A stretch of DNA of 64,000 bases from Chondrosia reniformis (Eukaryota > Porifera > Demospongiae > Chondrillida > Chondrillidae). The DNA lies in assembly GCA_947172415.1 (NCBI GenBank), contig OX359195.1:5989501-6053500 (forward strand). The letters are read 5' to 3'. Under the pieces are notes generated by a model, which did not search any database, was not told the DNA's origin, and saw only the letters and a program-made list of their open reading frames with translations. A program made the position numbers and the translations under genes. Of the stretch, positions 1 through 64,000 are shown piece by piece. The first letter of the stretch is position 1, and each line of letters begins with the position of its first letter.

Positions 1-3000
1 TTCAATTGCCCGCTTATGTAGTCATGCTGGCTCGTGTATTCTTGGAGAATACTGCTCAGCAATTAACTTCTCACGGATTGGCCGCCCTCCAAACCACAAT
101 CGAAGATAACCAATTTGCCATCCTGTTTAGAAACAACCACTTCAGTATGATCCACAAGCACCAAGTAAGTACCATGCATACGTGAGATGGACTGGTTTCG
201 TTGCATTAGGTGTTCAATTTCATTGTTGAATTTTTTGTACCGTTAGTTTGATTTTTGGAGTTTTGATTCCTTTTTAATATACGTATGTCTATTATGTTTA
301 TTATTATATGTCTAATTATATGCATATGTTTTGTAGATATATGTCTAATATAGTACGTATGTATGCATATAATTGGTGAAATATTATCAACAATTGCAAC
401 TTGTGAATTGTAAATGTTTAATCTTCAATTGTAACTTAAAAGATGTTTATTTCTGTGGGTACCGCCTAAAAGATACTCCCTTTGTAGAGTAGACACTGCA
501 GAAGTTAAATGCACTATTATATTAGGTTTGCCTATGACAAACTCCCATCTGATAAGGGATGAGTGAAAGGAATATGAATTAAGTTACAAGCAGCTATTTA
601 AAGGTAGCACCTAATACCAGATATATTGTGTATTCAGGAACTGAAACTTTACAAACATTCTTCACTTACAAAAAGAAGTACAGCTCTCACAAGTTTCCCA
701 TGCATTAAAAGAATCATCAATACTCATCAGTACTCGCACTGTGATATAACACATAGCAACACAAATGGTCTGTCTAAACTGAACACATCTGTGTGCTATT
801 GTCCGTTTCCACTGATCTCTGTCTGCTACAAGTCCTTGTCACATTTCTCCATGTCAGCTCGTAAAGCGCTCAATAACCACTTGTGTGGTCCTCCTCATCT
901 GCCAATGCATTCAATACATCAGCTGTCTTTGTCAGTATGCATTCATTTCAGGATTGTAAACAGGCCAATGAGATTGAGTCGCGGCCATACATGCTCATTG
1001 GGTACTGCTGGCACTCATGTACATAGCTAGTGTACTTGATTTGAATGTTGTTGCTAAGCAACTGTTTGGAGGTTGACTGGAGTGTACTAGCTTGTCTTAG
1101 AGCAAGGTGTCACTTTGTGATAACAATAAGTGTCTGTACTATCTTTATCTTTTTCAATGTTCTAATCAATATAAGCACACCCACTTCAGTGACTCATCTC
1201 TCTGGAGCAATTCCACTAAGTGATCCACTAAGAGAAGCAGCCTTTTGAGATCTCACTCCATAAAGAAGTGACTTATCTCTATATCTTCTCTCTTCAATTC
1301 ATTCCTCCATGTGTGGGTTTTGAATGTATACAACTTGACTCTGTCTGAGAGGTTATCCACAGCCACTGTATATAGATGTGTAAATCTGTCATTCCTATCT
1401 CCATCCCTTTCTGGGGAGGTGTGTGTTTATTATATATGACTGTGCAACACAATATGCTCAAATGCAAAGCTAAAGAATGTTACAGAGACAAGATAAGTTA
1501 GAGCCATTCACCTAACAAAAGATAATATTTACCACAAGTGTTCTCACTTGCCACTAACTGACCCTTTAGTTAAATACCTCCCCACACAAGTTTATTGTCT
1601 GCTTGAAATGGTGTAAGTACCAGTCAATATTGGGGCGTGTGTCATTGTGTGTAATGATACCCTATCTGCCTGCATATGTAATGTGTAATGCATCTATTAT
1701 ATGACTTCAGGCAGCTGCGCACCTGATACAGTATATACTATATATAACACAAACTATGTTACAATTGCAGACTTTGGGTCTGTTACCAATGGCAACCATA
1801 GTTCAAATATCTGGTTTTCTAATCACTTATATCACTCCTAACAATAATTAGAGTATGATTACTGTATGCACAATGACAGTGCTATCACAGTATGATGTCA
1901 TGGAAGCGTTTACATACCCGACTGGCGTAGGTGGAACTACAGGTGTACATGTTACCTCATTGACACTTGTACCACTTTGTATATTGGGATGAACCATGTA
2001 TGTTATTCTATGGGTAAATTAGAGAAGTGGTGATTAGCTATCTAGATGGCTGGTTGTCATGGTTATCAGTTGTCATGGTTACACTACCTTAGGGTATGTT
2101 GTATGAGCTGATAACAGACATGGGTTACCTGAATGAGCAGGGTCACATTTGGCAGGGTCTTAGTGATGTCCATGGCAATGGAGACTTCTTTGACGCACAG
2201 TTCAGACTTCAGACTTCAGAGAGAAGGAAAACTGAGTTAGAGTGAGTCAGTTAACCTTGGTTATTTTCACTTTAATGTCATAACTTCACACATATATGAC
2301 ATTGCTATGACTGGGTTGCTTCCTCAGAAGGGAACCATGGCAACCTTTAAACTAATCTCAGCACAATTAGCTCTCTTATGTAACCTATTATGGCTATTCA
2401 TCTCCAAGTACTGTGTCTGGGTTCACCTGTTTCCATGATGACTGTGTAGGGTCATGTGACCAGTTTGCCCCTCAGCTAGCTACACCCTCTCTAAAACTCA
2501 CCAGACAACTCTTCCTGTTGTGAAATAGTTATCATATTATTAATATGGCTTCCCTACTGATTCTCATACCTGCATACTTACATGTCATGCCACTGATTCA
2601 ACACCTTCAATTGTACTGTATGGTTGTCATGGTAACTATCAACCCATCTCTCACAGTCATGAAGTGGCAGTAGGCCTGCTTGCTGAAGAAGGAGAAGGAT
2701 TAATCGATCAGCCCCCGAAGGAGACCACGGTGGCAGACACGCCCTCAGCCGTACAACCTTCCCAACCTATCATAGATGAACTAGAATGCAAACGATTGCA
2801 GGAGGAAGAAGAGTAAGTGTTTGGAATGTACCAATTTGTAGATAGCTGTAACTAAAGGAAGTATACACTCTAATTTGATGTATACCCTCCCACCATGACC
2901 TCGAGATATTACCCAATTTGGTAATCCTGCTATGTGAAGCATCGCCAGAGGTATGTTGTATCTGTATCTGTATAGCATGCCATAACTGTGGAGTTACAGT

Positions 3001-3573
3001 AGAACCTATACGAGCTGTAACCTCTCTAGGATGGTCACTTGCTTGCAATTGAAGTGACCACTCTAATCAAGCTCCAAAACTTCATACTATATTACTTTAA
3101 TATACTTTTAAACCCCGACAATCCAGTTGCCTGTCTAATGCATTAACTAGTTGTGGTCTAATCAGCTATGAAGGATTTTTTCCAAACTTTCGCCTCTTGT
3201 AGGTCATAGCTCTGGTTTCGAAGCCCGAAATATAGTTGGTATATATATACAGAAGTAGTTCCTAGTGTTGACCTATTGGTCCCATACGTATGTGACTTGA
3301 TTAGGATTGTGTCACTGCACTATCCAGTTACCTCTCTCTCTCACTTCTGTATGCAGTCGAATGTTTGCATATCAGGTCCAGCAGGAGTTTGATCGAGAGG
3401 CGGAGTCTGTGCCTCCCCCTTCCGCCCCACAGCATCACAATCCACCAGCCATCACCAATCCACCCCCACAGCGTTCTAGATCAAATGACGATGTGAGTAC
3501 ATTCCAATTTATACATTTATCGTACTCTACATTATATCTTTCTTCTCCATCCCTGTAGTGTAAGATTTTATGA
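1..3573 (+). CDS. MINDY1/2-like: MINDY-1/2 (FAM63) type deubiquitinase, 3' part of gene
   Basis: Cysteine protease family that trims K48-linked polyubiquitin. The window begins inside the gene, so the catalytic cysteine region is missing. Exons: ..3-164, 2093-2241, 2657-2812, 3357-3492, 3559-3573; every junction has GT-AG ends and phases agree (0, 2, 2, 0). The first exon contains FRNNHF, which carries the catalytic histidine of the MINDY fold, after a 'SHGLAAL' helix. The second exon reads GMLYELITDMGYLNEQGHIW, matching the family segment after that histidine ('LYLLVTDQGFL'). Exons 3-4 are acidic and then Pro/Ser-rich. The last exon is five codons, C-K-I-L-stop, a CAAX-type box with leucine last, which predicts geranylgeranylation and membrane attachment as in vertebrate MINDY-1. 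Family assignment is firm; 1 versus 2 cannot be separated here. Confidence 0.88.
165..2092. other. Large intron of the MINDY gene
   Basis: The first visible intron is about 1.9 kb, from gtaagt at 165 to an AG at 2091-2092. Two open frames inside it (near 626-1030 and 1045-1248) have no family resemblance and no splice phase that fits, so I treat it as non-coding. I see no recognisable mobile element. Confidence 0.6.
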
Positions 3574-3820
3574 TGCATTTAAAGGCTGACTGCACTTATG
3601 CATGCACAATGAAGAAGCACCGGTAGATCAAGCATAGATCAATTCTAACTCTTTTTATACTACTGTACATATACCTGATTACATGCGTACATTTTGTAGG
3701 ATAACATAATATTATTGTATTCTGCAATATATTCCATGATGTGAGTAGTTTGGAATATTTTTTTAGATGTTTACAGATTCTTAAATGAGCTATGTACATT
3801 CCCATGCCTTCCATGTACTA

Positions 3821-3826
3821 AATAAA
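3821..3826 (+). terminator. Polyadenylation signal of the MINDY gene
   Basis: A canonical AATAAA lies 248 bp after the CKIL stop codon on the same strand, in AT-rich sequence. It is the first canonical hexamer after the stop. Confidence 0.6.
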
Positions 3827-4394
3827 GTATATAATTTATTATTAAACCATTTATTTAAAAAAGAACTAAACTGAACTGAAAAATGACTAAGTTAAAACTA
3901 GTACTCTGTTGTTATTTAGAAGTCAGTAATTTTGAGCTAGTTTTTTTAAATAAACATTTATGTTTATATTATAGCAATTTATATAATATGGAAACAAAGC
4001 AAGTAAATAAGTGTATGCTTTGTAATTTTACTATACGTGACTAATGTAACACCTATATTTACATATACACATATAATGTTATGAATGATTGCACTTAAAA
4101 GTAAAGCATAATTGTAATAGGTAATAGGTAATTCCATTTCAAGTTCTTGGAAATGCGGGTGTGAAGTGTAGAGTTGCAGAAAGGAAATTGTGGTTTTCAT
4201 CCTTTGAATAACATTTGTAAAGGGAATATTTTTAAATTCTAAAGTTTAAGAATTTTAAGAATAGGTTTAGCTGAAAATTCATTCTCTGTACCTGCTGGCT
4301 GACTTGATGTATTACATTAAATAGGATAGTCACGTCATATAGTACTATTGGACTGGCTGATACAGTATTCTTTAATTATATATTTCCTTATAGG

Positions 4395-4720
4395 CATAAT
4401 CTAATACCCCATTTTCTTACATGTTATGCCTACTCTGTAATGATTCAGCCTGTATATGGGGAACTAAAACTGGTGAGAGCTTTGAATGAGGATACAAGAG
4501 TCTTCTCTTTCTTTTTTTTGCTCCACTGGGCCAGACAGCTGTTCTAGGAATTCCACTCTTCATCAGTGACCCTGGAAATTTTCTTTTTTTTTGATCATTT
4601 CTTTGGAGGTTGGATGACACAAGACAGTCCTTAATTAAGCATACTATAGCTTGCTTATACTTGATTCTAACTAGATGTGTATAAGAAGAAATACATACCT
4701 TTTTGTATACCATTGGCTGT
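4395..4720 (+). repeat. Dispersed repeat R2, copy 1
   Basis: Contains the signature block 'gagagctttgaatgaggat' about 100 bp before 'catcagtgaccctgg', with 'ggccagacagctgtt' between them, and starts with 'ctaatacc' and 'ttcttacatg'. The same blocks in the same order recur near 4.8 and 11.6 kb, and in reverse near 17.8 and 22.3 kb, so this is a short interspersed family. No coding potential; class unknown (SINE or MITE). Confidence 0.7.
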
Positions 4721-4779
4721 TACATGTACATATACATCTCTTCTAGTAAACGTTTTATTATGCATTTTTGGGAACTAAT

Positions 4780-4910
4780 TGTATAAACCTAGTGAGAGCT
4801 TTGGATGAGGATACAAGGGTCTTCTCTTTATTGTTCTGCTTCATTGGGCCAGATAACTGTTTATGGGAATACCACCCTTCATCAGTGACCCAAAATTCTT
4901 CTTTGAATAT
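4780..4910 (+). repeat. Dispersed repeat R2, copy 2 (partial)
   Basis: Second, diverged copy of the R2 core ('gagagctttggatgagg' ... 'catcagtgaccc'), 60 bp after copy 1 and in the same orientation. Confidence 0.65.
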
Positions 4911-6072
4911 TTATGTAACTACCTAATTTGTTGATTCGTGGTTAGTTTACATTAGCCTGTTTATATTGAATTGACTAGGGACCTTTCCCTGTTGTCTAAT
5001 TATCACAACAACAACATGTTGTGTACAGTTTTGGAATTTTGAATAATAGAATTTCAGCACATTGCTTTCCATCATGCAGCTCCTAAATGGAAACCTTTTC
5101 AGTGTATAGCAACAAGTACATTTAATTTTAAAATATACGTATCAACTGAACAAATATAGGCCTAGAGATGATTTACTACTTATAAGTAGCAAAATTAAAT
5201 CTTAAAAATGTGTAGAATTATGGACCGGACCTGGTCATTTGATCAGACTACTTTCAACAGCATCATCTCACCCATCTAGCTAGATTCATTCGTTCTGTAT
5301 TTTATGACAACTCTCAAGCATGCAATTCAAGCTTTGTAGGGTATAACTGTATGTATGGAAACTCTCATTGTAAATCTTATTCCACTGATCATGTTGCTGT
5401 GAGCTATCTAATTAGAGAGATCCGAGATACTCACTCTGTCATTCCTCATTTTACTCAATGCGAACTAGACTTTATTGTATCTCCACCATGTAACCTTAAC
5501 ACTTTAATCACTTTACGTTTATCTCTGTTCTTTTGCACCTTCACTGGTGTTTTTCAACAACAACAATTAACAACAATAATAATAGCAAGGTACTTAACAT
5601 GTTGACACACAGTTAATTTTCACACACATGATGACTGGTTACTAATTACTAGATATACTGTATATAATTCCTGGCTACTTTTTGTATGAGACAGCTGGCT
5701 GATTGGTGTAATGTGCATATGATCCTCCTCCAGATTGATACCGTAAAGGTACAATTGTATGCATGTGAAAATTTATGAAAATTTGGCCTCTAAACAAATT
5801 TATGCACTTCTTATTTATGTGTTTTTAATGTAATAATGTGCATGTGAATACAAAATTAAATTGTGTAGTGTGAATTTTAACACTGCTACAAAAAGATGCA
5901 TACCAATGTAATTTGCATATCTGTACTGCTTATATGTGGGAACTCATTTTTGCCATAGATGTTAAACAAACCATGATACATACGTACATACATATAAACA
6001 GAGACAGCTGCACATGCACAGCTGCTAAAGAGTGGGAACATTCATCATGCATCTATTTACATGTATATACAT

Positions 6073-6828
6073 AGAAATATTAAAAATTTTCTACAAAAAT
6101 AGTGAAGATGTAGGGATGGCATAAAAAGTAGAGAAACAAGAAAGGGATGTTACACAGTGAAGCATTAGCTGTGCATGAATCATACAACACCCTTGCTTGT
6201 AGGATTCATGTATAGCTAATGCTTCACTGTGTAACATCCCTTTCTTGTTTCTCTACTTTTTATGCCATCCCTACATCTTCACTATTTTTGTAGAAAATTT
6301 TTAATATTTCTAGTTTCTGTACTTTTTATGGAGCATGGGCTAGGAATTAGATTCGTATAATTAAAATCATTTTGGTTTCGCAATCTTCGACTGATTATGA
6401 CGTCATTAAAATGGCGACTTTATTGAGGCCTTGACTCTAGGGTCATGAAAACCGCCATGCTCAATAATAGCGTTATCGCTCTCGCTTCTACAAAAGAATA
6501 CAGCTCGGAAAATTTGCAGTAGTTTCGTGTAACAATTAGTCCAAAAGTTTATATAGTTTTTTAGTTATGGCTGACGAAGAATAAGAAGAAGAAGAATATG
6601 AAGAAGACGAAAATGGGAATTTTTAAAGTTTATTATTTCGCCAGCGGGACATATTCGCTTGCTTTTAAGGTCTATTTAGAGTATGTATATTGTATATTTA
6701 GCTATACATAGCCTTGTTTTGTCGATTTTCGGCCTATTTCGGGATTTCGCTCCTATACCAATGTATGGGGAAAACGAAAAAAACCGTGTCATCCCTACAT
6801 AGGGAGTACTACCGTACTCCCTGATAAT
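6073..6828. mobile_element. MITE-like element Y with terminal 239-bp palindrome
   Basis: 6073-6311 is a near-perfect inverted repeat (left arm begins agaaatatt, right arm ends aatatttct) centred near 6195, with 'tagggatggca' inside each arm. It continues into about 500 bp ending in a small inverted repeat, 'gagtactaccgtactc', near 6807. The same composite in opposite orientation is at about 56143-56890. It encodes no protein, so it is non-autonomous. 'GGGATGG' next to the ends is shared with elements near 31.6, 42.3, 46, 55 and 63 kb. Confidence 0.7.
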
Positions 6829-6941
6829 ATTTTGCTCTTTGATGATGTCTTAATTGCTTAAGCTTGTTATATACATAATACCACCTTTCAATGATAACAA
6901 TCAATTGCCAAATGCATGAGACTGCAATGTATAATGTGCTG

Positions 6942-9900
6942 TTATAATTCTGCCACTTCATAGTAAGCTTTGCTTGTTGAACCAATAGGATTATCAGTTG
7001 CTGCCCTCTTGCGAAATAAAATATGAGCTAGCTTGTTTCCTGTTCTATGGCCTCCTTGAGTTTGAATCTACAATACAAAACATAAACCTTATAATATTGA
7101 CAATCTAATGTATGAAGATTAAATGGATGCATACATATTCTTAATATTGAAAAATATTAAGCTGATATGATATCATGGGAGTTAATTTAAAAGGTACATT
7201 GTAAAGAGATGGGTATCACAGTCATATCCATTTCAGCTGAACTTACATTGGAAACACTAATTTTGGTTGAGAGGTCCTTTACTTTGTTTGAAAGATGGTT
7301 AACTTCTTGTTGTAAAGATGAGATTGTTAGTCTGTGTAAGGAAGCTAAATCCTCTTCTTGTGTCCAAGTGGAGTCTATGTCATCATCCTTCTTTATTATT
7401 ATTAGATATACCTAACAATAATATAAATCTCTGTATAGCTAGAAGTTGTCTGTGCAGCTTTGCTTTCATGAAAGTTTCATCATCAATTACATATACTGCA
7501 AACTTTACAGATAAGCTGATATCCTTATAAATATAGATATATGAATGAGGTGAACTATGACTTTAAGATATTAATAAAATATATACGTATATGAATATAT
7601 GAATGAGGTGAACTATGACTTTAAGATATTAATAATATATATACGTTGAAGAGTCGGGGGGTAATTCTTGGAGCATAACACAGCAGGGAAACTTTCAAAT
7701 TCAATCAATTCAAAATTACAAGACGTTTTGATCCGTAGATCTTCATCAGTTGTAAACAAAAAACATAGGTAAAGCACAACTTTATATACCAAAATAGGTG
7801 TGAAATACGAATTTGAATTGATTGAATTTGAAAGTTTCCCTGCTGCGATATGCTCCAAGAATTACCCCCCAACTCTTCAACGTATATATATCATTAATAT
7901 CTTAAGTCAACTCTTCAACATAATTACGCAGCAATGAACCTTTATAGTATCATATATATACATATATGTCAGTGTGCTGCCAGTCTTTATCCATGCAAGA
8001 TTTAGGTCACTTGCGTATGTAGTTTAGCTAGTATAGTATAGTTATATACACTGGTACCCTCTAGTGGAAGCTTACCGTAGGCAGGAAAATAATGCACATT
8101 GAGATTGCTGTACTGACTATAATACTCAGACCAACCAAAGCAGTTAGCACGTTCAGAGGTATGGTGGCAAAGAAATATAAAGGCCAAATCAGTACTCCGC
8201 TGAGCGTTAGCAAAAGAAAAGCAGCAGATATTTGTCTCGATTCCCTAAAGGCCTTTATACGTATGTTTCGTGTTTGGAAAGACAGTATTGATCCAATAAG
8301 AAGAATGATTCCAAAGAAGATGGAGATCATAATATAGGCAGGAATAACATTTCCTCCTCTGCAAAATATTCTCAATTCCTTAATCTAAATATAAAGAAGT
8401 AAGATATAATATAATGTGCAAATAGCTGTACTTAAAAATTAATAAGAAGAATCTTGTAATGTAATTGTCCTAGTAAGTATTAAGCACTTATGTCACTTGT
8501 TTGACGGCGGTACCACAGAACACTTAGCTGTTATACATATGTACAGTCAGGTCTGTGCTGGGGGTGAGGTGGAGGACCAAGCACATTTTTTGCTTGATTG
8601 TTGTAAACTTAATATTATAAGAAAAGATTTATTTACCTACTGTACCAATCTTAATCCCAATTTTACATGTATGCCTCCCTCCACTAAATTACAATATCTT
8701 TTAACCTCAGACAATACAAAAGTCATTAATTTTATTTATAGAATGTATAATCTTAGACAATCCCTTTTATTCCCATCATAATTTATTGTAAACACCCTCA
8801 CCAATCTTTTTTGTGACTAATAAGCCAAACCTGGCTGGTCAGCTTGTATACTGATAGTCACTTTAATAATAATAATAATAATAATAATATAACAGCTATT
8901 GCACGTGGTTATGTAATTCTAATTTACTTTATATAAGCAAATACCAGAAAACAAGTAGTTAATTAGTTATAATATAGTACAAATATTCCAGGACAATTCA
9001 AACCTGTAGTAAGTCATATACATGTACATACGTATATTAAAGTAGGTAGGTACATGGAATGCTGGTTCTCTTACGATGTATACTTCTTGAGGTGCTGTCT
9101 TAATGTCTGGTACAACTGTGAAAATCAATGCCATTATGGTCACTAGGACAAGTGTTATCAAAAACACTAGTAGCAATTTCCAATCTCTCAAAGCCTGTAA
9201 GCAGAATATGACTTGAATAATTAAGCAGTAGTGTATATAGGGTATATAAATCTATTATACTATGTAAATTATACATATGGTTTAATGCATTATTTGGAAT
9301 AAGCATTATACCTTTGAATTAATAGAAGGGTAATGAAAAATGTAATACACTCGACAGGTCTTCAACAAGAGCGGAAATGTGATAAAGAGATAACCAATGC
9401 TCGGACTCCATAGATCTAGCTAAAATGAGTAGACAAAATGAATATATAATATAAGTATATATACGTATATATATATAATAAATAATAATTATAATGAATA
9501 TTAGTGGGACAATCAGGAAACTGATTGGCCAAATTGACCTTTTAGTCACAATAGTTAGTGGATGATGGTTACAGTAAGATTAAATGGTGAATAAGAGGGA
9601 TGTCTAATTTTAAATATATGTATTTTAATATAAAATTTTAATATATATATATCATTCCAACTAACCTGGCATCTCAAGTCATGTTCTTCAGGTGTTTTGA
9701 AAGGAGCAAACATTATTGGAACTGTGACATAAAACAAAATGCTACCAGTTGCTGTAATTATGTTAAATATCGGACTAGTAGCTCTGATTCTCCTAAATGA
9801 TTGAAAATGTATATAAAATGAAGTAACTACGCAGCTAGGACACATAGCTATAGCCTAATAGTTATATATGAGTAAATATCTTTAATCTTTACTCTTTAAA

Positions 9901-12900
9901 GCATCGAGAGACGCATTTGTTTCTTGAGAATCAAGACATTTTGACTCTGGGGGTCTTCCTCAATCACTGAAGTTGCCCAGTATTGAAATGTCTTTTTTTA
10001 ACCTCATAATATATACCAATACTATATATTCACAACAAATTTACTTTTTTTTCCTGCATGCAATAGTAAAACATATGAAAAAGATGGAGATGGCAGTGGC
10101 AATCATAGCTGTAATCACCAAGAACCAATAGAGAACTGGATCTGGCTCTGTCAAATTCAGTCTGGGAATCTCCCCTGCATGGAAGATAATTAAAACATAA
10201 CCAAGAGGTTGAAGCATAAATAGAAATGAAATACCTGGATAAATGTCATCTTTGTTAATAGTTAGCGCAACTTGATCACCTTTCACTAAACCAATATCAA
10301 CTACATATAGTTCTCCTAATTTAACAAAGAAAGATATAATACTATTGAAAGCAAAAAATGTTGAATTCTTCAGTGTCTTGTTTCGATACTTTTTGCAGAT
10401 GTATTAGTGAACACTGCCATTACTACTTCTAACATCATTTTTGTAAATGTTTTTTATTTACTTTATATATATATACACACATGATGCTTGAGAATGATTA
10501 CTTGTGGTTTGATTATCACTTCAATTATTAATATAAGCTAACCTTTCTCATTCTTTCTGTGTATCGATAGAACAGTTGGTATTTCTATTCGATTACCAGA
10601 ACCATTTTGGAAAGCAATTGGTCCCTTTAAATCAGAAGAGAAGTTTGCACTTATTATTAATTAAGAAACAAACAAACGTACAGATAATCCGGTAAAATTG
10701 GTCTGTTTCAGCTGACTCCGCACAATTTGCAAAATCTTTTCCCCCTGCTTGAAGTAGTTAAAGCTTTCAAGATTAAATCCTTCTGCCTCAAGGAGAGGAA
10801 TGGATTGATTCATTGCTCTAGCAACCACCCAGACAACATCGTAGCCATAATTATTATAGTAAGGATGTCTTCTTGGATTTGATATGTTGGGATTAATAAA
10901 AGAAGACTGATAAAAGTATTCTTCAAATTTCTCAACAAATTCTCTTAGAGTCTAAAAATATCAAGAGAGCAAATGGACACAGAACAATCACATGATGAGC
11001 ATGTGATACTTTAAAGATAACAAGTCATAAATTCGGTAAATTATTAGCCTAAGGACTTTTAGCACACGTCTTTGAACAATTCACTTCAAAAATAATCACT
11101 ACAACGTTTCACCCTTCTCGGGCTTTAATAATAAACCAGCATGTCTAACAATTTCCACTATATTATAACAGATCGTATGTTAAAACAAATATAATTACGA
11201 ACATGAGAAAAACACGTGTTCATATTAAAGTTATAAAATGCAAACATTCAAGTACTAATGTTGTAAGGATTTCCTTACTAAGTTAACATCTGTCTGTTTG
11301 TCTATGTTATCTTCTCTAGCGACAGTTAACACGGAAATGGTGCTCTCAACAAACTTTTCTATAACACTGTTTGGGCACCTGTCTTCATGTATACTGACAT
11401 TCCACCACCCATTCCCAAACCATCCTGGCAAAACCCATCCACTCCTGGGATATACAAGGCCTCTTTCCACAGCCTGTGTATTAGGAGAGATTGCACATTA
11501 ATTATATACCCATTGCAGTTATAAATTATTTATATTCAAGGTGTATATGAATAATCTAAGATGTCATTTTCAACATGCTACATCTACTTTAGATTAAAAG
11601 ACGTGTAAGAAACTAAACCTAATGAGAGCTTTGAATGAGTATACAAGAGTTCCTTCTCCTCTTCTCTACTGGACCAGACAGCTGTTTCTGGGAATTCCAC
11701 CCTTCACCAGTGACCCTGAGAATCTTTGTTTTCTTCTTGATCTTTTGTTAGTCCTATATATCCGTACTACTAAATCTATGCATAGCCTGCATATAAAGAT
11801 AACTCATTTGTTTATTTAATTTAATGATGAACTACATAACAGTGTACATTAGTTGGTGAGCTTCTTGTAACAATATGAAACAATTACATTATTACAGGAA
11901 TTGTTTAGAGGTTTCACAATACAAAATGAAAACCACTGTCAATGAAATATAAGGAAAGGTGTATAGACCATATAATAGTAATTTACTTACTTTACAAAAT
12001 ACACGTCGAGCTAACCCTTCATAAGCATTGATCACAAACATAGCTGGTGGATCATTCTATATATATAGAAATTAATGATAAATAACTAAGTAGGTAGTGT
12101 TAGGACGTATAATGGCTATATGTACATATGAAGGCACTTACAAATAGCTGATCCACTAACGTTTCCAAAGATTTATCTGTGAAACGTACAACAGTTGTAC
12201 GAATGCCTGCTGATGTATAGACCCTCTCTATCATTTCCCAATTCTTCAAAATGTACAGGAGGTATACAGGAGGTATACAGGTGGAATTAAAAAAAAATAT
12301 AGCTATTCCAGCAATCTCTGATTGTCACTTACAATTGTAAATATCCTTTCTTCTTGGAGCAGAATGCCTACCCTTTGGCTTGCGTAATTGAGATTTCTGA
12401 TATAATAAGCTTGGGCCAAATGGTTCGCTGTTTCGACATATTCAATGCGAAAAAAGTTTGGAAAACGATTGTGGTCAGAGAGAACAGCAGAAGTGGCTAT
12501 ATGGTCAACCTGATTGGAGCAAAAACAAAATATTTAGCGCCTGTCTACGTAAAGACCGTTATGGACATGAAGACTCTGCTCACCACTAGTATATTCATGA
12601 ATGGAGCAACTTCACTGATGCCTTCACTGCGAGGAGAACACCCTCCACCGAAAATAAACATGAAGGGATTGAAGGATGAATTCTCCCTCGAATTCCCAGT
12701 TAAATCAAAAAAATCTCTAATAGCATCTGTACCAGTACACTACAAAAAAGACAGTAGAAGATCATTAAGTATCATTATACTGGCTTGAGCTTCTTCTTAA
12801 GAATACGCATATAGTGTTGATTCATGAATTCCCTATCCTTAACATACTGGCGATATCTTGACATGAAGTTGTAGGTAGTAATCTTTTAATAAGCTGGTGT

Positions 12901-13087
12901 CGTTATTAATAATGTCGACAGCTAGCTGCAGAGCAGGTATTTGATCAGCAAAGTCGGTAGTCTCCCCTCTAGCTGCAAGCGCACCTAGAGGAAGAACAGT
13001 TCTTCCGTCGGACGAACGCTGTGTAGCCTCGCAGTAGTAGATTGAGAGAAGCGAAAGGAACATTGACAATCCTTGTACCCAAACCAT
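6942..13087 (-). CDS. GABA-B-like class C (metabotropic) G-protein-coupled receptor
   Basis: Sixteen exons, all in phase, give 817 residues: 12848-13087, 12584-12739, 12333-12509, 12142-12243, 11991-12056, 11279-11473, 10682-10951, 10543-10624, 10235-10315, 10045-10174, 9666-9792, 9312-9419, 9075-9194, 8076-8384, 7247-7411, 6942-7067. A signal peptide (start MVWVQGLSMF) precedes a Venus-flytrap ligand domain (ALQLAVDIIN, LSDHNRFPNFFR, VLPGWFGNGWW, YGYDVVWVVARAMN). Seven membrane segments follow in exons 10-14, with SFQTRN-IRIKAF in intracellular loop 3 and FLPT-VYLI at the TM7 end (family: FxPKxY). The tail has a heptad-like stretch (LHRLTISSLQQEVNHL), as in GABA-B dimerisation tails. Cell-surface receptor; ligand unknown. 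The tyrosine usually found in the GWY motif of GABA-B1 is F. The exact borders of exons 13 and 14 are the least certain. Confidence 0.86.
7530..7915. repeat. Inverted-repeat MITE and tandem duplication in a GPCR intron
   Basis: Arms at about 7608-7713 and 7810-7915 are inverted copies ('ggtaattcttggagcata' against 'tatgctccaagaattacc'). The spacer carries 'cgttttgatccgtagatctt'. Just before it, a block of about 55 bp ('atgaatgaggtgaactatga') is present twice in direct orientation. No coding potential. It lies in the intron between the last membrane exon and the tail exon. Confidence 0.75.
8497..8893 (+). mobile_element. 5'-truncated LINE 3' end
   Basis: A 94-codon frame ends in a Cys/His stretch (GGEVEDQAHFLLDC) followed by IRKDLF, NPNF and KLQYLLTS. 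The same layout ends the long LINE protein at 36-40 kb (CNCGAIEDSTHFITTC ... NPNFY-like region). It is followed about 90 bp later by a TAA/AAT trinucleotide run at 8869-8888, a typical LINE tail. This dead fragment sits in the GPCR intron between 8385 and 9074, antisense to the gene. Confidence 0.75.
11610..11735 (+). repeat. Dispersed repeat R2, copy 3
   Basis: Carries 'gagagctttgaatgagtat' ... 'ccagacagctgtttctggga' ... 'caccagtgaccctg' in an intron of the GPCR gene, in the same order as the copies at 4.4-4.9 kb. Confidence 0.65.
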
Positions 13088-13267
13088 CTTTTTAAAACAT
13101 ACTACACACATGACCTTCTTAAGACCGGATGTATAAGGAAGCTCGATTTCTTCCGTAGGAGGAAGCGGAATTTAACTAATCGAAGACGCAAGTCTACTAT
13201 GTTTATGGTGCAAATTTTAGCTTTCTGTACACTATGGGCGTTTTTGTGGCTTATCTAACCCAGTAAA
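13088..13267. promoter_or_regulatory. Compact bidirectional promoter region
   Basis: Only 180 bp separate the start codon of the leftward GPCR gene from that of the rightward GNAT gene, so both upstream regions must overlap here. No TATA box stands out. Function as a shared promoter is inferred from geometry alone. Confidence 0.5.
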
Positions 13268-14203
13268 ATGGCCACCGTAATTGTGCCGGGCTCAGCTGCT
13301 GACTTAATTGAATCGAGCAAGATCTGCTATGAAGCTTTTTACAAGCTGAATACCCACAATGGAGTAAAGCCTCCGTTTTCTTCTGATAAGGAGGCGCTAA
13401 ATTACCTAAAATCAGCTTTTGAATCAAAGAATATTAAATTTTGTGTGATGAAAGAAGACCGTTCTGTTGTTGGGTTTGTAGTGTTGGATGCTAGAAATCC
13501 ACAAATAGTAGGAATTGGTCCAATAGTCGTTTCACCGGGAAGGCAAGGAAAAGGTCTTGGAAAAGAACTGATGAAATATGCCATGAAAAGAATAAATGAC
13601 GATTACCAGATTAATAATCTCATATTAACGCAGGTAGCCTTCAATTCTGCATCATTTTGCTTGTATGCATCTCTAGGATTTAATACGGCAGAAAATGTAT
13701 TACATTTTGATTCGAAAACCGGAAGGACACTTAGTTGTGATTTGCCCGAGCTTAGCCGTGACTGCACACTCGAGAGATTTTGTGAAAAAGATCTAAAAGA
13801 GTGTGCGGAATTGTACGAAGATTCCTTTGATGGCCACCTGTCGTGTACTCCTAGATTGAAAGATGCACTCAACCAAAGCCAGTCAGAGTCCAATTGGCCC
13901 TCCTTCACACTTAAATCACAAGATGGACAACTTCTTGGTTACACTCTGGGATTTTATCTTGATGGACATACTCTAGCCAAAAATGTAGAATTTCTTAAAT
14001 GTTTAATAGCAAAGGTGTTTCAAGAACTTTCAAAGGAGGATTTATCAGTACGTATTCACGTTAGTCCTGCCAGATATCCAGATCTTGTGAGATGGCTAAC
14101 TTCAAGTGGTTTCCATCTTGAAAAGCAAATGACTGTTATGTACAAGGGAACCTACTTCCAACCGTTACCAACTGTAGTATACTTGCCATCGCACAGTTAT
14201 TAA
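13268..14203 (+). CDS. GNAT-family N-acetyltransferase with two GNAT-like halves
   Basis: Single-exon frame of 311 residues starting at ATG 13268. Residues 1-150 form a GNAT domain: a beta strand with FVVLDARNP, then IGPIVVSPGRQGKGLGKELM, which is motif A with the acetyl-CoA pyrophosphate-binding Q/RxxGxG/A turn, then FNSASFCLYASLGF, the usual late motif in which an aromatic follows the second helix. The second half (about 165-300) looks like a diverged GNAT repeat (QLLGYTLGFYLDG; LVRWLTSSGFHLE) without a clear acetyl-CoA turn. Substrate unknown. It is the only intronless host gene in the window and is divergently placed 180 bp from the GPCR gene. Retrocopy origin or horizontal transfer are both possible but unproven. 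Confidence 0.85.
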   Translation: MATVIVPGSAADLIESSKICYEAFYKLNTHNGVKPPFSSDKEALNYLKSAFESKNIKFCVMKEDRSVVGFVVLDARNPQIVGIGPIVVSPGRQGKGLGKELMKYAMKRINDDYQINNLILTQVAFNSASFCLYASLGFNTAENVLHFDSKTGRTLSCDLPELSRDCTLERFCEKDLKECAELYEDSFDGHLSCTPRLKDALNQSQSESNWPSFTLKSQDGQLLGYTLGFYLDGHTLAKNVEFLKCLIAKVFQELSKEDLSVRIHVSPARYPDLVRWLTSSGFHLEKQMTVMYKGTYFQPLPTVVYLPSHSY

Positions 14204-15841
14204 CTCATAATGTTAAAGTTTTGTACCAATATAAAGTGATATACATATCTTTATTTTGTCTATATCAATATCAATATCATGATTAGAGTGCACCACACCA
14301 ACAGGTGCTAGGACATTACAAAAGTCCAATGTAGCACTAAAAATGACAATAAACATAAATAATATATATAATATAGTTTGTTCACATCACAGGCCAAATC
14401 TGGCACACCAAATTGCACTGATATAGTTTAAAATAGAATAGTTGGTGCATGCCATAGATAGAACAAATGCAGTCTGCTTATTACAAATAATTTAATATAA
14501 AATATATTTGAGTTATTAAGTCATGAAAAGGTGATACAGAATGAAGATAGTCTAGTGAACTGGGTAATGAATGGACAAGTTGGACTCAGAGGGAGCCCCA
14601 GAAAAAGATGGAGAGATGAATTTTGAAGATTGTGCCACATCATTTGATTGTTTGTACAGTATATATGGACTATGGGGGGGGGGGGGGGGGGAGGATATCA
14701 ATTATTGAAATGTTACAATGAAAATAAGACTACACATGTAAAACAATTGTAAAAGTGAACTGTATAGTGTAGGAACAACCCCCATGCTTGGGGATATGTT
14801 GATTGAATGTCATGAATGGAATTAGCAGCGTATATACGTTATAATATAATGTTATAATATATAATATACGTTATATATACGTATTATTTTGCTAATTAAA
14901 TCTACACGATCATGCACTGCGTTTGCTGCTAAAGATATAGCAACGTAGTTTCAGCTATTTATGAGTAGCGTATTTCTACGCTCGCTCAGAGCTTCACTGG
15001 TAGCCAGTGACTCGAGGATCAAGCTTGTACGCTACCACCGCAGGAGTCAGCAGTTGGATCGATTACACAAGTAACCTTTTTCCCTCTTTTTTCTCTTTCT
15101 GCACATACAGAGTTGAGTATAAATAGTCCATTTTAACATGACCATTCAGGCCTGCCAGCGTGGAGCCTCGGGTAAGGAAGTAAGTCCAAACTCGTTGGCT
15201 TGGCAGTGTCTAGGTTCCGTAGCTGCCCTGTATCGGTTGGTGCCATGGGGATGTGCTCACCAATTATCGATTTATCGATACAACGGAACCCGGGGACGGA
15301 CAAGGCTGGTTCTGTCACTCTGTGACTACCAAAGCCGAAGCTGCACCAGTTAGGCGTTACCAACGATCCTGGCCCCAGACGACCAGCGATGGAAGGACGG
15401 CTCGCATTGTGGATGGTAGCGTGAACTCCCTGCGTCGAGCAAAATCCAAGTCACACCTCCTCGTGGTGCTCGATGGTAACAGCAGTCTCTGCTGGCTAAC
15501 GTGACTGGTCTTTTTTCTCTTCTATTTTTTGCTGATTATCGTTCGATAATCGTTATAAGGTTTAGGAACACACTTGGCACTGTTTTTCTCTTTTTTCGTT
15601 ATCGTCGATAATTGAAGTAAAGTTTGGGAACCCATTGCGTATCCAAACACACTGGGGACGCTTTTTTATTTTTTTCTTAATACGCTATATATGAACCTAT
15701 AATAAGGAATACATTTAACATAAATACTCATAAGTGATGAAAGAGAAATATACTGAAATACAAATAGCAGTAAAAATGTTGACACAATTAATTCATGTAT
15801 GTATGTACACAATTAGTTGCACTGCTAGTGAGCAAAATAAG
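14204..15841. other. Intergenic region with LINE remnant, poly-G run and GC-rich island
   Basis: Near 14520-14627 a short frame reads NGQVGLRGSPRKRWRDEF then stop, the 'GRPxKRWRD' ending seen at the end of some non-LTR retrotransposon proteins. A run of 18 G occurs at 14674-14691. From about 14985 to 15510 base composition is clearly more GC-rich than the surroundings, with overlapping open frames on both strands but no family I recognise; it may be the 5' part of a retrotransposon. Convergent transcripts of GNAT and TTLL end here. Confidence 0.5.
14985..15510. other. GC-rich island of unknown origin
   Basis: About 500 bp with balanced base composition in an AT-rich region, bounded by T-rich runs. 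Open frames at 15138-15353 (+), 15253-15504 (+) and 15133-15363 (-) overlap each other; none shows a domain. The frame ending near 15504 includes 'VNSLRRAKSKSHLLVVLDG'. Foreign composition suggests inserted DNA. Confidence 0.4.
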
Positions 15842-18800
15842 TCATGCCTTGTATTGTTCCTTTGCATGTTGCAGTCTTAATAAAGATGTTAACAGGTGAT
15901 GGTAGCGGTGACTAGTTCTAGCTATTGGCAGGGTGTGGCGATGGGAGTCTAACATACTGTCAACATGCCTAATCAACTTTGTCAGCTCTTCTCCGTTTGA
16001 ATGCGGATAAATCAGACTAAAGCCTCCTCTGTTCATGTATTCTCTCTTAAAATTGATCAGGGTTTCAATATCCTTACGATCTATGCATGTCATATGCAAG
16101 CCTTTCTTACAAAAAGGCCCAGGGGAAATTCCTATTTTAAACAGTTGAAGGGATTCCATCAGTGATGTCATGACATCAGTAGGACGGAAAACAATACGAA
16201 ACAAGTCACCTAGCATCTGAAGCTTCGTTTGTGTGTACACACTAGAGAGGTTGGGGGGAACCCCCAATTCATGGGATAGCTGCATTGATGGCAAACCATT
16301 GATCTGTACAAAAGATAGCAGGATAAGTGATTAAGTTATTGTCACAAATATCATTATGGAATATTATTCCTCCAACTGGCAAGTGAAACAAATATATAGT
16401 AAAACCTGTCTAATGTGGTCGATAACTATAGATATAAATAACTAACACCTTGGTAAAGTGGACAATTTGTATCAATACCATAGTATTGTTTTTCTGCATT
16501 TTCAGGAATCCCAGGTTCCACTAAAAGTCTATACAGTAAGGCAATCCTTTTAACTTGAACCTCCAAATTTATTTAGTGCTAATAGACACAAAAAGCCTTC
16601 TTTGTTGGTCAAAGAGGTACAGAGAAAAACAACACATATTCTCACCTAAATTCATCCCTCATTAAGATATATCGTATACTTAATTACTTATAGCCTAATC
16701 TGTACTGATGATGAATACCCATTTCCTATACGTATTTATGTATGATATTTAGATATCTATTTCCATACTGACTTCTATTATTTTTGGATTTAGTTTTGAA
16801 TCCAGAAGAACATCAACTCCCAGTAGCTGAAAGCACTGCTGGCAACTATAACCATATAAATTAGTTGCATAATCAACAGCAAAACCATATTCTGCTGTCA
16901 GTAATGTCTTCACAATTGCCAGTTTAATGTCTTCAAAGACCTTTTCAGCTGCATAGCCCTGTTTGGTCAACCAGGATCTTAGCTTCTCAAAAGTCCAAGT
17001 CAAATTAGCAAGGTTCATGTACTTCTTTCCAACTGAAGTATTAGTAAGAAATTGACGCTCATCTTTAGTCACATTGGTAGATGTAGTTGTGTTGTAGGAT
17101 GTACTGGCAAACCTCACCAGTCCTTCTTTATACAAGTATGCTCTGCAGTAAAGCAGCATGTACTACTATATAAGTAATAAAAGTGATAATCAAACCACAA
17201 GTACTTATAAACATTCTCAAACATCATGAAGAGGGAAAGATACAAAAGAAGCAATTGCCAGGAATCGAACCCAGGACAGCTGATTATGATTACCAGTGCT
17301 CTCCCACTGAGCTACAATTGCCACAAGAAGTGCTCCCAATAATTGCTAAATATAATGTGTGTACATAAAATACTTATTAATCATATATTTCAGTATACAC
17401 GTAACGTGTGTACCGTAATACCTTAATGGTAACACTGAGGTGACTAATACATATGTTCTCAGATCCACCTTCCTTCCTTCAACCAGAAGAGGGTCTGTGA
17501 GAAGAGGCTGTACCACAAAGTTAGTCTTGTCATCTGATGTCAACTCTGTAAAGTTCCTTGTAATGAAGATACCATGTCCCTCTCCAGAATCACTTGGCTT
17601 GACTATAAAGTCTCTTTGGCCTCCCTCCATTAGAGGCTTTAATTTATCCAAGTCCTTTGGCAGGTTCCAGCATTGAAAAATAAAATCAGAATTTATTGGA
17701 GAGTCTGAAGAATTGAATAATAGTTTAAATGAATAATCTAAACTCCATTTCCTGGACCAATGGCTAACACGGGAAGGACTCACAAAGGATCAAGAAGACA
17801 AAGATTCCCAGGGTCACTGATGAAGGTGGAATTCCTAGAAACAGCTGTCTGGCCAGTGAAGTAGAAGAGAAAGATAAGGAGAAAACTCTTGTATCCTTAT
17901 CCAAAGTTCTCACTAGGTATAGGCCTTTACTTTAAAGTAGATGTATGTAGCATGTAAGAAAATGGTGTGTTAGATTATTCATGAATATTAGGCTAAGTAT
18001 ATACATGAATAAGAAATACAATTTCACTAGACTAATGACTTGATAAGCCTATATAGCTATGGATGAGGATATGTTCAGATCTCACTACCATTCTCTGCTA
18101 TATATGTAACTATGCAAGACTATTGAATGTGTTTGTCACATGACTAATATCTACATACTTAGGAGCACTTTGTTCATTATATCACAAAACGTATCCTTTC
18201 TCCATATAATGTTCCTAGCATTGTAAAACTGGTTAACCCTCTGTCCCTGTGTTAAGTGCACATAACTGTCCTTCTTCAAGCATAATACATCCTAATGGGA
18301 TCACAGGAATGATAAGAAAAACACAACCATTTAAATAATCATCCTAATTGGGTCACAGAAATGATATGAAAAACACAACTATTTAAATTATCAAACAGAT
18401 GGCCTAAGGAGATAAACTACCTGGTTGTTGATAGCCAAACACAGAAGAAAGTTGAACAGATTCAGCGGAACTGGTGATCTCTGAGAATATTCTGCCGTGT
18501 TGAAACTGAGGTTGCTAAGCAACATGGACCATCCCTGTAGGTCTCGTTGAGCAAAATAATTCATTATTGAAATGTCACGAACAATAGCTGTTGGGTTGCC
18601 ATAGTGATAGAAATACAGGCTACTTTGAACCTGGCAAATTATAGCTTCTTCATCGGAAAACTGCTGACAATTGTGATTGATCATGAGATTAGAGGCGTGG
18701 TCATTCTTCTCCAGAGGGTGTGACCCATCATGAAGGACAGGTAGGAAGAGTTGAAGTTTAGTTTCGTAGGGTAGTTCAAAGCAAGTCTTTACTGCTTGCC

Positions 18801-18879
18801 TCAGCTGGTATATATAAGATATCAAGAACACAATCACTACACCGATCAGCAATGTACTCCTCTTCACAGGCCAGTGCAT
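15842..18879 (-). CDS. Tubulin-tyrosine-ligase-like (TTLL) protein with N-terminal membrane anchor
   Basis: Five in-phase exons encode 568 residues: 18421-18879, 18155-18228, 17422-17763, 16773-17142, 15842-16303. TTL-domain ATP-grasp signatures are clear: an IIWRKDTF segment in the small exon 2, then FQCWNLPKDLDKL, FIVKPSDSGEGHGIFITRN (lysine of the ATP site), VVQPLLTDPLLVEGRKVDLR with the conserved DLRTYVLV strand, PLR-AYLYKEGLVRFA across the exon 3/4 junction, FQLLGVDVLLD, and IIE-INGLPSM for the usual LEVNxxPS. Family enzymes ligate Tyr, Glu or Gly to protein carboxyl groups, usually tubulin. Residues 9-26 are a strongly hydrophobic helix after KR, predicting a type II signal anchor, which is unusual for TTLLs. 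Introns carry a SINE and repeat R2. Exon 2 borders are the weakest part. Confidence 0.82.
17160..17330 (-). repeat. tRNA-derived SINE, copy 1 (best preserved cloverleaf)
   Basis: On the minus strand 17321-17251 folds as a tRNA: acceptor GCAATTG/CAATTGC (7 pairs), D arm GCTC-GAGC, anticodon stem CTGGT/ATCAG, T arm with TTCGATT loop. A-box (TAGCTCAGTGGGAGAGC) and B-box (GGTTCGATTCC) are intact. The anticodon position reads TCA but base 33 is A, not T, so it is unlikely to be a working tRNA. A shared tail ('aatcaaaccacaag' on +) follows. Lies in a TTLL intron. Confidence 0.8.
17785..17985 (-). repeat. Dispersed repeat R2, copy 4
   Basis: Reverse-orientation copy: 'ccagggtcactgatgaaggt', 'ctgtctggcca', 'cttgtatccttatccaaagt', and 'gtagcatgtaagaaaatgg' occur in the reversed order of copy 1. 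Lies in the TTLL intron just upstream of exon 3. Confidence 0.65.
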
Positions 18880-19799
18880 ACCTCTAAGGGATTAAGGAGC
18901 AATATACCATGTCACACAGGGGGTGAGGGTGGGTCAGGGTTTTGTAGCAGTTACAAACCATTTCACTCAGGGGGTGGGGGTGGGTCAGGCTTTTGTAGCA
19001 GATTTAGGGGTGGGTGCTAGGGTGTTGACACACACCCTGAAATTTGTATTAGCCATACTTCAAACTACACTAGCCAAACCATTTCATGCCCTTTCTCTGT
19101 CACAACTTAGCATCCTTACAAATTTTCTAGATCCGCCCCTGTAGTATATTAGTATGTTGATATAACGACTCCTACATTTGTAGGCGTTGTATTTCTAGGG
19201 CTGCTACGAAGCGACACTATTACGTGGCACACTCCTAATTGGCGTCTGCTGGTAAATCATGAGACCGCACGGATACATTATGTACAGGGTATACAAGTAA
19301 TGCCAACTAGTATCATTACCGTAACTCTAAATGGGCCCCTATCTATTGAATTGAATTGGCAGTTGTATTTCTTCGCTCATATGACCCCTTAATTTAACGA
19401 TTCCAGCTTCACTTTTAAAGACAAAAAGGAACAAGAGGTCCGAACCCTCAACTATAGATGATGCTCAAATGATCTCAACTCTCGTCCATTTTCACATATC
19501 ATATCTAATGAGAACATGGTGGCTTCTAACAACTAGAACTTTGGACCTAAAAACCTTTTTTGTTTAAAGCCACAGGCACAATGATTGGTCAGAAATACAA
19601 ACGAATAGTTCCAACCTTTTCTATAGCATTATTTACAACAAATGATCAATTATGATATCTATACTGTTACAGTTTATCAGCCATTTTGATGTTACTATGG
19701 TAACATTGCACAATTTTACACCAGAGATTATACCTACGTATATAAACGTATGGGAAAGGGCATTTGAAAGATAGCGTGGGTAGGCAACTTGGTCGGCGA
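18880..19799. other. Divergent promoter interval between TTLL and Rab11-FIP genes
   Basis: 920 bp between two divergent start codons. 18910-19010 contains an imperfect direct repeat of about 60 bp ('ggtgggtcaggxttttgtagca' type). The remainder holds no recognisable gene; control regions of both genes should be here, but no specific site can be named. Confidence 0.45.
18910..19010 (+). repeat. Short imperfect direct repeat
   Basis: Two copies of 'cacaggggg/cactcaggggg ... gggtcaggg/cttttgtagcag' in tandem upstream of the TTLL start. No coding significance. Confidence 0.6.
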
Positions 19800-22700
19800 A
19801 TGGATAACAGAGAAGCGGTAGAACAGTTGCGTAGCATATTTAACTTATGTGACGAAGATGGCGACGGGAAAATATCCATTTTAGAGCTACTACAGCGAAA
19901 AGAGATGCTTAGTTACGGAAAGGTTAGTAGGCGTGTAGATTTTGGGAGTGGTTGATGGGGGAAGGAGGGACGGGACACTCGAGTCCTGAAACACGATATG
20001 AAAGTAGAGGGATTTTCATATCAAATGGTTTGGATTGAATTTCGTACATTTATTATATTTCTTAGTGACGTTTCTCCTAGCTTTCAATAGTTAAATTGGA
20101 TTGGTATGGTCTAGTGAATAGTGTGGAAATTACATTGTCTTTTATTTGGCTATCTAATGGAACTCGTTAATATAATGTCCCACGGGCTGTGAGTAAGTAC
20201 GTATGTACAATAACAATGTAATGTACACTTAGGTGTGAATATAACACATTCCAGTGTTTGTAGACGGCTATCTTAACTCTTTGATAACATTGTGTTCAAA
20301 CAAGTCAAGCATCATGTTGTGTTGGGAGAAACAGGAGGAGAATGACCGTTTGCCTAACTCACTGTACTATGTACTTTATACATTCACACTTTGAGGGAGC
20401 TAACTAGTTTGGATGACAATCAATGTACTGGTGTTACTTGTATATATACGTACACTACTATATGTTGGATCATGGGGTTGTTATAATACCATCTAGCATT
20501 TAAGAATGAATGCTTGACAACTATTTTGTAGCAGTGTCCTGGTATGGTGAAACATCTTCAGTGATTGTTAATGGTAGTAGTGCTTTTGTACAAACTTGTG
20601 TATATAGACTGGGAAGAAGTTTGTATTCACAGGGTCCCCATATTGTTTGTCTTCCAACAGCCCTAATAACAGCTCATAGGTGTTGCACCCTTTTGGGTGT
20701 GTTATGTTTGGGAACACATCCTTTAGACGTCCTTGCTTGTTGCACAACGCTGTTGACCTTGAACTTGTGCAAGTGAAATGTTGTGATTGTTCAGATGTAG
20801 CAAGTTGGGACACTCTCTGTTCACTGTGACACTGTTACAAGTGGAGCAAAAGGTTACTGAACAGTGTAAGGTTATTTTACTCTTTCCTAGTTTGGGATAG
20901 GATGGCTGAGATAATTAATTATGCAGCCTTTATAGATGCTTCCTTAGTTATTAGTCTAGGAAAATGGTCTATTCTGAGTTCTGTATTCTCCTTAGCTTCA
21001 TACTGATGTCAGCCATATCTATGGGACGATGGTATTGTAGATTGTTCATATACTTATGTGGGACTCCTCATAAGACTGGCTATACTCACACTCTGAGGTA
21101 TACTGAATGACTGGTTTCTTAATTAGTGCTATTGTCCACCAATACAGTGGAGTTCATATAATAATTCAGCTAATTTCTAAACACTACCTTTGGTTAATGG
21201 GCAAGGTTGAGTACACAGAATAATGACTCACTATCTGCTTATACGTATTATAGCCAATTATATGACTGTATAGATTATGCTTAGGGGTTATAGAAGTGGA
21301 TGGACGTACACACGTATGTGGAGTGATAATGTCTAAAGTTTAGATGCCACTGATACAATGTATTGTTGTATTAGGATCATGAATGGTACCAAAGAGACTA
21401 ACCCTATAATATGTGACACCACGTGTGTCAGAAGCAGGCACTCTAGGTATTGAAGGTGTGATCTGGGGTGGAGTGGCATTCTCTCATCTGGACAGTGTGG
21501 GGCTAGGGGATACAAGCAACTCAACACTTAACAATACTGAGTATATCTACACATACATATGTATATGAGTAATCAAAGTGATAATCAAACCACAAGTAAT
21601 TATATTCAGTCACACATCATGAAGAGGAAGAAGCAATTGTTGGGAATCAAACCCAGGACAGCTGGCTATGACAACCAGTGTTCTGCCACTGCGCTACAAT
21701 TGTCACAACAATGCCCCCCCCCCTTCATGCACTGTACATGAGCAGCTGGATTGTTCCTTTCTGAAGCCTATATGTTCTAGCTTTTCTTAAACCTATTACC
21801 TAACTTGAGTTCTAGTATAATAGTGATACCTGATACCTGATATGAGTGTGTTCTCAGAAGTGTGTCATCAGGGCTTAGCTTGATGTGTTCCCTTAGGTTC
21901 ACAGGATTCCTTGAGATAATGGCATACAGTAAAGATATCTTGTGTTGTAGATAGAGGTTATTGGATCATGTACTAATTGAATTTCACAGGTGTGTGTTTC
22001 TCATTGTCCAATGCAGCAAATGTCATTGTTAGTGAAGAGCCTTGATCCTGCAGGCCAGGGAGTGATCACATTTGAACAGTTTTGTGATGGTATCAAGACC
22101 TTTCTAATCAGTAAGTAGTTCTGTGACGGACTGTACTAACCACTTGCTGAAGTACTATGCCAGTTTCTCAATGCTGTATTGCTCGAGTGTGTAATATGTA
22201 TGTACGTAATTATGTGTTGTATGTTTGTAATCAGTGCATGAGACAGCTGTTGGTCCCAGTAGAGAAGAAGAGAAATAGAAGGAGAAAACTCTTGTATCCT
22301 CATCCAAAGCTCTCGTTAGGTTTAATCTATAGGCCCTTGCTCTAAAGTAGATGTAGCATGTAAGAAAAATGTTAACTATTCAAAATATTATGTTGAAATG
22401 ACATTTGTTGTAAATTGACCAGTCTCAACTCCAGTTTATACACAATAACCACTGTGTAATGGACCCTGGTTTTAATTGTGTAAAATAAGAAATCATTGAC
22501 AGGTGAAGGTGTTAATGCAGCCATTAATGGTGACTTCACTCCTTGGTCTTGTCTCTCTAATGAGTGTTCAATATTCACCAAATCTGTGGCATGTACCTAT
22601 TTATCTAGTGTGGACACTTGCAACCTACATACATACCTGTAATACTGTTACATTCCAAGCAAGTCATTCCTCATTGCTGCCATTCATAATATGGCAGTTT

Positions 22701-25700
22701 AAAAGTGCATATGTATTCATGTGTATTCATACACTGTTCAATAGAGCACTGCTATGTAGAAGTGTGTACACACACACTTGAGGTTATATGGGACTTCTGT
22801 GTGTAGACACACTGTCTAACACTTTTATCTTAGATGATACAGATAGGGATTTCTTCTAACTGTTCCAAACTAATCTTTGAGATGGTTCATCTCTTGAAGG
22901 TCAAGAGCAGTTGGTTCTTTTAGGGTTTCAGATGTTTTGACCCTGGGGGTCTTCTTCAGCAACTGATCTTTTGACTGTCTAAAGTACCATATACTTGAAT
23001 CTGTTTGTTTTCTTTCTACTTTAACCACCATTCCTCTACCACTGAGTAAAGATTACCACAGTAATCAGACTTTATCTTAGAAAATATCACAAGTGGGACG
23101 AAATACAATACAGTTAAATTTTGGGAAGGCAACCTAGTTTACTGTTTGCTATTAAAATATAAAAATATGGCAATATGACTTTCTCTTACGGGGATGGATA
23201 ATTTAAGAGGGGGCAAATGTCCCCTGCCCCCTGCCCCTCCCTCTAAAAGAAACCCTGGTAATTCTTCAATGATACATCCCTATTGTATTGACCTACTAAT
23301 ATGTACTCATTCTATATGGTTATTACAGTATATGTATGTAGTTCTTTTTCAGATTGAAATTCCTTGCCTCAATCTTTACTTGTATACTTACAGCTAGATC
23401 GACCAGAAAAGGTGACAGCTTTGACAGTGTAACATCTGATTCAAGTGACATCAACCTTGTGTCATCCACGCAGGTATGCTAGCATGTGACTGTCACATGA
23501 CTTCCTACTATGTTTGTGTTTATCCATGAAGTACTACTACTCCTGTCACCGAGCTCCATTTCATACTTGACAGACCTTCTCTGAGGAGGATTCTGACAGT
23601 GCTTTTTCAGGCGAGGAGATTCATCCAGCTGGCTTGAGCAGGCCTGCCATTTACAAGCTAACCACAAGCGATGAAGATGTATGTAGTGATGAGTCGGATG
23701 TGGGACTAAACAGAGCAAAGGTGTCTGGAACTGATAAGCATTCCAAGTAAGTGTGGCAATCTCACTGCTTTTCCAATATGACACCCGAAAGTTACTTGAC
23801 GCTAATGTTGGAGCGTACAAACTTTTTACACATCTTATCTTTGGTACAATTGTTGAACTCGTGCACATAATCATAATACATACATACGTATGTATAGCAT
23901 GTACGTACATACATAGTCATACGTACATAGTACATACCTTAATTATATGTATACGTATGTACCTTATGTAATTATATAATATGTACCTTAATTATAACAT
24001 GTCTGTATATACGTAGTCATACGTATGTACATATGTAGTTACGTACGTACATGTTATAACTATTATAGTACAACATGCTGTATATAATGATAATCAAACC
24101 ACAAGTAATCATTCTCAAATATAAGAGCAATTGCTGGGAGTGGAACCCAGGACAGCTGATTTAAGTAACTCTACCATAAAGTTACAATTGCCAACAGTGC
24201 TCCTTTCACGCCTCCCTCTTAAACTAACTTCCAAACTCATTATCCTCCATTATAATACCAATCAGTGATGATTTAATTGGTTAGAATCAGCTGACTATCA
24301 TTCCTATGGATGGGCCATAATTACATGACTAATGGCTCACTTACATACATACGTATTAGTTAACTCTGTAATGTGCATATGAGCATATGAGTATATGAGC
24401 ATATAAGCATAGGTTGATAACAATTGTGCGTATGTATGTTAGCTAATACCGTATATTATCCATGTAGTCCTATCCATTCTCTAAGTGTGGGATCGCTGGC
24501 TATTTCTCATTTTAAGAGGGACAGTCCGAAAGCCAAGTTTAGACATCACAGCTTCAATCCATTGTATTCTTCAGACAATGGAGATATAACCGAGGAAGAT
24601 TATTTTGAACTCAGTAGTCAGGTTTGTCAGAGCTACATATGTCCCCCACATTAAAGCACTCATCAATTCCTCAAACTGCATCCTTTAGGTGGATAAATTA
24701 GAAAAGAAAGTAAAATCGTTGGAATTTGAAAAAACGAATAGTTTGACACGGCAAGGAAACCTCCAACAAACCAACTCATCTTTGAAGGACAGGTTAGAAT
24801 TGAACTGCTTTACAGGGAAAAAGTGGGTGTGGTAGGATGTGGAGTGGGTGTGGTAGGATGTAGGAGTGGGTGTATTAGGAAGTCTTTGATTAATGGACTA
24901 AGGAAGGAGTGGAATCAATACGTACATGCATATTATGTATTTTATACACGTACGTACATACGTACGTACATTTGTGAATGTGTTTAATTGAGGTAGTATT
25001 TAGAGTATTACCTGCCTTACTTTTGTACATACAAACCTATGTATGTACGTATGTAGGTTAGATTTAGTGCTTGATCAGTTGAAGGAGAAGGAAAGAAAGT
25101 TAGAAAAACAAAAGAGAGATAGTGAACAGAAAAGAAACGAAACAATTGTGAGATACTCCTGGTCATTGTAAACTTGCAATGAACTTACAGTATATATTTT
25201 TTTTTGTTATAGAAAAAAATACAAGCGGAAACAGAATTTGAATTACTTCAATTAAGACACAGGTTTGTGACTATATTTCACATTTCTGCATGATTGCATT
25301 GCATAGTATATAATATATTTACAGGTTAGAAGAATATACTTTACAGAATGAGAAACTTCACAACTCTGAATCTGAACTGAAAATGAGACTCCAAGAGGAA
25401 AAAGAAGTAAGAAATTATAGCCTTCACTATTGCTGTTTAGTGTTCCATATTTACAAACTTCCTTCAATTCCTTTATTCATACATACTTTATATATCTTTC
25501 TATCCACATAGTCCTTTGTATCAGTGAAAGAGGCTTTGTCTGACTCTGAAAAGGAGTTGGCTATATATCAAAAGAAGCTATCCAAAAGTCAAGAAATATA
25601 TAGAAGAGAGAAAGAAAAGTGGTTGACAGAACGAGATGAATTGAGAAGATTGTTACATGACCTTGCTCAGCAAAACTCAATCCTTAAGGCTGATATGGAT

Positions 25701-26839
25701 AATGCACTCACCCATAGGCGATCTACAGCTTCTATAGATCTGGACTTCACTAAAGAGATTGAATTACTAAATAAAGTAAGCATTGAACTAAGGAAGTTAA
25801 CTGCACTGAACCTGCAAAGGATGATAAGCTAATAATCACTGGAATGCATTACGCCAAACCAGCCAAGTGACCTCACTCTAATCTTGGCTGGGGGACCAAA
25901 GTCTTAAGTGTTCTTCACTTGAACCTGTCTGCACTTACCATATCTCATAACTTTTGTTTAGCTATTTATGGTATGTACGTACATGGAAATCTTGAAGTAT
26001 GTACTTAAAACATTGAAATGGTAAACTATTATACTAACTATCGTAACACTTCACTTAGTAGTCTTTTACAGGCATAATCTCTTTATTTTAAGTACAGTGT
26101 ATCTGCTTGTATAAATCTTACTGTAATTGTGTGATTTGTCCTTATACGTACGTATGTGTACATACCAATGATATCCCTATGAATTCCTTATACGTACGTA
26201 TGAATGTATGTATGTGTACATACCAATGATAGGAGAATGACCAACTAAAGGAAGAGAATGCTCGTCTGATGGCTGATCTGCTGCAGCAAGGGAGGTCTTT
26301 GGTAGCCTCAGACAGAGTAAGCTAAAAGTGCCTAAGATTCCACTAGTGGCTGACACTCCTTTTCTCTCTCTTCAATTTGTAGTCTTCTTTAGCTGCTGAA
26401 CTAGAAGCAAAATCGAGAGATGAGGTGAGCTTTAGATAATCACTAATGCATTATACGTAGCTACACTTTTGTCACACTTAATTAGTTTATGTATAATACA
26501 TAAATGGGAAGAGTGGATCTAGGGTAATATGAGTGATATGAAGATATAGTGTGTCCTTTTACTTTGACATTTTGAGCATCTAGAATTGTAGTTTGTATGA
26601 CTTTTGTCAACTTTGATAAAGTTCTTCATTGACCTCAAAATTGAGAGATTAACCACTTAAACACTAAGTTCAACACAGAAGATTCTTTTTCTGTATATCC
26701 TCTTGCCATTCCTTAGCTGATGGTGAGGTTAAGCGAGGAAAGTGAGCACTGTCAACGCCTCCAGGCCTACATTGAGAGCTTGCTTATCAATGTTATGAAT
26801 AAACATCCTGAATTACTGGAAGTTAAGACTTCTAAATAG
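19800..26839 (+). CDS. RAB11FIP3/4-like: Rab11 family-interacting protein, class II (FIP3/4-like)
   Basis: Thirteen phase-consistent exons give 487 residues: 19800-19922, 22017-22110, 23394-23473, 23574-23746, 24468-24621, 24689-24792, 25057-25147, 25213-25262, 25325-25406, 25512-25775, 26233-26316, 26383-26424, 26717-26839. EF-hand 1 at residues 18-29 (DEDGDGKISILE) is canonical; EF-hand 2 (DPAGQGVITFEQ) has lost key ligands. A Ser/Asp-rich linker is followed by a long coiled coil (exons 6-12). The last exon encodes the C-terminal Rab-binding helix, QAYIESLLINVMNKHPELLE, close to the FIP consensus YIDxLLxxxMExxPxLLE. Class II FIPs bind Rab11/Arf on recycling endosomes and help abscission. 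Exon 2 could start at 21991 with an alternative AG. The last exon has a duplicate at 57.4 kb. Confidence 0.88.
21570..21725 (-). repeat. tRNA-derived SINE, copy 2
   Basis: Minus-strand A-box (TAGCGCAGTGGCAGAAC) and B-box (GGTTTGATTCC) with the same acceptor and tail as copy 1; anticodon position again TCA. Located in Rab11-FIP intron 1 and followed by a run of C. Confidence 0.75.
22230..22375 (-). repeat. Dispersed repeat R2, copy 5
   Basis: Reverse-orientation core with 'gagacagctgttggtcc', 'cttgtatcctcatccaaagc' and 'gtagcatgtaagaaaaatg' in Rab11-FIP intron 2. Confidence 0.6.
24085..24200 (-). repeat. tRNA-derived SINE, copy 3 (decayed)
   Basis: Carries the tail 'aatcaaaccacaagtaat', 'gcaattgctggga', 'cccaggacagctga' and terminal 'acaattgcca', but the D arm and anticodon region are shortened and mutated. 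In Rab11-FIP intron 4. Confidence 0.65.
24830..24885 (+). repeat. Minisatellite of a GT-rich 20-mer type unit
   Basis: Three imperfect copies of 'gtgggtgtggtaggatgt' in Rab11-FIP intron 6, immediately after the exon. Confidence 0.7.
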
Positions 26840-27439
26840 TAATTTAGTAATTTTATTATATACAAGTTTTAGTGTAACTTTCTCCCTTTTTTAATATTGT
26901 AAGTATGTTTATATATGTATGTATGTAAATTTCTGTGTAGTAACTTAATACGTACCTGGTTCCATACACACACATATATAGCATGTACATGTGTATTTGG
27001 GAAGCTAAATATATCTATGCATAGAATGCTCAAATATATACGTACGTGTATATGAAAAATCTAATACACCATTTTCCTACATGCTGTGCCTATTCTGTAC
27101 AATACTGATGAGTAATTAAAGTTACAAAATTAGTGATTAGTCTTAAAAGTAATTTTTTGTTTCTGCCCATGCATACCAGAGAAGAGTCAATTTTCCATAT
27201 TGCCAAGAGATATCTTTTATGTACTCTTGCTAGCGCTATTACAGATAAATGTATACACATGAAATGGCTAATGGTGTGAGTAGCTATATACATATATATA
27301 GGTTTCGCATTCAATTATAATACAATCTGAAATCTTGCAACATGCGGCGCTCCATCTGGGCAGCGTTCAAATGTGCCATCAAGGCACTTGGGCCAATTTC
27401 AGCTTCCGCTTCGTATACCCTGGGAACCCCCTTGAGAAA
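26840..27439. other. Spacer between Rab11-FIP and the CARD array
   Basis: Holds the Rab11-FIP 3' untranslated sequence (duplicated at 57.5 kb up to about 26980) and a fragment of repeat R2 near 27060-27105. No gene seen. Confidence 0.5.
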
Positions 27440-28751
27440 ATGGCGGATGTATTTGAAAGAATAATTAGAAGCAACTATACGAGCCTTTCAGAGGGGCTCA
27501 GTGTACCAGATCTTGTTGATCACTTGTTCGAGAAGGAAATGGTGAGTGGAGAATTGAAGGAGAAGATAGAAAAGAGGTATAAATCAGACAGTCGACGAGA
27601 AGCCAATAAATTATACATCGACCATCTCCTCTCGAAAGGTACACTGCCCACTTTAAAAAAGTTCGCTCAGTTACTTGTCGACACCTCTGATAAATTGTGT
27701 AACGAAGTACACAAGGAATTGGGAACAACTTTATTGAAAGAAGTTGAAGAGCAGAGTGGAGGAGAGGCTGGGCGCCCGGAACAACAGGAAGCAAGTAAGG
27801 ACAATAGATGAAGCATTGTAATGGATAAGTTTCCTATGTATCACTCCATGCACCGGAAATATCATTGTACACCATCAGATATGTACTTAAGTGTGTACCT
27901 GTATCATATACTGGTGTGGATCAAGAGATACACATTCTCTACTATCTATGATTTGATCAATTCTACATTTTATGATATAAAAATATAGCTGATGAGAAAT
28001 TTCAGGCCCACTTTAATAGTTACAGTTACACAAGTTATTGAAAGCCACAAAATATACTATAACTCAGCTATGTTATTGAATTATCAGAGCATTCGTTAAA
28101 TCCTGCTTCCACACCTAAGTTACAACATTGTATGACCTGACCTGCCTCGCTTGATTAAATGAAGTCTCCTCCAACTAAGTTTGGATAACTTATGCTTATG
28201 AATACTCTGCCCAGAACTGTCTTAGTTATTGCCAAAGTGTCAACTTATATGATAAAATGTTCTAATAAAGGGGGATACCCTTTTCTAGGCTAGCTATTTA
28301 TTTAATCTGCAAGTGAATATTTTATATATGTACAGTAATTCTACTTTGATAATTCTATATATACAGTATATACAGTGCAAGTTACAATATATATATATAC
28401 GTAGTACTCAAAAAACAAAAAATCAGAGAATTTCTTAAAGATGTTGGCACACACTTGATGCAAAACGGTGATATGAAAGTTCTCTATGCTGATCTCCACA
28501 TGAAGAATGTCCTTTCTGATGAACAACTACAAATATTATCTCAATGTTCTTCAGTTAAGGAGGTCAATAAAAAGATCTACGAGTTCTTCTTCAATGATCC
28601 TTCAGCCCGTAAGCTTCAGACGCTTTCTGAAGTAATCAAGACCTACCCTACTCATGAAAACAATCAAGAACTAGCTACAAGGATTGACAAGTTTGTAAGT
28701 CAATATATTAGTAGTATAAATATTCCTCTCATAACATATTTATCTATATAG
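27440..28751 (+). CDS. Array unit A: protein with two death-fold (CARD-like) domains
   Basis: Exon 1 is 27440-27794, starting at MADVFERII; exon 2 begins at 28405 and joins in phase 1. Exon 1 is a six-helix CARD-like domain: LSVPDLVDHLFEKEMVSGEL, KEKIEKRYKSDSRREANKLY, then IDHLLSKGTLPTLKKFAQLL. It is clearly homologous to the first exon of units B, C, D and F. Exon 2 gives a second, unrelated-looking death-fold (VLYADLHMKNVLSDEQLQIL, KIYEFFF, LQTLSEVIKTYP). A good donor (gtaagt) at 28695 suggests further exons, but none is convincing; reading on gives a stop at 28751. Without Kelch or GTPase module this would be an adaptor-type protein. Upstream in-frame codons 27335-27439 are probably untranslated. 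Possible innate-immune or cell-death role is inferred from the fold. Confidence 0.65.
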
Positions 28752-29765
28752 CTGTATAAATGTTACTTATTACACAGTGCAGACTCTACAGTAAATCTTT
28801 TTCTGATAAATTACCCCTCATATTTGAAGTATCTTTAGTGTATATGTTTATATTAAGTGGTCTAGATCTTAGTGTTGTCACCACCTTTGAAACAGAGAAT
28901 CAGGTTTGTATGAATACGTATGTACTATGATTTGTAGAATGATACAGTTTTCCTGTAAAATGAGGTTACCACCAATATAGGGTGGTGGTGTCTATATGGG
29001 AAATGGGAGAACTTTCACTATCACACCTGAAGAAGCCTGTGATAGACGAGATGTTGTTTATATCTCGAATATTGATTGACAATTTATTGACTTGTTCAAG
29101 CTCAACTATATTCAGAATATAGACCCTTATGTCTGGTAGATAGTACACATAGAATTTCATTGCTGGTAAGGAAAGTTTGTTATATAATATGTATTCTCTT
29201 CTGTTTTATCACAGATAGTCAGTATTGCATAAAACATTTCAGTCTTGAGCAAAAGAAATGAATCAAGCATGAAGCATTTCTCTGTTAGGCCCAAATATGT
29301 TTTTGTATGATAGTTAGCTTTTATGTTAATTGGACTACAACTGTATTTAAATTAGTATAAGTGTGTAAAGTATGGTACAGCATGTATTCATACGAATACA
29401 ATAATTCATTTATTATATTAAAGTCTATTTTATATGGAGTGCTCAGACAGTGAATCACACCATACAAAAGTTAATTATAGTTTTATACAAAAGCTCTTTT
29501 TCATATGTATCAACATCATCATCATCATCTGTTCGATGCCGATGAAAATCTATAATATGTAGGTATACTATATATATCTATAATATGTAGGTATACTATA
29601 CTGCTAAACACTGCATGATTGACATGCATATGAGTAACGATATGCATATGTATAGCTACTGAAACATGGGAGGACTTCGGCGAGTGATTCATTACGGGAA
29701 GCAGAGCTGTTAACTACATCCACTTAACAGAGGGTGTGTCCTTCAGGCTTCCACGCCCTAAAAAT
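28752..29765. other. 5' flank of array unit B
   Basis: No gene seen. Sequence around 28860-29170 recurs diverged at 45.3-45.6 kb upstream of unit D, and 29170-29520 ('cataaaacatttcagtcttg') recurs at 35.87-36.18, 45.65-45.83 and 62.47-62.65 kb. It is therefore the ancestral upstream region of the array units. A 30-bp stretch just before the start ('gtgtccttcaggcttccac') is conserved in B, C, D and F, probably 5' leader. Confidence 0.55.
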
Positions 29766-32700
29766 ATGGCGGAAGGAGGTGGATATAACAGGAACGTTAA
29801 AGAAGTCGAGATTATCATTAAAAGACATTATACGAGACTTTTGGAACAACTAAATGTAACAAGTCTGGTCGACTACTTGTACGAGAAGGGAATGGTGAGC
29901 GGACAATTGAAGGAGAAGATAGAAATAAGAACGAAATCAGACGGTCGACGAGAAGGCAATAAACTATACATTGACCATCTCCTCTCGAACGGCACACTGT
30001 CCACTTTACAAAAGTTCGCTCAATTACTTGTCGACACCTCTGATAAACTCTGTAACGAAGTACACAGGGAATGGGGAACTACTTTATTGAAGGAAGTTGA
30101 AGAGAAGAGTGGAGGAGTGGCTGAGCGCCTGGAACAACTACGAATAAGTAGGACGCCTGTAGAGTTTATGTCTTATAAAAGTAAGACTATTTTAAAAATG
30201 TATTTATTTTTGTATTTAGCACCTGCTCCTATGAAAAACCTTCAAATTAAGCTAACCAACGAATACATAAGGATTAAGGACAAGTTTCGTGATGCTTGTA
30301 AAGAAGGTCCACCTTCTCTAGAAGATCTAAAGACGTGTTGCTGTGACCAAATAGAAGCTGCCTTTGACGATCGGCCAAATTACACCAAAGCAGAAAATGA
30401 TGTCGAGCTATGTAAAGATCTGGAGAAGCTGCTTCGTATATTATTCTTTCGTTTGAATAAATGGATCAGTTTTGAGCTTCTGGAGCGAGTTGTGGATTAC
30501 TTTAAACCGGCACTTGAATCAGTAGCCGAGGAAATAGAAGACTACAAGGTATGATAATTTGGCTGTCACTGATTTATGAACCATAACATATATATGAGTA
30601 TGATAATTTTTTGTAATGTATACTGTCAAAGTATAATCTATCAAGTTTCATAAATGCCTCCAATAATATTATAGGTTATTGTTGAATGTACATGCAGATC
30701 AAATTGAAGCCTTTTCTGGAAGAAAGGTTGACTAAAATATACGAGCTACAACAGATCCACGAGGAGGAGTGTGAAAATGAAGAAGGATTCCTAAAACTAG
30801 CTGTACACTATGGACTGGATGCAGGTGGTTTGCGAGTGAAAGATTTGTTAGAAGAGCGAGACTTTCTTGCTGACAGATTGGAGATTCCTAGATACTTATT
30901 GATGCCACTTACATGGAGGAGGGGAAACTCCATCACAATTGTGTACTGGACATTGGAGGAACTCGAGGAATCAGTCACTGAACAAATCAGGGTTAAGAAA
31001 TCAGAGCTGATAGCTCACAAAATTGAATGGATCCAATTAGGGAGTCTAGATCGTATTGTGATTGATCTTCAAGCAAAGTCTGGAAAAGATAAGTCTACCG
31101 TAAGTTCAACCAATCTATATACATAATCATCTAATCTGTACTTCATTGGAATGGAAAGTTTCTCTGAAAACCTTAAGCAGTGGCTAAATGTACACTAAGA
31201 GACTAATTTATCCATTTACATTTTTATCATTCTACATTCTGTTGATAAATGAACTATATTATCATGTATTCATACAGTATAGACAGAGATATTCTTTACA
31301 TTCGAAGTTCAAACTTTATGAAACTTGCTTGAGGTATATCAAACCTCCAGTTAAGTTGCATGAAGATAGATTGAAGTTCAATTGAAGTTCAATTGAAGTT
31401 CAATAAAGTCAATGCCTACCCTCAAATTGACAGCATTAAACAGCACCTTTTTCTTTTTTCTTTCTTTGATTTTCTCATCTTGTCCTCATTATCACTTGAA
31501 ATACTTCCATGCATGTATTATGTGTATCAAAAGGGATCCTCTCTAAGTAGGGATGGCCATCTTTCTGTATATTATCAATTATCACCTCACAAATCAGCAA
31601 TAGCTTCATCTCTATATGTAAGAAAAAGAGATATTGATTTTTGAATTGTGCCTATTGTTCTTTAGCCACTTTGCAAATGTAGTAGAGCATTAAAACATGT
31701 TTATGGAGTTATAAATGACTGCAAATGTAACCAAAAATCAATTTGTTATTGATGATAAGTGATATTGAATAGGGTAGCCATGTTTTTGGCCATCCCTATA
31801 CTTGGTACTATTGTACTCTCAGGTATAATTATAGTAGGTATTCATTTTTACCACCATTTTTATTTACTGCATTTCTCAGGTTTTCAGAAGTGACCTACTT
31901 TTACAGGGTCACACTGTAAAGTCAACCATGCTGCCTGACATGCCTATACCAACTGCTAGAGCTACAGCCTGTACTGCAGGGAGTGATATATTTGTTTGTG
32001 GTGGAGAGTGCAATGACTCACAAAATGAAAAAATAGTGCAACAATTCAACTTGGAAGATGGCAAATGGACGACACTTCCTCCAGCTCCACATTACAATTG
32101 TCATGCAGCAGTCATAAATGGCCTCCTAACATTGATAGGAGGTCGAGATTCAGAGACCGGGAGAGTTACCAGACAACTATCAACTTTTATAGAACACAAA
32201 TGGAAGTCTGTCTACCCATCAATGCCAACAGAGAGAATAAAACCCTCCGTACTTTACCATGACAACTTCCTCATTGTAGCTGGAGGATGGTTAGAGAGTT
32301 CAGTTCTAACCGACAGTATTGATGTAATGAACACATCAACAAAGGAATGGATCCAGCCAAGACACCTGACACTACCACAACCATTGTCAGGCCACCAAAT
32401 GACACTCTGCAAAGATAGGCTGTATGTTCTCAGTTGCCTTAATAGTAAACTATGGAGTATTCCAATCATTGACATCACTCAAACTGTAAATAATGAAGAA
32501 ATTTCAACAGCAATAAAATGGAAAGAAGGGAGACCACCGCCACATTTCTTATATTTAGATCCTTCCATCTTGCAAACCAGTGTATTACCAGTGGTAATGG
32601 ATTTTTTTTTAAATGATATTCTTGTGTATGATGACACTCAGGACGAGTGGATCAAAGTTGGAAAGTGCAGTGTAAACCGAATTTATGCTACCTCATTATC

Positions 32701-32791
32701 AATCAGTCCTGAGTCATTCATTGTGCTCGGTGGAATAAATCATATCGATTGGAAACAATTATCTTCTGTTGAATTACTAAAGATTAACTAA
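29766..32791 (+). CDS. Array unit B: CARD - helical region - Kelch protein
   Basis: Exons 29766-30147, 30220-30548, 30698-31099 and 31907-32791 give 665 residues; phases 1, 0, 0 fit. Residues 1-127 are the CARD-like domain ([37 protein letters not shown]). Residues 128-371 are a mostly helical region on two exons, ending [15 protein letters not shown] ... [15 protein letters not shown], which I cannot assign. Residues 372-665 are Kelch repeats: IFVCGG ... KWTTLPPAP, LTLIGG ... KWKSVYPSMP, LIVAGG ... EWIQPRHLTLP, DEWIKVGK, FIVLGG, about five or six blades. CARDs mediate homotypic assembly and Kelch propellers bind protein targets, so a sensor or adaptor for target recognition is plausible. Intron 1 (72 bp) is free of stops and divisible by three, so retention would be tolerated. 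Confidence 0.8.
31545..31835. repeat. Old MITE-like insertion in the Kelch intron
   Basis: Bounded by 'tagggatggcca' and 'ggccatccctatacttggt'. It shares blocks ('aaacatgttt', 'gactgcaaatgtaacc', 'gtagccatgtttttggcca') with younger X elements near 46.2, 56.0 and 63.1 kb. Orthologous copies occur in units C (about 42270-42580) and E (about 58985-59270), so the insertion predates duplication of the Kelch units. Confidence 0.65.
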
Positions 32792-32849
32792 TTTGTGTAC
32801 ATGCACCTCAATTTGTAACTGTGTTTGAAATTATCATTCAAATCATTTT

Positions 32850-35397
32850 TGGGGCGCCACAGGGGCCCCTATATTGTTTTCAGAAATTATGTTAACGTAT
32901 GGCTTCCTGTTCGTAGTCTTGTATATATATATATATATGTATAGTACACTACACAGTACAAGTTACTAGCAAATATATAAAATATTAAATTACAATCAAG
33001 TACTACATGCACAGTACAAGTTACAAATTTAAGAGATCCAAGTGACTATGTAATATTAAAATTACAATCAAGTAGTAGCTACACAGTGCAAGTTACAAAT
33101 TTAAAGAGATCCAAGTGACCCCTAGGATAATCAGTATTTTAAACAGTACAAGACTTTAGTCACACTAGTACTGTTGCAGGCTTTGAAATCCTCAACTACT
33201 GCATAGAGAGTAGTAGTTGATACAGATCATCCAATTGCAAGGTAGAACACATGGCCTACCAATTACCTTTTCACACCTTAGTATAGACTGAAGATGATGC
33301 ATCTGCATGCCATATATCAACAAAGGCTTCAGTATTAAAGGGGTCTCAGCTAATAACCACAGCAGATTTGATTTGCCTTGTGAGGGAGCTAAGAACACCG
33401 ACGGTTGGTTGCATGCATTGGCATAATCAACAGGGTTAGAGACCATTTTGTAACTTGTACACAAGGGACATCATATACGTATATAAAGGCCTTGGCCTTT
33501 TATGTCCCTTGTGTACAAGTTACAAAATGGTCTCTAACCCTGTTGATTATGCCAATGCATGCAACCAACCGTCGGTGTTCTTAGCTCCCTCACAAGGCAA
33601 ATCAAATCTGCTGTGGTTATTAGCTGAGACCCCTTTAATACTGAAGCCTTTGTTGATATATGGCATGCAGATGCATCATCTTCAGTCTATACTAAGGTGT
33701 GAAAAGGTAATTGGTAGGCCATGTGTTCTACCTTGCAATTGGATGATCTGTATCAACTACTACTCTCTATGCAGTAGTTGAGGATTTCAAAGCCTGCAAC
33801 AGTACTAGTGTGACTAAAGTCTTGTACTGTTTAAAATACAGATTATCCTAGGGGTCACTTGGATCTCTTTAAATTTGTAACTTGCACTGTGTAGCTAGTA
33901 CTTGATTGTAATTTTAATATTACATAGTCACTTGGATCTCTTAAATTTGTAACTTGTACTGTGTAGTACTTGATTGTAATTTAATATTTTATATATTTGC
34001 TAGTAACTTGCACTGTGTAGTGTACTTGAGTGTAATTAGCTAACAAAGTATTTCACTATACTTATAGACATTCGCTATAAGCAATTTCGTTACTGTATGT
34101 AGTACACATGGAAAACGTACTAACATGGATAAGAATAAAGCCTAGTTGAAAGTCAGCAATATGAATTTACTAATTCTGGACGTTTCGACCCAGAGGTCTT
34201 CATGCATCAGCAATATATGAGGAGTGGGAATACAATTCAGTATAAATAGGAAATTAGTAAATTCATGTTGCTGACACTCAACAAAGCTTTATTCTCGTAA
34301 TGATCGCAACAAACACTCCTAATTCCTACACATGGACAAGTAAAAATATTAACAGATAACGTAAGAAGAGAAGACAGAGCTTAAATTACCAAAGTAATAC
34401 GGTCGACCAAACGAATCCAGTCTTTCGCATCAATATAGGAACAACTCTGCCTCAAACTTGACGGGAACGTATACAAAAACGCTTTATCTAACCTTCGCTA
34501 CAACTCGCCTGTTCGGTAGCTCCTTCTCGTAGGAGAGCGTCGACTTGTCATAGCCGTTCTCGAAGGATGATCTTCTTTAGCAACGAGTCGGTGACGTTTT
34601 CGCAACGTCACATGATTCTCAAAATGTGTGTACGGAGCGACATACGAAAGTGTTGGTGACGCATTAGAAAAACATCACAATACATCACCAGCTTGCGCAA
34701 TCGTAACTTTGAATTCTTCATTATATCTTGATTATTTTGCTCATTTAATTAAGCAAAACTTCGTCAGACGTTTCTTATACACATGTACCATGATATATGT
34801 TGATTTCACAGTTATCTGACAAATTGAAATTTTTTATCAATATAACACATTGTTTGCATATAAATTTCCCATAGGTTTTCTATAGTCCTATGGCCTTTTA
34901 TATGCAGATTTTGTCCTCTGTTTTCTAACAAACGGAGGCCTAAATTAAAAATCCCTTAATTTAAAATGAGTTTTATACCCTAAACTTTATGATGATATGC
35001 CCATTTTGTTTCTAGGTCCTTTCTTGGAGCCATATGAATTATTTAATTAATTATATTATATTATTTATATTAGATTACCTTAGTATATTGTAACTTGTAC
35101 TGTATATATCTGTCAAAAAATGGCGGACGTTCGGCTAGCTTTCGTTTTCTAGCTTAAAATTAGCTTTCTCTTCCTTAGCGTAGAACATTGAACGAACGAA
35201 ATGGACTTAAAAACCACCCTTACTAATACTATGTAACGTAAAGCTTGCGCAAAAACGTTTTCTACGAGATATGGCCTTGAAACATTGACGGCCAGCAAGA
35301 GTCGATCGGAAATCGGTTAACCGTATATCTATGAGAACCAGCCAAGTAGTTCGAGTTTACTTAGGGGCGCCTGGCGCCCCACGAGTTTTTTAAACTC
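32850..35397. mobile_element. Composite insertion of 2.5 kb downstream of unit B
   Basis: Sequence following units C and E ('ctacaattcatgaatacaaa') continues directly after their stop codons, but in unit B it is displaced to 35402. The intervening 2.5 kb begins near 'tttggggcgcc' and ends near 'ggcgccccacgag', a possible short terminal inverted repeat. It includes a large palindrome, a smaller inverted repeat near 34150-34290, and about 1 kb shared almost identically with 61.15-62.18 kb. No transposase is seen, so a non-autonomous DNA element or nested insertions are likely. Confidence 0.55.
32943..34027. repeat. Perfect-type palindrome with arms of about 530 bp
   Basis: Left arm 32943-33470 and right arm 33500-34027 are inverted copies around a 29-bp centre containing 'atatacgtatat' and 'aaggccttggcctttt'. 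Each arm encodes the same 90-residue open frame (MCTSYKMVSNP ...), on opposite strands. Each arm also has internal direct repeats ('gtgcaagttacaaattt', 'caagtgac', 'caatcaagta'). A single arm is present at 60606-61150. Confidence 0.85.
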
Positions 35398-36200
35398 GAA
35401 CTCCTTGTTTTTCTACAATTCATGAATACAAAACTTAACTCAATTTTCCATATTCTAAAAAGACTAAATACGTACATCAAATGAAATACAACATGTTTGT
35501 AATTCAGAAAGCCTATAATTATAACACTTGTGGTTCACACAATACTTTAAAGGGAATGGTTCAAATACAAACTGCACAAACAGCTGCAGAAAGAAGCTTG
35601 TAATTAACTTTAAGGTTAACTGCAACGTTAGTATAATATGTATATATGTGTAATGGTTATGTAAAAGTATTGCATTATATATATATAGAATCATACAGCT
35701 CTATAGTTATAGATTTTATAGATTTTATTTATAAAACCTTGTAAACTAGTACATTTCCTGTTTACCATGTAAACTAGTACACTTCCTGTGCACCCTTTTT
35801 AGCAGTGGCAGTAGGATGTCTGTATACTTGACTGTATGAGTCACGGAGCAGTGCATATGGACTTTAGTAAGGATGGAAAAAAGATTGTTATATAATATGT
35901 ATTTCTTCTGTTTTCATCACAGTATTGCATAAAACATTTCAGTCTTGAGCAAAAGATATGAACCAAGCATGAAACATTTCTCTGTCAGACTCAAATCTGT
36001 TTTTGTATGATATTTAGCTTTTATGTTAATTGGACCATTTAAATTAGGTACATGTAAGTATGGTACAGCATGTATTCATGCGTATATGATAGGTCATATA
36101 TTAAAGTCTATTTTGTATGGAGCGTTCAGTGAATCACTCTATATGATTGGTGAAAGTTAATTATAGTTTCATATACCAGCATCATCATCTGTTTGATTCA
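35398..36200. other. Displaced 3' flank of unit B and 5' flank of unit C
   Basis: 35398-35700 matches sequence that directly follows units C (43553-43860) and E (60275-60560). 35870-36180 matches the upstream region of unit B (29170-29520). No coding region seen. The unit C promoter region is cut off from its gene by the LINE that follows. Confidence 0.55.
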
Positions 36201-39200
36201 TTTCATAACTGATTAAAACTTAGACTCTATATATACTTGAAAGATTCCATACCTGTATCCTCTACCTCCCCCCCAGTCACTACTCAGATAAAATGTAGTG
36301 TTTGGAACGTAAGTGGTTTAGGCAATAAATTAGGTAACAATTTAATAGCTAATATTATGTTTCACCTAGATTTAGATATTCTTTGTGTTTGTGAAACTTT
36401 CTTAAGGAACAATGATTGTCCTCCTTCTAACCATAATTATATTTGGTTTGGCTCTAATAGGAAACTGTTATCAAAGAAAGCCACCAGAGGCTCTGGTGGT
36501 GTTGGGGTCTTTATTAATCAATCACTATTGAGGTCATTTAATGTTAATGTTCTAGATAATTCAGTAGATGATATTCTCTGGCTCAGCTTCACTAGTATCA
36601 CACAAATGTTTGTTGACTTTGTCCTGTGTGTTGGCTACCTTCCGCCAGTAGGCTCTAGTAGAGGTGACACATCAGTAGAATTTTTTGATACTCTTATATC
36701 CCAGACCTACAAATTTCAAGATTTTGGTAACTTCTTTATCTGTGGTGATTTTAATGCCCGATGTGGCACTCTTAAGGACCCCCTAGAAGATGTATTCCCT
36801 AGACAAATTCTCGATAGAACAGTGAACTCACATGGTGTAAAGCTCATGGAATTCCTCAATAGTTGTGACATGTGCTTACTAAATGGAAGAACCCACTCCA
36901 ATAATCAAGGTAACTACAATGACTTTACTTCTATCTCCCCAAAAGGCTCTGCTGTAGTAGACTACTGTCTGTTGCCCTCCGAGTTTGTTGATAGATATAA
37001 AAACCTTTCTATTATCACTATGACAGAGTTATTGGCCCTCCTGTCTCACCTAGATACACTACAGAAACTGTCAGACCACTCTATTCTCACATGGGATCTT
37101 GTTGTTAACAATGAAAATTCTGCAATTCAACTCTGTCCCAACTCACAATCTCACACCCCTTTAATATGTAAACCTTCAATCCCTTCACCCCCCTCTCCTA
37201 TCGCAGATACTCCCACTGATTCTCAATCTCTAAATCAAATCTTGACACTAATAGAAAGCCTCCAGGACCCTTCTATAGTTACATACCCCTCCCTAGAAGC
37301 CAATTACAGTACATTTCTCAGTACTATTATCCCCCCTGCCCCCCACACTACTTCAGTTTTACATAAATCTTCCTCCAGTTACATTAGATCCTTTAAAAAA
37401 CCCTGGTGGAGTAGCTCCCTTACTGCAGCTAGGAAAACCCTTAAAAGTACACAGAGGAGATGGTTAAAAAATAAATCAGATCAGAACCTGTTTATGAAGT
37501 ACAAGGTTGCCCAAAGACATTTTGATAAGTTAGTCAGAAATTCTAAACGATCTCTAATTAGGAAGAAACGAGAGAATCTATTAAGAATGCTGTCCAAAAA
37601 CCAAAGGAAGTTTTGGAAAACCTTTGACAGAATCTCAATAGCTAGTGAAAGGGCACAAAAAAGAGGCATACCTAGACAAGTTAGACTGCATAATGGTAAT
37701 CTAAGTAATGATCCTAGGGTTGTTAAAGATTCTTGGTTGTCCTTCTTCAAAAGTATTTATGCAGGAACAACTGACTGTAACCCAGCAGGTAACCCTTTGG
37801 TCTCCCAAATAACACCTGACTATGATGTAAACCACATTAACACTGATCATGACCCCAGTAATGAGTTACCTAACCCTCTAATGCCCCCAGAGGAATTAGA
37901 TGTGACTATTACCCCTGAGGAGATTGATTTAGCTATTAGCCTATTAGGAGAAAACAAATCCCCCGGATTAGATGGAATTACTACCTCAATTCCTAAAAAT
38001 GAAATGGTCAAGAGATACCTACTCGTGCTTTATAACTATTGCTTTGACTCTGGACTAATTCCTTCCTCTTGGGATAACACCTTAATATGCCCTATCCCTA
38101 AAAATAACAATGACCCCTACTCCCCTGAAAATTACAGAGGCATTGCCATACAATCAATCATCCTAAAGGTTTTCTGCCACATACTTAACAAAAGACTGAG
38201 TTCGTACTTAGAAATTAACGATTTACTTGTTGAGGAACAGTATGGATTTAGAAAACAAAGAAGCTGTGCCGACCATCTTTTCTCTTTAAGTAGTGTAACT
38301 GAAGCTAGAATGAAAATGAAATTAGACACCTTTGTCTGCTTTATTGACTTTAGGAAAGCCTTCGACTCTATCCCTAGAAATCATCTCTGGGATAAACTAC
38401 AGAGGATTGGTGTAAGAGGCAAATTACTTAAGGTTATTCAAAGTATGTACTCTAATGTCCACTACACAATAAAGCTTAACGATACCTTTACAGAATACTT
38501 TAAGGTAGATCAGGGTGTAAAACAAGGATGCCCCCTCTCCCCTACACTTTTCAATATTTACATTAATGACTTAGCCATAGACCTCAAAAAGTGCCAGCTT
38601 GGCCTCAATATATATAATGATAAATTAAGTTGCCTTCTCTATGCAGATGATATTGCAACCTGTGCCGAATCAGTAAATGATTTACAATGTCTACTAGATA
38701 TACTTCATGTTTGGTGTGCTAAATGGCAACTCCAAATTAACACCAATAAGACTAAGGTCATTCATTTCCGCCCGACTCAACACAAACTATCACAGTTCAA
38801 ATTTCATATAGGCTCCTCTCACATAGAATACACCAAAGATTATAATTACTTAGGTTTATCACTAAATGAACATTTAACCTGGAGCAATTCCATTGCATTA
38901 ATATCCAAGAAAGCCTCCAAAGCTGCCAACCTCTTAACAGCTAAATCTAGAGCGTATGGTAACTTCCATTATAATGTCTTTAGTCATCTATACCGAACAC
39001 TAGTCCTAAGTATAATTAGTTATAGCTCACATGTCTGGGGTGCAAAAGAATATCAATCCCTTGAATTGGTACAAAACAATGTCATGAGATCATTTATAGG
39101 CCTTGGTAAGACTGCTCCTCTTGTCGGACTCATGGGTGAACTAAACTGGAAGCCATTACACTGGCATACTAAATTTACCACCATTAAATTCTGGCATCAC

Positions 39201-40061
39201 CTTTGTGGTCTCCCTATTAAATGCATGCCCAAGAAGGTATTATTGTTTTTAGCCAAACTTAACCTCAAAGATACATGGTATAGCAATGTTATGGATGTAA
39301 TCTCTAAATTAATTACCCCCAATGATGCTCCTTATCCTGCTATTTCTAACCCCAGTAATTTCATGAACACCATCATGTATGATAGATCACACTTCCTCAG
39401 TCATACAATGCAACTTATAAATAAATTAGCCTTACAAGATTGGACCTTAAGACTAGACACTATAGACAAAAATAGTAGATCTGGGGGCAGGTTAGCTGAC
39501 TACAGGCTCATTAAGAGAACGCCCTCAACTGATGACTATATAAGGACTGGTAATTTTGATAAAAGGAGAGTCCTGGCAGCCCTGAGGTGTGGGTGCCTCC
39601 CTCTCGAAATTGAGAAGGGCAGATTGAGACACCCTAAGGTTGATCTGGAGAGCAGCAGGATTTGCCAGCTGTGTAACTGTGGTGCAATAGAGGACTCCAC
39701 TCATTTTATTACAACCTGTCCAGCTTTCAATCATATAAGATGTAATCTTTTTGCTGAATGCTCACTTTTATCCCCTAACTTCTACTCTTACCCAAGTATC
39801 CAAAAAAAACATTTCATCCTAACATACCAAATCAAAAGATCTCAAATTATATTTACAGTATGTACATTCATCGTAAATCTCTCACTCATTCTCACTAATT
39901 TTTGTTCCATAAAGGTTTTGTAATACACACACCCTCCCTGCATGGCCCTGGAAATGTATACCCAGTGACTTGTAAACCCACCATGGGTTGGGCTATTTCT
40001 GACTGATCTTTTTTTTCAGAATAGCATGTCACATTAATAAAAATCATTATTATTATTATAG
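36200..40061 (+). mobile_element. Non-LTR retrotransposon (LINE), nearly complete
   Basis: Spans the uninterrupted endonuclease-reverse transcriptase frame, a short 3' untranslated region and a terminal ATT-type repeat at about 40046-40061. Its 5' boundary is approximate because no first ORF or ATG is seen. Inserted between the upstream region and the first exon of array unit C. Confidence 0.8.
36237..39923 (+). CDS. LINE ORF2-type endonuclease / reverse transcriptase
   Basis: 1228 codons without a stop. Apurinic-type endonuclease motifs are present: VWNVSGLG, VCETFL, FICGDFNAR and LSDHSILTWDL. The reverse transcriptase has YGFRKQRSCADHL, FIDFRKAFDSIPR, QGVKQGCPLSPTLFN and the catalytic YADD. 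A C-terminal Cys/His motif, CQLCNCGAIEDSTHFITTC, follows. The overall layout fits the CR1/L2/Jockey group, but I cannot fix the clade. The frame begins at a TTG and the first in-frame ATG is inside the endonuclease domain, so the copy is probably slightly 5'-truncated. Intact catalytic motifs suggest recent insertion. A fragment of a relative is at 8.5 kb. Confidence 0.9.
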   Translation: MKDSIPVSSTSPPVTTQIKCSVWNVSGLGNKLGNNLIANIMFHLDLDILCVCETFLRNNDCPPSNHNYIWFGSNRKLLSKKATRGSGGVGVFINQSLLRSFNVNVLDNSVDDILWLSFTSITQMFVDFVLCVGYLPPVGSSRGDTSVEFFDTLISQTYKFQDFGNFFICGDFNARCGTLKDPLEDVFPRQILDRTVNSHGVKLMEFLNSCDMCLLNGRTHSNNQGNYNDFTSISPKGSAVVDYCLLPSEFVDRYKNLSIITMTELLALLSHLDTLQKLSDHSILTWDLVVNNENSAIQLCPNSQSHTPLICKPSIPSPPSPIADTPTDSQSLNQILTLIESLQDPSIVTYPSLEANYSTFLSTIIPPAPHTTSVLHKSSSSYIRSFKKPWWSSSLTAARKTLKSTQRRWLKNKSDQNLFMKYKVAQRHFDKLVRNSKRSLIRKKRENLLRMLSKNQRKFWKTFDRISIASERAQKRGIPRQVRLHNGNLSNDPRVVKDSWLSFFKSIYAGTTDCNPAGNPLVSQITPDYDVNHINTDHDPSNELPNPLMPPEELDVTITPEEIDLAISLLGENKSPGLDGITTSIPKNEMVKRYLLVLYNYCFDSGLIPSSWDNTLICPIPKNNNDPYSPENYRGIAIQSIILKVFCHILNKRLSSYLEINDLLVEEQYGFRKQRSCADHLFSLSSVTEARMKMKLDTFVCFIDFRKAFDSIPRNHLWDKLQRIGVRGKLLKVIQSMYSNVHYTIKLNDTFTEYFKVDQGVKQGCPLSPTLFNIYINDLAIDLKKCQLGLNIYNDKLSCLLYADDIATCAESVNDLQCLLDILHVWCAKWQLQINTNKTKVIHFRPTQHKLSQFKFHIGSSHIEYTKDYNYLGLSLNEHLTWSNSIALISKKASKAANLLTAKSRAYGNFHYNVFSHLYRTLVLSIISYSSHVWGAKEYQSLELVQNNVMRSFIGLGKTAPLVGLMGELNWKPLHWHTKFTTIKFWHHLCGLPIKCMPKKVLLFLAKLNLKDTWYSNVMDVISKLITPNDAPYPAISNPSNFMNTIMYDRSHFLSHTMQLINKLALQDWTLRLDTIDKNSRSGGRLADYRLIKRTPSTDDYIRTGNFDKRRVLAALRCGCLPLEIEKGRLRHPKVDLESSRICQLCNCGAIEDSTHFITTCPAFNHIRCNLFAECSLLSPNFYSYPSIQKKHFILTYQIKRSQIIFTVCTFIVNLSLILTNFCSIKVL

Positions 40062-40534
40062 GTGCTCGGATAGCTGAAATGTTCGGATAACTGAAGTTTT
40101 GATAATTTAAAGAGCCTATAGTGTACATATCGCTCACTAAACTAATCACTAATTGTCTGTTTAAATGGCTCGTTTCTAGCTTTACTTCAATGTTTAGAGC
40201 TCTCATATTATACTACGATTCCCAGCTGGCAAGATTGCGCAATGATGGCGTCGTTCGGTTAATCGACGCCCTATACTGTAGTATGATAATTAATGTTTGT
40301 ATTTTGCTGCTGAGATAGTGTGATTGTTTCCAGTTTAAGTTATATATGCTGTTATTATAAATTTGTAATAATCCAGATTTCTCTCTATTAATAGACTCTC
40401 CTTGAAGTTATGATTCCTATAGTACACTGCAGCCAATCATTGAAAGGTAGGCTTGCTATGTACTTGTGGGCAAAGTCTTGTGGTAGTGAAACACATGCAT
40501 GTCCTTTCAGGCTTCCACTAAAATAGACTACAAT
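40062..40534. other. Flank between LINE and array unit C
   Basis: No gene recognised. 'cggatagctgaaatgttcgg' near 40070 resembles termini of pogo-type elements but no matching end was found. The conserved leader 'gtcctttcaggcttccac' lies just before the start of unit C. Confidence 0.4.
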
Positions 40535-43509
40535 ATGGCGGAAGGAGGTGGATATAACAGGAACGTTAAAGAAGTCGAGATTATCATTAAAATACATTAT
40601 ACGAGACTTTTGGAACAGCTAAATGTAACAAATCTGGTCGACTACTTGTACGAGAAGGGATTCGTGAGCGGACAATTGAAGGAGAAGATAGAAATAAGAA
40701 CGAAATCAGACGGTCGACGAGAAGGCAATAAACTATACATTGACCATCTCGTCTCGAATGGCACACTGTCCACTTTAGAAAAGTTTGCTCAATTACTCAT
40801 CGACACCTCTGATAAACTCTGTAACGAAGTACACAGGGAATGGGGAACTACTTTATTGAAGGAAGTTGAAGAGAAGAATGGGGGAGTGGCTGAGCGCCTG
40901 GAACAACTACGAATAAGTAGGACGCCTGTACAATTTATGTCTCTTAAAAGTAAGACTAATTTTAAAAATGTATTTTTGTATTTAGCATCTGCTCCTATGA
41001 AAAACCTTCAAATTAAGCTAACCAACGAATACATAAGGATTAAGGACAAGTTTCGTGATGCTTGTAAAGAAGGTCCACCTTCTCTAGAAGATCTAAAGAC
41101 GTGTTGCTGTGACCAAATAGAAGCTGCCTTTAACGATCGGCCAAATTACACTAAAGCAGAAGATGATGTTGAGTTATGTAAAGATCTGGAGAAGCTGCTT
41201 CGTATATTATTCTTTCGTTTGAATAAATGGATCAGTTTTGAGTTTCTGGAGCGAGTTGTGGATTACTTTAAACTGACACTTGAATCAGTAGCCGAGGAAA
41301 TAGAAGACTACAAGGTATGATAATTTGGCTGTCACTGATTTATAAACCATAACATTAAAATTATCAATTTTTTGTAATGTATACTGCCAAAGTATAATCT
41401 ATCAAGTTCCAAAATAATATTATAGTTTATTGTTGAATGTACAGATCAAATTGAAGCCTTTTCTTGAAGAAAGGTTGACTAAAATATACGAGCTACAACA
41501 GATCCACAAGGAGGAGTGTGAAAATAAAGAAGGATTCCTAAAACTAGCTGTACACTATGGACTGGATGCAGGTGGTTTGCGAGTGAAAGATTTGTTAGAA
41601 GAGCGAGACTTTCTTGCTGACAGTTTGGAGATTCCTAGATACTTATTAATTCCACAGACATGGAGGAGGGGAAACTCCATCACAATAGTGTACTGGACAT
41701 TGGAGGAACTCGAGGAATCAGTCACTAAACAAATCAGGGTTAAGAAATCAGAGCTGATAGCTCACAAAATTGAATGAATCCAATTAGGGAGTCTAGATCG
41801 TATTGTGATTGATCTTCAAGCAAAGTCTGTAAAAGATATGTCTACCGTAAGTTCAACCAATCTATATACATAATCATCTAATCTGTACTTCATTGGAATG
41901 GAAAGTTTCTCTGAAAAACTTAAGCAGTGGCTAAATGTACAACTGAGAGTCTAATTTATCCATTCACAAATTTTTTCAATTCTACATTCTGTTGGTAACT
42001 GAGCTATATTATCATGTATTCATATGTATAGACAGACAGACATTGGAAGTTCAAACTTTATGAAACTTGCTTGAGGTATATCAAACCTCCGGTGAAGTTG
42101 CGTGAAAATAGATCGAAGTTCATGCAATTGAAGTCAATGCCTACCCTCAAATTGACAGCATTAAACAACACATTTTTCCTTTGATTTTTTCATCTCGTCC
42201 TCGTTATCACTTGAAATACTTCCAAATTTATGTGCCTGTATTATGTGTATCAAAAGGGATCCTCTCTAAGTAGGGATGGCCAAAAGATGGCCATCCTGTG
42301 TATTATCAATTATCACCTCACAAATTAGCAATAGCCTCATCTCTATATGTAAGAAAAAGAGATATTGATTTTTGAATTGTACCTATTGTTCTTTAGCTAC
42401 TTTGCAAATGTAGTAGAGCATTAAAACATGTTTATGGAGTTATAAATGACTGCAAATGTAACCAAAAATCAATTTGTTGTTGATTTATGAGATGATAAGT
42501 GATAATACATATTGAATAGGGTAGCCATGTTTTTGGCCATCCCTATACTTGGTACTATTGTACTCTCTGGTATAATTATAATAGGTAATCATTTTTACCA
42601 CCATTTTTATTTACTGCATTTCTCCTTTTACAGGGTCACACTGTAAAGTCAACCATGCTGCCTGACATGCCTATACCAACCGCTGGAGCTACAGCCTGTA
42701 TTGCAGGGAGTGATATATTTGTTTGTGGTGGAGTGTGCAATGACTCACAAAATGAAAGAATAGTGCAACAATTCAACTTGGAAGATGGCAAGTGGAATAC
42801 ACTTCCTCCAGCTCCACAATTCCGTTGTCAAGCAACAGTCATAAATGGCCTCCTAACATTGATAGGAGGTCTAGATTCCGAGACCAGGAAAGTTACCGGA
42901 CAACTATCAACTTTTATAGAACACAAATGGAAGTCTGTCTACCCACCAATGCCAACAGAGAGATTCCAACCCTCTGTACTTTACCATGACAACTTCCTCA
43001 TTGTAGCTGGAGGACTGATTTGTTTGGATACCGACAGTATTGATGTAATGAACACATCAACAAAGGAATGGATCCAGCCAAGACACCTGACACTACCACA
43101 GCCATTGTCATACCACCAAATGACACTCTGCAAAGATAGGCTGTGTGTTTTCAGTTGCCTTAATAGTAAACTATGGAGTATTCCAATCATTGACATCACT
43201 CAAACTGTAAATAATGAAGAAATTTCGACAGCAATAAAATGGAAAGAAGGGAGACCACTATTCCTGCCACATTTCTTTTCTTCCATCCTGCAAACCAGTG
43301 TATTACCAATGGTAATAGATCAAATCTCAAATGATATTCTTGTGTACGATGCCACTCAGGACAAGTGGATCAAAGTTGGAAAGTGCAGCGTACACCAAAG
43401 TTTGGCTACCTCATTATCAATCGGTCCCAAGTCATTCATTGTGCTCGGTGGAATAAGTAATATCGATCGGAAACAATTATCTTCTGTTGAATTACTAAAG
43501 ATTAACTAA
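40535..43509 (+). pseudogene. Array unit C: CARD - helical region - Kelch, with internal stop
   Basis: Same exon layout as unit B: 40535-40916, 40986-41314, 41445-41846 and 42634-43509. In the third exon the codon that reads W in B, D and E ([11 protein letters not shown]) is TGA at 41775-41777, so translation would stop after AHKIE and lose the Kelch domain, giving a protein of about 347 residues. The remaining exons are otherwise open and the 292-codon Kelch exon is intact (IFVCGG, LTLIGG, LIVAGG, FIVLGG), so inactivation is recent or the short CARD-helical form is used. The LINE lies between this unit and its ancestral upstream region. Confidence 0.75.
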
Positions 43510-43879
43510 TTAGTGTACATGCACCTCCATTTGTAACAGTGTTTGAAATTATCAATTTTTTCTACAATTCATGAATACAAAACTTAACTCAATTTTCCAT
43601 ATTCTAAAAAGACTAAATACATCAAATGAAATACAACATGTTTGTAATTCAGAAAGCCTATAATTATATAACACTTGTGGTTCACACAATACTTTAAAGG
43701 GAATGGTTCAAATACAAACTGCACAAACAGAAAGAAGTTTGTTAATAACTTTAAGGTTAACTGCAACGTTAGGATTATAATACGCATATATATATGTGTA
43801 ATGGTTACGTAAAAGTATTGCATTATATATATAGAATCATACAGCTCTATAGTAATAGATTTTATTTAAAATACATGTA

Positions 43880-44264
43880 CAGTGGACCCTTGCCAATCCG
43901 AATTGCATTAATCCGAACCCTCACAAATCCGAATGAGGAATAACTAATCATACGTCACCGCCAAGCCAAACATTTTGGCCTTACGTGGACGATTCCAGGT
44001 TAAATACGTGTAATGGCGTCTATAACGAAGGCCAAGAGAGCGCACAAGACCCTAACTGTCGATCTCAAACTGAAGCTGTTCGACCAGATCGGAAAGAAAT
44101 CCTATACTGTGCTCTGTGACAAAAATTGAGTGTTGATAATTAAGACTATATTTGTACTTTGTACACATTTTGTGAAACTTTTACTAATATGAACAAATTT
44201 ACTAATCTGAGCACATTCCTGTAGCCTTTGGGACAATGCTTTTCGAAATGGCGAGGGTCCACTG
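43880..44264. mobile_element. pogo/Tigger-type non-autonomous element, copy 1
   Basis: Termini 'cagtggacccttgcc' and 'gcgagggtccactg' are inverted repeats flanked by TA on both sides, the target duplication of pogo/Tc1-type elements. Inside, a short frame reads MASITKAKRAHKTLTVDLKL then KLFDQIGKKS, the start of a CENP-B/psq-type DNA-binding domain of Tigger transposase. 385 bp, deleted for the catalytic domain. Confidence 0.85.
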
Positions 44265-44514
44265 TACAATACTTCAAATAAAATGTCCACATAAAACTAA
44301 TACAAATTGTTTACCTTGTAAACTAGTACACTTCCTGTTTACCATGTAAACTAGTACACTTCCTGTGCACCCTTTTTAGTAGTGGCAGTAGGATGTCTGT
44401 ATACTTGACTGTATGAGTCACGGAGCAGTGCATATGGAAAGCAGTTTTCCAACTGATCCATTGAAATAAAGGGAGTCATTTGTACAAGCTACATAGAATA
44501 GAAATACTCTCAAA

Positions 44515-44650
44515 GTGATAATCAAACCACAAGTAATCATTTACAAAGAGGGAAAACATTAAAGAAGCAATTGTTGGGAATCGAAGCCATAACAGCTGGT
44601 TATGACCACCAGTGCTCTGCCACTGAGCTACAATTGCCACAGCAATGCCC
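44515..44650 (-). repeat. tRNA-derived SINE, copy 4
   Basis: Minus-strand A-box TAGCTCAGTGGCAGAGC and B-box-like GGCTTCGATTCC, acceptor GCAATTG region, anticodon position TCA as in copies 1 and 2; tail 'aatcaaaccacaagtaat' on +. Confidence 0.75.
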
Positions 44651-45119
44651 CCTTCATGTTTCCCCTCTTACACTAACTACAAAGCAGCAGTTAGTCTTCA
44701 TTCACATGTAACTTAACAACACTTTAGTAAGGATGGAAAAATGACATTGTATGTTTTACACATAATACTATGGGATGGCATACCAGATCTAGTAACAGAT
44801 ATATTGCCCCTCGGTGCCTAGGACCATCTTTCTCTCTCTCCACTTCCTGACCGAGCTTCATTCTTGAAGAAGTAAACTACGTACATGGAGAATGGTCAGA
44901 TGTGTAATGGTATCCATGGTTACCATTCTTTAGCAGTCAACATACCACTAAGAATTCCTTCATCTTTTCTTTCTGGTGGTGTTCACCATAAAAGGAAAAT
45001 ATGGACCCACCAATGCTGTGCACGGCAATTGCCAGGCAATGAGCATTGTTTTCATGAGCTATACATAGAAATGAACCATCAATTAACCCTCAACGTTATC
45101 AATATCTTGTCTCTACTGT

Positions 45120-45215
45120 AAAGAGGGATCAAACATTAAAGAAACAATTGCTACATGGGAATCAAACCCAAGATCACCATGTTCATGCTCTGCCATTGAG
45201 CTACAATTACCACAT
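45120..45215 (-). repeat. tRNA-derived SINE, copy 5 (partial)
   Basis: Contains 'gggaatcaaaccca' and 'gctctgccattgagctacaa', the B-box and A-box regions on the minus strand, but lacks the tail and has a changed anticodon arm. Confidence 0.65.
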
Positions 45216-45879
45216 GCAGCTCCAGCACATGATCAGATATGTACTTAAGTGTGTACCTGCTAAAATATAGGTACCATATACCCTCATATTTAAAGTATCT
45301 TGAATGTGTATATATAGTTGTCCTAATTAGTGAACTATATAATTAAGGATGATAATCAGGCAATGTATGAAAATCTATTTATAGTTTGTAGATACAGGTT
45401 TCCTGTTGAAAGCGGTTGACAGTCTATATGGAAATGGGAGTGTTTTAATTAGAACTTTCACACTTAGGCTACATGTTGCATTATAGAATCCAATGTTTAG
45501 ACAATATATTGCATTAATTGACAATTTATATTGACTTGTTCAAGCTCAAGTATATTCAGATTACAGACCCTTATGTCTGTATTACAGAGGTACATAATGC
45601 ACATATAGTATTATATATACGTAGTATTTCATTGCTGATATATAAGATTGTTATATAATATATATATATATGTATTTTCTTCTGTTCTTATATTTGCATA
45701 AAACCTTTCAGTCTTGAGCAAAAGGAATGAATTTGAGCAAAAGAAATGAATCGTGTGAGATTATTCTCTGAGAGACCCAAATCTGTTTTTGTATGATATA
45801 TAGCTTTTAGGTGGCTAATCATAAAATTTAAGTAACTTAACCATACACTTCTGTGTTTGGCATTCCTACTTCTATAACA

Positions 45880-46442
45880 TCACTTTTTGTAAATGTTTTT
45901 CATTTACTTGTATTCCCCCTTTTTATATTACTTGTTTTAAATTGGTTTGAAAGTTTTCCTGGCGAAAATCTCGAAATAACGTCTTAGACAAGAGAAATAT
46001 GCCGAAAACCATATCTTAAGTAAAAATGGCGTCCGAGAAGACTACGCTTTTCACAATTAACATGCTTTTTGTAGAGCGCATTCAGGTTTAGGGCCGTCTA
46101 GTCCCTAGTTCGGAAATATTTATGACGATTTATAACTTGTACGTGCCCGCATAAGTTCGCATATTAGCGCTAGTCTATTCAATAAAAGAAGAAAAAATGA
46201 AAAAATGAATTTTGGAAATGGGCCTATTCTTGGTTAGCCACTTTTTGAGCGCTGTAGAGCGTGTAGAGCGTCGAAACATGTTTTGGTATTTAGAAAAGCA
46301 TGCATTAATGGCTGCAAATAACCGAATATAACCGAAAATCGCTTCGTTGGTGATTTATGAGGTGTTGATTGCTAATACATTGGACAGGGCGGTCATTTTT
46401 TTCGGCCATTCTTACTTAGAGAGTACTACCGTACTCTCTGAT
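45880..46442 (+). repeat. MITE-like element X upstream of unit D
   Basis: Begins near 'cactttttgtaaatg', passes 'cctggcgaaaatctcgaaat', and ends with the small palindrome 'gagagtactaccgtactctc' at about 46420-46439. Closely related copies are at 62730-63295 and, diverged, at 55428-56142 and in the Kelch introns. Its end is only about 45 bp from the unit D start codon. Confidence 0.7.
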
Positions 46443-46486
46443 ATTGGGTGTGTCCTTTAGGCTCCCACGCTTAAATAGACCGCAAT

Positions 46487-49400
46487 ATGGCGGAGGGAGG
46501 ATATGACAGAATCGTTACCGAAGTCGAGAGTATAATTAGAAAACATCGTGCTAAACTTTTGGAACAGCTTAATGTAAAACAACTGGTGGACTACTTGTAC
46601 GAGAAGAAAATGGTGAACGGACCATTGATGGAGAAGATAGAAAAGGCAGACGTTCGACGAGAAAGCAATACAGTGTACATCGACCATCTCCGCTCTAGTG
46701 GCACAGTGTCCACTTTACAAAGGTTCGCTCAATTACTTGTTGACACCTCTGAAATACTCTGTAACGAAGTACACAGGGAATGGGGAACTATTTTACTGAA
46801 GGAAATTAAAAAGAAGAACGGAGGAGGGGCTGAGCGCCAAGAACAACTACGTAAGTAAGACTTTTGATTTAATAATGGTATACAGGACCCTTAGACACAA
46901 AGCGCATTAAAGGAGGGCGGTCTACCTCCTGGGTATCCGCCCCCTTTTGTTAATAGGGACGCCCGTATATTCTTTTCATTGGGGCTAAGTACACTACTTT
47001 CTCGCCCCCGCGCAATTATCGTCGGCTGGCAGGAAGTAGGGGATGCGGCAAGCCAGACTACATTGGGGCGAGCCTGAGCGAGCCCGTCGAACGCGGATGT
47101 TGTCTGTATATTATTACTATTATTATTATTACTATTTGAGTGCACCGTGTGCAGTTGCACATATACACTAAGGCTATATTGTGCCCCATGTAGCACTATA
47201 CAAAGCATACACAAACAAAATTGGATAGTTCTATACAATGTTCTGATTATATTTTGCATCAATACACCACATGCAATTGCTATATATCTTCATGCGACTA
47301 GTCTCCTTACGTAGCCCCATACCAACTTTGCATTCTCTCCATTCTCCAATAGTTGTGGTGCCATAGTGATTCCAAACCATACCATTCCTCCTTTTAAAAT
47401 TTCTCTCGACTCTCACCCTCTCCAACCAACAGAGGCCGCTATTTCCCTTCGAACTTGACTGACATGTATTAACCTGCCTGTCCCCCACAATTTCCTAATT
47501 CCCTTCCTTTTTAACTCCTGGTCTTTCTTCATGACCCCTGAACCCGTAACCGTCTCCACTTCTTTTTCATAATACCTTTTCCTAGCAGAAAAGGAATGGC
47601 TACGTTGTTCAAATGGGAGGGTAAAAGTTACAAAAAAAGAAGGATCATCCACCACTGCAGTGCCGGGTGGGACATATCCACAACATCCTGCTGAGCTTGC
47701 TCCCTATCCATCTGCATCTCCTACTCCTCTCCTCTTTTCCATGGGTCTTCCCACTGCTTTCTATCAGTACCTTCCACACCATGCATGGAAGTTTCCCTAT
47801 TCTCTACCCTCTATATACATGCACCCCCCACTCCACCATATGCCTGTCTTCCTTTTAAAGTAACTCCAAATGCCTGCATTTTCCAAGTGCACTTCACGAT
47901 ATCACATACAGTACCACATTTTTGTAACATTTTTACCCAAACGGCACCCCAAAGAAGGGCGCACTGCCCAGGTGGTAAGGTCCTGTATCAACCCTACAGT
48001 TAAGTCAGGTGATGTGACAAGCAGTGAAGCACCCTATAACTCCTCCATATACATATGGCTATATCAATTAGATATGGTAACATCACCTTCAAAAAGGTCA
48101 CCCCACATTTTGGCATAGATTCATATACTGGAAACACAACAATTGTTAAGCTTTACATACAAGGTCATTCCTTTTTCCTGGTTCTGTTTCGTTCCATTCC
48201 TGCTGTCATAGCTGGCCACTTAGAAATGTAGACTCACATCCAGAACTTACACATGGCAATGCTGTTTTTTTCTGGCCATCCCTACTCTCTGATGGATACA
48301 ATTTGTTTTTTGGAAATCCTTGCATTTTACAGCAATCAAAGCAGTCGAACTATGCTGTCCATAAAAATGTGATTTGACACAAATGCACCTGTCTTCAGTA
48401 TAATTATCCATTCTATATATACAGAAAGAGATACCTTAAGTCTGTTGGATTTTCTACAAGGTTATATATAATTGTTCATAACATAACTGACTCCTGCGAT
48501 AGTGAAGAAAAAGCATATTGAAGAAAAATGAAAGGTTGACATTTTGTTACATTTTAGTTGCTTTATTTGTATATTTCTGTATATTTTTGTGTACACTTCC
48601 TACTTTTGATGGGCCTATATCTCTTAAAGTTTAAAAGATACTGCCTTGTAACTGTATGAACTGTATATTATATACGTACGTATGTTCTTAGCATCCATGT
48701 TAAACTGTATAAATATACAAAACTATATACACATGATGGCCTATAGTAGTGATAAGCAGCCTTCTCACAGTGATGTAACAATTACTGTTGGTGATAAAGA
48801 GACTGATTCTGACAACAATCATTTGCGGTTAGACTGGCTGTCAATGAATAAAATAAGTTTGCTTGATTAAGATATTGTAGGATCATCACCACAGGAGAGA
48901 AATTAAATGATAAGCATGTCAATTTTGCCCAATTTTGCTCACAAAGATATTCAAGGACTGACATCTACCTCTAACCAGTAGGCCTGGATGACAATAGCAT
49001 CCAATGACTTGCAGATCATACATACACGATATATATATAGTCACTGGAATGTTGCAACAACCATTGGCTGCACTAACAAAGTGCTGATTTTTGATACTCT
49101 CTACTCCACCGTTGACAAGCAGACTAAAGAACTGATATTGAAGAAATTTGGAGTGTAGCAGATCAGGATGGAGAAAGCACCAGAGCAGAAAGGTTTTAAA
49201 GATTGTGGTGTGTTTGCCATAGCTATTGCTACATCTCTTACACTCTCTGGATTAGATGGTGCAATGCTTTGAGAACACCTATTTCTTCTGCTTTGAGAAC
49301 ACCTACCCTACCATCAAAACCATACACCCATACAGAGTTCAAAACGCAGAGTTTGGGTTTGCTGCCAAGATCTTCAGCCCAATCCTTCTCCACACACCTG

Positions 49401-52400
49401 CACACCACACTCCTCACCTTCTCCCTGAGTTGTCCCCCTGACACTCCAGCCAGAGAGGCACAGCTGTATATAGTCATGCCACCCCATCCACTGACCTCTT
49501 CCCGGTGCCGTCAGAGCTGCATAAGCCAATCTCCATATCAGACGATGGTGATACCACTGGTCTGTCAATATTCTGTGCCAGAAAAGAATGCTTCCCAGCC
49601 CACAGACAATATTTCCATCTCTGCAAAAAGTGATGTCCTAGGATGGGTCCTGGGAACACAGAAGTAGAATCAGAAGGCTCTCAGCTGGACCTGCTCCAAG
49701 GATTCCAGGCATCTAAGGCATCCCCAAGCTTCAGCTCCATAAAGAAGTATAGATTGCACCATGGAATCTAACAACTTCTTGAAGGTACGGCCAAACAACA
49801 CCCCAACTGCAGACCAAGCCCCCCGGAGCAGGGAATCCAAGGCCCTTCTACCTGACACACTTCCAAAAATCATCAAAACCATCTCTCCAAATACACCTTC
49901 CTCTTTACTCTTTTCTCTTTTATCCTCTCTAGATCGACTCTGCAACCAGAATTTCAAACTGACCTCCTCAGCTTATAAGCTTGCATAGACAGCATCCAAC
50001 TTCACCTGATCGCCATTAATTGATTAGAACTCCTCAGTTTTCCAATCGATGGCAGCACCCTCACCAGACAGGTACACCGGTGAGGTTATAATGATTGTGG
50101 TGGAACTCATATGGTCATGAGAATACAAATTACAGTCAAACCTCGATAACGAGTACACCAGGGGACCATTGAAATTTGTACCTGTTATCAAGAGCACTTG
50201 TTAAGCAAAATTGACCTTATCTTAACGTTATGCCATACCGAAATTTGAAGTGATCTAACCAGCCTGTACTACACTTGAAATTGGAATGCCCGAGCTTCTT
50301 GGCTAAGCCTTTTCCAGAATTAATGTCCCAGAAAGTGGCATATTCAGACTCCTTGCTTGAGCGATCCACTTAATGAGCACTTCCTCTAGATCTTCGTACG
50401 CTGCTGTCCTGAAATGCTTTCGTCCAGGCTCGAACTTAGACTGTTCAAATGTCTCCTTAATCTTGTCCTTGTTCAAGATGGTCGTTAAGGTAGTCTTGGC
50501 AATACCGAACTTTTGTGCAATTTGTGTCTTAGTGGTGTTCTTCTTTTTGACAGCAGCTAAAATGTCCAATTTCTTGGACAGGGTTAGAGAAGATTGCTTA
50601 GCAGCTGTAGCTGGTAACAAATGAACAGCGGCTAGAAGTGTACGTGTTAACTGTTCCTAAATATATGTGAAAAAGGTTGGCGAGGAATGCAGACTTGTAC
50701 GTACTAACCGAGATTTCGTGTTAACTGTGTTCGTCCTAAGCAGACTTTATTTATACACATTTATATGGTAACAACGCTGGGGACTGAACATATGTTTGCC
50801 TTAACCGGTCTTATGCGTTAACCGTGTTCGCGTTATCGAGGTTTGACTGTATTAATATTACTGAACGTTACAAAGTGGCATGTAGGACATGCATAGTGAA
50901 TGCCTACGTATGTGAGGCATATGAAAGACGTTTCTAGGTAATGACAAAGCTGCAGTATCTAAATCCACTGATGGACATGTCTGAGCATTGCTGTAATCAT
51001 TATGCCTGCCAAGCTGAAATCATCCAGTTGGCACTTGCATTTTTAGTAGGGTGCTAGCATCATCTCCACCTTTATTTGCTCAACTTGAACATTATCATTT
51101 AGCTGCATGCTTCTGGACTTTCTTGGCATATCAATTTGTCAGTGCAATTTGCTGGGAAATATAATGGAATGGGTTAGTCTGTCCTTTAAAACAATCAACT
51201 GTAGGATGTGTTTGTCCAGCCTCAGTGCCTCTAGCTCTCTTCTGTGATATGTGAAAGCGCCCGAGCAGATAGTAATATTGTACTCCCAAGCATGGTATAT
51301 ATGTAATTGTGTACTTACTTTAGACAAATATTTTGATGAATTGTTGTTGATCATTTGAATTCATCATTATCCTTTAATATAATGCATATTGATAATTCAT
51401 ATAATACCTTTTTGTCTTTTTTGTTTTTTATAAAAAGCCTATTTACAACAAGTAATTTGAGTTAAGAAAACTTCTGGGACTGCACTCGAATTACTGCTGC
51501 TGCTTTGTTGGGCTTGTATACATTGTTTAATCTTAATCTTAACAATTCTGAATGTTTAAGTGTCCTCAAAATTGTAATATACTATAGAAAAGCTTATGCA
51601 CGTATATCGAAATATATATATATATCACTCCATAACTAGCAGCACCATTTAATTTTAATTTCTTATTTTGTATTTAGCACCTACTCCTTTGAAAAACCTT
51701 GATATCATGCTAAACAACGAATACATGAGGATTAAGGACAAGTTTCGTGATGCTTATAAAGTAGGTCCACCTTCTCTAGAAGATCTGAAGACATATTGCT
51801 GTGACCAGATAGAATCTCTGTGTGAATCTAAAATATTGCCAAAACGCACCAAAGCAAAATACATCAAAGCAGCAAAGGACATTGAGCAATGTAACGATCT
51901 GAAGAAGCTGCTTCGCATATTATTCTTTCGTTTGAATAAATGGATCAGTTTTGAGTTTCTGGAGCGAGTTGTGGATTACTTTAAACTGGCACTTGAATCA
52001 GTGGCCAAAGAAATAGAAGACTACAAGGTATGATAATTTAGCTGTCACTGATTTATGAACCATAACATTAATGAGTATGATCAATGTTTTGTAATGTATA
52101 CTGTATAATCTATCAAGTTCCAAAAAAGTCTCAAATAATATTATAGTTTATTGTTGAATGTACAGATCAAATTGAAGCCTTTTATGGAAAAAAGGTTGAC
52201 TAAAATACACGAGCTACAACAGATCCACAAGGAGGAGTGTGAAAATGAAGAAGGATTCCTAAAACTAGCTGTACACTATGGACTGGATGCAGGTGGTTTG
52301 CGAGTGAAAGATTTGTTAGAAGAGCGAGACTTTCTTGCTGACAGATTGGAGATTCCTAGATGCTTATTGATTCCCCAGACATGGATGAGGGGAAACTCCA

Positions 52401-54646
52401 TCACAATAGTGTATTGGACATTGGAGGAACTCAAGGAATCAGTCACTAAACAAATCAGGGTTAAGAAATCAGAGCTGATAGCTCACAAAATTGAATGGAT
52501 CCAATTAGGGAGTCTAGATCGTATTGTGATTGATCATCACACAATGTTTGAAAACATGGTATGTGTTCCTTATTTACGTATATAACTACATTCCTATATA
52601 GTCAACTACAATAGGAATAGCAATCGTATATATATAGCTATAGCTTGCATACATCCAATCTTCATATAAAAATTAACAATTTAATGATTATAGACAGCAT
52701 TTCCATTAATAATAAAAAATATACTAAATAAAAAGGCTTCCTAATTTAAAAATTGCATGCAAAATTCTGAACAAACCTTTTAAATGACTGTTTATTATCA
52801 GCCAAGTGACTGTAGTCTTATCTTGGCTAGGAAACCAATGTCCTATTAAAGTGGCAACCAGTGACTCACCACTGATGAATCCTAAAAGGGGGGAAGTAGC
52901 TGTTTGTTGTTCTTTGATGATGTTTTCCATCTGGGATGACTGGGAAGCACTAGTTGCTAAACGAATAGAACTTCACTATAACCAATTAAGGTAGACTTAG
53001 TCACTTGCATGGTGGATTCAGCATAAAATTTACTTACATTGTTCATTGTAGTGATTATATATACGTATGACATATCCACTCAAGAGAATGTGTGATTTTC
53101 TTGTTTATAGATACATGCAACAGTTGGTGATATAATGATTTCTCCAGAAGATTCATCAATTCTGACAATTGGTCCTTTTGGTCATGGTAAAGCCACTTTT
53201 TTGCGTTTCTTTTGTCAGAATGAAGATGGTTTTAAAGCACCATACCAAATCCGAGGTGTTAAGAGGTTTAAAGAGAAGGTATACCACGTTTTCAAGACCC
53301 CAGGCTTTGAAGCACCAGCTGAATTAGATGAGGCTAAAATTGCTGAATTAGGCTTGAAATTCTTGGAGGAAGTTAAAAATGTCTTTGTGCAAGCAGGAGA
53401 AGCCATAACTGCACTATTTTTAGTGTACAATCCTCATGCTGGTGAGGTGTCCCATTCCATGGATCAACTGCTGCAAGCAGTCAAAATTTCTTGGAATCAC
53501 ACTATTTTGGTGGTTACACATGCATCTACGTTCTTGCCTGCAAAATCGGAACGAGATCAATATCAACGTTGGAATGCCTACTTGGAGAGTGATGGCTGCC
53601 CTAAATCCCTGAAAGAAATGGTAAAAAGAGTAAATAACCGCTGCCTACTGGTCGAATGTGTACCAACAAAGAATGAAAAATACTGCAATACTATGGCTGA
53701 GAGGTGTGTGGAAATGTTAGACCGTATTCAGAAGGATCATGGTGTTTACAGAAATAGTTTGTTTCTAAGTGCTCGTGAAGAGGCTTCAAAGAGGTTGCTC
53801 AAGTCCTATAAATCCTTTGCTAATAATGAGCAATTCAGAAAAGTGATAGATCAACAAAAGGAAGGTTTTAAGGACTTGAAGATGCAGGTAATGCAATTTC
53901 AAAAAAAATATCGAGCACTGATTCCTTTGGTCAAAGAAATAGCTAAGGAGTTTCAACATTTTCTTAAAATTGTGCAGTATGCTAAGAAAGGTGGTAAAAT
54001 TGCTGCAGTTACTGGCGTTGCAGGAGGCATTGGATTGGGGGTTTTGGGTGGCATTTTGGCACCATTTACTGCGGGAGCATCTTTAGGTCTCCTAATAGCA
54101 GGTGGAGTAGCAGCTGGGACTGGAATCGGAACCGGTGCAGTCGTATGGGGGATAACCAACCTTATAGAGAAGTTTGAGGAAGAAGATGTGATTAGAAAGG
54201 CCGAAGGTCCAGTCCGAGAGTATAGAGAAGATCTAATTGCCTTCTACGAGACTTACGATGTGGTGACAGCCAAACTAAAAGAGAGCATTATTAGCTTATT
54301 AGATGGTTCACAGATTGATGAAGATGCTTTTGTAGCTGCTATTTGCTTGGCTCTGGGTGTCAAGGAGAACGATGTCACTACTGCTTCAGATGTGATTCAG
54401 AAGATAATATTTTTTCATGTGTTTCGTGGGAATAATGAAGAATTAAAGCAATCATTAGGCAAAATAGCAGCCGGTTTTGGAGAATTTAATCAAAGTACCA
54501 GTGCAGCTGAAGTAGCTGCTCGTACCTTCCTCTTGGCTCACAAAGAAGGTATGCCAATTGACCACTACTTACTTGAAGCTATCAAATTAATGGAGATTGA
54601 ACTGGAAGCATTGGAAAATTTGAGTAATTTGAGTAATTTGAATTAA
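46487..54646 (+). CDS. Array unit D: CARD - helical region - degenerate AIG1/GIMAP-like GTPase - APOL-like segment
   Basis: Exons 46487-46850, 51678-52027, 52166-52558 and 53111-54646 join in phase (1, 0, 0) into 880 residues. Residues 1-121 are the CARD-like domain, 122-369 the same helical region as in the Kelch units. From about 378 a P-loop-like segment ([18 protein letters not shown]) and AIG1-type spacing follow, with KTPGF where DTPGF is expected and VVTHAS as a possible G4. The usual S/T after GK is A and the G3 aspartate is K, so GTP hydrolysis is doubtful. Residues about 663-720 are a glycine-rich hydrophobic hairpin with [18 protein letters not shown], resembling the apolipoprotein-L membrane segment. 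The last module is on one 512-codon exon. Intron 1 (4.8 kb) is full of transposon debris. A membrane-acting immune effector is plausible but inferred. Confidence 0.75.
46851..48880. other. First part of unit D intron 1
   Basis: 46851-47150 is also present after the unit F CARD exon. 47231-47655 carries overlapping minus-strand frames and 47660-47863 a Pro/His-rich plus-strand frame ([19 protein letters not shown]); neither matches a family I know. Higher GC than surroundings suggests inserted material. No exon of unit D recognised here. Confidence 0.4.
48890..49240 (+). pseudogene. Decayed Ulp1-type (C48) cysteine protease from a DNA transposon
   Basis: Fragments in one direction read [56 protein letters not shown], then [17 protein letters not shown]. 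These are the histidine (HW) and cysteine (DCGVFA) surroundings of Ulp1-like proteases carried by some DNA transposons. Several stops and a frame change interrupt it, so it is dead. Confidence 0.7.
49230..49960 (-). mobile_element. LINE reverse-transcriptase C-terminal fragment
   Basis: Minus-strand frames read [20 protein letters not shown] and [12 protein letters not shown], the segment after the RT domain of many non-LTR elements (PILLYGxExW ... LExxQ). A further frame at 49238-49477 probably continues it after a frameshift. Higher GC than host sequence. Decayed copy in unit D intron 1. Confidence 0.65.
50133..50849 (-). mobile_element. pogo/Tigger-type element with partial transposase
   Basis: Terminal inverted repeats 'cagtcaaacctcgataacg' and 'cgttatcgaggtttgactg' are flanked by TA (50131-50132 and 50850-50851). 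On the minus strand 50620-50303 encodes about 105 residues: [20 protein letters not shown] and [19 protein letters not shown] form the psq helix-turn-helix, followed by [20 protein letters not shown], the start of the CENP-B second HTH. The DDE catalytic domain is absent, so it is a deletion derivative of 717 bp. Confidence 0.9.
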
Positions 54647-54703
54647 TCATGCAGTAGTAGCATAACTAAACTTTGTATATGCACTGGCATAAATTTAAAC
54701 CTT

Positions 54704-54709
54704 AATAAA
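54704..54709 (+). terminator. Polyadenylation signal of unit D
   Basis: AATAAA 58 bp after the stop codon on the same strand. Confidence 0.6.
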
Positions 54710-54724
54710 CATTAAAATATTTTA

Positions 54725-54908
54725 TAAATAGCTGAACTATATACGTACATGCATAAACTTATTTTTTGTAATTAAGTTTTTGTAGTATCAAGTTAATTCA
54801 TTACTGCTAGTGACAACTTTATAAATGGCTAACTATATACATGCATAAACTTATTTTTGTAATTAAGTTTTTGTAGTATCAAGTTAATTCATTACTGCTA
54901 GTGACAAC
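54725..54908 (+). repeat. Direct tandem duplication of about 90 bp
   Basis: Two near-identical copies of a block running from 'aactatatac' through 'gtaattaagtttttgtagta' to 'tgctagtgacaac', directly downstream of unit D. Confidence 0.85.
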
Positions 54909-54969
54909 AGTACACCAGAAATTAAAATGTGCTGTTACTCTGAAAATGGAAAGATATGAAGCTATATAT

Positions 54970-55427
54970 AAACTTTCAAAACAAATAATAACAAGAAAAA
55001 AGGAGCAATACAAGTTAAATAAAAACATTCAAAAATGAAGTTAAAAGTAGGGATGGCACTATAACAGTGATTGGCACATCTAGAAAAAGTAACGAAACAA
55101 GAAAGTGATCATATGGTAAGGCTAACATTGCAGAAGTGGCATATTGAAACTTAACTATACACATCACTTCTATGTTTGGGCGCATCATGGATATACTAGA
55201 AGTAGGGATCGATGCGCCCAAACATAGAAGTGATGTGTATAGTTAAGTTTCAATATGCCACTTCTGCAATGTTAGCCTTACCATATGATCACTTTCTTGT
55301 TTCGTTACTTTTTCTAGATGTGCCAATCACTGTTATAGTGCCATCCCTACTTTTAACTTCATTTTTGAATGTTTTTATTTAACTTGTATTGCTCCTTTTT
55401 TCTTGTTATTATTTGTTTTGAAAGTTT
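54970..55427. repeat. 458-bp near-perfect palindrome
   Basis: Arms of roughly 215 bp around a centre near 55198: 'aaactttcaaaacaaataat' at the left end is the reverse complement of the right end at 55427, and 'tagggatggcac' occurs inverted inside each arm. No coding capacity. It abuts element X-like sequence at its right end and looks like the hairpin head of a larger non-autonomous element. Confidence 0.85.
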
Positions 55428-56142
55428 TCTTGGCGAAATCTCGAAATAAAGTAGCAGAATAGACGATATAATCGAGAGCTCTAAATTAAAAAATGGCGTC
55501 CGAAAAGATCCCAAATTTGATAAGATGTTTTCTACCGTTCTTTAACATTCAGTTTATAGGATATTAAAGGGTCCATAATCGTTAAGAATACGACTGTATA
55601 TAGGCCCTGCAAAGCGACTAAGAAATTCGATCGCGGGTAACGGCAGTAAAACAAATATTACTCATTCGGGTTACTTATTTTATATACAGAGAATTTAAAA
55701 CTTAATTAAAAAATGGCGTTCAAAGAGGCCCTAAATTTGGCACTTTCAAAAGTAACAAGCTTCGGTTGGAGCGCGTTGAAATCTAGGGTAGCCTATTCCC
55801 TAGTTCGGAAACATTCATGACGATTTAGTATTTGTATGTACCTGCGTAAGTTCGCATGTTAGCGCTAGCTCATTTGAAAAAAGAAGAAGAAGAAGAAGAA
55901 AAAATGAGGAATTGCAGAATTTGGCCTATTTCGGTTTAACCACTTTGCGAAGGTTGTAGAGCATCGTAACATGTTTTGGCGTTTAGAAAAGCATGCAAAA
56001 ACGACTGCAAACACACGAATGCAACCGAAAATCTGAACGTTGTTGATTTATGAGGTGTTAATTGATAATACATTGAATAGGGCGGCCATGTTTTTTTTCG
56101 GCCATCCTACTTATAGAGTACTACCGTACTCTATGATATATA
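55428..56142 (+). repeat. Diverged X-type element body
   Basis: Begins 'tcttggcgaaatctcgaaat' as in element X, repeats an internal block ('aaaaatggcgtccgaaaag' and 'aaaaaatggcgttcaaagag'), and ends with 'gagtactaccgtactc' near 56116-56132. Confidence 0.65.
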
Positions 56143-56890
56143 TCAGAGAGTACGGTAGTACTCTCTATGTAGGGATGGTACTGGTTGTTTCGTTTTCCCC
56201 ATACATTGGTATAGGAGCGAAATTCCGAAATAGGCTGAAAATCGCCGAAACGAGACTATGTAGAGTTAAATGTAGAACAGCCATGCTATAAATTGGCCTT
56301 GAAGGCAAGCGACCGTGTATCGTTGGCAAATGAACGAACTTTGAAATCTCCCTTTTTCGTTTTCTTCTTCATCTTCTTCATCTTCTTCGCCCGCTGTAAC
56401 TAAAAAACGAAATAAGCCTTCGGACTACTTCATAAGCGAAAATACTCTAAATTTTCCGAGCTGTATTCGTTTGTAGAAGCGAGAGCGATAACGCTATTAT
56501 TGAGTATGACAGTTTTCATGGCCCCAGAGTCAAGACCTCAATAAATTCGCCATTTTAATGACGTCATATTCAGTCGAAAATTGCAAAACCAAAGTGGTTT
56601 AAAATACAATCAAATTCCTAGCTTATGCTCCATAAAAAGTACAGAAACTAGAGAACAATAAAAATTTTCTACAAAAATAGTGAAGATGTAGGGATGGCAC
56701 AAAAAGCAGAGAAACAAGAAAGGGATGTTACACAGTGAAGCATTAGCTATGCATGAATCCTACAAGCAAGGGTGTTGTATGATTCATGCATATATAGCTA
56801 ATGCTTCACTGTGTAACATCCCTTTCTTGTTTATGTGCTTTTTGTGCCATCCCTACATCTTCACTATTTTTGTAGAAAATTTTTATTTTT
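56143..56890. mobile_element. MITE-like element Y, second copy (inverted)
   Basis: Opposite-orientation counterpart of 6073-6828, beginning 'gagagtacggtagtactctc' and ending in the 230-bp palindrome 56657-56887 with 'tagggatggca' in each arm. Confidence 0.75.
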
Positions 56891-57137
56891 CTCTAGTTTA
56901 TATAGGTCTCCATTTGGTAGAAAATGGAGGACAAAGTTTGCATATAAAATGCCATAGGACTATAGAAAAGCTATAGTAAATTTAAATTTATATTGAAACC
57001 AATTGCAAGTGTTATGTTATATTGATAAAAATTATCATGCAGATCACTGTGAAACCGACATACATGTGTATGACAAACGTCTGGCGAAATATTGCTTAAT
57101 TAAAGTTGCAAAATAATCAAGATATAATGATCCCCAG

Positions 57138-57676
57138 GCATTTTACGTAGCTACACTTTTTTCACACTTAATCAATATAATATATGTAATTTGGCAGAGT
57201 GGATCTATGGTATAATATGAGTGATATGAAGATATAGTGTGTCCTTTTAGTTTGACATTTTGAACATCTATAGAATTGTAGTTTGTATGACTTTTGTCAA
57301 CTCTGAGAAGCTTCTTCATTGACCTCAAATGGAGAGATTAACCACTTAAACACTAAGTTCAACACAGAAGATTCTTTTTCTGTATATCCTCTTGCCATTC
57401 CTTAGCTGATGGTGAGGTTAAGCGAGGAAAGTGAGTGCTGTCAACGCCTCCAAGCCTACATTGAGAGCTTGCTTATCAATGTTATGAATAAACATCCTGA
57501 ATTACTGGAAGTCAAGACTTCTAAATAGTAATTTAGTAATTTTATTATATACAATACAGTTTTAGTGTAACTTTCTCCCTTTTTTAATATTGTAAGTATG
57601 TTTATATATGTATGTAAATTTCTGTGCAGTAACTTAATACGTACCTGGTTCCAAGTAAATGATACACACACATATA
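57138..57676 (+). pseudogene. Duplicated last exon and 3' region of the Rab11-FIP gene
   Basis: Matches 26452-26980 with few differences. 57406-57528 keeps the whole 41-codon final exon open (VRLSEESECCQRLQAYIESL ... then stop) and the acceptor 'cttag'. No other FIP exon is nearby, so it cannot make a FIP. It ends at 'acacacatata' and runs straight into array unit E. Confidence 0.85.
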
Positions 57677-57677
57677 A

Positions 57678-60225
57678 GGACAAGTTTCACGATACTTGTA
57701 AAGAAGGTCCACCTTCTCTGGAAGACCTAAAGACGTGTTGCTGTGACCAAATAGAAGCTGCCTTTAACGATCGGCCAAAGTACACTAAAGCAGAAAATGA
57801 TGTTGAGCTATGTAAAGATCTGGAGAAGCTGCTTCGTATATTATTCTTTCGTTTGAATAAATGGATCAGTTTTGAGTTTCTGGAGCGAGTTGTGGATTAC
57901 TTTAAACCAGCACTTAAGCCAATGGCCAAAGAAATAGAAGACTACAAGGTAAGATAATTTGGCTGTCACTGATTTATGAATCATAACATTAAAATTATTA
58001 TTATGAGTATGATCAATTTTTTGTAATGTATACTGCCAAAGTATAATCTATCAAGTTCCAAAATTCAGACATGTAATTAAATATTTTCAAAAATGCCTCG
58101 AATAATAATATTATAGTTTATTGTTGAATGTACAGATCAAATTGAAGCCTTTTCTTAAAGAAAGGTTGACTAAAATATACGAGCTACAACAGATCCACAA
58201 GGAGGAGTGTGAAACTGAAGAAGGATTCCTAAAACTAGCTGTACACTATGGACTGGATGCAGGTGGTTTGCGAGTGAAAGATTTGTTAGAAGAGCGAGAC
58301 TTTCTTGCTGACATATTGGAGATTCCTAGATACTTATTGATTCCACAGACATGGATGAGGGGAAACTCCATCACAATAGTGTACTGGACATTGGAGGAAC
58401 TCGAGGAAGCAGTCACTAAACAAATCAGGATTAAGAAATCAGAACTGATAGCTCACAAAATTGAATGGATCCAATTAGGGAGTCTAGATCGTATTGTGAT
58501 TGATCTTCAAGCAAAGTCTGGAAAAGATATGTCAACCGTAAGTTCAACCAATCTATATACATAATCATCTAATCTGTACTTCATTGGAATGGAAATTTTT
58601 CTAGGTTTCTCTGAAAACCTTAAGCAGTGGCTAAATGTACACTGAGAGACTAATTTATGCATTCACATTATTATCATTCTACATTCTGTTGGTAACTGAG
58701 CTATATTATCATGTATTCATACAGTATAGACAGAGATATTCTTTACATTCGAAGTTCAAACTTTATGAAACTTGCTTGAGGTATATCAAACCTCCAGTGA
58801 AGTTGCATGAAGATAGATTGAAGTTCAATTGAAATTCAATTAAAGTGTCAATGCCTACCTTCAAATTGACAGCATTAAACAGCACCTTTTTCCTTTGATT
58901 TTCTCATCTCATCCTCGTTATCACTTGAAATACTTGTAAATATATGTGCATGTATTATGTGTATCAGAAGGGATCCTCTCTAAGTAGGGATGGCCAAAAG
59001 ATGATATATTATCAATTATCACCTCACAAATCAGCAATAGCTTCATCTCTATATTTAAGAAAAAGAGATAGTGAATTGTGCCTATTGTTCTTTAGCTACT
59101 TTGCAAATGTAGTAGAGCATTAAAACATGTTTATGGAGTTATAAATGACTGCAAATGTAACCAAAAATCAATTTGTTGTTGATTTATGAGATGATAAGTG
59201 ATAATACATATTGAATAGTGTAGCCATGTTTTTGGCCATCCCTATACTTGGTACTATTGTACTCTCTGGTATAATTATAATAGGCAATCATTTTTACCAC
59301 CATTTTTATTTACTGCATTTCTCAGGTTTTCAGAAGTGACCTACTCTTACAGGGTCACACTGTAAAGTCAACCATGCTGCCTGACATGCCTATACCAACC
59401 GCTGGAGCTACAGCCTGTATTGCAGGGAGTGATATATTTGTTTGTGGTGGAGTGTGCAATGACTCACAAAATGAAAGAATAGTGCAACAATTCAACTTGG
59501 AAGATGGCAAGTGGACTACACTTCCTCCAGCTCCACATTACAATTGTCATGCAGCAGTCATAAATGGCCTCCTAACATTGATAGGAGGTCTAGATTCCGA
59601 GACCAGGAAAGTTACCGGACAACTATCAACTTTTATAGAACACAAATGGAAGTCTGTCTACCCACCAATGCCAACAGAGAGATTCCAACCCTCCATACTT
59701 TACCATGACAACTTCCTCATTGTAGCTGGAGGACTGATTTATTTGGATACCGACAGTATTGATGTAATGAACACATCAACAAAGGAATGGATCCAGCCAA
59801 GACACCTGACACTACCACAACCATTGTCAGGCCACCAAATGACACTCTGCAAAGATAGGCTGTATGTTTTCAGTTGCCTTAATAGTAAACTATTGAGTAT
59901 TCCAATCATTAACATCACTCAAACTGTAAATGAAGAAATTTCGACAGCAATAAAATGGAAAGAAGGGAGACCACTATTCCTGCCACATTTCTTTTCTTCC
60001 ATCCTGCAAACCAGTGTATTACCAATGGTAATAGATCAAATCTCAAATGATATTCTTGTGTACGATGCCACTCAGGACAAGTGGATCAAAGTTGGAAAGT
60101 GCAGCGTACACCAAAGATTGGCTACCTCATTATCAATCGGTCCCAAGTCATTCATTGTGCTCGGTGGAATAAGTAATATCGATCGGAAACAATTATCTTC
60201 TGTTGAATTACTAAAGATTAACTAA
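57678..60225 (+). pseudogene. Array unit E: 5'-truncated helical region - Kelch unit
   Basis: Begins inside the first helical exon ([18 protein letters not shown]) with no CARD exon and no splice acceptor before it. Downstream exons are intact and in phase: ..57948, 58136-58537 (134 codons, no internal stop), 59353-60225 (291 codons, Kelch). Kelch sequence is nearer to unit C (DSIDVM after LIYLDT) than to B. Unless spliced to the upstream FIP-like sequence or driven by a new promoter it is a pseudogene. Confidence 0.7.
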
Positions 60226-62475
60226 TTAGTGTACATGCACCTCAATTTGTAACAGTGTTTGAAATTATCAATTTTTTCTACAATTTATGAATACAAAACT
60301 TAACTCAATTTTCCATATTCTAAAAAGACTAAATACATCAAATGAAATACAACATGTTTGTAATTCAGAAAGCCTATAATTATAACACTTGTGGTTCACA
60401 CAATACTTTAAAGGGAATGGTTCAAATACAAACTGCACAAACAGAAAGAAGTTTGTAAATAACTTTAGGGTTAACTGCAACGTTAGGATTATAATACGCA
60501 TATATGTGTAATGGTTACGTAAAAGTATTGCATTATGTATATAGAATCATACAGCTCTATAGTAATAGATTTTATTTAAAATACATGTACAGTGGACCCT
60601 TGCCTACACAAGGGACATCATATACGTATATAAAGGCCTTGGCCTTTTATGTCCCTTGTGTACAAGTTACAAAATGGTCTCTAACCCTGTTGATTATGCC
60701 AATGCATGCAACCAACCGTCGGTGTTCTTAGCTCCCTCACAAGGCAAATCAAATCTGCTGTGGTTATTAGCTGAGACCCCTTTAATACTGAAGCCTTTGT
60801 TGATATATGGCATGCAGATGCATCATCTTCAGTCTATACTAAGGTGTGAAAAGGTAATTGGTAGGCCATGTGTTCTACCTTGCAATTGGATGATCTGTAT
60901 CAACTACTACTCTCTATGCAGTAGTTGAGGATTTCAAAGCCTGCAACAGTACTAGTGTGACTAAAGTCTTGTACTGTTTAAAATACTGATTATCCTAGGG
61001 GTCACTTGGATCTCTTTAAATTTGTAACTTGCACTGTGTAGCTAGTACTTGATTGTAATTTTAATATTACATAGTCACTTGGATCTCTTAAATTTGTAAC
61101 TTGTACTGTGTAGTACTTGATTGTAATTTAATATTTTATATATTTGCTAGTAACTTGCACTGTGTAGTGTACTTGAGTGTAATTAGCTAACAAAGTATTT
61201 CACTATACTTATAGACATTCGCTATAAGCAATTTCGTTACTGTATGTAGTACACATGGAAAACGTACTAACATGGATAAGAATAAAGCCTAGTTGAAAGT
61301 CAGCAATATGAATTTACTAATTCTGGACGTTTCGACCCAGAGGTCTTCATGCATCAGCAATATATGAGGAGTGGGAATACAATTCAGTATAAATAGGAAA
61401 TTAGTAAATTCATGTTGCTGACACTCAACAAAGCTTTGTTCTCGTAATGATCGCAACAAACACTCCTAATTCCTACACATGGACAAGTAAAAATATTAAC
61501 AGATAACGTAAGAAGAGAAGGCAGAGCTTAAATTACCAAAGTAATACGGTCGACCAAACGAATCCAGTCTTTCGCATCAATATAGGAACAACTCTGCCTC
61601 AAACTTGACGGGAACGTATACAAAAACGCTTTATCTAACCTTCGCTACAACTCGCCTGTTCGGTAGCTCCTTCTCGTAGGAGAGCGTCGACTTGTCATAG
61701 CCGTTCCCGAAGGATGATCTTCTTTAGCAACGAGGGGGTGACGTTTTCGCAACGTCACATGATTCTCAAAATGTGTGTACGGAGCGACATACGTAGGTGT
61801 TGGTGACGCATTAGAAAAACATCACAATACATCACCAGCTTGCGCAATCGTAACTTTGAATTCTTCATTATATCTTGATTATTTTGCTCATTTAATTAAG
61901 CAAAACTTCGTCAGACGTTTCTTATACACATGTACCATGATATATGTTGATTTCACAGTTATCTGACAAATTGAAATTTTTTATCAATATAACACATTGT
62001 TTGCATATAAATTTCCCATAGGTTTTCTATAGTCCTATGGCCTTTTATATGCAGACTTTGTCCTCTGTTTTCTAACAAACGGAGGCCTAAATTAAAAATC
62101 CCTTAATTTAAAATGAGTTTTATACCCTAAACTTTATGATGATATGCCCATTTTGTTTCTAAGTCCTTTCTTGGAGCCATATGAATTAATTAATTATATT
62201 ATATTATTTATATTATATTATATTAGATTACCTTAGTATAATATACTATAATATACCTTAGTATAATATACTAAGGTAATCTAATATAATATCTAATATA
62301 ATATATACAGTGCAAGTTACAATATACTAAGGTAATCTAATATAAATATATAAATAATTAATATAAATAAATAATATAATTAATTAATTCATATGGCTCC
62401 AAGAAAGAACCTAAAACTTGGTAACTTGCACACAAGGGACATTGTTCATGAAATAAATTAAAGGCCCCACCATAT
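60226..62475. other. 3' flank of unit E with large recent duplication
   Basis: 60226-60589 matches the 3' flank of unit C. At 60590-60604 the first 15 bp of the Tigger terminus found at 43880 are present and then broken off. 60606-62180 matches 33490-35050 almost base for base. 62200-62400 is an AT-rich inverted repeat ('actaaggtaatctaatat' in both directions). No gene recognised; the 90-residue frame at 60656-60928 is the palindrome-arm frame. Confidence 0.65.
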
Positions 62476-63339
62476 AAGATTGTTATATAATATATGTATA
62501 TATGTATTTTCTTCTGTTCTTATATTTGCATAAAACCTTTCAGTCTTGAGCAAGAGGAATGAATTTGAGCAAAAGAAATGAATCGCGTGAGATTATTCTC
62601 TGAGAGACCCAATCTTTTTTTGGTATGATATATAGGTGGCTAATCATACAGAAGTTGCATGTATACTGAAATTTAAGTAACTTAACCATACACTTCTGTG
62701 TTTGGGCGCACCATTCCTACTTCTATAACATCACTTTTTGTAAATGTTTTTCATTTACTTGTATTCCCCCTTTTTTATATTACTTGTTTTAAATTGATTT
62801 GAAAGTTTTCCTGGCGAAAACCTCGAAATAACGTCTTAGACAAGAGAAATATGCCGAAAACCATATCTTAATTAAAAATGGCGTCCGAGAAGACCACGCT
62901 TTTCACAATTAACATGCTCTTTGTAGAGCGCATTCAGGTTTAGGGTCGTCTAGTCCCTAGTTCGGAAATATTTATGACGATTTATAACTTGTACGTGCCC
63001 ACATAAGTTCGCATATCAGCGCTAGTCTATTCAATAAAAGAAGAAAAAATGAAAAAATGAATTTTTGGAAATGGGCCTATTCTTGGTTAGCCACTTTTTG
63101 AGCGCTGTAGAGCGTGTAGAGCGTCGAAACATGTTTTGGTATTTAGAAAAGCGTGCATTAATGGCTGCAAATAACCGAATATAACCGAAAATCGCTTCGT
63201 TGGTGATTTATGAGGTGTTGCTTGCTTGGATAAGGCGGTCATTTTTTCGGCCATTCTTACTTAGAGAGTATAGGCCTACTACCGTACTCTCTGATATTGG
63301 GTGTGTCCTTTAGGCTCCCACGCTTAAATAGACCGCAAT
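62475..63339 (+). repeat. Upstream region of unit F with element X
   Basis: Near-copy of 45645-46486, including X element sequence at about 62730-63295 and the conserved leader 'gtgtgtcctttaggctccca'. Shows that units D and F share flank as well as gene. Confidence 0.75.
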
Positions 63340-63703
63340 ATGGCGGAGGGAGGATATGACAGAATCGCTACCGAAGTCGAGAGTATAATTAGAAAACATT
63401 ATACTAGTCTTTTGAAAAAGCTTAATGTACAACAACTGGTGGACTACTTGTACGAGAGGAAAATGGTGAGCGGATCATTGATGGAGAAGATAGAAAAGGC
63501 AGACAGTCGACAAGAAGCCAATAAAGTGTACATCGACCATCTCGTCTCGAATGGCACACTGTCTACTATACAAAGGTTCGCTGAATTACTTGTCGACACC
63601 TCTGATAAACTCTGTAACGAATTACACAGGGAATGGGGAACTACTTTACTGAAGGAAGTTAAAAAGAAGAACGGAGGAGGGGCTGAGCGCCTAGAACAAC
63701 TAC
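63340..63703 (+). CDS. Array unit F: CARD-like first exon, gene continues beyond window
   Basis: Same length (364 bp) and phase-1 donor (gtaagt) as the unit D CARD exon; starts [40 protein letters not shown] and YIDHLVSNGTLSTIQRF mark the CARD-like helices. It matches the D exon closely and its intron start repeats that of D to the end of the window, so the full gene is probably a D-type or Kelch-type unit; the C-terminal module cannot be seen. Confidence 0.7.
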
Positions 63704-64000
63704 GTAAGTAAGACTTTTGATTTAATAATGGTATACAGGACCCTTAGACACAAAGCGCATTAAAGGAGGGCGGTCTAGATCTGCCTCCTGGGTATCCGCC
63801 CCCATTTGTTAATATAGGGACGCCCGTATATTCTTTTCATTGCATGAGGCTAAGTACACTACTTTCTCGCCCCCGCGCAATTATCGTCGGCTGGCAGGAA
63901 GTAAGGGATAGCAAGCCAGACTACATTGGGGCGAGCCCGTCGAACGCGGATGTTGTCTGTATATTATTACTATTACTATTATTATTATTTGAGTGCACCG
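63704..64000. other. Start of unit F intron 1
   Basis: Copy of 46851-47150 with small indels, ending in an ATT/ACT trinucleotide run. No gene. Confidence 0.6.

Follow-up and report, generated by a model that had tools for sequence, protein, structure and literature searches.

Lineage-specific expansions of proteins that join a Death-like domain, a TRADD-N domain and a variable C terminus were described by Kaur et al. (2021), with the largest found in a sponge (PMC8195603). According to the sections of that paper on these expansions, Amphimedon has 357 proteins of the class; the tails given for this sponge in section 10 include ankyrin, SH3-LRR, kinase, MATH and caspase, among others, and in other animals the tails include β-propellers and AIG GTPases. 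Its main text contains neither the word Kelch nor the word apolipoprotein. In the snail Biomphalaria glabrata, members of an expanded AIG1 family carry a CARD or death domain before the AIG1 GTPase, and the same account reports AIG1 genes to be lacking in Amphimedon (PMC7053062). AIG1 genes are present in the sponge Dysidea avara, where, in the passages that deal with them, GIMAP-family genes respond to microbial consortia (PMC11229196).

Here, a 64-kb window of the genome of the sponge Chondrosia reniformis (the whole stretch of 64,000 nucleotides that was analysed) was found to hold part of an array of duplicated genes, which spans about 100 kb and extends past the window to C7:6116936. Two gene types are repeated in it. 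One joins a CARD, a two-exon region (the linker region) and a Kelch propeller; the other joins a CARD, a linker region as in the first type and a single long exon that encodes a GIMAP-like GTPase and a membrane segment resembling APOL. With the NCOA6/DEDD2-clade TRADD-N expansions (PMC8195603) the array shares an N-terminal death-fold, an α-β adaptor with a Gly/Ser turn, exchangeable tails and expansion in a sponge. It differs in that its exon 3 is, by sequence, only TRADD-N-like, and the sections describing those expansions mention no array in which Kelch units are paired with GTPase/APOL-like ones. The snail AIG1 proteins differ from the sponge genes in that their description, in the parts concerning domain composition, mentions no APOL-like segment and no such linker region and nowhere uses the word apolipoprotein (PMC7053062), and the sponge array has altered G1 and G3 motifs. 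The glycine-rich hydrophobic hairpin is shared with the apolipoprotein L family, for which an immune and membrane role is described in mammals; however, the array copy scanned lies below the Pfam cut-off and only a relative elsewhere in the genome passes it. Bona fide sponge NLRs, as outlined in two sources (PMC12909245, PMC6208332), likewise have a CARD or death-fold head and a repeat-type sensor and are expanded in sponges, but membership of that family was ruled out, as no NACHT or LRR match was found in the ten array proteins scanned. An earlier note on this DNA had held that no described family has this composition. This holds only in part: the exact CARD-linker-Kelch and CARD-linker-GTPase/APOL pairings did not appear among the papers listed by literature searches, but the logic of the class had already been set out (PMC8195603).

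Architecture of the array

All features lie on the forward (+) strand. Unit A begins with a CARD exon at 27440 to 27794 (starting MADVFERII and ending in phase 1 at GTAAGG), followed at 28405 to 28694 by a small, weakly CARD-like exon that ends in phase 0 at GTAAGT; therefore, gene A continues. Unit B comprises a CARD exon (29766 to 30147), the helical half of the linker region (exon 2, 30220 to 30548), its α-β, TRADD-N-like half with a G-N-S turn motif (exon 3, 30698 to 31099), and a Kelch propeller exon with the stop codon (31880 to 32791, with the acceptor at 31880 or 31907). Unit C repeats this order at 40535 to 40916 (CARD), 40986 to 41314 (exon 2), 41445 to 41846 (exon 3) and 42634 to 43509 (Kelch propeller, with its start set by likeness to B); an in-frame TGA in exon 3 makes it a disabled copy as assembled. 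In unit D, a CARD exon (46487 to 46850), exon 2 (51678 to 52027) and a TRADD-N-like exon 3 (52166 to 52558) precede exon 4 (53111 to 54646), which carries a GIMAP/AIG1-like domain, then an APOL-like hydrophobic segment and then a further tail. Unit E has exon 2 (57649 to 57948, with a diverged 5′ end), exon 3 (58136 to 58537) and a Kelch propeller exon (59326 to 60225, start again set by likeness to B); no CARD and no standard exon-2 acceptor could be assigned to it. A final CARD exon at 63340 to 63703 belongs to U5, the next GTPase-type unit, whose remaining exons are broken and lie outside the window.

Four units (B, D and two outside the window) are fully open through four exons with canonical splice sites, and AG acceptors and GT donors in phases 1, 0, 0 were found in B, C, D and units downstream. 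The exons are paralogues with 60 to 99% protein identity to one another, and unit D, long intron included, is duplicated (46441 to 54823 against stitched positions 88227 to 96616, 95.5% over 8.4 kb). Because exons recur as paralogues and a whole GTPase-type unit has been copied, the array is not a chance arrangement. The modular array with exchangeable C-terminal modules that the earlier note had claimed was borne out: CARD exons are present in A to D and at 63340 to 63703, and the two-exon region is present in B to E.

CARD assignments were made with Pfam PF00619 (cut-off, 23.9 bits). The CARD of unit D passes at 30.3 bits; in total three of the six array rows listed pass, two of these when their neighbors in the frame are included, and three fall below the cut-off. 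The CARD exon of unit A scored 18.2 bits, also below it, and has 60 to 72% amino acid identity to the other seven CARDs. The CARD exon of unit B scored 20.2 bits against CARD_2, not reaching the cut-off of 28.2. Across the C. reniformis genome, 36 of the 72 CARD matches listed reach the cut-off; matches occurred in 2 of 14 control genomes, none over it. Exon 2 of unit A had been taken for a second death-fold, which could not be established: it has no credible Pfam match and scored only weakly, at 6.6 bits, with a local CARD model (E value, 0.0011 in a two-sequence search).

The Kelch tails proposed for B, C and E are well supported. With PF01344 and related models (cut-off, 20.1 bits; units B and C scanned), B scored 71.7 and C 56.2 bits, and the tail of E is 85% identical to that of B. 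Membership of the BTB-Kelch (KLHL) family, in which a BTB domain precedes the Kelch propeller, was ruled out, since the exons of unit B that were scanned gave no BTB or BACK match.

The tail of unit D had been called GTPase-like plus APOL-like, and both likenesses hold, the second weakly. With the AIG1/GIMAP model PF04548 (cut-off, 27 bits), U9 passed at 32.4 bits, and D (24.7 and 26.5 in two scans), U14 (26.2), U11 (25.3) and U5 (22.9) fell under the cut-off. Genome-wide, 40 of the 48 AIG1 matches listed exceed it; as the profile also finds matches in 13 of the 14 control genomes, 8 of which have scores above the cut-off, some of the sponge rows will be other GTPases. Nucleotide binding by such GTPases uses the P-loop Ser/Thr and the Asp of G3. 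All three intact array copies have GHGKA as G1 and KTPG as G3, and all four relatives have GHGKS or GSGKS and DTPG; because of the altered G1 and G3 residues, the domain in the array copies is probably a scaffold, not a nucleotide switch. The APOL-like hydrophobic segment occupies residues of about 297 to 345 of exon 4 of unit D, which scored 15.8 bits against PF05461 (cut-off, 25.9 bits), and the ApoL profile search over the genome returned no array row. A single-sequence structure model of the exon had a pLDDT of 36, and phmmer against the PDB gave six nonsignificant rows (E values, 0.5 to 0.95), including bacterial proteins involved in secretion or pore formation.

Related joins were found elsewhere in the genome. 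L025 encodes, in a single 638-amino-acid frame, a CARD, an AIG1 domain and a tail homologous to exon 4 of unit D (25% over nearly the whole exon), and L028 carries AIG1 (49.6 bits) and ApoL (46.9 bits) in one frame, both passing the cut-offs. L052 joins the linker region to an AIG1-like GTPase in one frame. In L051, a CARD frame lies ∼170 bases upstream of a linker-region frame, a putative join suggested by their adjacency.

The linker region and its likeness to TRADD-N

The linker region had been described as helical across both exons. This held for exon 2; exon 3 was predicted, with low confidence, to be α-β (pLDDT, 56.8; pTM, 0.54). The Gly and Ser of the TRADD-N turn (uS) motif are invariant in all seven exon-3 sequences, with one extra residue (N or D) between them in the three array copies, and the low-confidence model places the turn at residues 76 to 78, between strands 69 to 75 and 78 to 84. 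By its turn motif, exon 3 is TRADD-N-like, but the Pfam NCOA6_TRADD-N and TRADD-like_N models gave no match to it. The fold of the TRADD-N superfamily is RRM-like. Foldseek comparison of the exon-3 model with the PDB gave 693 matches, none at an E value of 0.001 or better; no TRADD was among the best 50, and the top ones were mostly designed proteins. A comparison by hhalign against human TRADD alone, a weak test, gave a probability near 0. Sequence searches with the linker region against the PDB and Pfam yielded nothing credible, and the weak matches were taken as chance.

Outside the array the genome has 13 matches to the linker region. The junction between exons 2 and 3 sits within a continuous frame in all four relatives examined. 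A local linker profile gave nothing better than an E value of 1.5 at 14 other loci, other Kelch, CARD and AIG1 loci among them; therefore, the linker is not a general partner of Kelch.

Divergence and exchange between units

A constant signaling head had been proposed, which was not supported for the GTPase-type genes: among their three intact pairs, the CARD has diverged more than any other exon in two, and roughly as much as exon 2 in the remaining one. Constraint on the head looks stronger in the Kelch-type genes, with dN/dS of 0.44 for the CARD, 0.46 for exon 2 and 0.52 for exon 3 (P values against 1, 0.09 to 0.17). Positive selection on whole exon sets was not supported, as dN/dS differed significantly from 1 in none of the eight (Kelch, 0.96; GTPase-type CARD, 1.31, P = 0.60). 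Such a pattern would also be expected under relaxed constraint.

Divergence of the GTPase-type CARD was above that of nearby noncoding DNA in both pairs tested. The CARDs of D and U11 differ by 28 nonsynonymous and 4 synonymous changes, and at non-CpG sites by 25 of 326 positions versus 18 of 743 in flanking noncoding DNA (P = 0.00014). Between these two units, divergence in the exons is several times that in the intervening introns, and it is also raised at the synonymous sites of exons 3 and 4. In a more speculative reading, which we hold to be doubtful, such exon-limited exchange would suggest that units trade spliced sequence, as a generator of germline diversity acting on exons. With CpG sites excluded, three of six comparisons showed a significant exon excess over noncoding DNA and two a nonsignificant one, and the Kelch-type pair showed none. 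The apparently fast exons of D versus U9 (5.7%, against 1.3% for the long intron) were set aside: the excess in exons 2 to 4 is not significant without CpG sites, and much of the contrast comes from the near identity of the long intron, together with a different history of the right half of U9. The argument from exons versus noncoding DNA therefore rests on D versus U11 and D versus U5. U9 is a mosaic, with a 5′ flank equal to that of U14 (0 of 150 differences) and an intron that follows D. When a window of six residues was set on every Kelch blade where the edge of the pocket is expected, these windows were enriched in changes (15 of 36 versus 44 of 252 columns; P = 0.0016, with windows drawn after the alignment had been viewed).

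Possible functions and their meaning

An innate-immune-like composition of the array is plausible. We tentatively read it, at a little short of an even chance, as a set of intracellular innate-immune or cell-death genes built from a Death-fold, a TRADD-N-like adaptor and a variable tail, in two alternating forms. In this reading, the Kelch form would be the sensor and would bind a ligand in its propeller pocket, freeing the linker region so that the CARD could polymerize. The GTPase/APOL form would be the executor, recruited through like-with-like CARD contacts and entering a membrane by way of its glycine-rich hydrophobic hairpin. Diversification of executor CARDs might then let sister lines avoid cross-fire or escape inhibitors from pathogens. 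A more specific version, which we hold to be doubtful, is that sensors (CARD-TRADD-N-like-Kelch) and executors (CARD-TRADD-N-like-pseudo-GTPase-APOL) alternate in the array, pair through the shared head, and diversify in the propeller pocket and the CARD, respectively.

It is unlikely that the array is decaying, its CARDs, linkers and tails being remnants under little selection and the CARD of D lying outside the D transcript. Consistent with decay are the dN/dS values of about 1 in several exons, the broken copies (C, U5, U6, U14 and fragments), and the 4.8 kb between CARD and exon 2 in D, with a transposase-like frame inside. However, that gap is only 1.8 kb in the broken unit U14, L025 carries CARD and GTPase in one frame, D was copied whole as an 8.4-kb block, and all but one of the eight Kelch frames are open where neutrality predicts ∼4.5 stops from the differences among the seven open ones, a biased figure as the seven were chosen as open. 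Kelch propellers commonly serve as ubiquitin-ligase or scaffold adaptors, and at least 125 Kelch-exon matches occur in the genome at an E value of 1e−10, so the Kelch units could be housekeeping adaptors like KLHL proteins instead of sensors; yet in unit B the CARD occupies the place of the missing BTB, and local duplication is rapid, making this improbable. Fast duplication, mosaic exchange as in U9, and a variable propeller pocket and CARD would suit self/non-self recognition at tissue fusion, with cell death on contact of different sponge genotypes (compare fungal incompatibility genes) and a ligand that is not microbial. The genome is that of one individual, which stands against this, and we consider it quite unlikely.

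If our reading is right, a sponge would pair receptor and membrane executor genes around a common head in one array, a layout best known from plant and fungal immunity. For the TRADD-N immune class, which rests largely on computation, the genes supply a concrete case that can be cloned and tested. The genome also shows that a sponge can have numerous GTPases of the AIG1 type, and L028 points to APOL-like membrane segments fused to GTPases outside vertebrates.

Organization and gene models of the array

The genome comprises 117,379,552 bases in 15 contigs, with the window at C7:5989501-6053500, and the array was mapped on the window stitched to the following 69.5 kb, so that coordinates above 64000 refer to the stitched sequence. 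The leftmost unit, A, pairs a CARD exon with one further small exon. B and C carry CARD, exon 2, exon 3, and Kelch exons, with a TGA within exon 3 of C, and in D the CARD is followed after a 4.8-kb gap by exon 2, exon 3, and a GTPase/APOL exon. E (U4) consists of exon 2, exon 3, and Kelch without a CARD, U5 has a CARD at 63340 with the rest broken, and U6 retains exon 2, exon 3, and a Kelch exon with two stops. Every exon of U7 (CARD at 80857) is open, and its exon 3 acceptor reads CAT instead of CAG. Fragments at 86005 precede U9 (CARD at 88273; GTPase type, all four exons open), U10 (exon 3 and Kelch), U11 (CARD at 103223; GTPase type, all open), and U12 (Kelch); fragments from 117640 are followed by U14 (CARD at 119389; GTPase type, frameshifted) and the rightmost unit, U15 (Kelch). 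The final Kelch exon lies at C7:6116936, past which the matches listed contained no more close copies of exon 2, exon 3, or Kelch; these matches included at least eight array Kelch exons, seven of them open. This unit-by-unit map bore out the modular array described in the earlier note, with Kelch tails in B, C, and E and a GTPase/APOL tail in D.

Four open exons with AG and GT at all junctions were found in B (674 aa), D (880 aa), U9 (880 aa), and U11 (882 aa). The seven open CARD exons all ended in phase 1, as did exon 1 of A, and exons 2 and 3 both ended in phase 0; the exon ends of the open copies thus upheld the constant phases (1, 0, 0) noted earlier. Donors were GTAGGA in the Kelch type and GTAAGT in the GTPase type. 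Exon 2 of A (window 28405-28694) ends in phase 0 at a GTAAGT donor, and since the next known phase-0 acceptors belong to B, A may provide B with an alternative start.

Related loci elsewhere in the genome were informative on exon joining. A single 638-residue frame, L025 (C1:9605043-9609557), held CARD_2 (30.2 bits; cut-off, 28.2), AIG1 (50.4; cut-off, 27; G1 and G3 motifs intact), and a hydrophobic tail homologous to exon 4 of D (25% identity across residues 8-509 of that exon), and is a compact version of D. In L052 (C1), the linker region (exons 2 and 3) shares one frame with an AIG1-like GTPase (AIG1, 26.6, cut-off 27; MMR_HSR1, 27.0, cut-off 21.9). L051 (C10) has a CARD frame (45.7 bits; cut-off, 23.9) ∼170 bases upstream of the linker region, a putative join, and L028 (C4) has AIG1 (49.6) and ApoL (46.9; cut-off, 25.9) within one frame. 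Exons 2 and 3 formed one unbroken frame in all four relatives read, out of 13 linker-region matches outside the array, with the array intron position falling mid-frame. Finally, D and U9 are copies across 8.4 kb, including the long intron (95.5% identity). Because of these fused frames and this block copy, the array exons are predicted to belong together. Separately, L024 (C1:1088327-1092859) has a GTPase/APOL-like frame preceded by a candidate death-fold exon (61-519, by eye) that had no Pfam match.

Several other features were observed in the window. Left of the array are a GNAT acetyltransferase-like frame (13259-14203, plus strand) and pieces resembling a tubulin-tyrosine-ligase-like enzyme (16749-17789, minus strand), both by eye. 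Between B and C lies an open frame of 1236 aa (36213-39923) for the endonuclease/reverse transcriptase of a LINE-type retrotransposon (type by eye), and the long intron of D holds a transposase DNA-binding-like frame (50303-50656, minus strand; CENP-B/pogo-like, by eye). A 1.6-kb direct repeat (33458-35087 and 60605-62240) is 99.0% identical, closer than the genes beside it, which suggests a recent mobile or converted piece.

Linker region and exchangeable tails

Pfam and PDB-sequence searches gave no credible match to the linker region, and no PDB-fold match was significant. In a low-confidence model, exon 3 runs from helices through a pair of strands joined by a tight turn to a helix and two more strands, and the Gly and Ser at the turn were invariant in all seven sequences. 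Kaur et al. (2021; PMC8195603) describe the TRADD-N superfamily as having a strongly conserved motif, a Gly/Ser turn that links strand 2 to strand 3, and place its biggest expansion, which is within the NCOA6 clade, in the sponge Amphimedon (357 proteins). Most of these proteins start with one, two, or three Death-like domains, which TRADD-N follows, and end in a variable tail that often evolves fast. Pfam TRADD-N models did not match exon 3, and hhalign of exon 3 against a single human TRADD sequence returned nothing. On the modelled fold, the invariant residues, and the shared architecture, we lean slightly towards exon 3 being a TRADD-N-like domain.

The Kelch tail is a propeller by Pfam match and has six blades by eye. 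Of the 288 gap-free columns in an alignment of seven open copies, 59 varied. In the six-residue windows opening each blade, 15 of 36 columns varied, versus 44 of the other 252 (Fisher p = 0.0016); leaving out B, the counts were 11 of 36 versus 28 of 252 (p = 0.0035). This is a lead rather than a test since the windows were chosen after the alignment had been inspected. In Keap1, the equivalent blade-opening positions line the ligand pocket.

The GTPase/APOL exons of the three intact array copies read GHGKA and KTPG; all four relatives carry GHGKS or GSGKS, and DTPG. With G1 and G3 so altered, nucleotide binding by the array domain is probably weakened or lost. A glycine-rich hydrophobic stretch (residues 297-345) follows the GTPase.

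Other Kelch arrays were also seen. C2 carries a second, larger one, with dozens of matches among those listed. There, L046 (C2:1304001-1314000) has a Kelch frame (517-1389), an 812-aa frame (2825-5260) with weak COR-A and Roc matches below cut-off, and a CARD exon (∼6437-6670), and L041 (C2:3513501-3523500) repeats the order of 812-aa-type frame (70 to 82% identical) and CARD; these could be putative Kelch-ROCO-CARD genes. Within a Kelch array on C14, L049 (C14:826001-836000) has a Kelch frame (2946-3878, minus strand) adjoining a tyrosine/serine kinase frame (4865-5731, minus strand; 157 bits).

Divergence of heads and exons

Whole-set dN/dS values for the GTPase and Kelch types, respectively, were 1.31 and 0.44 for the CARD, 0.88 and 0.46 for exon 2, 0.91 and 0.52 for exon 3, and 0.77 and 0.96 for the tail, with none of the eight exon sets departing significantly from 1 (lowest p = 0.09). 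On these values, the constant signalling head proposed in the earlier note tends to hold for the Kelch type, which appears constrained, but not for the GTPase type.

Among the three intact GTPase-type genes, CARD differences per 364 nucleotides were 34 (D-U9), 32 (D-U11), and 35 (U9-U11), and exon 2 differences per 350 were 37, 8, and 31, respectively. The CARDs of D and U11 differed by 28 nonsynonymous and 4 synonymous changes. At non-CpG sites, and with p values nominal and uncorrected for multiple comparisons, exons exceeded noncoding sequence for D versus U11 in the CARD (25/326 versus 18/743 in surrounding sequence; p = 0.00014) and exons 2 to 4 (58/2194 versus 6/1026; p = 0.00003) and for D versus U5 in the CARD (25/326 versus 21/601; p = 0.007). 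The excess in exons 2 to 4 was not significant for D versus U9 (p = 0.18) or U9 versus U11 (p = 0.13), and C versus U7 showed no exon excess (p = 0.54). Within exons 2 to 4, an alignment of four copies showed 90 nonsynonymous and 25 synonymous changes unique to D, U9, or U11. Selection alone would leave synonymous change unraised, and therefore exon divergence must owe something to exchange between units or to mutation biased towards exons. The units are mosaics, as the 5′ flank of U9 matches that of U14 exactly while its intron follows D.

Relation to described families and proposed role

The earlier note knew of no described family with this composition. The class itself, Death-like plus TRADD-N plus variable tail, is described in PMC8195603, and other articles describe CARD-AIG1 fusions in snail (PMC7053062) and sponge CARD receptors with NACHT-LRR (PMC12909245). 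The claim stands for the exact pairings: neither CARD-linker-Kelch, CARD-linker-GTPase-APOL, nor both in one array appeared among the matches listed from the open-licence PMC literature. Thus, the array is a variation on a described class, and what is probably new is the two pairings and their sharing of one array.

CARDs assemble homotypically, Kelch propellers use one face for ligand binding, and APOL hairpins enter membranes. From the composition, the tandem turnover, and the literature, we infer an immune rather than another use; GIMAP-family genes of the sponge Dysidea avara are described as responding to microbial consortia (PMC11229196), and PMC8195603 proposes propellers adjoining TRADD-N as direct invader sensors. 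In such a system, the Kelch genes would be sensors and the GTPase/APOL genes executors, and the common head would couple the one to the other.
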